Shown here: piece by piece, positions 1-22,615 of the stretch
Position numbering within the stretch: position 1 is the stretch's first letter
How the letters are laid out: every line of letters begins with the position of its first letter
The notes under the pieces: generated by a model
Seen by the model: the letters and a program-made list of their open reading frames with translations, nothing else
Told to the model about the DNA's origin: nothing
The model's database searches: none
Origin: a virus
Virus record (IMG/VR): IMGVR_UViG_3300025155_000041
Span: 1-22,615 of that record
DNA length: 22,615 nucleotides
Direction: 5' to 3' (one strand)
Program-made: the position numbers and the translations under genes

Positions 1-399
1 CAACCATCCAGCAGTGGTAGTGATCTTGGGATAGATCTCACTGCCCGCGTCGAAGCCTACACCAGCCGAGCCCACAATGACAAACGCAGGATTTGTAGTG
101 TCGAGCACAGCCTGGATTGCGGTTGAGGTCTCAGTTCGCACTCCGGTTGCTGGATTGACGGTCGAGATGTACACCGTCACGGTGGCCGAGCCGGCGGTGC
201 AAACTTGCGAGGCCTCAAGCATCAACATGAGCCCGACGACTTGGCCGGCACGAGCAGACTTGAACCTACCACCTGCCCGCGTGATTTCGACGTTAGTTTG
301 TGTTGCCGTGACGTTGTCCTGCAGGAATCCATCGACTTGCTGGACCCTGGGATCAGTTACGTCTGCCGCGGTGATACTACCTGCGTTGTCGGTTAACAC
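1..399 (-). CDS. Partial structural-type protein (GTG start), runs off left edge
   Basis: The reverse strand is open from a GTG at 399 to the window edge, giving 133 codons with no stop. I place the start at this GTG because a GCAGGA ribosome site lies 8 nt upstream and the in-frame TAA of the preceding gene (427-429) blocks any longer start. The protein begins VLTDNAGSITAADVTDP and is rich in Thr, Val, Ala and Gly (for example AGSATVTVYISTVNP). That composition is typical of beta-rich virion proteins. It follows two putative fibre/lectin genes in the same direction, so a tail or fibre role is likely but inferred. An 18-bp imperfect palindrome sits over its ribosome site. The function is not recognised and the C-terminus is missing. 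Confidence 0.72.
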   Translation of the reverse strand, partial: MLTDNAGSITAADVTDPRVQQVDGFLQDNVTATQTNVEITRAGGRFKSARAGQVVGLMLMLEASQVCTAGSATVTVYISTVNPATGVRTETSTAIQAVLDTTNPAFVIVGSAGVGFDAGSEIYPKITTTAGWL

Positions 400-417
400 T
401 GTTGCAATCCTGCAATA
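400..417. promoter_or_regulatory. 18-bp palindrome family, copy 1 (over ribosome site)
   Basis: On the transcribed strand TATTGC-AGGATT-GCAACA, one base off the family, immediately before the GTG at 399. The AGGA in the loop is the ribosome site, so a hairpin or bound protein could block translation. Confidence 0.55.
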
Positions 418-426
418 GGGGGAGGA

Positions 427-1440
427 TTATGCGAAGTGAACATTTGTTGCCCTGCGTCGTGCCAACACGTAAGCCCAATACCTTGACCAACTGCCTGGAG
501 GCGGACCGACGATAATTCCGCCCAGCGGTGCTGCACCAAGCCGAGACAGCGACGAGGTACGCATGGCAAGGGACCAATACACAAGCGTGGCACGGCTAAG
601 AGTCTCACTATGCGGGCGTTCGCCGAGTACAACCGGAGTTGATCCGCGCAGGCGTGAAGCACTAAGCCCGACCAAACGCACGGCACGACGCCGAACGAAT
701 GCGAGACGAGTCGTAAGCCTTGGAAATCGTTTCTGGAAAAACTCTGCAACTGCTGCACCAATCGGGGCGAGGCCAAGCACGACAAGTCTTGACTTCCCGA
801 TGCGATGGCGAAGCTTGAGCATCCGGGAGGGAGGCTTGATTTGCTTGAACTCAACCACTGCACTGTGAAGCTCTGCACCAAATCCAAAGCCTGTGGGTCG
901 TCCTCGCATGAACGGAACGCGAGGGATGGTGCGAGAGGTAAACCTAATTCTGGTTGTAGGTTCAGGAGCATCTGGAACTTCCAGTACCTCCCACGAGACT
1001 GCCCCACCGCGTCGATTCGCGGGAGACCCACCCGAGGCCGATGTCGTAGCACGAAGTCGCAGATCAGCGTAGTCTGTGATCGTGCCAATCTCGGCTTCAG
1101 ACGGCGTAAAGTCATACTGAGTCCACGTCCCATCAGCAGTCTTGGCAGAATCGGTTGAGATGAGTGTTACACCCTGATACAACCCAACTGTAACAGTGAC
1201 TGCGTTGCCTGCTCCATCCACAACTCCGTCGTCAGTCTTGGCAATGCGATAGCGAAAAGTATGATTAGCGTCGGTTAGCGGGTCGGTAACAGAACTTAGA
1301 AGTACCTCAAGCACAGCCGCCGTGTTGTTTGCACCCCAAGCAAAGTCTCCATCATCGGCGATTGTTTCATCAATTTCTGCGAAACCTCCGGTGAAGCCTG
1401 TTTGCGTGATGTTGCTGATAGGCCGTGCGAACTGTGTCAT
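427..1440 (-). CDS. Putative tail/fibre protein with C-terminal IIVxPP motif
   Basis: 337 residues. The N-terminal half (about 1-155) reads as a beta-sandwich-like segment, with phrases such as TWTQYDFTPSEAEIGTITDY and YADLRLRATTSA. Similar wording occurs in carbohydrate-binding or LamG-like modules of phage and environmental proteins. The C-terminal half is strongly basic and hydrophobic, ending APLGGIIVGPPPG then a YxxxLxRRR stretch. A matching ending occurs in the preceding gene product (1437-2492). The ATG overlaps that gene's stop by 4 nt (ATGA), so the two are probably translationally coupled. A role in host-surface recognition or tail decoration is inferred from position and composition. 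No catalytic residues are recognised. Confidence 0.75.
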   Translation of the reverse strand: MTQFARPISNITQTGFTGGFAEIDETIADDGDFAWGANNTAAVLEVLLSSVTDPLTDANHTFRYRIAKTDDGVVDGAGNAVTVTVGLYQGVTLISTDSAKTADGTWTQYDFTPSEAEIGTITDYADLRLRATTSASGGSPANRRGGAVSWEVLEVPDAPEPTTRIRFTSRTIPRVPFMRGRPTGFGFGAELHSAVVEFKQIKPPSRMLKLRHRIGKSRLVVLGLAPIGAAVAEFFQKRFPRLTTRLAFVRRRAVRLVGLSASRLRGSTPVVLGERPHSETLSRATLVYWSLAMRTSSLSRLGAAPLGGIIVGPPPGSWSRYWAYVLARRRATNVHFA

Positions 1441-2492
1441 CGCCTCACGATCCTGCGACGAAGAATCAAGTCATACACGCCTGACCCACCAGGCACAGGC
1501 GGAACGATTATCGCACCGACTGGGATGTCGCCGAGAAGACTTAGTTGACTCTCTCGACCTTTCGCAATGATCCGGGCGAGTTGGACTCTCGACATGGTAA
1601 TTGCGTGAGGCTTGACTCGACCAGCAGCTGCGGCAGCCTGACCGATGGGAGTTTGGGCAAACGCAACACCTGGTCTCAACCCAAGAATGCGCTTACGCTT
1701 GTGAACATCAAAAGTCAAGTCGTCAAACCGAGGATGGCTGACAACAAGCCTCCCTCCACCACCCGCGGCAGCAATGAAACTCTGCCTACCTCCACGTGCA
1801 CCGAACGCAGAGCGCACGGGCGCATGCTGCGCGACCGTGGCGCCCGTGACGGTGCCGGCATTGAAATTGCCACTCAAATCTGGTTGCAGCCCCACGCCGT
1901 TGTATCCGAGTTCCCAATGCCCGATCAGGCCAGGGAAGCGTGCGAAACCAAACTGGATAGCCAACAACTGACCCAATGTCAACGGAACATTGTAGTGGAT
2001 TGCTCGTGCGATGCGACCAGGGAAGCCAACGTTCAGGTTGGAGTTATTACCGAGAAAGCCGTCGACAGCAGAGTTGTCGCCTGGGGTGCCGCTACCAGCA
2101 TTACGCGCACTGTATGCCGATGGCTCGGCAAATGGAGCACTCAGACTGCCAATGTAAAGTCGCTGATCACCAGCAGCTCCTGCGGTATCCCAGACGAAGG
2201 CAAACCAGAGCCAGGTATTGACGGCGAAGTTGGCAAAGTCGGCCAGCAAAGCGGTGGCGGCCAGTCCGACGGACGGACGGTCGCGGAACACGGAGAGGTT
2301 TGCCGCGCCAGATCCGTAGCTCACGCCGAGCGAGTTGCCAGCACCGAACAGTCCTTTCTGATACAGGCGACCGTCGGTGGTGGTGCTAGTCGGGAACGCC
2401 AAAAAGATCAGCGTCCCGGCGTTTACGTTGTCAAGGGTAGCCCCACTGCCGACGTTTACTCGATGCGATGTTGCGGAGAATAGAAGCGACAT
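1437..2492 (-). CDS. Putative LamG/concanavalin A-like fibre protein
   Basis: 351 residues. Residues about 1-200 look like a concanavalin A/LamG jelly-roll: MSLLFSATSHRVNVGSGA at the start, NTWLWFAFVWDTAG in the middle, then DQRLYIGSLSAPF and GLIGHWELGYNGVG. This phrase order is typical of LamG_3-like domains that bind glycans. The remainder (about 240-351) is basic with Ala-rich helices and ends DIPVGAIIVPPVPGG followed by LILRRRIVRR, resembling the end of the downstream protein. The gene starts 2 nt after the preceding stop and overlaps the next gene by 4 nt. It is probably a receptor-binding or virion-surface protein; that is inferred, and the domain call rests on pattern memory. Confidence 0.75.
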   Translation of the reverse strand: MSLLFSATSHRVNVGSGATLDNVNAGTLIFLAFPTSTTTDGRLYQKGLFGAGNSLGVSYGSGAANLSVFRDRPSVGLAATALLADFANFAVNTWLWFAFVWDTAGAAGDQRLYIGSLSAPFAEPSAYSARNAGSGTPGDNSAVDGFLGNNSNLNVGFPGRIARAIHYNVPLTLGQLLAIQFGFARFPGLIGHWELGYNGVGLQPDLSGNFNAGTVTGATVAQHAPVRSAFGARGGRQSFIAAAGGGGRLVVSHPRFDDLTFDVHKRKRILGLRPGVAFAQTPIGQAAAAAGRVKPHAITMSRVQLARIIAKGRESQLSLLGDIPVGAIIVPPVPGGSGVYDLILRRRIVRR

Positions 2493-2494
2493 CG

Positions 2495-3016
2495 TTAAGC
2501 GTCCGCGTACTCGAAGATGATGTCGCGGATGATGCTGGCGCCAGCCAGCGTGTCTCCCGCGGCCACTCCATCGCGTGCTACGTAGGCCAACACCACGTCG
2601 TCGATTGCCAGCGCTTCGGCGGCAAGCGTGATGCTCGCCTCGGACTTGTGATTAGCAGTCGCCGGAACCGTGATGGTGGCGGTGTCGCTGGTGTTGAAAC
2701 TCGCGGGATCGAGAGTTTCCGCGTTCGCCACGGGTTTGTAATCCACGTCCCAAACCTCATCACCCGCTGTCTTTGTACACTGCCTGACGATGATGATCTT
2801 GGGTGTGCCAACGTAGTTCTTTGGGACAACGAAGGACAGGTAGACTCCAGCTTTTGTGCTAAGCTGCGTGGCGTTCGTGCCATCCTCGTCAATCCGTACG
2901 ACCAGTGACTTGTCAATGTCGTTGGTGCCGAGAATGGTCGCGGGCTCGATCCAGACTTTGCCGGATGGATCAGGCACCAGGCTACCACTCCAAACTGAAA
3001 CTCGATGTGTTGCCAT
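2495..3016 (-). CDS. Structural-type protein, unknown
   Basis: 173 residues starting MATHRVSVWSGSLVPDPSGK. It is rich in Thr, Val, Ile and Asp with alternating hydrophobics (GVYLSFVVPKNYVGTPKIII), suggesting an all-beta fold. It starts directly after the stop of the beta-helix gene and lies 2 nt before the LamG-like gene, in a tight late operon. The size and repeated small-residue beta pattern would fit a head-fibre, decoration or fibre-assembly protein. I do not recognise a family, so the structural role is inferred from neighbours only. Confidence 0.72.
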   Translation of the reverse strand: MATHRVSVWSGSLVPDPSGKVWIEPATILGTNDIDKSLVVRIDEDGTNATQLSTKAGVYLSFVVPKNYVGTPKIIIVRQCTKTAGDEVWDVDYKPVANAETLDPASFNTSDTATITVPATANHKSEASITLAAEALAIDDVVLAYVARDGVAAGDTLAGASIIRDIIFEYADA

Positions 3017-4759
3017 TTAGCCAGTCTCCACGCCTGCAATGTTTGCCTGAAATGTCTCCCAATGCCCACCGCGATTACCGCCACCTAAGGCTGTGCCTAC
3101 AAGTGGAGAATCGACTTGCAGTGAGTAATCATCGTTTGTTGGATCAGTGAACTTAAAGTCAGCCACCGAGCCTAACGTCGCATTCGTGCCTGTATTATCC
3201 GGCGTACCACCCGGCTGGATCGTGATGTCCTCGTTCACCGAGTCGATGCTGGAGTTGTGGCTGACATGCCAGTTATTCGTCCCGTACTTGGTGTTCAACG
3301 AGGTCTGGTACGCGAACCAGCCAAACTGCGAGTTGTACGCGAAGGCGTTGTTGTAAATCCGCCGCGAGAACTCGCTGCCAAAGGGGTCCTGATACGTCCC
3401 GAAAACCGGGCCGTCATTGCCGAACTCGATCGTGGTATGCGGAAGGTCAATCGCGGTGTTGTTGAAGATCGCGATCTCGTAGCTGGCCCGGTGCGAGAAT
3501 CTGCAGAACCCGTCGATGGTTGAGCCGCCGGGATGCCCCCAGGTGTAGTTGTACGACAGCTCTAGGTGGTGCGAGGTATCGTTGACTGGGGTTCCGTTAT
3601 TCCCGAAGCAGGAGAAGATGTCTCCGATGCAGTCGTAGAGCAGATTCCCCCGGACGGTCCAGTGGCGGCAGTGGACGAAGTCCGCGAACGCCGCGTTGTT
3701 CTCCTGACACCCAAAGTTGAGGATCAGGTCGTGGGTACTAGCCGGTGCCCGGCGGAACCCCCGGAACACGCAGTTGGCGAGCACCCCGCGCTCGGCGTTC
3801 TTGATCTCGAAGAGATTCTTCCGGCTCTGTGTCGTACTTCCGTCGCTCTGGAACTCACAGCGATGGACCACGATGTCGCGTGGCCAAGTGTCATCGTTTG
3901 AGCCGTCGAGTGTTGCCGGAGCGGAGCCACCGAAGATGATGTGCTCGGTGGCATAACCAAGGTAGCAATTCTCCAGATGGAGTCGTGAACAGTAGACCCA
4001 CGTCCCAACGCACTGACTGTCCGACAGCCCGGCGTCGTTGAAGCCGCCAAAGCGGCATCCATAGGCTGCCAGGTTCACGCCTGCTGGTGTCCAGCCCCGT
4101 CGCTGCCCTCCCGTTGCCTGCTCCTTGATGATGCAGCGATCAAAGACGAAGTTGTTCGGGGCCGCTGCCTTTGTGCTCCACCCACCCAGTCCGGGCGTAG
4201 ACGAGATGATGGCGTCCGCGTTATTGGACCCGGACTCATTGGTGAAGATGGCTCCAATGAAGCGCCAGTGAGACGACGACGCCTGCATCTGGAGCGCCCG
4301 TCCGTTGACCGAGGTCGAACGGAGCGTGAACATGTTGGCGGTGTGCGCCGTCGTGACCCGCGATCCTAGCGCGGGCAGGCTGGCGTGGGCAGACGAGCGA
4401 ACAATGATCCAGCCAGTGCCGGTCTTTATGTCGAGCTGGAAGTTGCCTGTATGCGTCGTGCCAGCCTCGACCTCGATGATGTCTCCACGCACTACGTCAA
4501 GCAATGCTTGGGCAAACGTCTTCTGGCTAGGAACCTGATGCACAGTCCCGGTGTTATTCGGGATCGTGCGGAAGTCCCACATGTCCCTGGCAGGCTTGTT
4601 GTTAAGCAAGTCCCAGCCAATTGACACACCGAACTCGTCCAAAGGCAAGTCGTAGAGAGGAGCAACTACAACACTGCTGCCTATCTCTGTGCTGCCAGTG
4701 CCGTGGCCCTTACCCAGACCACGGCGCTGGCCCTGACCTCGATGCCTTGACAACTGCAT
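3017..4759 (-). CDS. Right-handed parallel beta-helix protein (putative tailspike/fibre)
   Basis: 580 residues. From about residue 75 it follows the pattern of a right-handed beta-helix: an entry segment (TFAQALLDVVRGDIIEVEAG), then repeated short strands with N, G and T turns such as FDRCIIKEQATGG, LHLENCYLGYATEHIIFGGS, IVVHRCEFQSDG and LSYNYTWGHPGG. Many phage tailspikes and polysaccharide-degrading depolymerases use this fold, as do pectate lyases. I see no diagnostic catalytic set, so enzyme activity is unproven. The N-terminus (about 1-30) is Arg/Gly-rich and may be the virion-attachment end. A GGAG ribosome site precedes the ATG. The gene is the largest in the fibre block, consistent with a host-recognition tailspike. 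Confidence 0.83.
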   Translation of the reverse strand: MQLSRHRGQGQRRGLGKGHGTGSTEIGSSVVVAPLYDLPLDEFGVSIGWDLLNNKPARDMWDFRTIPNNTGTVHQVPSQKTFAQALLDVVRGDIIEVEAGTTHTGNFQLDIKTGTGWIIVRSSAHASLPALGSRVTTAHTANMFTLRSTSVNGRALQMQASSSHWRFIGAIFTNESGSNNADAIISSTPGLGGWSTKAAAPNNFVFDRCIIKEQATGGQRRGWTPAGVNLAAYGCRFGGFNDAGLSDSQCVGTWVYCSRLHLENCYLGYATEHIIFGGSAPATLDGSNDDTWPRDIVVHRCEFQSDGSTTQSRKNLFEIKNAERGVLANCVFRGFRRAPASTHDLILNFGCQENNAAFADFVHCRHWTVRGNLLYDCIGDIFSCFGNNGTPVNDTSHHLELSYNYTWGHPGGSTIDGFCRFSHRASYEIAIFNNTAIDLPHTTIEFGNDGPVFGTYQDPFGSEFSRRIYNNAFAYNSQFGWFAYQTSLNTKYGTNNWHVSHNSSIDSVNEDITIQPGGTPDNTGTNATLGSVADFKFTDPTNDDYSLQVDSPLVGTALGGGNRGGHWETFQANIAGVETG

Positions 4760-4773
4760 TGAGACTTCTCCGA

Positions 4774-5223
4774 TTACTCAGAGAACTCAATCTCAGGCCA
4801 GATACTCTGGTTATCCGGCATGGTGACACGAACAGCGAGGACTTTGGACACGGGGACCACGATTTCCTCGCCGGGGCCGAAGGCCTTCTCGAGTGTTACA
4901 CCCTGCGGAGAGAGCGAGAAGATCGACCTCACCACCGGACCTGTTGTAGGTTCAGCGGTGTAGTTCACCTTTGCTGTACAGATTGCCGCTGACTCAGCCC
5001 CATCGAGTGCCGACGGAGTAACGGCGGTTCCTGTTCCGTCGGTGTCGAACTGAACAAGCTCCACTGTGCCAGGAGCATGAGTTGCAGTCACTGACAGGCC
5101 ACCGATGGTCACGCGCTTGATTCGCGCACGACGCGTTGCTGGCGTGATCACTGTGGCAACCGTCTTTGCTGTAGTACCTACGACAGCAACTGCCGCCGCG
5201 GGCTTCACCGTATAATCAGGCAT
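4774..5223 (-). CDS. Small structural-type protein, unknown
   Basis: 149 residues beginning MPDYTVKPAAAVAVVGTTAK and ending SIWPEIEFSE. It has alternating beta-type hydrophobics (RRARIKRVTIGGLSVTATHAP, EEIVVPVSKVLAVRVTMPDN) with no membrane segment or signal peptide. It lies between a 118-residue structural-type gene and the tailspike gene. Such proteins after the capsid gene are often decoration or neck components. No family is recognised, and the role is inferred from position. Confidence 0.72.
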   Translation of the reverse strand: MPDYTVKPAAAVAVVGTTAKTVATVITPATRRARIKRVTIGGLSVTATHAPGTVELVQFDTDGTGTAVTPSALDGAESAAICTAKVNYTAEPTTGPVVRSIFSLSPQGVTLEKAFGPGEEIVVPVSKVLAVRVTMPDNQSIWPEIEFSE

Positions 5224-5234
5224 TGCAGGACTCC

Positions 5235-5591
5235 TTAGATATCGACTTGGCCGATGAGTGGGAAGACTCGATCCGCGCCTACAGGTGTTGTGGCACGGAG
5301 CCTAAAAGCCTTCATTGCGGCAGCAGGAACAACAGCAGCTCGATCTGCAGGAGCGGTAACATCTGTTCCAGCAATCGAGAGAGTTCGCCAGTCTGAGGCC
5401 GTAGGCGACTCGATCCAGGAAGCCTGACACTCCACAGTCTCAGGTAAGGTTGTAGGCGCATACACGATGAGATCAACCAATGTGCCAAGTGCAACCTTCG
5501 AGTTAACGCCTGCGGCAAGACTTATTGCGTTGCTTGCATTCTGACCGTTGGCAATGGTCAGAATTGGCAACTTGATTGCATGTCTACGCAT
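5235..5591 (-). CDS. Small structural-type protein, unknown
   Basis: 118 residues starting MRRHAIKLPILTIANGQN. The middle contains VECQASWIESPTASDWRTLS and the C-terminus reads AMKAFRLRATTPVGADRVF, a beta-sandwich-like pattern. Its ATG overlaps the end of the preceding gene by 8 nt, implying coupled translation. It is probably a virion-associated or neck protein of the late operon. No family is recognised. Confidence 0.72.
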   Translation of the reverse strand: MRRHAIKLPILTIANGQNASNAISLAAGVNSKVALGTLVDLIVYAPTTLPETVECQASWIESPTASDWRTLSIAGTDVTAPADRAAVVPAAAMKAFRLRATTPVGADRVFPLIGQVDI

Positions 5592-5856
5592 CGTGGATGA
5601 GTTCCACCGTAGTAGGTGAGCCCTGGCCTGACTTGGTCACAGAACACCAAGCAAAGCCACGAGGCAAGTCGTGCTCGCCCTCGGAAACAATTCGGAGTCG
5701 AGCCTGAGTTGAGCCATTGAGACCCAACTCAAGATCAAGAAACTCCTCGTTGCCGAGCTGAGTCACGCGAATCGAGCGCTCGTTCCCCTGCAACACCACA
5801 CGGGTTGAGCGCGGGAAGATACACGCTACCAACATTAGGCGAGCGTAGGTTGCCAT
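5584..5856 (-). CDS. Small late-operon protein, unknown
   Basis: 90 residues starting MATYARLMLVACIFPRSTRV. It is beta-like with charged strands (RVTQLGNEEFLDLELGLNGS, LRIVSEGEHDLPRGFAWCSV). The start lies 3 nt downstream of the preceding gene's stop and its end overlaps the next gene by 8 nt. A short hydrophobic run near the N-terminus (LMLVACIF) is too short and uncharged for a confident signal peptide. It is probably a minor virion or assembly protein. Function is not recognised. Confidence 0.66.
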   Translation of the reverse strand: MATYARLMLVACIFPRSTRVVLQGNERSIRVTQLGNEEFLDLELGLNGSTQARLRIVSEGEHDLPRGFAWCSVTKSGQGSPTTVELIHDA

Positions 5857-5859
5857 GAG

Positions 5860-6513
5860 TCAGTTCCTCGCCGGCTGGTCAGTGATGACCCAGGCGTCGA
5901 AGTCCTTGGCGCCATCTGGAGCTGCGTTGGGAGTGTAGGTGCCATAGGCATCGGCAGCAGCAGCAGTAGACCCAGCCACGACAACGCCGTTGGTGACCAC
6001 ACTTCCGGCATCAAGTTCTACGATAGCCTTGGGAGCCGAAACCTTCACCGGGAATCCGAAGACCTTGCCAGTTCCAACGATGTTGGAGTTGGCAGAGGCA
6101 TCAGTCACCGCGGTGATTGTAACACTGGTCACAATGGCAAAGGATTTTGTGCCGGTGAACACTTTTGACGTACCACCCACGGTGACTGACCAAGCCTCGG
6201 TAATGGGTACACGTCGGGCAGCATCGGCAAAGCCAGAGATCACTCCGGACTCAGCAACCACAGCAGAGCCATGAGTAACGGTGATGACTACGTTGCGCGG
6301 CTTGTCTGGTCGACCTTCGGCCGCAGTAACCAACGCACCATTCAGCGTTGGGGTAATCGTTGTGGCATTGGGCCCGGCAATGGTAGTGACGTACCCATTG
6401 TCGTCTACCGCCACTGCGTCGATGAGCGAGAAGTGATACAAACCTGCAAGGAGGTGTTGTGCCCCCCTGCGAGTTCGTATTCCCTCACCCAGGTAGGAAG
6501 CAGAAAGAGGCAT
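5860..6513 (-). CDS. Post-capsid structural protein, unknown
   Basis: 217 residues starting MPLSASYLGEGIRTRRGAQH. It contains long Thr/Val/Ala strands (NVVITVTHGSAVVAESGVIS, FAIVTSVTITAVTDASANS) and ends TYTPNAAPDGAKDFDAWVIT. Genes of this size and wording commonly follow the major capsid gene in phages and may encode head-decoration or major virion proteins. A GGAGGG ribosome site at the stop of the capsid gene sits 10 nt before the ATG. The structural assignment comes from position and composition; a more precise role is not supported. Confidence 0.75.
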   Translation of the reverse strand: MPLSASYLGEGIRTRRGAQHLLAGLYHFSLIDAVAVDDNGYVTTIAGPNATTITPTLNGALVTAAEGRPDKPRNVVITVTHGSAVVAESGVISGFADAARRVPITEAWSVTVGGTSKVFTGTKSFAIVTSVTITAVTDASANSNIVGTGKVFGFPVKVSAPKAIVELDAGSVVTNGVVVAGSTAAAADAYGTYTPNAAPDGAKDFDAWVITDQPARN

Positions 6514-6519
6514 GAGTGA

Positions 6520-7419
6520 TTACCCTCCGCTGCTACCGTAGACTCCCCGCCACTCGTCCCAGTCACAACCACGTCGAGCGATAATCATCGCCTCGATGTC
6601 CTTCGTGCGGGGATCGTCGTAGGTCCACAACGTCGCGGGGTAGCGGTTGAAGTACTTGATCTCGTGCTCGCCCGCGAGCAAGAACCACGCATCGGTGTCG
6701 TCGAGATAGTGGGAGAGGTGAGGCATCAACGACTGATGGGCAAGCGAGTTGTAGTCGTTGAAGTTAGTCCCAGGCAGCCGTGGAGTCTTGAGAAGCTGGT
6801 CCACGATCCACATGTCACCGATGTTGTGGACAAGGGCTCGAGGAATGAGACGCATCTTGATAACGCCATCCTCAAGCGTGAGGCTGTGGAAGTGTTCAAG
6901 TGCAGCCTGCAACGAAAGCAGGTCGATGTCCGCGTCCACGGTGGGGCGATTCCTGATCGTGCCGCCCTTGATCAGCGTGTGATCGCCGCACAGGGACTGG
7001 CCTGCGGTGAAACCTGCGAAGGCTGTGTTGAACGCGTTGTTGAACGGAGAGTGCATGATGACCTCTTCGTTGTGCCGCGCGCTGCGAGACAGGTATTTCA
7101 TCAAGCGGTTTCCAACCAGGGAGTAGAGGTCATCCTCTTGCATCTCCCACGTGATGCGAAAACCGAGCGCATACGTGTCATACAGGAACCGCTTGGTACC
7201 ACCCTGACGGGGATCCTCAAAACTTACCTGACCCCCTTCAGGCTTGCGTCGCAGAGACTGGAAACCAGCCATCTGCCAGGTCTCCTCGTAGGCACGACGC
7301 GAGGTCTCGACATTGACCAAGGCCTTGCCTTCCAGTGGGAGTTGCTTCCACTGGTCGAAGATAACCTTCTTGAACCCAGGTATGAGCGCCTTGTGAAGAG
7401 CGCCACGTGGCAGTGCCAT
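6520..7419 (-). CDS. Major capsid protein
   Basis: 299 residues. The wording matches the capsid family related to Mu gpT-type head proteins: an N-terminal helix region, VETSRRAYEETWQMAGFQSL, then TYALGFRITWEMQEDDLYSL and YLSRSARHNEEVIMHSPFNN. Next come an FNTAFAG block and the conserved GDHTLIKGG turn, followed by the P-domain-like DLLSLQAALEHFHSLTLEDG. It lies downstream of portal and scaffold, the standard location for the capsid gene. The length is typical of an HK97-fold shell subunit. GGAGGG lies 8 nt before the ATG. The HK97 fold is inferred from the family resemblance. Confidence 0.9.
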   Translation of the reverse strand: MALPRGALHKALIPGFKKVIFDQWKQLPLEGKALVNVETSRRAYEETWQMAGFQSLRRKPEGGQVSFEDPRQGGTKRFLYDTYALGFRITWEMQEDDLYSLVGNRLMKYLSRSARHNEEVIMHSPFNNAFNTAFAGFTAGQSLCGDHTLIKGGTIRNRPTVDADIDLLSLQAALEHFHSLTLEDGVIKMRLIPRALVHNIGDMWIVDQLLKTPRLPGTNFNDYNSLAHQSLMPHLSHYLDDTDAWFLLAGEHEIKYFNRYPATLWTYDDPRTKDIEAMIIARRGCDWDEWRGVYGSSGG

Positions 7420-7438
7420 TGTTTAGCCCTCCAAAGGG

Positions 7439-7903
7439 TTAGGAATCAACACCATCGAACTGCAGGAACTCCGCGAGCGGAGTGACATACCACTGACCAG
7501 TTGCCGCGTCGCCATCGAGCACAACGACACGAGCGTCGGTTGTGACTTTGGCTGTGTCAACTTGCCAGAAACCTTCGGCGGAGCGTGTGATGCCATACTC
7601 ACCACCTCGATGCGTGGCCTCGACATAGGTCGTCACCGAAGACATGCACAGCACTACGCCTGATCTGAGCAGACGATGCGGAATCTTGCCATTGGTCGTG
7701 AGGAGCTTTGCCTGCTCGGAGTCTACCTCACTGATTCCAGCGATGAGCGCGGGGTCTGCACCGCAGCGCTCAAGCCAGTTGTTTGAGTCGTCCCACACAC
7801 CGAAGTCGCCAACAATCATGACGAGAGTAGTGTCGGGAGTGTATTCCTCGACACTTGAGTGTTGATCTTCGCCGCGCGTGACGTAGGCAGGGAAAAGTGA
7901 CAC
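7439..7903 (-). CDS. Head-region protein, unknown (GTG start)
   Basis: 154 residues. The start is a GTG immediately after the TAA of the preceding gene, with AGGAGG overlapping that stop codon, so reinitiation is likely. The protein has a compact beta pattern (TTLVMIVGDFGVWDDSNNWL, KVTTDARVVVLDGDAATGQW) and ends in FLQFDGVDS. It sits between a 190-residue protein and the capsid gene. Decoration, stabilisation or head-completion roles are common at this position, but I do not recognise the family. Confidence 0.74.
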   Translation of the reverse strand: MSLFPAYVTRGEDQHSSVEEYTPDTTLVMIVGDFGVWDDSNNWLERCGADPALIAGISEVDSEQAKLLTTNGKIPHRLLRSGVVLCMSSVTTYVEATHRGGEYGITRSAEGFWQVDTAKVTTDARVVVLDGDAATGQWYVTPLAEFLQFDGVDS

Positions 7904-8476
7904 TTATCCTCCTACATTCAGGTTGGGGTTGGAGCCGTCGACAACAAGACGAGAAGGCGATGTGACTCGGTGGCCACGTGACTTCACGAGCCCTGAGACT
8001 TTTTCGACCTCCTGGTAGAACTCGGACGCTCCTGCCTGCCGACCTTCGGAGTCAGTGTCCAGTGCTGCAGCCGTTTGTGCTTTGCGCTCGGCGTCGCGCT
8101 CGTCGAACATTTCGACGGGGCATGACCAAAGCTGGAGATTTCCACGCTGGATTGCGTCTCCAGATTTGGGGTCTTTGAACTGTTCGTACCCATTCAGGGT
8201 AGAATTCATTGCCTTGTCAGTGTTGCCAACGTTCACCCACCGGAAATGGCGAGAGGGGTTGGCATCCTTGAATTCCTTCGCACTGTCAAGCATGATTTGC
8301 TTGGGCGTGCGAGGCACAGCGCCAGAACGACCTGTGGTGCGTTCGATTCGTTGCAGGTTTTCGAGCTGAGCCTTCGCGTCGGGCGCGGAGGCAACAGCGT
8401 CAGCCATGCGCTCGGCGGCTTCATGCTTTTCGCGCTCGGCCTTGTCCATCAGGTTGAGAGAAGGTGCGTTTGCCAT
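7904..8476 (-). CDS. Charged head-assembly region protein, unknown
   Basis: 190 residues. The N-terminus is a charged helix (MDKAEREKHEAAERMADAVA), followed by an RTPKQIMLDSAKEF segment and the motif RHFRWVNVGNTDKAMNSTLN. The C-terminal part has another helix (SEFYQEVEKVSGLV) and ends NPNLNVGG. Its ATG overlaps the scaffold stop (ATGA). The combination of charged helices and location between scaffold and capsid suggests an assembly or internal head protein. That is inference; no family is named. Confidence 0.72.
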   Translation of the reverse strand: MANAPSLNLMDKAEREKHEAAERMADAVASAPDAKAQLENLQRIERTTGRSGAVPRTPKQIMLDSAKEFKDANPSRHFRWVNVGNTDKAMNSTLNGYEQFKDPKSGDAIQRGNLQLWSCPVEMFDERDAERKAQTAAALDTDSEGRQAGASEFYQEVEKVSGLVKSRGHRVTSPSRLVVDGSNPNLNVGG

Positions 8477-9303
8477 CAGAGTTGTGCTCCCTGCTTGGAG
8501 AAGTGAATGTACTCAGCGTCAGTCATACCGAACTCCTCGGCGACCTTGCGCTGGAGTGCATCAAGTGTGTGCGGACTCCCTGCACCGTTTGGCGACCCTG
8601 GCAAACGTACTGGGAGGGCAGAACCAGCAAGGGCACGCTCTGCCTCACGTGCGTCATCGAGAGTAGGTGTGATCTTGCCTCGACGTTGAAGCTCGTTGAC
8701 ATACTTCTGTGGGTCCGAACCGCGAACTTGGAAGATCAGCTCATCCCAAGCCTGTGGGTTGGTGAAGGCCTCGGCAGGCACGCGGGAGCGATAGGATTCG
8801 ATTTCCTTGGAGAAGAGCTCGAACTCGAGCGCGTACTTGGAACGGGCGTTAGCCTCGGCACTCGACACAGTGCCCATTGCCAGCGGGGCGAGACGACGCT
8901 CAAGAGCAGCCCCCAAGGCGTTGTTGTTCTGAGCTTGCATGATCCTCATGGCAGCAATACGCTGCTTGGGGTCATCGCTCGCAACCATTTCCTCGAGTTG
9001 CTCCTCGGTGGGGCCGATCTGTTGCGATCCTGCAACAGGGGCGGGTTGCCCCATGTGGACGACTTGAGGCGCGGCAGGCGTCGCTGCCATGCGACGCATA
9101 ACCTCAGCATTGATCGTAGCAGTGTTTTGAAGCTTGGTGACTTCTGCGAAGACATCGTTGAGCGACTTGCCCTTGAATGCCTCAGGGATGGTGTCACCCT
9201 CAAGCTTCTCGGGAAGGGCAGTACTTACCTGTTCTGTCATTCCCTCGATAGGAGTGAGTACAGATTCGTTTGGATCAACTTGGATTTCTTCAGGCGTCGG
9301 CAT
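8476..9303 (-). CDS. Putative capsid scaffolding protein
   Basis: 275 residues from the ATG at 9303, chosen over an upstream in-frame ATG because GGAGA lies 8 nt before it. The protein is acidic and helical: MPTPEEIQVDPNESV, then LPEKLEGDTIPEAFKGKSLN with a long coiled-coil-like stretch to about residue 200. It ends VAEEFGMTDAEYIHFSKQG. The phrase EAFKGKSLNDVFAEVTKLQN resembles the scaffold of podovirus-like phages. It lies between portal and capsid, the expected location. Scaffolds direct procapsid assembly and are removed on maturation. An 18-bp palindrome lies inside this gene at 9020-9037. Confidence 0.78.
   Translation of the reverse strand: MPTPEEIQVDPNESVLTPIEGMTEQVSTALPEKLEGDTIPEAFKGKSLNDVFAEVTKLQNTATINAEVMRRMAATPAAPQVVHMGQPAPVAGSQQIGPTEEQLEEMVASDDPKQRIAAMRIMQAQNNNALGAALERRLAPLAMGTVSSAEANARSKYALEFELFSKEIESYRSRVPAEAFTNPQAWDELIFQVRGSDPQKYVNELQRRGKITPTLDDAREAERALAGSALPVRLPGSPNGAGSPHTLDALQRKVAEEFGMTDAEYIHFSKQGAQL
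9020..9037. repeat. 18-bp palindrome family, copy 2 (in scaffold gene)
   Basis: TGTTGC-GATCCT-GCAACA, perfect arms, inside the scaffold coding region. On the transcribed strand the loop is AGGATC. Confidence 0.55.
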
Positions 9304-9634
9304 TGTGGGACTCTCCACTGAGTTGAGTCTGATAGACTTCAATCAGACGATTGAGGGATTCGATTGCACTACGCTTGATTGCTGCGGCCTCACGTGTATG
9401 ACGAAACGCTACCACCGGCTCCGTTGCCGCCTGGGCCAGGCGCTGGGACTGGGCCAGGTCGTCCTCCATTTGGTGCAGGAGAAGCCCCCAAAGCGGGCTG
9501 CTCCGCAGCTCCTGGAGTTCGGCCAAACGAAGTTGGGTTACCTGCTCCTGAAGCTCCGATGGAAGCGAGGAAGGCTGTGAGGTCAGGGAGGTATTCTTCA
9601 GGCGACGGGACATCGTACTTGGTTGCGAGATCAT
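9290..9634 (-). CDS. Small helical protein overprinted on the portal 3' end
   Basis: 114 residues. The first 245 bases lie within the portal gene in another frame and the last 14 overlap the scaffold start. I accept it because AAGGA lies at good spacing before the ATG at 9634, because it bridges an otherwise empty 86-nt gap between portal and scaffold, and because its sequence is a well-formed helix (ELQEQVTQLRLAELQELRSS, IKRSAIESLNRLIEVYQTQL). The portal frame here is low-complexity Gly/Pro/Ala. It may be a small head-assembly or connector accessory protein. The family is unknown. Confidence 0.7.
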   Translation of the reverse strand: MISQPSTMSRRLKNTSLTSQPSSLPSELQEQVTQLRLAELQELRSSPLWGLLLHQMEDDLAQSQRLAQAATEPVVAFRHTREAAAIKRSAIESLNRLIEVYQTQLSGESHNADA

Positions 9635-11360
9635 AGTAGAGTTTCCTTGCGTCGGTCATGACCTGACCCACAAGTTCGGCCAGGGGTGGAGAGATCTGTG
9701 CGGCTTGTACGGCGCCCTGGGCAGCCTGCATGAGCTTCTCGTAGAACACCGTGAAGGTCTGGATAAGGGCGAGTTGGAGTTGCTGCTGGATTGCTTTGTT
9801 GTTTGACGCATCGGTCGCTGCAAGTTCTATGGAAAGCGAGGAGCCCACGTCAAGCTCAGTAGCAGAATCAAAGAACGCACGGATTTTGTCTGCCGTGTCG
9901 TCGTCGAACACAGCGCGCTCAAGCCCATTGGTGCCGTATTGAATCCAGATGTAGATGCACATTTCGACCATCTCAGCAAAACCAACGCGGAGATTCTCAA
10001 GCGTCTCTTCCACTCGCTTGGTGCCCTCCTGGATTAGTGCAACCGTCGATGTGGCAGTCGCCCTCGATCCTACAATCGGGCTTTCACGGCCAGTGAGATA
10101 GTCGCTCACACCAGTACGTTTCTCCACATACCCCATGAGGCTTTGCATCATTGTCTCGCCCGACCTATACACATCAGACATCGCAAGAATCTTTACGTCC
10201 TTGTCCGGGTCGTCGGCGAAGTACTCCTTACCTGCATACCAAGCCATAGCATCAGCGGTGTCGACACCATCTTTCTTACGCACCACGACTCGAGAGTTAG
10301 CCAAGTACGCGTTGTTCCACAACTGCTGGTGCCAATCGGTCATGGAGCGCTGGAATGGCAGGATCATCTCCCCCAAGCCAATCCCGCCAATCGCGCCGTT
10401 GGTGATGGCATAGGGAATGAGTACGTAAGGGTAGCGCTGATGGAAGTACCAGTTGTAACGAAGCTGAAGGAGAGTCTGGGAGTTGTGATCCCAGATGCCA
10501 AGCAACGACTCCTGATATCCATTCTCGTCGATGTCAAACTTGCAGCAGAACCGAAAGAGCTCAAACCACCCATCGGTTCGACGTGATTCGTGGTGCTGGG
10601 AAGCGTCTTCCTGAGCACGATCAAGCTCGGTGCGTTCGCCGCCGTCAGTCTCGGTGAGCTTTGAGTCGTCGGGGATGATTATCTCGCGACGCTTCACAAG
10701 GGTGTTGATCTCATCCTGTGTTACCCACACACGCTCAAACACAACCGGAGCGTCCTGGATGTGCTGGTAGCGCGCAGGATAGATGAAGTTCTGTATCGGG
10801 ATACCGGTGATCTTGGGCCCGCGACACTTGGTAAGGTTGCGCACTGCGGGCTGCCAGCCACCCTGGGCGTCGCGCATATAGGTCTTGACCGGCGCAGTGT
10901 CGTCCTCGTACTCGACACGGAAGACACAGTGGCCATGCTTCGCGGACTCGATGAGTCGAGGCGAGGCGACCTGGCGAAGGTTGATGTAGTGACGCAGGTA
11001 GTATTCAACAAACCGCTCGAGGTCATTGAGTTGAGGTTGCAACGACTTGTCAAGCGCCTTGAGCCGGATGATCCGATCGTTCTTGAATATCCCGGTGTCG
11101 AGTCGTGCGTGGATAGGGTCCACGGCCATCGCTATGGCTGGAATGACCTCCCTACATGCACCCACGAAGGGCTTGGTCTTGGGTGGGTCGGCGAGGGCGC
11201 GGTAGGCAAGCTCTTCCTGAGCCCATTGCTCAACCTTCTCCTCGTGATCTTGGATGAGGAATTCGCACTGCTCGTTGATCCAAGTCTCGAACCGCGAACG
11301 GGTCGAGTCGCCCATGTCGATAATGGGCTTGGGGAAGGGGATGGTGCGGGGAGCAGTCAT
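9390..11360 (-). CDS. Portal protein
   Basis: 656 residues. Portal proteins form the dodecameric ring at the capsid vertex through which DNA is packaged and ejected. Support includes the position after large terminase and before scaffold. The N-terminal pattern has MGDSTRSRFETWINEQCEFL and HARLDTGIFKNDRII. The stem-like region GVSDYLTGRESPIVGSRATA is followed by long helices (VEETLENLRVGFAEMVEMCI). The C-terminal 60 or so residues are Gly/Pro/Ala-rich and overlap another gene. The ATG overlaps the preceding stop (ATGA). Identification is by family wording, size and gene order; I am confident of portal but not of a subfamily. Confidence 0.87.
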   Translation of the reverse strand: MTAPRTIPFPKPIIDMGDSTRSRFETWINEQCEFLIQDHEEKVEQWAQEELAYRALADPPKTKPFVGACREVIPAIAMAVDPIHARLDTGIFKNDRIIRLKALDKSLQPQLNDLERFVEYYLRHYINLRQVASPRLIESAKHGHCVFRVEYEDDTAPVKTYMRDAQGGWQPAVRNLTKCRGPKITGIPIQNFIYPARYQHIQDAPVVFERVWVTQDEINTLVKRREIIIPDDSKLTETDGGERTELDRAQEDASQHHESRRTDGWFELFRFCCKFDIDENGYQESLLGIWDHNSQTLLQLRYNWYFHQRYPYVLIPYAITNGAIGGIGLGEMILPFQRSMTDWHQQLWNNAYLANSRVVVRKKDGVDTADAMAWYAGKEYFADDPDKDVKILAMSDVYRSGETMMQSLMGYVEKRTGVSDYLTGRESPIVGSRATATSTVALIQEGTKRVEETLENLRVGFAEMVEMCIYIWIQYGTNGLERAVFDDDTADKIRAFFDSATELDVGSSLSIELAATDASNNKAIQQQLQLALIQTFTVFYEKLMQAAQGAVQAAQISPPLAELVGQVMTDARKLYYDLATKYDVPSPEEYLPDLTAFLASIGASGAGNPTSFGRTPGAAEQPALGASPAPNGGRPGPVPAPGPGGNGAGGSVSSYT

Positions 11361-11734
11361 CGAGGCACTCCCTGTTCACGACACTCACGAATCAAATCCG
11401 CGCGTGTGATTGTAGGACAGGCAAGCCGAAGAAGCAAGTCAAGTTTCTGGTCAAAGGCAATACGAGCTTGTGCGTCGCGCAAACGTTCAGCCTCTAACAC
11501 AACAAATCTATTGTCGTAAGACTTGAATCCTGAATCAACACGAAATTCGATCTTGTTGATACGCTGAGAAGGACTGGAAGCCTGTGCGCCAAACCATGAG
11601 GCAGCGCCCGCAACACCTGACATAAACGCAAAGGCCGCAACCAGAACACGCGGACCACGACGCACCCAACCCAGGGCTGACAGCATTATCTTGTCGTCTT
11701 CACGACGCGTCTCGGAGCGAGACTCTTGAGTCAT
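11357..11734 (-). CDS. Single-pass membrane protein with helical tail (spanin- or holin-like candidate)
   Basis: 125 residues. A charged N-terminus is followed by one hydrophobic segment (about 30-50, VLVAAFAFMSGVAGAASWFG). A charged helical region follows (LEAERLRDAQARIAFDQKLD) and the protein ends in two Cys-containing turns. The N-in signal anchor plus coiled-coil layout matches inner-membrane spanins (Rz type) and some holin-related proteins. A lysis role would complement the M15 peptidase two genes upstream. However, many phages carry small TM proteins of unknown function beside terminase. It overlaps both neighbours by ATGA. Lysis is a hypothesis only. Confidence 0.74.
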   Translation of the reverse strand: MTQESRSETRREDDKIMLSALGWVRRGPRVLVAAFAFMSGVAGAASWFGAQASSPSQRINKIEFRVDSGFKSYDNRFVVLEAERLRDAQARIAFDQKLDLLLRLACPTITRADLIRECREQGVPR

Positions 11735-13344
11735 GTCACGATTCTCCCGGAGGGTGACCAGCCTGGAGGCAGCGTCGCAATCAAGGATTGCTCGAAGTTA
11801 TCCACAGGCGGAACGCCTTGCATCGGCCTGCCGATCAAGTCTGAGATGATCTTGGACTCGGCTGCGCGTAGCTTTGCCCATCGCCGTGGGTCCATCGTGC
11901 CACGCCAAAGTTGGAGTTGCATCGAGAGACAGTCAATCAAGTCGTCGTGCTTACCGAGCGGGAACTCGTCGGCCTCCTGGAGCAACTCGAAGTGCTTCCG
12001 GTGTACCCACAGGCGACCCGTTGCCGCCACGGGTTGGAGGCCTTCGATGCGAATTTCTTTCTTATTGATTGCCTTGATTGGAACGATGTTGAAGTACAAG
12101 TCTTCCTGCTGCGCCGCGGCACGGAGGAACCACTTGAAGGCCTTCTGGTAAGCCACGTCCTCAATCCCAAAGGCCCGCGGAGTGAATTGGCGCTTGATCT
12201 CGAACAGCTTCTCAATCAGCTGTAGGGGTGTGCAACGCTCAGCCCAAGCATCAAGCACGATGGCCTCGCCCCACGGGGTGACACCGACGGTAACTACTGC
12301 ATTGCGGTCGTCGGTGGCTTTCTCAGCAGCGGCCAAGTCGACTGTGGTAGTGATGTCAAGCTTCGCGAGGTCTACGACTCGGTGAACGTTGCCCTCGCGA
12401 TCATAAAGCACTACTGCCTGCTCGTCGTAGGTGTAGGTCCAGAACTTGATATCCCCTGTGTTGAATGTCTGGATGGACTCATCGCGCGGGGAGTTCATGA
12501 ACCAGCAGGACCAGCGATATGGAGTGTAGGTCGATCTCAGGAACGCGATGTCCTCCAGGGTGCCCATCTTCTCCGGGAATATGATCTCCCCGGACTCAAT
12601 GATGGAGCGGATGAGCTTCGCGGACTTGCCAGCGAACTTGACCATCAAGTGAGAGTATGCATCGTGGATGGCCCACCTGGTCCCGACAATCCACACTGAG
12701 TCCTGCGTGTGGTTGTCCATGAGGGCAGTGATACCACTCATGCGAGTAATCACGTCTGCCATGACATCAGGGGAGCGGTAGGCATCCTCCTCGATCGGAT
12801 CATCCCAAGTCTGATGGGTGAAGTGCGACGAAGTCGCGGTGCCCTCGACGCCATAGGCGGAGATTGTGGGGTCCTGATAGGCACCTTGTCGAACAAAGTC
12901 GAGTCCTTCCTGATTCCAACGCTTGCCTGACACGCGTGTGTCGACCGGGATGATCTCAGAATAGAGTGCCCTAAACACACGGTTTGAGTCCGCAATGTTG
13001 CGGATAGCCAAGAGCATGTTGGTGGCTTTCTTGGCTACCGCGTTGAAGATTGCGCACCTGTGTTCGACATTCTGCACGACACGTTGGAGCGTGCCGGAGA
13101 TGGTAACGTGAGAAGTCTTGAGATGGTCGCGAGGCATGAGGATGAACTTAAACCTCGCGGGGTTGTGATCGAGGAACACACTGACTGGGCCATGGCAGGT
13201 GCGGGTTACGTCTTTCATTCCGCACATCTGTGAGAACCCAAAGTGATCCCACCTGAGCTTCTCCGCAATGTCATCGCGAAGATCCTTTGGCAGGGTCACG
13301 ATGCCCTCATCGAGATTTGGCAGGTCCACGTCGATGTGAGTCAC
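11731..13344 (-). CDS. terL: Terminase large subunit (ATPase-nuclease)
   Basis: 537 residues, starting at a GTG that overlaps the preceding stop (GTGA). It packages phage DNA into the prohead. The ATPase half shows a Walker A-like PRDHLKTS (71-78), a Walker B-like HQTWDDPIEED (177-187) and the coupling motif GTRW (221-224). The nuclease half has the RNase H-like metal residues: D336 in TTVDLAAAEKATDD, E395 in FGIED and D467/D468 in KHDDLID. The length is normal for a full terminase. It lies downstream of the small subunit and upstream of portal. Assignment is firm; the packaging type (cos or pac) cannot be read from this. Confidence 0.94.
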   Translation of the reverse strand: MTHIDVDLPNLDEGIVTLPKDLRDDIAEKLRWDHFGFSQMCGMKDVTRTCHGPVSVFLDHNPARFKFILMPRDHLKTSHVTISGTLQRVVQNVEHRCAIFNAVAKKATNMLLAIRNIADSNRVFRALYSEIIPVDTRVSGKRWNQEGLDFVRQGAYQDPTISAYGVEGTATSSHFTHQTWDDPIEEDAYRSPDVMADVITRMSGITALMDNHTQDSVWIVGTRWAIHDAYSHLMVKFAGKSAKLIRSIIESGEIIFPEKMGTLEDIAFLRSTYTPYRWSCWFMNSPRDESIQTFNTGDIKFWTYTYDEQAVVLYDREGNVHRVVDLAKLDITTTVDLAAAEKATDDRNAVVTVGVTPWGEAIVLDAWAERCTPLQLIEKLFEIKRQFTPRAFGIEDVAYQKAFKWFLRAAAQQEDLYFNIVPIKAINKKEIRIEGLQPVAATGRLWVHRKHFELLQEADEFPLGKHDDLIDCLSMQLQLWRGTMDPRRWAKLRAAESKIISDLIGRPMQGVPPVDNFEQSLIATLPPGWSPSGRIVT

Positions 13345-13565
13345 AGCCGATCCTCGTCGAGCTTTTCCTCAATTCGATTCAAGCTACCGAGTACTCGATT
13401 GAGTTCCCACGCAAAGTATGCTTGACTCGGGGTGAATCCGTGATCTTTGAATATCGGCCAGACGTTTTCCTTGAACTCTGCAAAGTACTGCCGCCAGGTC
13501 TCCTCGTCGTGCTCGTCGATGGAGACGAGTTCAGGCCGATCAGGGATGATGCGTTCAGTGGGCAT
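13341..13565 (-). CDS. Small acidic protein before large terminase, unknown
   Basis: 74 residues starting MPTERIIPDRPELVSIDEHD, with EETWRQYFAEFKENVWPIFK and a C-terminal helix SLNRIEEKLDEDRL. It is preceded by a perfect 18-bp palindrome at 13575-13592 and then CAGGAGA, which places the ribosome site directly after the palindrome. The end overlaps the terL GTG start. The Trp-rich middle and terminal helix suggest a small soluble helical protein, perhaps a terminase accessory by location. No family is recognised. Confidence 0.74.
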   Translation of the reverse strand: MPTERIIPDRPELVSIDEHDEETWRQYFAEFKENVWPIFKDHGFTPSQAYFAWELNRVLGSLNRIEEKLDEDRL

Positions 13566-13574
13566 TTTGTCTCC

Positions 13575-13592
13575 TGTTGCAAGGTTGCAACA
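13575..13592. promoter_or_regulatory. 18-bp palindrome family, copy 3 (before 74-residue gene)
   Basis: TGTTGCAAGGTTGCAACA has perfect 8-bp arms around GG. It lies in the 28-nt gap between the M15 peptidase and the next gene, directly before CAGGAGA. Confidence 0.6.
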
Positions 13593-13593
13593 G

Positions 13594-14001
13594 TTAAGGT
13601 TCTATCACCTCAAAATGTCCCAAGTCACGAAACTTCTCATCGCGTGTGTCAAGATCTCCATCCCAATCGCCGCCCCACCGAAGCTTGATTCCAAGCCTCG
13701 TGGCTGTGGCGAGGACGAATCCTGCGAGCAGAATGAATCTCTGCCGAGCTACCTCTGTATTACTCCAGTCGATGGGCCACGGCGCGAGGTCCACACCACG
13801 TGATGGGTTCGAGTTGTGTTTGCCGTTGGGCCACCTGACCTTCGAGAACCCACGGGCATACGCCCTGTCTTGAGCTTCCTGCCCCCGGTGGCCCTCAAGC
13901 ACACTGAAATCAATTAGCAGGATGACTTCGCGCAGCACGACTTGCAACTCCTCCACACACGTGGTGAGTTGATTCTCACTTCGCACGCCAAATTGTGGCA
14001 T
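13594..14001 (-). CDS. M15-family peptidase, endolysin-like (L-Ala-D-Glu endopeptidase type)
   Basis: 135 residues, a complete single-domain enzyme of the M15C size class (T5 endolysin/VanY-like fold). The zinc site is visible as H62 and D71 in GKHNSNPSRGVDLAPWP and H129 in DLGHFE; D126, three residues before H129, is the likely catalytic position. Family members cleave the peptide stem of peptidoglycan and serve as phage endolysins. There is no signal peptide, so release would need a holin or similar; a TM protein is two genes away. Unusually, it lies between the small and large terminase genes. It overlaps the small terminase stop by 1 nt. Confidence 0.88.
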   Translation of the reverse strand: MPQFGVRSENQLTTCVEELQVVLREVILLIDFSVLEGHRGQEAQDRAYARGFSKVRWPNGKHNSNPSRGVDLAPWPIDWSNTEVARQRFILLAGFVLATATRLGIKLRWGGDWDGDLDTRDEKFRDLGHFEVIEP

Positions 14002-14540
14002 CAGGTCTGATCCTCAATCCCTGGTGTGAAGTCCCCCGTCGCTGCGATCTCAAACTCCTCCCGCAAGCCCGCGCCGCTTGTCATGGCCTTAGTCAAGGCC
14101 TCGACGTCCTTGCCCGTGAGGCTCAGGGACTCAATCTGCACCCTGCGAGTCTTCGACGTCGTCGGGTTGCGATCCAGGATGTCTTGTGCCGCACGGAGTT
14201 GCACGTCCTCTTTGGATGCTGTGTCTATCAGCATCCCAATGCGTGCGACAGCCTTGGTGCTCATGCGCTCAATCACCACCGACAGGTCCACAACCTTTGC
14301 ATGGATGGCTTGCTGCAACTGCTCCGCATACTGCATGGCAAGTGGGGAGTGACGCAATGCATCACTCACGGCCTGTGGGCTTATCCCTACCGCGGCTCCC
14401 GCCGCTTTCATCGTTGGCTCTGCGGCTGTCACGTAGAGTTCGATCCCTCTCCGAGTCCGTGGGCTGAGCTTTCGCCTGCGCCCGTAGTACTCGTAGTTCG
14501 ACCTTGTGACTCCCGACAGGTTCGTTCGACGCTGCGCCAT
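14001..14540 (-). CDS. Putative terminase small subunit (DNA-binding)
   Basis: About 179 residues from the ATG at 14540; a GTG at 14639 would add 33 N-terminal residues but neither has a clear ribosome site. I prefer 14540 because a candidate promoter (14586-14614) lies inside the longer reading. The protein starts MAQRRTNLSGVTRSNYEYYG. A helix-turn-helix-like segment follows (AEPTMKAAGAAVGISPQAVS), typical of small terminases that bind packaging sites. A C-terminal RNPTTSKTRRVQIESLSLTG section follows. It leads the late operon and precedes terL by two genes. The identity rests on position, size and HTH pattern. Confidence 0.75.
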   Translation of the reverse strand: MAQRRTNLSGVTRSNYEYYGRRRKLSPRTRRGIELYVTAAEPTMKAAGAAVGISPQAVSDALRHSPLAMQYAEQLQQAIHAKVVDLSVVIERMSTKAVARIGMLIDTASKEDVQLRAAQDILDRNPTTSKTRRVQIESLSLTGKDVEALTKAMTSGAGLREEFEIAATGDFTPGIEDQT

Positions 14541-14585
14541 GTGGTCATGTGGCAATGTGGCTTGGTTCCTCGACACCTTCCATGC

Positions 14586-14614
14586 AATGTGGGGTGCCTT
14601 CCGCTCCTTGTCAA
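14586..14614 (-). promoter_or_regulatory. Candidate late promoter, weak -10
   Basis: On the reverse strand, TTGACA (14614-14609), a 17-nt spacer and CACATT (14591-14586) resemble the early promoters P1-P3 (TTGACAAGG start of spacer, ATTG after the -10). The -10 box lacks the usual first T, so this could be chance. If real it would start the late operon about 35 nt upstream of the ATG at 14540. Confidence 0.35.
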
Positions 14615-14725
14615 TAGCTTCGCCTGCACGACTTCCCACTCACTGAGCTTTTCAGAGGTGCGAATGGGCGAGAGGGTACTTGCGTGTGGGGTCGGAACTT
14701 GTTTCGGGGATGGGGGGATGCGACA

Positions 14726-14743
14726 TTGCGCGACATGGCGCAA
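14726..14743. repeat. 18-bp palindrome TTGCGC-N6-GCGCAA
   Basis: Perfect 6-bp arms around GACATG, in the divergent region upstream of the 191-residue gene. It shares the 18-bp length and GCAA half-site flavour of the TGTTGC-N6-GCAACA family but differs in detail. It is operator-like by location. Confidence 0.5.
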
Positions 14744-14780
14744 CGTTGTACGTTGTGGTTACGCTGTTTGACAATTGACG

Positions 14781-14795
14781 CGTTAGCACGTTGCG
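14781..14795. repeat. Left arm of 15-bp inverted repeat
   Basis: CGTTAGCACGTTGCG here is the exact reverse complement of 15408-15422. The two arms flank the gene at 14820-15395, 24 nt before its start and 12 nt after its stop. Confidence 0.85.
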
Positions 14796-14819
14796 CCACC
14801 CAACGGGAGACGCAACCAT

Positions 14820-15395
14820 ATGGCAAGAGACTGGAACGCAATCGGTGTGACGTGGACCGCCATTGACGTACACAAGGGCACAGCAGCCCCGCGCACGTTT
14901 CTCGGCAAAGTCCAATCACCGCAAGTGATTGCAACAAAGGAAGGGGTTGACGCATTTATCGCGCACTTTGGACACGATGCCACGGCAAGGCATCTGAACG
15001 CATCCGGCACGTTTGACGTGCGGTCGCGTAGCTGGTTCAAAGGTGTCTATCGTCGCGACGGTGGACCGACAACGCTGCGCCACATGGAAGTTGAGACGCA
15101 ACGCGAAGCCATCTACACGTCGGTGCTTCGCAACGTGTCGAGCCGTGGCGGAGTACGCATCGAGCGTGAACGCGAGATCATCGTTGGACCGTTCAAGCAC
15201 GTTGCGAAGGCTGGTGACGTGATTCGGTATGTGGACGTGTTCGGTGCTGCGCTCGCTGCGAACATTGACGCAAACCCCACAGCACCCGTAGACTTCCTGC
15301 GGACATTCGTGGCGCAGAGCCTCGCAACAGCGGGCATCGAGCCCGACGACGACGACGGCGAAGACGACGAGTCCGACGACGAGAACGACGAGTAA
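14820..15395 (+). CDS. Unrecognised 191-residue protein with acidic tail
   Basis: 191 residues starting MARDWNAIGVTWTAIDVHKG; GGGAG lies 10 nt before the ATG. The body is mixed alpha/beta with many Arg/His (FKGVYRRDGG, GGVRIEREREIIVGPFKHVA). The last 17 residues are almost all Asp, Glu, Ser and Asn (PDDDDGEDDESDDENDE). Acidic C-terminal tails occur in phage single-stranded DNA-binding proteins and DNA mimics, but I see no OB-fold signature I can name. The gene stands alone between a control region and a 590-bp gene-free region, flanked by a 15-bp inverted repeat. A role in replication or control of that region is possible but unproven. Confidence 0.8.
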   Translation: MARDWNAIGVTWTAIDVHKGTAAPRTFLGKVQSPQVIATKEGVDAFIAHFGHDATARHLNASGTFDVRSRSWFKGVYRRDGGPTTLRHMEVETQREAIYTSVLRNVSSRGGVRIEREREIIVGPFKHVAKAGDVIRYVDVFGAALAANIDANPTAPVDFLRTFVAQSLATAGIEPDDDDGEDDESDDENDE

Positions 15396-15407
15396 CGGCG
15401 CAACATT

Positions 15408-15422
15408 CGCAACGTGCTAACG
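15408..15422. repeat. Right arm of 15-bp inverted repeat
   Basis: CGCAACGTGCTAACG, the exact reverse complement of 14781-14795. The match stops cleanly at both ends. Confidence 0.85.
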
Positions 15423-15434
15423 TGGCAACACATC

Positions 15435-15468
15435 GACCCGACATTGCAACGCATCGCAACGTCGGGTC
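15435..15468 (+). terminator. Hairpin after the 191-residue gene, terminator-like
   Basis: Arms GACCCGACATTGC (15435-15447) and GCAACGTCGGGTC (15456-15468) pair over 13 positions with one A/C mismatch and an 8-nt loop, followed by TTTG. The stem is strong but the T-tract is short, so termination efficiency is uncertain. GCAAC pentamers are built into the arms. Confidence 0.6.
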
Positions 15469-15620
15469 TTTGTGCGTTCGGTGTCACCATTCCAGCCTGG
15501 CAACGTGCGATTCCCGGCGGTGCAATGGGTCGCCACCGCATTGCGATATGGTCGGTAATGGTGCGATGTGTCGCGTGACCTTTCGGGTGCGCTTCGGGAC
15601 TGCGATCGCAACGCAATAAG

Positions 15621-15645
15621 TTCAGTCAACGTTGTCAGGACTGAA
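15621..15645. repeat. 7-bp inverted repeat (TTCAGTC/GACTGAA)
   Basis: Perfect arms 15621-15627 and 15639-15645 around an 11-nt loop that itself contains part of the palindrome CAACGTTG. It sits just before the AT-rich block. Confidence 0.6.
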
Positions 15646-15763
15646 TTGCCCACCCCCATTGGCCTATGGAAAAAAAATTATATCTCACATATATATACAG
15701 AGAGAACACAAGAGAGCGCAAGTAAGCAAGTACGCAAGAGCCAACTCAGACCAATATGTGAAT

Positions 15764-15772
15764 GGGGGGGGG
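15764..15772 (+). repeat. G9 homopolymer
   Basis: Nine consecutive G residues in the gene-free region. Not in a supported gene, so no frame switching follows from it. Such runs are prone to slippage and sequencing error. Confidence 0.9.
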
Positions 15773-15808
15773 CAAGGCAGGACTTACAATGTTGATTGAA
15801 TTGACTGA

Positions 15809-15822
15809 ATTGTGTACACAAT
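15809..15822. promoter_or_regulatory. Perfect 14-bp palindrome, operator-like
   Basis: ATTGTGTACACAAT is its own reverse complement over all 14 bases. It lies 107 bp upstream of the P1 -35 box in a gene-free region and has the size and symmetry of a dimeric repressor site. No repressor gene is visible in the window. Confidence 0.5.
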
Positions 15823-15881
15823 GGCAATACCAAGTCGATTACAGGTTGGGTTGCTCAATCCTCGTTGTCAATGGGTTGCAC

Positions 15882-15899
15882 TGTTGCGGGATTGCAACA
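15882..15899. promoter_or_regulatory. 18-bp palindrome family, copy 4 (upstream of P1)
   Basis: TGTTGC-GGGATT-GCAACA, 29 bp upstream of the P1 -35 box. A member of the recurring TGTTGC-N6-GCAACA set (400, 9020, 13575, 15882, 20333). The location suits a transcriptional operator. Confidence 0.6.
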
Positions 15900-15928
15900 G
15901 CGAGGCGAGGACGAGCTGCATGGCTAAT

Positions 15929-15957
15929 TTGACAAGGTAGCGACCTCATGGTATATT
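15929..15957 (+). promoter_or_regulatory. Promoter P1 (sigma70-type)
   Basis: TTGACA (15929-15934), a spacer of exactly 17 nt and TATATT (15952-15957), then GTGG. The -35 box is perfect and the -10 has one mismatch. The same layout and flanks recur at P2 and P3. The start site would fall near 15964, about 22 nt before the first gene of the operon. Confidence 0.88.
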
Positions 15958-15985
15958 GTGGGAACAATGACACAGGAGAATCCCA

Positions 15986-16165
15986 ATGGCGGAGAAGAAA
16001 CTTCCCACGGTCGACGAGTTGATCGACAGAAACAAGGAGCTTGAGGAGCAGCTGGAATCGGTGGGGCGCAGAGCTCACATGCTGGCCGGCAAACTCGCGA
16101 AGATTCGCGAAGCGTTGGAGGGTGTGCCAGGGTTGCCCGCGACGGCGTACAAGCTTCTGCGGTAA
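15986..16165 (+). CDS. 59-residue coiled-coil protein, first gene after P1
   Basis: ATG at 15986 with ACAGGAGAA upstream and stop at 16163-16165. The protein starts MAEKKLPTVDELIDRNKELE and continues as a heptad-like helix (LEEQLESVGRRAHMLAGKLA), ending in a short Pro/Gly turn and AYKLLR. It is a small coiled-coil protein, perhaps a regulator or dimer partner; I do not recognise a family. It is the first gene transcribed from P1. The stop codon is followed after one base by the first bases of the hammerhead ribozyme, so cleavage would leave this coding sequence on the 5' product. Confidence 0.82.
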   Translation: MAEKKLPTVDELIDRNKELEEQLESVGRRAHMLAGKLAKIREALEGVPGLPATAYKLLR

Positions 16166-16166
16166 G

Positions 16167-16242
16167 CTTCCCAGGTCGAAACCCAACGACGGGAGTCGTA
16201 GGGTAGCAGCGTAGATGCGTTGCCTGATGAGACCACAGGAGG
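16167..16242 (+). ncRNA. Type II hammerhead ribozyme
   Basis: All parts of the hammerhead fold are present. The core CTGATGA is at 16224-16230 and GAA plus the paired A at 16178-16181. Stem III is ACCCAACGAC (16181-16190) with GTCGTAGGGT (16195-16204), one A/A mismatch, capped by the GNRA tetraloop GGGA. The UH site is T16204-A16205, with predicted cleavage between 16205 and 16206. Stem I is GCAGCG (16206-16211) with CGTTGC (16218-16223), including one G-U pair, and loop TAGATG. Stem II is GGTC (16174-16177) with GACC (16231-16234), then an internal loop and CTTCC (16167-16171) with GGAGG (16238-16242). Stem II is the open helix, defining type II. It fills the gap between two genes exactly. 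Activity is predicted, not shown. Confidence 0.92.
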
Positions 16243-16247
16243 ATGCG

Positions 16248-16454
16248 ATGTACCGCATGACAAAGAGCGAACGACGTAAGGCGCGCAAGGCCGCACGGGC
16301 AGAGAGCCAACCATTGACTGGCGAGTTAGCGATTGAACGCAACTCACAACCAGAAGAGTTCTCAGAAACTCGTCGTGGTTACGTTGCGCGGGATCGGTGG
16401 GCGCGACGGTATGATGAACTCAACGGTGCGCCGGAAAGCGAATACGATCGTTGA
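16248..16454 (+). CDS. Small basic protein downstream of ribozyme
   Basis: 68 residues from the ATG at 16248, chosen because AGGAGG lies 5 nt upstream; earlier in-frame starts lie inside the ribozyme. The start MYRMTKSERRKARKAARAES is strongly basic, and the second half is more acidic (RRYDELNGAPESEYDR). The basic helix could bind nucleic acid, but no family is recognised. Its ribosome site is within stem II of the hammerhead ribozyme, so its translation may depend on ribozyme folding or cleavage. A strong hairpin follows at 16467. Confidence 0.8.
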   Translation: MYRMTKSERRKARKAARAESQPLTGELAIERNSQPEEFSETRRGYVARDRWARRYDELNGAPESEYDR

Positions 16455-16466
16455 GACAGCACCTCA

Positions 16467-16501
16467 CAAACCCACGAGGGACACGATCCTTCGTGGGTTT
16501 G
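16467..16501 (+). terminator. Strong hairpin, terminator-like
   Basis: Arms CAAACCCACGAGGGA (16467-16481) and TCCTTCGTGGGTTTG (16487-16501) pair over 15 positions with one G-U, loop CACGA. The GGGTTT end of the stem is typical, but no T-run follows. It closes the P1 unit and lies just before P2. Confidence 0.75.
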
Positions 16502-16528
16502 GCACGTCGGGGAGTTGCCCAAGGTTAT

Positions 16529-16557
16529 TTGACAACTCCCAAACCTGATGGTATGAT
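16529..16557 (+). promoter_or_regulatory. Promoter P2 (sigma70-type)
   Basis: TTGACA (16529-16534), 17-nt spacer, TATGAT (16552-16557), then TGTGG. The bases ATGGTAT at the spacer end match P1. Predicted start near 16564, only a few bases before an ATG at 16568. Confidence 0.88.
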
Positions 16558-16597
16558 TGTGGATGCAATGCCATGCCCACATGCGACCAACTTTCCC

Positions 16598-16801
16598 ATG
16601 ACTGTCGCACAACTTCGACGCCATCTTGCGAAACTACCCGACTCAACGAATGTGTCGGTGTTGCTCGCACAATCTCCAACATGTGGATTATCTCGCGAAC
16701 CTATCACTGACATATTTGTCGGTGAAACTGAACGCGGGACAAAGTTTGTCAAACTTGTTGTGGTTGTGCCGAAATCTGTGTTAGCACGGGACCTTTGGTA
16801 A
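16598..16801 (+). CDS. Small phage-type protein, MTVAQL family-like
   Basis: 67 residues from ATG 16598 (MTVAQLRRHLAKLPDSTNVS). Many small phage proteins begin in this way: a helix ending in a Pro and a charged turn, then a beta sheet. Here FVGETERGTKFVKLVVVVPK follows. An in-frame ATG at 16568 would add ten residues and be nearly leaderless relative to P2. Neither has a ribosome site, so the start is uncertain. The stop overlaps the next ATG (TAATG). Function unknown. Confidence 0.75.
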   Translation: MTVAQLRRHLAKLPDSTNVSVLLAQSPTCGLSREPITDIFVGETERGTKFVKLVVVVPKSVLARDLW

Positions 16802-17430
16802 TGACCTCCCAAACCTGTCCCAAATGTAAAGCAATCCCCCGAAAGGGGCGGCTTACGCACTTGCTCACGTGTCCGTTGAGGCCGGAGCCAAAGACCGACG
16901 AACGTGGACGCGTGCTTCGCAACGTTCGTGGGCCATCACGCCTTGCGTCCATGCGTTGGTGTCCGAGTTGCCAAGACATGCGGCCCACCTTGTGGGACGA
17001 ATGCGAAACGTGTGGTGCGCAACTCACGAAGCACGTCGCGAAGACTCAATCACACGTCCAATTCAAGGCTCCGTCCGGGACAATGACTAAGGTGGAGCTA
17101 CTCGCATTGTTCAATACCTCAGGGATGTTCCGACCGAGGTACGACTACATCAGCGTGGGACCACAGGTTGGCGACGTGGGTGAGCGAGACATCGTGCCTC
17201 ACACCACAGAATGTCCGGGATGCAAACGTCGCCAGATCGCCGGCATGTACAAGGTGGAATACACCGACGGGCATGTGGAGATCGAACTGGCTTGCACGCA
17301 ATGCGCGTCGTGGACGATACCACGCAGGCTTGGGTTCGGTGTGCCAGTCGTGGCAACTGTGGGATGCCTCGCCACCGTGGTATGTGTTGCCTCGGATGCG
17401 TGGAAAGTCGAATCGACAATGGAGGGATGA
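16801..17430 (+). CDS. Multi-zinc-ribbon protein
   Basis: 209 residues. Three cysteine-rich sites are visible: CPKC (6-9) with H20/C24; CPSC (54-57) with CETC (68-71); and CPGC (138-141) with CTQC (165-168). The last two are zinc-ribbon pairs. The spacing suggests a zinc-binding protein that contacts nucleic acid or protein. A hydrophobic segment near the C-terminus (about 176-197) may be a buried helix or membrane segment. The ATG overlaps the previous stop by 1 nt and the end overlaps the next ATG. No family name can be given. It may be a transcription or mRNA-handling factor, which is inference. Confidence 0.82.
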   Translation: MTSQTCPKCKAIPRKGRLTHLLTCPLRPEPKTDERGRVLRNVRGPSRLASMRWCPSCQDMRPTLWDECETCGAQLTKHVAKTQSHVQFKAPSGTMTKVELLALFNTSGMFRPRYDYISVGPQVGDVGERDIVPHTTECPGCKRRQIAGMYKVEYTDGHVEIELACTQCASWTIPRRLGFGVPVVATVGCLATVVCVASDAWKVESTMEG

Positions 17431-17645
17431 TGAGTATTACCAACAGGCAGATGATCGAACTCTTGCAACGTGAGTTTGATCCAGACGAACCGTTCATGAT
17501 TGATCTCGTGAATCTCAACATGTTCGGTAAGAACGAGGAGTCGGACAGATTGATCTTTGGTTTGGAGGTCAGCGAAATCGAGTCCACGCGTGTGAGTGAT
17601 TACATCGAGGCAACACTGGTGCATCCAGCATTGGAGAGAACATGA
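17430..17645 (+). CDS. Small phage protein, unknown
   Basis: 71 residues from ATG 17430; an ATG at 17427 is also in frame but leaves no gap from GGAGGG. The start MSITNRQMIELLQREFDPDE and later FGLEVSEIESTRVSDYIEAT suggest a small alpha/beta protein. The opening MIELLQREFDPDEPFMI resembles openings common in small phage proteins next to MTVAQL-type genes. The end overlaps the next ATG by 4 nt. Function unknown. Confidence 0.78.
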   Translation: MSITNRQMIELLQREFDPDEPFMIDLVNLNMFGKNEESDRLIFGLEVSEIESTRVSDYIEATLVHPALERT

Positions 17646-17776
17646 GACACCGGAAGCGTCGGGCAAAGCGCGAGATTGTGACTATCCCCAATCCTCGCAA
17701 TCCACTCAAGCCTGATCGCAACGCTGTGTGGACGAAGGCTACAAAGTCAAATCGAGTAGGAAAATCAAAGCAGTAG
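17642..17776 (+). CDS. 44-residue very basic protein
   Basis: Starts by ATGA overlap with the previous stop and ends at TAG 17774-17776. The sequence MRHRKRRAKREIVTIPNPRN has a net charge well above +10 and continues with Lys/Arg throughout. Possible roles include nucleic-acid binding or ribosome-like contacts; no family is recognised. The coupled start supports a real gene despite the size. The tRNA-like element lies directly downstream. Confidence 0.68.
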   Translation: MRHRKRRAKREIVTIPNPRNPLKPDRNAVWTKATKSNRVGKSKQ

Positions 17777-17786
17777 GTTCTCGGGC

Positions 17787-17832
17787 TGCGCCACAGGGAC
17801 GCTTCGACACGGTTCGATTCCGTGATGGCGTA
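17787..17832 (+). ncRNA. tRNA-like minihelix (T-arm plus acceptor-like stem), not a full tRNA
   Basis: CACGG-TTCGATT-CCGTG (17808-17824) is a textbook T-arm: 5-bp stem, 7-nt loop with TTC-R-A. It is enclosed by TGCGCCA (17787-17793) and TGGCGTA (17826-17832), a 7-bp stem with one G-U. There is no D-arm or anticodon arm of proper geometry and no CCA. It lies in the gap before the gene at 17861. It could be a regulatory tRNA mimic, a tRNA remnant such as an attachment site, or chance. Confidence 0.4.
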
Positions 17833-17833
17833 A

Positions 17834-17849
17834 TAAGGCAAAACTTATC
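17834..17849 (+). repeat. Small hairpin ATAAG/CTTAT before ribosome site
   Basis: ATAAG and CTTAT around a GCAAAA loop, immediately before AGGAG of the gene at 17861. It is weak (5 bp) and may only mark an unstructured spacer. Confidence 0.35.
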
Positions 17850-17860
17850 AGGAGATCTCA

Positions 17861-18340
17861 ATGCCCTCCGACGCTGAGAAGTTCTTTCCTGCGGCTACCG
17901 CTGCGATGCGACGAGTCGCGCCTGAGATGGCTCGACGTGGATACCCACCACAAGAATTTGCCTCGACTGTGATTAGGACTGCACAGCTCACAGCACTGCT
18001 TGCGTGTTCTACACATGCATCCGAGGACCTCATGGTCTCCGCGTTGTTTGAGGAAGCGGCGAGACTCATGACGTTGTATTGGCAGGTTGAGGTCGAGCTA
18101 GTCAATGACGGAGACACAGCACACTTTCACATACAGGAGAGACGCTCATGCTCATCCACACAGGCACTGACTGCGCGCACACTGGCTTCGGGTTGTGTCG
18201 CAACTGTCGCGAACCGATGCGAGTCAAGTACTCGGGTGACAACAGGTTGCTCGCACCGCTTGCGATGCTGCTCAAGGACGGCGAACTCGCTCCACGCAAT
18301 GGGCAGGAGTTCAAGATCACCTACACCTTGCTCGCGTTGA
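17861..18340 (+). CDS. Unknown protein with apparent lost stop codon
   Basis: 159 residues as written. Residues 1-96 form a normal globular protein (FFPAATAAMRRVAPEMARRG, ALFEEAARLMTLYWQVEVEL, ending HFHIQERRS). Residues 97-159 are Cys/Ser/Arg-rich and read on over the next gene in another frame. At the expected end the sequence is TCA-TGC, where nearby gene pairs have TCA-TGA overlapping the next ATG. A change at 18151 would explain the lost stop. The family is unknown; AGGAG precedes the ATG. The native protein probably had 96 residues. Confidence 0.72.
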   Translation: MPSDAEKFFPAATAAMRRVAPEMARRGYPPQEFASTVIRTAQLTALLACSTHASEDLMVSALFEEAARLMTLYWQVEVELVNDGDTAHFHIQERRSCSSTQALTARTLASGCVATVANRCESSTRVTTGCSHRLRCCSRTANSLHAMGRSSRSPTPCSR

Positions 18341-18381
18341 GCCCACGCCACACATGCAGCAGGCAGTGCAGTCATGCCTAA
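18148..18381 (+). CDS. Small zinc-binding protein
   Basis: 77 residues with ACAGGAGAG before the ATG. CRNC (17-20) near the start and HTCSRQC (68-74) at the end form a split four-cysteine site, as in CRxC...CSxxC zinc fingers. The middle (SGDNRLLAPLAMLLKDGELA) is mixed. Its start lies inside the extended upstream reading frame and its end overlaps the next start (ATGCCTAA). It is one of several zinc-ribbon genes in this operon. Exact function unknown. Confidence 0.78.
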   Translation: MLIHTGTDCAHTGFGLCRNCREPMRVKYSGDNRLLAPLAMLLKDGELAPRNGQEFKITYTLLALSPRHTCSRQCSHA

Positions 18382-18913
18382 CTCGAGCTTGCCCCAAAGG
18401 ATCACACAGTCGTTGGCAGTACAATGTGGTCATGTCTTTGCGTCATGTGTCTGCATTCGCGCTGCAGGTCACACTGGTCCACACGTATGTGACTGTGGTG
18501 GAGCCGTAGGCGATGGTGTAGAGCCTGTAGTCTATGCGATGCCTAAGTTTCCAAGATTACTAACATCTGAGACCGTCGAGGCATACGCGGCTCAGTGGAA
18601 GGAGTCCTGCGTGCGATGCAATCGTGAGATCGTGCCTTTCGGCGCAGCATCCGGGGCAAACGACGATGGAGTGTGTCTCGTGTGTTTGGCTGAGGCAGAT
18701 GGATACATAAGTGTCATTGCCTGGATGGAAGCACAAGAAGAAATGCAGTCAACCAACGATGCAATCGAAGCTATCATCATCGGGCTGGATTATCTGACCT
18801 TTGAGGGCACAGATGATGACTTGAAACAGGCACTTAAGCTTCGATCAAAGCAGAGCGGAGTGTCTGTCGAGGTCCAAGTCAAAGCAATAGTTGATAGGTT
18901 GACCTTGCGATGA
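18374..18913 (+). CDS. Cysteine-rich phage protein, two zinc sites
   Basis: 179 residues. The first site is CVCIRAAGHTGPHVCDC (25-41), a C-x-C...HxGxHxCxC pattern known from phage and actinobacterial proteins that bind zinc. The second is CVRC (79-82) with CLVC (101-104), a zinc ribbon. The C-terminal third is helical and acidic (FEGTDDDLKQALKLRSKQSG). The ATG overlaps the previous gene by 8 nt. A nucleic-acid-linked role is possible; function unknown. Confidence 0.78.
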   Translation: MPNSSLPQRITQSLAVQCGHVFASCVCIRAAGHTGPHVCDCGGAVGDGVEPVVYAMPKFPRLLTSETVEAYAAQWKESCVRCNREIVPFGAASGANDDGVCLVCLAEADGYISVIAWMEAQEEMQSTNDAIEAIIIGLDYLTFEGTDDDLKQALKLRSKQSGVSVEVQVKAIVDRLTLR

Positions 18914-19041
18914 CTCAATCCAAGCTCGCGATATTGCTTGCCTCAATCAACTTTGGATTGTGGCTTGTGACAGGCAACGTGATCTCGATTGTCATAGTGG
19001 CAAGCTTGGTTACGTTTGCGGGACGAAGATGGTTGGGATAA
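18910..19041 (+). CDS. 43-residue membrane protein
   Basis: Starts by ATGA overlap and ends at TAA 19039-19041. MTQSKLAILLASINFGLWLV is followed by ISIVIVASLVTFAGRRWLG. Two hydrophobic stretches around a short turn, or one long helix, with a basic end, mark it as an inner-membrane peptide. It could be a holin-like or superinfection-related peptide, but size alone cannot decide. The coupled start supports it. Confidence 0.68.
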   Translation: MTQSKLAILLASINFGLWLVTGNVISIVIVASLVTFAGRRWLG

Positions 19042-19063
19042 CTCACAAACAGGAGACCTTACA

Positions 19064-19300
19064 ATGAACAAGGCACAACGCACAACGCTGGCACGAGTAA
19101 GCGCAGTGCTCAGCACTCAACTCAACCTCGTGCAGGAAGTCACCGCAGAGGAGCAGGAACGCTTCGACAACATGTCGGAGACGACGCAGCAAGGTGAGAA
19201 GGGAGACGAGTGTGGCGAGGAAATCTCCACATTGGAAGAGATCTCAAGCAACATCGAGGGTGCGATCGAGGAGTTGGACAACTTGTCACAGGAGAACTGA
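19064..19300 (+). CDS. Small acidic coiled-coil phage protein
   Basis: 78 residues from ATG 19064 (ACAGGAGA 7 nt upstream); longer in-frame starts overlap the previous gene and lack a ribosome site. MNKAQRTTLARVSAVLSTQL, then EEQERFDNMSETTQQGEKGD and a helix IEGAIEELDNLSQEN. This pattern (a helix, EEQExFDN, a Gly-rich break, then a second helix) is common in small phage proteins of unknown function. The C-terminal SQEN comes from the ribosome site of the next gene. Confidence 0.82.
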   Translation: MNKAQRTTLARVSAVLSTQLNLVQEVTAEEQERFDNMSETTQQGEKGDECGEEISTLEEISSNIEGAIEELDNLSQEN

Positions 19301-19301
19301 G

Positions 19302-19595
19302 ATGGGACTCTACATCAACTTCACACCAGACGGACCACTGAGTGCGCTTGGCAAGGCAAGAGATATTCTCGCTCAATGGCCTGGAGCGCGGAAGCTTTCA
19401 GAGACTCCACGAGAGTTTGTGGCTGATCTCGTCGTTGTTGTCAACAACGGCATGTTCGATGCGGCAGGATGGTGCTTTGACAAGCGTGAGTTCGAGGAAT
19501 TCAGCGATCCGAACGACGGTAGGTCGAAAGTATGGTTGATCGTTCCAGGAGTAGCAGAACTGTTCCCACACATGAAGGCATCACAGGAAAATTGA
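19302..19595 (+). CDS. Small phage protein, unknown
   Basis: 97 residues from ATG 19302, AGGAGA upstream. MGLYINFTPDGPLSALGKAR, DILAQWPGARKLSETPREFV, ADLVVVVNNGMFDAAGWCFD, ending PHMKASQEN. Soluble alpha/beta in appearance, with a hydrophobic core strand LVVVVNNGMFDAA. The opening resembles widespread phage proteins whose role is unknown. It ends with the same SQEN as the previous protein because the next ribosome site is in frame. Confidence 0.78.
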   Translation: MGLYINFTPDGPLSALGKARDILAQWPGARKLSETPREFVADLVVVVNNGMFDAAGWCFDKREFEEFSDPNDGRSKVWLIVPGVAELFPHMKASQEN

Positions 19596-19596
19596 G

Positions 19597-19728
19597 ATGC
19601 AACGATTAACCAAGATGCTTCTGCAAACGTTTGATTGGATCTGGTTTGGCCCGTACTGCCGAACACGCAAACTGAAGCGTGAGTATCCGGAGTTGTACAG
19701 GTTTCTCTACCCCGAACAGGAGACATGA
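19597..19728 (+). CDS. 43-residue protein, unknown
   Basis: ATG 19597 with ACAGGAAA upstream, stop 19726-19728. MQRLTKMLLQTFDWIWFGPY, then basic RTRKLKREYPELYRFLYPEQ. An amphipathic start with several aromatic residues could associate with the membrane or a partner protein. No family recognised. Its end again encodes the next ribosome site (EQET). Confidence 0.65.
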   Translation: MQRLTKMLLQTFDWIWFGPYCRTRKLKREYPELYRFLYPEQET

Positions 19729-19731
19729 CTC

Positions 19732-19917
19732 ATGCGACTCACATTCGAGTTCTCGAAAGAAACCAAGGGCGCGGTGCAATACCACGAGATCGAAGGCTCC
19801 GATCCGTTGGGCGAGCCCATCGTGGGCACGCTGTACGTGCGCAAGTCAGGGCTGCGCAAGTTGGGGGCGAGTACGATCCCGAAGCAGGTCACGATAGACC
19901 TGGAGGTGGGCTCATGA
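19732..19917 (+). CDS. Small phage beta-protein family
   Basis: 61 residues. MRLTFEFSKETKGAVQYHEI, then DPLGEPIVGTLYVRKSGLRK, ending KQVTIDLEVGS. The VGTLYVRKSxL...G...I.V.I phrase recurs in many small phage proteins in early regions, of unknown function. An ACAGGAGA site precedes the ATG and the end overlaps the next ATG by 4 nt. Confidence 0.8.
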   Translation: MRLTFEFSKETKGAVQYHEIEGSDPLGEPIVGTLYVRKSGLRKLGASTIPKQVTIDLEVGS

Positions 19918-20327
19918 CTCGCATCGTAATCAACGCTTGCTACGGTGGCTTTGGAGTTAGCATCGAGGCAATGAAAGCGCTTGTTGAGCGTGGGAGTGAC
20001 GTGATCGCGACGGTCACGATGGAGGAGTACACAAGAGGTAATATCCTCCCAAGTTTCTTGGCCGAACTTGTTGATGCTGGTGACGGGTATCAGACTCAGA
20101 AGTGGGCAAGGTCGCTGTTCAAGGATGGCTTAGTGTATTATATTGAGCGCGAACGCGAGGGTCGCACTGATCCAATCCTTGTCAATGTCGTGGAGGAGTT
20201 GGGCGAGATGGCGAACGGTCCACATGCAGAACTCAAAATCGTCGACGTGCCGGATGATGTGGAATGGGAGATTGCAGAGTATGATGGAATCGAGTGGGTG
20301 GCCGAGAAGCATCGCACGTGGGAATGA
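19914..20327 (+). CDS. Widespread phage protein with C-terminal EYDGIEWVAEKHRTW signature
   Basis: 137 residues from the ATGA-coupled ATG at 19914. It opens MTRIVINACYGGFGVSIEAM, contains GRTDPILVNVVEELGEMANG, and ends DVEWEIAEYDGIEWVAEKHR. I recognise this as a family seen in many phages and prophages of unrelated hosts, always of unknown function. The strong conservation of the ending suggests an interaction or active-site surface. An 18-bp palindrome follows it. Confidence 0.86.
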   Translation: MTRIVINACYGGFGVSIEAMKALVERGSDVIATVTMEEYTRGNILPSFLAELVDAGDGYQTQKWARSLFKDGLVYYIEREREGRTDPILVNVVEELGEMANGPHAELKIVDVPDDVEWEIAEYDGIEWVAEKHRTWE

Positions 20328-20332
20328 CCCAC

Positions 20333-20350
20333 TGTTGCAGAATTGCAACA
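20333..20350. promoter_or_regulatory. 18-bp palindrome family, copy 5
   Basis: TGTTGC-AGAATT-GCAACA in the 40-nt gap between two genes, 17 nt before the next ATG. Same family as 400, 9020, 13575 and 15882. Confidence 0.6.
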
Positions 20351-20367
20351 CTCAACAAGAGAATCAG

Positions 20368-20751
20368 ATGATCGACATGACAGACGTCGAGCGCCCGCTC
20401 ACCCAGTCAATGGCTCGCGAGTGGTGTGCTGCGCTGCGCAGTGGCACGTTTGAGCAAGGTCACGAGTGTCTCACACAACCGGCAGACGAGGAAGAAGGTC
20501 TCCCCGAGCGTGACTGCTGCCTCGGTGTGGCGAACAAGATCTTTAACCTCGCCATTTCTTCCCCTAGACTTACGCTCTCCAAGCACTGGCCTTCGGAAGA
20601 ATCCATGCTTCTTCTTCCCAGACATGTCCAAGAAACTCTCTACAACCTCAACGATGGTCTCGGAGGTTTAACGAGACATTCCTTCGAGCAGATCGCTACC
20701 TACATCGAGACCGAGATTCTTCCACGACTGGCCGAGGAAACTCAGCCATGA
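20368..20751 (+). CDS. Phage protein, AALRSG-QG-CCLGV family
   Basis: 127 residues from ATG 20368; only a weak AAGAGAA ribosome site is seen. WCAALRSGTFEQGHECL, DCCLGVANKIFNLAISSP and NDGLGGLTRHSFEQIATYIE fit a widespread phage protein (ALRSGxYxQG...CCLGVL...LND...FxEIADxIE) of unknown function. The paired Cys may bind metal. The weak site and the upstream palindrome suggest its translation is controlled. Confidence 0.82.
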   Translation: MIDMTDVERPLTQSMAREWCAALRSGTFEQGHECLTQPADEEEGLPERDCCLGVANKIFNLAISSPRLTLSKHWPSEESMLLLPRHVQETLYNLNDGLGGLTRHSFEQIATYIETEILPRLAEETQP

Positions 20752-20981
20752 GGATGACCAAGGACACACGAGCCATGCTACTTGATGGTGCCGTGCGAGC
20801 AGCCGAACTCTGGCACGGTGAACAAACCGGTGGGCCGAACGAGGAAGCCCACGCCGAGCTCACAAGACTCATGCGTCAGGCATTGGCAGAGACCTTCGGA
20901 GTCTCAACCAAGCAATCAACGGTTGACCAGAGTCTGATCGAACTGATCGAGTCATTCTATCCACAGGAGAATGAGTCATGA
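20748..20981 (+). CDS. Small helical protein, unknown
   Basis: 77 residues, ATG 20748 overlapping the previous TGA. MRMTKDTRAMLLDGAVRAAE, then ELTRLMRQALAETFGVSTKQ, ending SFYPQENES. All-helical and soluble; no family recognised. The PQEN ending again encodes the next ribosome site. Confidence 0.76.
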   Translation: MRMTKDTRAMLLDGAVRAAELWHGEQTGGPNEEAHAELTRLMRQALAETFGVSTKQSTVDQSLIELIESFYPQENES

Positions 20982-21172
20982 TCTACGACTACGAAGAAAG
21001 CCAACTCATTTGGTCAAAAGGCTATCAGTTCTATGCCCTCATCATGGCCGCAATGAGGCAGGCAGACACAGACAACGCAGCGAAGCTCAAGTCTGCCTTC
21101 CCAGACGTGTGGGAGGAGTTGCAAGCACGCTACCACGCGCCGGGTGGGGTACTTACAGGAGACATCGTATGA
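20978..21172 (+). CDS. Phage protein, IMAAMRxADTDN family
   Basis: 64 residues, ATGA-coupled. MIYDYEESQLIWSKGYQFYA, IMAAMRQADTDNAAKLKSAF and PDVWEELQARYHAPGG are the conserved parts of a small family found in many phage early regions; function unknown. Helical. ACAGGAGA at the end belongs to the next gene. Confidence 0.84.
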   Translation: MIYDYEESQLIWSKGYQFYALIMAAMRQADTDNAAKLKSAFPDVWEELQARYHAPGGVLTGDIV

Positions 21173-21411
21173 AACGAGTCCTGATTGCCCTACTTCTCGT
21201 CGCCTGTCACGAAGGAACGACAGCTCCACCTGCCCCACCTCCCGATATTCGTCCGAGTTGGTGGGCAGTCTTGGATGCTGTGGATTCGCTCAACGCATCC
21301 ATCAGACAACTCTACCGCGACGGGGGCAAGGTGACGCATGTGTACTTTGTCAGCTTCCCCGCCGACACTACCATTGCGCCAGTTGTGGCAGTACAGGTAG
21401 TGCGGCCGTGA
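21169..21411 (+). CDS. Small proline-rich lipoprotein
   Basis: 80 residues from the ATGA-coupled ATG 21169. MKRVLIALLLVACHEGTT is a lipoprotein signal with lipobox LVAC, so Cys13 is the predicted lipidation site. A Pro-rich stretch (APPAPPPD) follows, then WWAVLDAVDSLNASIRQLYR and a beta-like tail. Outer-membrane spanins (Rz1) are small Pro-rich lipoproteins; others are superinfection-exclusion lipoproteins. Location in the early-type operon, away from the endolysin, favours the latter or an unknown role. The lipoprotein call is firm; the function is not. Confidence 0.8.
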   Translation: MKRVLIALLLVACHEGTTAPPAPPPDIRPSWWAVLDAVDSLNASIRQLYRDGGKVTHVYFVSFPADTTIAPVVAVQVVRP

Positions 21412-21569
21412 AACGTCGATTAGAATTAGACCGTATTGAGGACAGCCAAAGCTGTTATGTTTATAACTTCTTGGAAGGACCAGGAGGCATGGTCGTTAAG
21501 TTTTGGCTCCCGCGTAAACTCATAGACAAACCACCAGAATATGTGATAGTCGAAGTGGAAACTAAGTAA
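21408..21569 (+). CDS. Small protein, GTG start, unknown
   Basis: 53 residues from GTG 21408 overlapping the previous stop (GTGA). VKRRLELDRIEDSQSCYVYN then PGGMVVKFWLPRKLIDKPPE, ending VIVEVETK. Compact beta-rich with a basic start. The coupled GTGA start matches the one at 21848. No family recognised. Confidence 0.68.
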   Translation: MKRRLELDRIEDSQSCYVYNFLEGPGGMVVKFWLPRKLIDKPPEYVIVEVETK

Positions 21570-21584
21570 TCTCGATGGCTTGGT

Positions 21585-21613
21585 TTGACAAGAATCAAAC
21601 CTCGGGTTACATT
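21585..21613 (+). promoter_or_regulatory. Promoter P3 (sigma70-type)
   Basis: TTGACA (21585-21590), 17-nt spacer, TACATT (21608-21613), then GTGG. AAG after the -35 and ATTGTGG at the -10 match P1. Predicted start near 21620, about 28 nt before the ATG at 21648. A GCCCA/TGGGC hairpin (about 21629-21642) lies in the leader. Confidence 0.85.
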
Positions 21614-21647
21614 GTGGAAACAACCCGGCCCACATTTGGGCTAAGTT

Positions 21648-21851
21648 ATGATTGCCCACACGTCAATCTTACCTCTCATCCCCTTCCCTCCGCCATTTCT
21701 GCGTTGGCCAGATCGCGTGACCAAGTTTCACATGATCGGCAGCGGATTGCCTCCACGTAGGTTTGAGAACTTGACGCTAGATGAGCAGGCTTTCATTGTG
21801 GCAAGGCGGGCAGTGCTTGAGTGGAAGGCTCAGGAGGCAAAGTCAAAGTGA
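21648..21851 (+). CDS. Small protein, first gene after P3
   Basis: 67 residues. The N-terminus is hydrophobic and Pro-rich (LPLIPFPPPFLRWPDRVTKF) and the C-terminus is a helix (NLTLDEQAFIVARRAVLEWK). I prefer this frame to a competing one from 21575 because P3 lies inside the latter. No clear ribosome site precedes the ATG; a small hairpin does. Function unknown. The stop overlaps the next GTG. Confidence 0.68.
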   Translation: MIAHTSILPLIPFPPPFLRWPDRVTKFHMIGSGLPPRRFENLTLDEQAFIVARRAVLEWKAQEAKSK

Positions 21852-22114
21852 CTCATCCACGTCCTATGGTGTTTAGGTCCAAGCACTCCTGGAAGCCCGG
21901 TGACGACGGCACGCATTATCATTGGGAGATCGGAGAGCGTGTGACACTGTACGGTCGAACCGGCACATTCTTTGGGACTATCAAGTCAGACCTCATGTGG
22001 CATGACGAGGCCAACTACGGTAAGGGTGGGTACGTGTATGAAGTCCTGTTCGACGACGATGGGCAGGTGGCAGCAACGGATGCTTTCATTATCGGACCGG
22101 AGTCAAAGCCATGA
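21848..22114 (+). CDS. Small protein, SH3-like beta pattern
   Basis: 88 residues from GTG 21848 (GTGA overlap); an ATG at 21866 is a second possible start. WKPGDDGTHYHWEIGERVTL, YGRTGTFFGTIKSD, GGYVYEVLFDDDGQVAATDA. The arrangement of short strands (a GERVTLYGRTGTFFGTI turn, then YVYEVLFDDDG) looks like the KOW/SH3-like fold of small phage and ribosome-related proteins. The function is not recognised. Confidence 0.74.
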   Translation: MTHPRPMVFRSKHSWKPGDDGTHYHWEIGERVTLYGRTGTFFGTIKSDLMWHDEANYGKGGYVYEVLFDDDGQVAATDAFIIGPESKP

Positions 22115-22269
22115 TAGTATTCATTCTCGTGGGGCTTGCTCTCTACACCGTGTCAGTCATTGCGGTGGAGATAGAGCGTCACGCGCACAGGGACTCGGAC
22201 TTCGTGGATAGAACACCTGAGATCGAGCAGTTCGAGGAGAGGTTCAAGCGGACGAGAGGATATCTCTAA
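22111..22269 (+). CDS. 52-residue single-pass membrane protein
   Basis: ATG 22111 overlaps the previous TGA; TAA 22267-22269 overlaps the next ATG. MIVFILVGLALYTVSVIAVE is one membrane helix, followed by a charged soluble tail (HAHRDSDFVDRTPEIEQFEE). The overlap on both sides supports it. Possible anchor or host-membrane factor; unknown. Confidence 0.7.
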   Translation: MIVFILVGLALYTVSVIAVEIERHAHRDSDFVDRTPEIEQFEERFKRTRGYL

Positions 22270-22496
22270 TGGCTGAACTAAAGTTCACTTACATCGACTC
22301 AGACAAAGCCTACGAGCTTGTCAAGCAAGGTGTTGTAGGTGCTGAGTTTGAGGGTAAGACTAGAATTCGATTTACCTTATCCGATCAACGTAAGCTGATT
22401 TACGACATCACAGGATTCTCAGCAGGTTGTGATTCTTGTGGATGGGGCAGCGAAGCTTACATTGACTGTCAGATCGAGGTACCAGATGGCAACTGA
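22269..22496 (+). CDS. Small protein with CxxC, unknown
   Basis: 75 residues. MAELKFTYIDSDKAYELVKQ, then FEGKTRIRFTLSDQRKLIYD and FSAGCDSCGWGSEAYIDCQI. The Cys-x-x-Cys could bind metal with the later Cys, or be a redox pair. The ATG overlaps the previous stop and the end overlaps the next gene by 11 nt. No family recognised. Confidence 0.76.
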   Translation: MAELKFTYIDSDKAYELVKQGVVGAEFEGKTRIRFTLSDQRKLIYDITGFSAGCDSCGWGSEAYIDCQIEVPDGN

Positions 22497-22615
22497 TCCC
22501 ATTCGCACGCAGCCAATTCAGCCCACGCACAAGGTGACACTCAAGTGTCCTGCCTGTGGCGAGGACATGACCACGCTGGCTGCGAAGGTCAAGCCTCCCG
22601 GCAGTCGGCGTCCCG
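22486..22615 (+). CDS. Partial zinc-ribbon protein, runs off right edge
   Basis: 43 codons from ATG 22486 to the window end. MATDPIRTQPIQPTHKVTLK, then CPACGEDMTTLAAKVKPPGS. CPAC is half of a zinc ribbon; the other half lies beyond the window. It belongs to the same zinc-ribbon-rich operon as 16801, 18148 and 18374. Only weak upstream signals are seen (GAGGTA), so the start is likely but not certain. Confidence 0.6.
   Translation, partial: MATDPIRTQPIQPTHKVTLKCPACGEDMTTLAAKVKPPGSRRP

Follow-up and report, generated by a model that had tools for sequence, protein, structure and literature searches.

Comparison of the window with contigs of related phages revealed dispersed palindromes which share one frame throughout the clade, are uniform within each genome, change between specificity groups and keep their positions. 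We infer that they are bound by a dimeric protein of phage origin and have a roadblock or silencing action. The palindromes are very probably DNA operators of a dimeric protein, and this protein is likely to be encoded by the phages. Roadblock or repression is preferred narrowly to activation. The complete reading, namely dispersed stoperator-like DNA operators of a phage-encoded dimeric helix-turn-helix (HTH) protein whose specificity was switched repeatedly and which acts by roadblock or silencing, is on balance the one that we hold to be correct.

Palindrome copies in the window

The window is the whole stretch of DNA analyzed here, 22,615 bp of the linear virus record IMGVR_UViG_3300025155_000041. 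It is partial and ends within the early region. Five copies of TGTTGC-N6-GCAACA were found in it, four of them perfect (9020-9037, 13575-13592, 15882-15899 and 20333-20350) and one with a single mismatch (400-417). All of these coordinates had been given correctly by a sequence-only reading of the window, which had also placed three sites close before starts, one upstream of promoter P1 and one in the scaffold gene. These contexts were borne out as well.

Its expectation that such sites are rare by chance agrees with the counts in randomized sequence, where about 0 copies are expected against the five in the window. Dinucleotide shuffles of the window gave 1.4 matches with up to two mismatches versus six seen, and an order-3 Markov null gave no exact match in 300 sequences versus four seen. 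In 60 Markov nulls no family of palindromes with identical 6+6 arms had more than two members. Symmetry in fact extends over about 20-22 bp, (A)CTGTTGC-RRNNYY-GCAACAG(T); at 20 bp it is perfect in three copies and has one mismatch in two. The window contains exactly five sites. They score 28.6-31.2 bits, and the sixth-best 22-bp score, 7.5 bits, is 21 bits lower. The sites and their neighbors are the following:

1..399, minus strand: reading frame with GTG start at 399 immediately following operator copy 1; truncated by the contig end
398..419, no strand: operator copy 1, ACTGTTGCAATCCTGCAATAGG, abuts the GTG start on the minus strand
8476..9342, minus strand: scaffold-position gene containing operator copy 2
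9018..9039, no strand: operator copy 2, TCTGTTGCGATCCTGCAACAGG, within the scaffold gene
13341..13565, minus strand: gene of 74 aa immediately behind operator copy 3; TerL comes next
13573..13594, no strand: operator copy 3, CCTGTTGCAAGGTTGCAACAGT, 7 nt before the ATG of the 74-aa gene ahead of TerL
15880..15901, no strand: operator copy 4, ACTGTTGCGGGATTGCAACAGC, upstream of promoter P1
15929..15957, plus strand: sigma70-type promoter P1 (TTGACA-17-TATATT), with the 22-bp operator copy 4 lying 27 bp upstream
20331..20352, no strand: operator copy 5, ACTGTTGCAGAATTGCAACACT, before the ATG at 20368
20368..20751, plus strand: 127-aa gene behind operator copy 5

Measured from the 18-bp palindromes, the site at 13575 lies 7-9 nt before the ATG at 13565 (minus strand), the site at 20333 lies 17 nt before the ATG at 20368 (plus strand) and the site at 15882 lies 29 bp upstream of the -35 element of P1. 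Three related promoter-like repeats, TTTGACAA...TATATT, TATGAT and TACATT, were observed on the plus strand of the early region at 15928-15967, 16528-16567 and 21584-21623.

Palindrome families of related phages

No near match to the window was present among about 50,700 phage records (megablast). No relative emerged from a capsid-based search of IMG/VR or, with TerL as query, from about 85,000 genomes of bacteria and archaea. With a TerL profile, about two dozen loci of uncultured relatives with 41-68% TerL identity were recovered from IMG/VR. The relative G003 (48,391 bp) carries a 99-bp terminal repeat and is therefore apparently complete.

The TGTTGC-N6-GCAACA sequence of the window was absent from the relatives checked first, and almost no relative carries it. 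An exact motif scan of IMG/VR for this sequence gave 51 contigs, nearly all with a single copy, and none was recognized as a relative. Three IMG/VR contigs that are not recognized relatives (L036, L049 and L055) have two CTGTTGC-N6-GCAACAG copies about 1.9 kb apart, with the same spacing in all three. In G003 a palindrome peculiar to this contig, TATCA-N6-TGATA, occurs in nine distinct copies. The homologue of the 127-aa gene in G003 (26254-26664) also lies behind an operator, which is of different sequence.

A systematic scan detected a separate palindrome family in nearly every relative longer than 13 kb, and a palindromic 22-bp model recovered the remainder (G006, G018 and a two-site family in G005). 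Besides the window, G003, G005, G006, G007, G009, G010, G013, G016, G017, G018, G020, G021 and G025 have their own family. Each of the 13 further contigs modeled has a dispersed palindrome of its own that fits the 22-bp frame of the window (AGNNNTNCANN, mirrored), for example TATCA-N6-TGATA, AGGTATTCA-N4-TGAATACCT, TTTTCC-N6-GGAAAA and AGGTGTACA-N4-TGTACACCT. Together the 14 contigs contain 94 sites, 2-12 per contig, and for nearly all of them the families lie far above Markov nulls. In the 10-kb contig L006 two junction copies, TRATAC-GGATTT-GTATAA, were seen by eye; automated scans did not place them above the null. When the motif finder was applied to distant TerL relatives, most remained at the null, two rose above it via low-complexity repeats and one via a tandem repeat. 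The 22-bp palindrome signal is not produced by the motif finder on arbitrary phage DNA.

The 14 consensus halves fit the common half-site frame A-(G/C)-N-(T/G)-N-T-N-(C/A)-A. A at position 1, T at position 6 and A at position 9 are invariant, position 2 is G or C and position 8 is C or A. Changes are concentrated at positions 3, 4, 5 and 7. Among the relatives the arms change symmetrically, and geometry and genomic positions stay. In a cross-scan of nine genomes each operator model was strong only in its own genome, except for the group of G018, G021 and G025. A TATTC-type core is common to G007, G009, G010, G013 and G017. The sequence-only reading had named missing conservation in relatives as a ground for giving up its proposal. 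This ground would have misled, because relatives keep the system but mostly not the sequence itself.

Some cultured distant relatives carry other repeats. Alcaligenes phage vB_Af_QDWS535 (OK172329.1) has seven TCCTAATATTAGGA-type palindromes at 34877-47646, confined to the early region, and, being in culture, would permit tests of a comparable set of operators. Roseobacter phage CRP-902 (OQ401624.1) repeats ATCTRTGACAGATGTCATATAT at 1913, 2228, 12536, 13168, 13754 and 14303, outside the structural gene block. Two more distant contigs, G022 and G023 (29% TerL identity), carry five to six TTTTCA-N5-TGAAAA palindromes with odd spacing, possibly a parallel system with a different binder.

Positions of the sites and their possible function

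Only 11 of the 94 sites lie inside conserved genes, where 52.9 are expected. The start of TerS has a site in 11 of 12 contigs (0.5 expected), and so has the start of p92, a small gene behind the capsid cluster (11 of 12; 0.2 expected); the search for sites was free of position information, and the distance windows for TerS and p92 were set after seeing the data. The sole exception at both places is the window, which has a site at neither. Of the 67 directional sites, 44 lie in the interval from -4 to +30 nt relative to an ORF start, versus 22 for random positions; individual distances are approximate, since genes of the relatives were called mechanically, from conserved ORFs together with the longest ones. 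Sites also recur at the portal start, between the divergent late and early genes, at convergent operon ends (G017, G020 and G025) and at the junction that precedes the ParB-methyltransferase region. In G003 the region 15823-17064 encodes a ParB_N domain fused to an N6/N4 DNA methyltransferase. Homologues occur in most long relatives, and in several an operator lies at the start of this gene or in the gene preceding it. One operator of G003 lies inside the gene for a 2672-aa polyvalent protein with LPD38 and HATPase_c domains (3998-12016).

We propose that a dimeric, probably phage-encoded HTH protein binds the palindromes as DNA operators, dispersed genome-wide at the boundaries of genes or modules and, in a few cases, within genes. 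The bound protein would block or attenuate RNA polymerase passing the boundary, as at stoperators. Expression of whole modules might in this way be shaped or silenced, namely at late operon entry (TerS), capsid-cluster exit, the replication module and operon ends. Within the clade the specificity of the protein would have changed repeatedly, all sites of a genome changing along. Half-sites show no polarity (25 versus 24), and a directional stoperator model was rejected on this ground. To judge by their placement, unoriented sites at module entries and exits, at operon ends and upstream of promoters would fit a polymerase block better than classical repression of initiation.

Alternatively, the bound protein might activate strong sigma70-type promoters from upstream, sites in mid-operon being secondary. 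Near the sites, 19 promoter-like sequences occur versus 6.3 expected, and sites near strong sigma70 promoters lie upstream of them without overlap. The activator role is kept open by six sites in five phages, including 15882 of the window, which lie 25-31 bp upstream of -35. However, only a minority of sites has a promoter-like sequence within the tested range, and no promoter stands behind most of them, among these almost all of the sites at p92 and at the ends of operons. The promoters are already near consensus, and distances of 11, 46, 67 and 98 bp also occur without helical phasing, which weakens a model of activation at fixed spacing. We consider activation unlikely as the main function.

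Concerning the binder, an iterative family search recovered only one HTH family in all seven complete or near-complete genomes, a diverged one of 150-190 aa. It is present in all 12 contigs which reach the early region. The window, which ends within that region, is without the gene. This family is a tentative candidate for the binder of the operators. It was rejected as the proven binder: profile matches are weak only (UPF0122 and GcrA), the AlphaFold2 model gave no confident fold match in the PDB, and divergence of the protein does not track that of the operators (Mantel r 0.08, p 0.33). No operator lies at the gene's own start. A GNAT gene of the structural side correlates with operator distance (p ~0.005, n 8-9); with 11 other families tested, this was rejected as a multiple-testing result. 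At 18374-18913 the window encodes a 179-aa protein with a weak C-terminal match to FitA-like ribbon-helix-helix proteins (E 1e-4), which may be another DNA-binding protein. A host-encoded regulator or nucleoid protein could bind instead, site sequences differing because hosts differ. The difference of the sites from phage to phage and the candidate status of the phage binder are compatible with this, but a host regulon hardly explains a fixed frame and placement at module boundaries beside phage-specific genes such as TerS and p92. We regard a host regulator as quite improbable.

A function of the DNA outside transcription, such as partition, packaging, nucleoid compaction or recombination joints, with boundary placement reflecting coding constraint only, is still less probable. 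The ParB_N-methyltransferase fusion of G003 with its homologues and the sites inside some genes speak for it. Against it, the TerS and p92 junctions keep sites while the sequences change, ParA was not found in the 12 related contigs, and recombination joints between phages need shared sequence, which is mostly absent.

The sequence-only reading had left open a phage-wide operator or an RNA hairpin bound by a GGA-loop protein like CsrA. The operator half is well supported by symmetric change of the arms, constant geometry and positions, and sites at convergent ends. The RNA half found no support: GGA occurs in only three of the five loops of the window and is absent from most relatives, other phages having centers such as AAATTT, CATTTG and ATTAAT. 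One-sided mismatches on the transcribed strand comprise 21 G-U versus 31 A-C. Selection for a stem predicts an excess of G-U, which was not found; an RNA stem is therefore disfavored. Taken together, the mismatch pattern, the missing polarity and the sites at convergent ends and upstream of promoters favor a predicted symmetric DNA site for a dimer. Action of a translational regulator such as CsrA on RNA hairpins at ribosome-binding sites, or cleavage of these by an RNase, is highly improbable even though many sites end 0-15 nt before start codons and some, such as site 400 of the window, have GGA at Shine-Dalgarno distance.

A role of the DNA operators in lysogeny is without support: a profile search with working controls found no integrase, serine recombinase, HTH_3 repressor or ParA in the 12 related contigs, and no relative was found in the roughly 85,000 genomes. 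More speculatively, in this apparently non-integrating clade a phage dimer may mark module boundaries as roadblocks or insulators which time lytic transcription or exclude superinfecting relatives, protein and sites switching specificity together. If this is true, repeated joint switching gives many heterospecific groups in a handful of genomes.

Comparison with known dispersed sites

To our knowledge, most known examples of dispersed operator networks come from mycobacteriophages and phiC31. The nearest structural match is the 17-bp dyad TGTTCGG-N3-CCGAACA of Cluster O mycobacteriophages (Corndog), which occurs in more than 30 copies with one sequence cluster-wide and is not linked to starts (PMC4351075). 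These phages are without integrase or parAB, their dyads are dispersed, partly intergenic and without assigned function, and the authors predicted a dimeric protein that binds DNA and has a role other than at promoters (PMC4351075). Dispersed dyad-symmetric sites are likewise present here, and integrase and ParA were not found. In contrast, the sites here are 20-22 bp long, occur in 2-12 copies, are linked to starts or module boundaries and have their arms replaced between phages. None of the consensus half-sites matches the Cluster O sequence.

The stoperators of Cluster A mycobacteriophage L5 have a length of about 13 bp, are asymmetric and follow the direction of transcription; their phages are temperate, and the repressor is known (PMC6550527). 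They are genome-wide repressor sites, mostly not at promoters, and their consensus diverges between heteroimmune relatives (PMC6550527). Many dispersed sites, mostly away from promoters, and a consensus diverging between relatives are also found here, but the sites are symmetric and unoriented, and no repressor or integrase was found. The Start Associated Sequences of Cluster K are asymmetric 13-bp elements, linked to the starts of translation in the non-structural half (PMC3203893). They resemble our sites as repeated elements within a few nucleotides of start codons; ours, however, are palindromic and also occur at promoters, at operon ends and in structural genes. The conserved inverted repeats of phiC31, a temperate phage with integrase, are bound by its c repressor. 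They too are palindromic sites dispersed in a phage genome, whereas no integrase was found here and the phages are unrelated.

The sites thus have features in common with stoperators, Cluster O dyads and Start Associated Sequences, and differ from each in a defining feature. Therefore, we file them as a variant of dispersed phage operator networks. The clade shows such networks elsewhere, persisting without an evident lysogenic cycle. Its networks keep their positions at gene junctions, and the recognition sequence of many sites is exchanged from one relative to another. Two questions become testable in this way, the role of such sites outside lysogeny and the joint change in specificity of a regulator and its many dispersed targets.

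Follow-up and report, generated by a model that had tools for sequence, protein, structure and literature searches.

Natural type II hammerhead ribozymes, those of bacteria and phages, are represented in Rfam by RF02276 and were described by Perreault et al. in 2011 (PMC3088659), where a processing of phage transcripts was proposed for them. Tandem prokaryotic hammerheads in the same setting were reported there to cleave in vitro, those of A. tumefaciens also in E. coli. The published type II consensus contains a pseudoknot between loop I and the tail; according to the same paper, many hammerheads are without this contact. Type I and type III hammerheads (RF00163, RF00008) have the catalytic core in common with type II and differ in the open stem. 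In a later review (PMC6155905) the role of prokaryotic hammerheads was treated as an open question and their link with phages was stressed.

The window analysed here is the whole stretch of 22,615 nucleotides of IMG/VR virus record IMGVR_UViG_3300025155_000041. The element found in it at 16167–16242 (+) shares with the type II hammerheads of RF02276 and PMC3088659 the core, the order of the stems (stem II being the open one), the NUH site, the phage setting and the position beside small unknown genes; unlike the published consensus, it has no loop I–tail pseudoknot and lies below the Rfam cut-off. Since many hammerheads are without that contact according to PMC3088659, the lack of the pseudoknot is within the known range. 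The element is a new example of a ribozyme kind known from phages since 2011; the suggestion in the original prediction that its gene context may be new is mostly not upheld, hammerheads flanking small unknown phage genes having been described (PMC3088659, PMC6155905). Taken as a whole, the locus very probably carries a type II hammerhead of the non-pseudoknot subclass that lies between two genes of an uncultured phage and would cut their transcript into single-gene mRNAs.

Source phage and gene context

Genes for a terminase, a portal-like protein, a capsid protein and an endolysin on the minus strand mark the source as a tailed phage; the plus strand carries small genes. The part of the plus strand around the ribozyme is as follows.

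15929–15957 (+): sigma-70-like promoter TTGACA-17-TATATT with extended TG, before the two-gene unit (11/12 matches)
15986–16165 (+): upstream small gene, 59 aa, stop codon TAA at 16163–16165
16167–16242 (+): complete hammerhead element together with the outer helix of stem II (sequence, fold)
16237–16242 (+): Shine–Dalgarno AGGAGG of the downstream gene (sequence; 5 nt before ATG 16248)
16248–16454 (+): small gene of 68 aa downstream of the ribozyme; viral contigs contain 7 relatives
16467–16501 (+): strong hairpin of 15 bp that follows the downstream gene and lacks a T-run; it may mark the 3' end of the unit

The stop codon of the upstream gene is followed by 8 nt and then by stem II, and 13 nt separate stem II from the ATG of the downstream gene; promoter and terminal hairpin frame both genes. 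It is possible that this hairpin is a terminator of another kind or a stabiliser of the mRNA end. The operon, called early in the original prediction, may be so, judging by gene layout alone. No PHROG or Pfam match was obtained for the 59-aa protein. Where other contigs carry a relative of the downstream gene, no hammerhead accompanies it; the ribozyme is therefore not tied to that gene.

Promoter-like sites at 15929–15968 and 16529–16570 (+) have CCTSATGGTAT and TTGTGG in common around the −10 box, and an exact recurrence of CCTSATGGTAT was found only at the next promoter (16529–16557); the common motifs suggest a repeated phage-specific promoter. Further downstream, the C-terminal part encoded by 18374–18913 (+) shows weak similarity, below the Pfam cut-off, to a FitA-like ribbon-helix-helix antitoxin domain.

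Search for orthologous copies: the best terminase among the matches listed was less than 30% identical for named phages, and identity reached 68% for viral contigs. Contigs were collected through both flanking genes, the large and small terminase and a neighbouring cysteine-rich protein, and the loci so found were also scanned with covariance model R1 (below); no orthologous copy of the ribozyme was present in them. A DNA search of named phages gave no match to the region and, with the ribozyme alone, one match at chance level. No close relative of the phage covering the ribozyme region was found.

Sequence and fold of the ribozyme

All elements of a type II hammerhead are read directly from 16174–16234 (+) of the window; with the outer helix of stem II the whole element extends over 16167–16242.

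16167–16171 (+): outer stem II 5' strand CUUCC, partner GGAGG 16238–16242 within the Shine–Dalgarno (fold)
16174–16177 (+): stem II 5' strand GGUC, partner GACC 16231–16234 (sequence, fold, model R1)
16178–16181 (+): core G12 A13 A14 A15.1 (sequence; invariant in alignment A2)
16181–16204 (+): stem III with GNRA-type loop GGGA 16191–16194, one A·A mismatch and closing A15.1–U16.1 pair (sequence, fold)
16203–16205 (+): GUA triplet of the cleavage site; the cut is predicted to fall between A17 (16205) and 16206 (sequence)
16206–16223 (+): stem I hairpin, loop UAGAUG 16212–16217 (sequence, fold; columns covary in relatives)
16224–16230 (+): core C3 U4 G5 A6 N7 G8 A9, CUGAUGA (sequence; invariant in A2)
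16231–16234 (+): stem II 3' strand GACC (sequence, fold)

Stem I is formed by GCAGCG 16206–16211 with CGTTGC 16218–16223; stem III by CCC 16182–16184 with GGG 16201–16203 and ACGAC 16186–16190 with GTCGT 16195–16199, the A·A mismatch (16185/16200) standing between these two parts. A CA/ACA internal loop separates stem II from the outer helix CTTCC/GGAGG. Stems I and III are closed by loops and stem II is open, which is the type II arrangement. Both core strands, CUGANGA and GAAA, are present; GAA (G12 A13 A14) occupies 16178–16180, and A15.1 (16181) pairs with U16.1 (16204). The triplet GUA conforms to NUH, and position 17 is A or C in each of the 71 non-redundant hammerheads scanned, the window included.

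In the minimum free energy fold these same helices are formed (−33 kcal/mol, z −3.7; 1 of 200 shuffles as good); when a longer transcript is folded, no more than about 45% of the ensemble is predicted to contain stem II. A core-plus-helix scan (CTGANGA, GAA, NUH, three helices) gave this single site on both strands of the window. The element has the make-up of a type II hammerhead; the original prediction, according to which all hammerhead parts stand in the right order, is borne out by direct reading, fold and scan. The core positions useful for mutation are C16224, G16226, A16227, G16229, A16230, G16178, A16179 and A16180, and of the core mutants that had been suggested as controls C16224 and G16229 are suitable; 16228 is not, being the variable N7.

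Occlusion of the Shine–Dalgarno: the hammerhead might also gate translation, the outer helix of stem II hiding the downstream Shine–Dalgarno until cleavage, or a ribosome ending the upstream gene, opens it. CTTCC 16167–16171 does pair with GGAGG 16238–16242 in the fold (probability 0.80), and the upstream stop ends 1 nt before the 5' strand of the outer helix; however, the probability of this helix is 0.31–0.33 in the longer transcript context, most of the Shine–Dalgarno is paired as well when the 3' product is folded by itself, and pairing of the Shine–Dalgarno with the 5' flank was found in only 13 of 62 other hammerheads. A translation switch in the window would be a side hypothesis only, and a rather doubtful one, beside the reading as an intercistronic self-cleaving element. 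Hiding of the Shine–Dalgarno in stem II as a general property of the family was rejected as unsupported on the same count.

Covariance models and covariation

Rfam was searched at the gathering cut-off and at E ≤ 10 with the 22.6 kb, with 301 and with 83 bases; no match to the window was obtained at any threshold, the 37-bit gathering cut-off of RF02276 included. A significant hit to the Rfam type II model had been proposed as a check of the original prediction, its lack as a refutation; taken by Rfam alone, this check went against the ribozyme. The silence of Rfam was rejected as evidence of absence, obvious hammerheads being missed as well: 8 loci of viral contigs (6 distinct hammerheads), found by a short pattern and with all helices intact, are also without an Rfam match. 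RF02276 is an insensitive test, because only 1 of 11 other hammerhead-bearing records passes it (51.4 bits); 35, 20 and 16 bits were recorded in three more. A substantial part of the type II hammerheads of phages falls below the Rfam cut-off. When RF02276 was compared with viral contigs L001–L020, most phage hammerheads were missed, above all the non-pseudoknot ones, and R1 recovered them.

Model R1 was built from alignment A1, which consists of 21 hammerheads from other viral contigs with the window excluded. It scored the window element at 47.8 bits (E 6e-12, filters off); the second-best place in the window reached 8.2 bits. In A1, 98% of cells pair, a percentage partly selected by the helix filter with which the sequences were gathered, and 117 double-sided changes were counted vs 35 in shuffles; the underlying search patterns fixed few or no stem I pairs, and slid controls collapse. 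With the window added to the alignment, 100% of cells pair across 14 inner pairs. The compensatory changes for which a search had been recommended are thus found in the stems, in relatives that are helix-filtered family members and not orthologous copies. R1, the covarying stems and the same gene position in many phage contigs support the assignment as a type II hammerhead in a phage operon.

It is highly improbable that the element is a hammerhead that has decayed or lost activity, or a simple hairpin between genes whose only role is to stabilise mRNA ends. The A·A mismatch in stem III and the silence of Rfam would fit decay; against it, no core base has been lost, as would not be expected under drift, the score with the independent model is that given above, and an imperfect stem III also occurs in the same subclass (L060, 8468). 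A chance arrangement of bases, for which the shortness of the motif might speak, is refuted for practical purposes by the R1 score and by the expectation from 20 Mb of order-1 Markov sequence with the dinucleotides of the window (GAAA form: 2 loose matches, about 0.002 per window; strict form with stem II ≥4 and stem I ≥6 bp: 0 matches), and the exact intercistronic placement also stands against it.

Subclass and possible loop I contact

The 71 non-redundant hammerheads comprise that of the window and 70 from other viral loci. A pseudoknot was counted where loop I can form at least 4 Watson–Crick pairs with the tail that follows stem II on the 3' side, as in 43 of the 71 (19% with swapped tails). 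The remaining 28 include the window, where the longest match is 2 bases and a loop I–tail pseudoknot is absent; its hammerhead belongs to the non-pseudoknot subclass. Loop I starts with UA in 18 of the 28 non-pseudoknot hammerheads vs 4 of the 43 with a pseudoknot, and an A usually precedes stem II in the 28. The window has both the A beside stem II and the UA start of loop I. These features only suggest the loop–loop contact named in the original prediction, which is possible; most likely it would be a non-Watson–Crick contact that loop I makes with the internal loop of stem II.

Five contigs with non-pseudoknot hammerheads (L002, L003, L032, L046, L047) resemble the window: stem II is mostly GGTC/GACC with adjacent A, loop I starts with UA or UG in most, and a downstream Shine–Dalgarno and, in most, an upstream stop are present. 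Several of them carry clusters of two or three, whereas the window has a single copy. A pattern scan of 84,980 prokaryote genomes gave 15 matches, one of them weakly matching R1; the subclass therefore looks mostly viral.

Placement between genes

Placement was determined in 37 viral records, counting one hammerhead per record, retrieved with patterns that did not contain the flanks. In 27 of 37 (random positions: 2.6) an ORF with 50 codons or more has its stop −6 to +15 nt from stem II, a Shine–Dalgarno with start follows within 60 nt downstream in 31 of 37 (random positions in the same contigs: 5.3), and both occur together in 24 of 37 (random positions: 0.5, maximum 4 in 2000 trials). The hammerhead family is frequent in viral contigs and is positioned between genes.

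Burkholderia phage BcepC6B (NC_005887, 37633–37713, minus strand) carries a hammerhead between gp42 and gp41 that is matched by the same model (R1, 51.2 bits) and has the same intercistronic placement; it differs from that of the window in its genes, in N7 (C) and in a longer stem III loop. This cultured phage offers a laboratory-tractable case.

Proposed processing of the transcript

A transcript would start near 15965. As soon as transcription has gone beyond about 16242, stems II, III and I would form and the RNA would cut itself after A16205. Of the two products, the upstream mRNA would have the stem III hairpin and a 2',3'-cyclic phosphate at its 3' end; the downstream mRNA would have a 5'-OH, followed by the stem I hairpin and then by the ribosome site for the second gene. 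Each gene would then have an mRNA of its own, and the two mRNAs could differ in decay and translation. Cleavage, its products and the use made of cleavage are what we infer from the arrangement described; the most likely function is this predicted cut after A16205, by which the shared transcript would yield a separate mRNA for each of the two genes.

The stop–ribozyme–start spacing, common to most of the viral relatives found, points to mRNA processing between genes and provides a testable rule. Whether phage type II hammerheads serve as a general intercistronic punctuation is evenly balanced in our judgement: polycistronic RNA would be cut into single-gene mRNAs within the few bases between stop and Shine–Dalgarno, in arrays of up to a dozen per operon, with the window as a single-copy case that also covers the ribosome site.

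Other sites observed

Mycobacterium phage Indlovu (L079 740–831; MW055906, before gene 66): a hammerhead stem I with CTGATGAGACC stands just before the gene; R1 gave only 8.2 bits and the GAAA strand was unmatched; the site is perhaps a degenerate, permuted or chance copy.

IMGVR_UViG_3300025889_000748 (L040; 3600–9100, minus strand): 12 type II hammerheads were found in about 5.5 kb, one between nearly every consecutive gene pair and each followed by a near-identical GAAGGAGGAC ribosome site; the phage collection gave no relative of the contig other than Streptomyces phage Salutena, with a match of 121 bases.

L016 (9384–11771, minus strand) and L019 (184–2483, minus strand): each carries an array of six hammerheads; the copies of ribozyme plus tail in L016 are nearly identical, and their loop I GAGC matches the tail GCTC.

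Follow-up and report, generated by a model that had tools for sequence, protein, structure and literature searches.

The locus and its predicted transcription unit

The window, meaning the whole stretch of DNA that we analyzed, is a 22,615-base virus record from an uncultured phage. Late genes lie in its left part on the minus strand, where PHROG matches identify a portal, a terminase, and an endolysin, and a plus-strand unit begins at ~15.9 kb (Table 1). DNA similarity to named phages amounted to a single 25-base match, which is uninformative, and among the ten matches listed, the relatives of the terminase in named phages are less than 30% identical.

The plus-strand unit holds two short genes that encode proteins of 59 and 68 amino acids (aa). 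The sigma-70-like promoter ahead of them is the likely start of a two-gene transcript, judging from its sequence. A strong hairpin 3' of the 68-aa gene is a possible end of the unit; it has no T run and was not called a terminator by our scan. An in-frame ATG at 16215, inside stem I of the ribozyme described below, would lengthen the 68-aa gene to 79 aa. By eye, an inner ATG at 16257 matches the apparent start position of relatives in loci L002 and L003.

The 59-aa protein has no relatives in viral contigs and no PHROG match. Relatives of the 68-aa protein are encoded at 7 loci, and no ribozyme was found near the relatives: 7 of 7 other records gave no match. The association of the ribozyme with this gene is thus not a fixed one. 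In L002 and L003 (~3930-4001), judged by eye, a promoter-like TTGACA..TACATT appears to stand directly upstream of the 68-aa homologue in place of a ribozyme. In L005-L008, only the C-terminal residues match (around YDELNGAPES), at the ends of small phage proteins; this C-terminal stretch may be a common tail joined to N-terminal parts that differ.

Table 1. Coordinates of features in and around the predicted two-gene unit (position 1 is the first base of the window)
Feature	Position	Strand	Basis
Sigma-70-like promoter, TTGACA-17-TATATT, TG ahead of -10	15929..15957	+	11/12 matches
Upstream ORF, 59 aa, TAA stop at 16163-16165	15986..16165	+	ORF list
CGGTA, outermost predicted strand, pairs with TACCG 16251-16255	16160..16164	+	MFE
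CTTCC, outer stem II 5' strand, Shine-Dalgarno complement	16167..16171	+	sequence, MFE
Predicted type II hammerhead ribozyme	16174..16234	+	covariance model, 52.2 bits, E 1.4e-18 (rough)
Stem II core GGUC/GACC	16174-16177 with 16231-16234	+	MFE, model alignment
GAA	16178-16180	+	core of hammerhead
Stem III	16181-16204	+	closed by loop
H17 = A16205	16205	+	structural scan and model match
Predicted cleavage bond after A16205 (GGGTA^GC)	16205..16206	+	from H17 position
Stem I	16206-16223	+	closed by loop
CTGATGA	16224-16230	+	core of hammerhead
GGAGG, Shine-Dalgarno sequence of 68-aa gene, predicted paired in folded ribozyme	16238..16242	+	MFE, constrained folding
ORF of 68 aa downstream of the ribozyme; conserved in other phages	16248..16454	+	7 loci with relatives
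Strong hairpin 3' of 68-aa gene	16468..16503	+	read from sequence; sub-threshold hairpin match
Second promoter-like site	16529-16557		promoter scan

The element between the two genes is a predicted type II hammerhead ribozyme

All conserved hammerhead positions are present between the two genes in type II order: GGUC, GAA, an A and a U on either side of stem III, the A that precedes the cleaved bond, stem I, CUGAUGA, and GACC. Sequence and model alignment together give a complete invariant core, with CUGAUGA, GAA, the A15.1-U16.1 pair, H17, and the G10.1-C11.1 pair. The minimum free energy (MFE) structure of 16160-16256 is a type II hammerhead (-36.7 kcal/mol, z -2.95) in which stems I and III are closed by loops and stem II is open.

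To score the element, we derived a covariance model from 58 other phage ribozymes. The hammerhead core and cleavage site that an earlier note on this DNA had predicted between the two genes were recovered by this model at 52.2 bits over 54 of 54 positions, compared with 9.2 bits for the second-best match within the window; the E value of 1.4e-18 is only rough owing to the short calibration of the model. In the underlying 58-sequence alignment the stems covary: 273 cells are changed on both sides, against 84 after shuffling (14 of 16 pairs), and 95.6% of cells are paired, against 64.4%. A scan for the core and three stems found one site in the whole 22.6-kb window, and the same scan of the dinucleotide-shuffled window returned 2 matches in 300 shuffles, both strands included. 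From its sequence and predicted fold, the ribozyme is thus more than a chance match and is a new example of the known type II hammerhead class.

No hammerhead was matched in the window by Rfam at any threshold tried; the ribozyme falls below the gathering threshold of the type II family RF02276, which is a curator's cut-off rather than a mechanistic feature. Across 11 related loci, the RF02276 model recovers only 10 ribozymes and omits most of a small-loop group with a 6-bp stem I, to which we assign the window, L013, L099, L104, L116, L141, L143, and others. Elements of this kind are therefore probably under-annotated. The small-loop and large-loop ribozymes also differ in tertiary potential: at least four pairs can form between loop I and the stem II tail in 112 of the 113 large-loop-I ribozymes compared with 33 of the 105 with a small loop I. 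This pseudoknot is common in type II ribozymes and is not obligatory. For the window loop, UAGAUG, no such pairing is apparent by eye.

Predicted pairing of the Shine-Dalgarno sequence in the folded and cleaved RNA

The earlier note had proposed that an outer strand of stem II doubles as the Shine-Dalgarno (SD) sequence of the 68-aa gene. Its coordinates for CTTCC, GGAGG, the ATG (16248), and the cleavage site (16205) all agree with the sequence, and the pairing of GGAGG with CTTCC is present in the MFE structure. Stem II there runs from the GGUC/GACC core through a CA/ACA internal loop to CUUCC/GGAGG and then CGGUA/UACCG, which places GGAGG in the outer rather than the core part of the stem. 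The CUUCC/GGAGG helix has five pairs, one of them G-U. GGAGG lies 5 nt ahead of the ATG, and the 8-nt spacer 3' of the upstream stop, GCTTCCCA, contains the anti-SD sequence.

When the RNA is constrained to form the ribozyme core and 30 nt of 5' flank are included, GGAGG has a mean unpaired probability of 0.12. The proposal that the folded ribozyme hides the SD agrees with this prediction, but the predicted masking depends on context. Over 32 transcript cuts with the core enforced, the value ranged from 0.01 to 0.81 (at most 0.37 in 31 of the 32), and it spanned 0.01-0.86 when the core was left unenforced. Several longer free foldings prefer a different fold in which the CUUCC/GGAGG helix is rare; in one longer unenforced fold, upstream Gs compete for CUUCCC. 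The start AUG itself is 0.88-1.00 unpaired in the uncleaved transcripts.

In the cleaved 3' product, GGAGG is 0.48-0.56 unpaired. Once freed, the CUG strand forms pairs with CAG, which leaves GAGG free, and an AUGCG/CGCAU hairpin places the start codon in its loop. Similar values (0.51-0.56) were obtained by free folding when the 5' strand cannot reach. The models therefore predict an SD release of about fourfold upon cleavage, dependent on context. As for the further suggestion that cleavage may expose the SD, the folding prediction favors it, but the two cleavage products of the window are predicted to bind at -8.5 kcal/mol, compared with a class median of -4.7, which is tighter than in ~95% of 176 relatives; such tight binding works against release upon cleavage.

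SD masking is close to chance at this site and at chance in the class

We asked how often unrelated 5' flanks mask this SD. Foreign flanks from other ribozymes hid it as well as the native flank in 17 of 323 cases (5.3%), and shuffles of the native flank did so in 13.0% of 500 dinucleotide and 8.6% of 500 mononucleotide versions. The folding models thus put SD pairing at this site only marginally above chance.

Masking as a property of the class was tested in four ways: by two flank exchanges, by counts of SD helices, and by the association of anti-SD flanks with close SDs. The main class set was sampled without regard to flanks and comprised 176 ribozymes after we dropped duplicates and those near contig ends; of the 151 that have an SD, 149 were folded, and the 179 in the SD-helix count reflect slightly different margins. 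Exchange of flanks among the 149 phage ribozymes left the SD essentially as accessible as before, with an unpaired probability of 0.520 for native and 0.510 for exchanged flanks (Wilcoxon p 0.053, towards more open). An SD unpaired at 0.12 or below occurred in 5 of these 149, against 8.0 expected. SD helices of at least 5 bp between the flanks numbered 3 in 179, against 2.6 (SD helices upon flank exchange, standard deviation 1.5). An anti-SD 5' flank was not associated with a close SD either: 16 of the 55 ribozymes with such a flank had one, compared with 45 of the 172 without. The 55 came mostly from two anti-SD pattern scans, and such pattern-scan collections are samples, not censuses.

An earlier flank exchange used sets of 55 and 123 ribozymes, the second found mainly via a GGAGG pattern. 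In the set of 123, native flanks left the SD more open (0.530) than exchanged ones did (0.496, p 0.006). The window (L001) belongs to the set of 55 and, under a longer SD definition, gave 0.27 with its native and 0.74 with exchanged flanks. Individual cases similar to the window exist, for example GCTCC/GGAGC in L085, but only about as many as chance would give.

We therefore reject the idea that SD sequestration characterizes the class, since native flanks, SD helices, and anti-SD association are all at about chance; neither at the site nor in the class was SD pairing clearly conserved or enriched beyond chance. On the same results, the switch for translation suggested in the earlier note is not supported as a selected function. 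In the window, masking is possible but unproven by these models, and we read the CUUCC-SD pairing as incidental; at most, it would weakly and locally dampen the 68-aa gene.

Phage type II hammerheads occupy the gaps between genes

What the class shares is position. A stop codon that ends a frame of at least 60 codons falls within 12 nt before the core G12 in 124 of the 176 ribozymes, compared with 180 of 3520 random positions on the same strand. Counted by triplet, 125 of 193 stop triplets in this 12-nt zone close a frame of at least 60 codons, whereas random stop triplets do so in 663 of 5280 cases. Stops most often end 2-3 nt before G12, which places them within the 4-bp stem II. Downstream, an SD and a start codon follow within 70 nt in 151 of 176, compared with 187 of 880 random positions, at median distances after CTGATGA of 16 nt for the SD and 28 nt for the start. 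The window lies just outside these class cut-offs, since its frame is 59 codons long and its stop ends one base too far upstream. From these sequence placements, phage type II hammerheads appear to fill intergenic gaps, with position as their common feature. The suggestion of the earlier note that the ribozyme separates the expression of the 59- and 68-residue proteins fits this pattern.

In ~70% of the 176 phage ribozymes, the upstream stop either touches the 5' strand of stem II or shares bases with it. Such an arrangement suggests that translation termination and ribozyme folding would be mutually exclusive.

Some phage contigs (L086, L099, L116, and L143) each carry between five and eight type II hammerheads in an array, mostly just before genes. 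Downstream of a type II hammerhead in L059 (5434-5530), the sequence resembles a tRNA T-arm and acceptor end; ARAGORN finds no tRNA there, and we dropped this candidate. A pattern scan of bacterial genomes returned at least 120 stretches, mostly chance matches, and the structural scan was passed in 5 genome loci.

Discussion

We consider it probable that the element is an intercistronic mRNA processing element that cuts a two-gene transcript after the predicted site, A16205. The ribozyme would act in a short transcription unit, between the stop of the 59-codon gene and the ribosome-binding site of the 68-codon gene. After cleavage, the 5' piece would end in the stem III hairpin and the 3' piece would open with the stem I hairpin, followed by the SD and AUG. 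Since the type II order leaves a hairpin at both cut ends, each gene would come to lie on its own hairpin-capped mRNA, and the hairpins would shield both pieces from exonucleases. Because the stop codon overlaps stem II, a terminating ribosome would have to leave before the ribozyme folds, so that cleavage in the cell, which we infer, would be delayed until ribosomes clear the stop codon. The intact core and stems, the position from stop to SD, the promoter-like site just upstream, and much the same placement in most relatives speak for processing; the relatives of the 68-aa gene that have no ribozyme, the single copy found in this 22.6-kb fragment, the placement of the window just outside the class cut-offs, and the longer free foldings that prefer a different fold speak against it.

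The proximity of the stop codon raises the question of whether translation of the first gene governs access to the second. A ribosome stopped at the UAA (16163-16165) would, given its usual footprint, itself cover CUUCC, so the SD could open through upstream translation with no cleavage at all. On this translational coupling, a ribosome ending the 59-codon gene covers CUUCC and part of stem II, exposes the SD, and blocks the ribozyme, and a later cut ends the coupling. The stop codon one base upstream of CUUCC, the location of the stop at or across stem II in 124 of 176 relatives, and the free foldings that open GGAGG when the 5' strand is out of reach are all consistent with it. Dense packing of phage genes alone would yield the same spacing, however, and the stop overlap in relatives does not involve the SD; coupling is a possible but doubtful contributor. 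We regard as unlikely a switch operated by cleavage, in which the uncut ribozyme hides GGAGG until the CUUCC piece departs and, with the CUGAUGA strand refolded, the SD becomes accessible. The predicted opening in the 3' product, with its CUG..CAG refold and free GAGG, and the small share of foreign flanks that mask equally well (17 of 323) argue for such a switch, and artificial SD-sequestering hammerhead and twister ribozymes do function in E. coli in work described in PMC5052635. The class, however, shows no tendency towards masking in flank exchange (0.520 against 0.510), in helices (3 of 179 against 2.6), or in flank association (16 of 55 against 45 of 172), the products are held tighter than in 95% of relatives, and fast constitutive cleavage would leave little to regulate. 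A terminating ribosome, moreover, would open the SD without any cleavage.

It is highly improbable that the element is a degenerate, inactive relic whose stem II overlaps the SD by chance. A single copy in one gene setting, with no relatives retaining the ribozyme, would suit a relic, and 4 of 18 consensus hammerheads assayed by Perreault et al. gave no cleavage in the results they present (PMC3088659). All core positions and the three stems are intact in the window, however (E 1.4e-18, roughly), and the placement matches that of the class. Coupling and the cleavage switch are better seen as possible additions to intercistronic processing, which we favor, than as exclusive alternatives. Combined, they would make the ribozyme a switch gated by both cleavage and ribosomes: the outer stem II would mask the SD, upstream ribosomes would hold mask and ribozyme open, and as these thin out the RNA would fold, cut, and release the downstream mRNA. 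More widely, since their stem II borders on, or shares bases with, the upstream stop codon, phage type II hammerheads might be translation-gated scissors. We judge this combined scheme improbable.

Perreault et al. (2011) described the first natural type II hammerheads, demonstrated cleavage in vitro and in E. coli, and proposed for prophage hammerheads that flank single genes a processing into gene-length mRNAs (PMC3088659). The class data sharpen this transcript-processing proposal into anatomy, with the stop codon at stem II and the SD ~16 nt after the core, and show that stem II does not generally mask the SD in this class. The hammerhead arrays would be good material for the transcript-processing question. 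The text of Perreault et al. contains neither "Shine" nor "ribosome binding" (PMC3088659), and among open-licence papers we found no report of a natural SD-masking hammerhead or of stop codons overlapping stem II, which is weak evidence of absence.

Compared with known systems, the window ribozyme resembles the type II hammerheads of prophages and phages as these are described in RF02276 and PMC3088659. It has the same order of GAAA, stem III, UH, stem I, and CUGAUGA, with stems I and III closed and stem II open, and it lies between co-directional phage genes just before a start codon (PMC3088659). Most published type II ribozymes have a loop I pseudoknot; the window ribozyme has a small loop I and a 5-bp outer stem II helix, and no such pseudoknot is apparent by eye. 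It is also unmatched by Rfam models, and its outer stem II includes the SD. Synthetic SD-masking ribozyme switches, both hammerhead and twister, are known (PMC5052635), and as in those described there, the stem contains the SD and cleavage is predicted to free it. Unlike them, the window ribozyme is natural and has no ligand domain, its masking is not seen as selected, and its products are predicted to bind unusually tightly for the class. The HHphage of haloviruses HF1 and HF2, as presented in PMC3088659, also stands immediately before a phage gene start. For one halovirus ribozyme, Perreault et al. noted a distance of 13 nt to the start codon and a transcript 5' end mapped near the cleavage site. 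HHphage is a variant found in viruses of halophilic archaea, whereas the window ribozyme has the consensus core.
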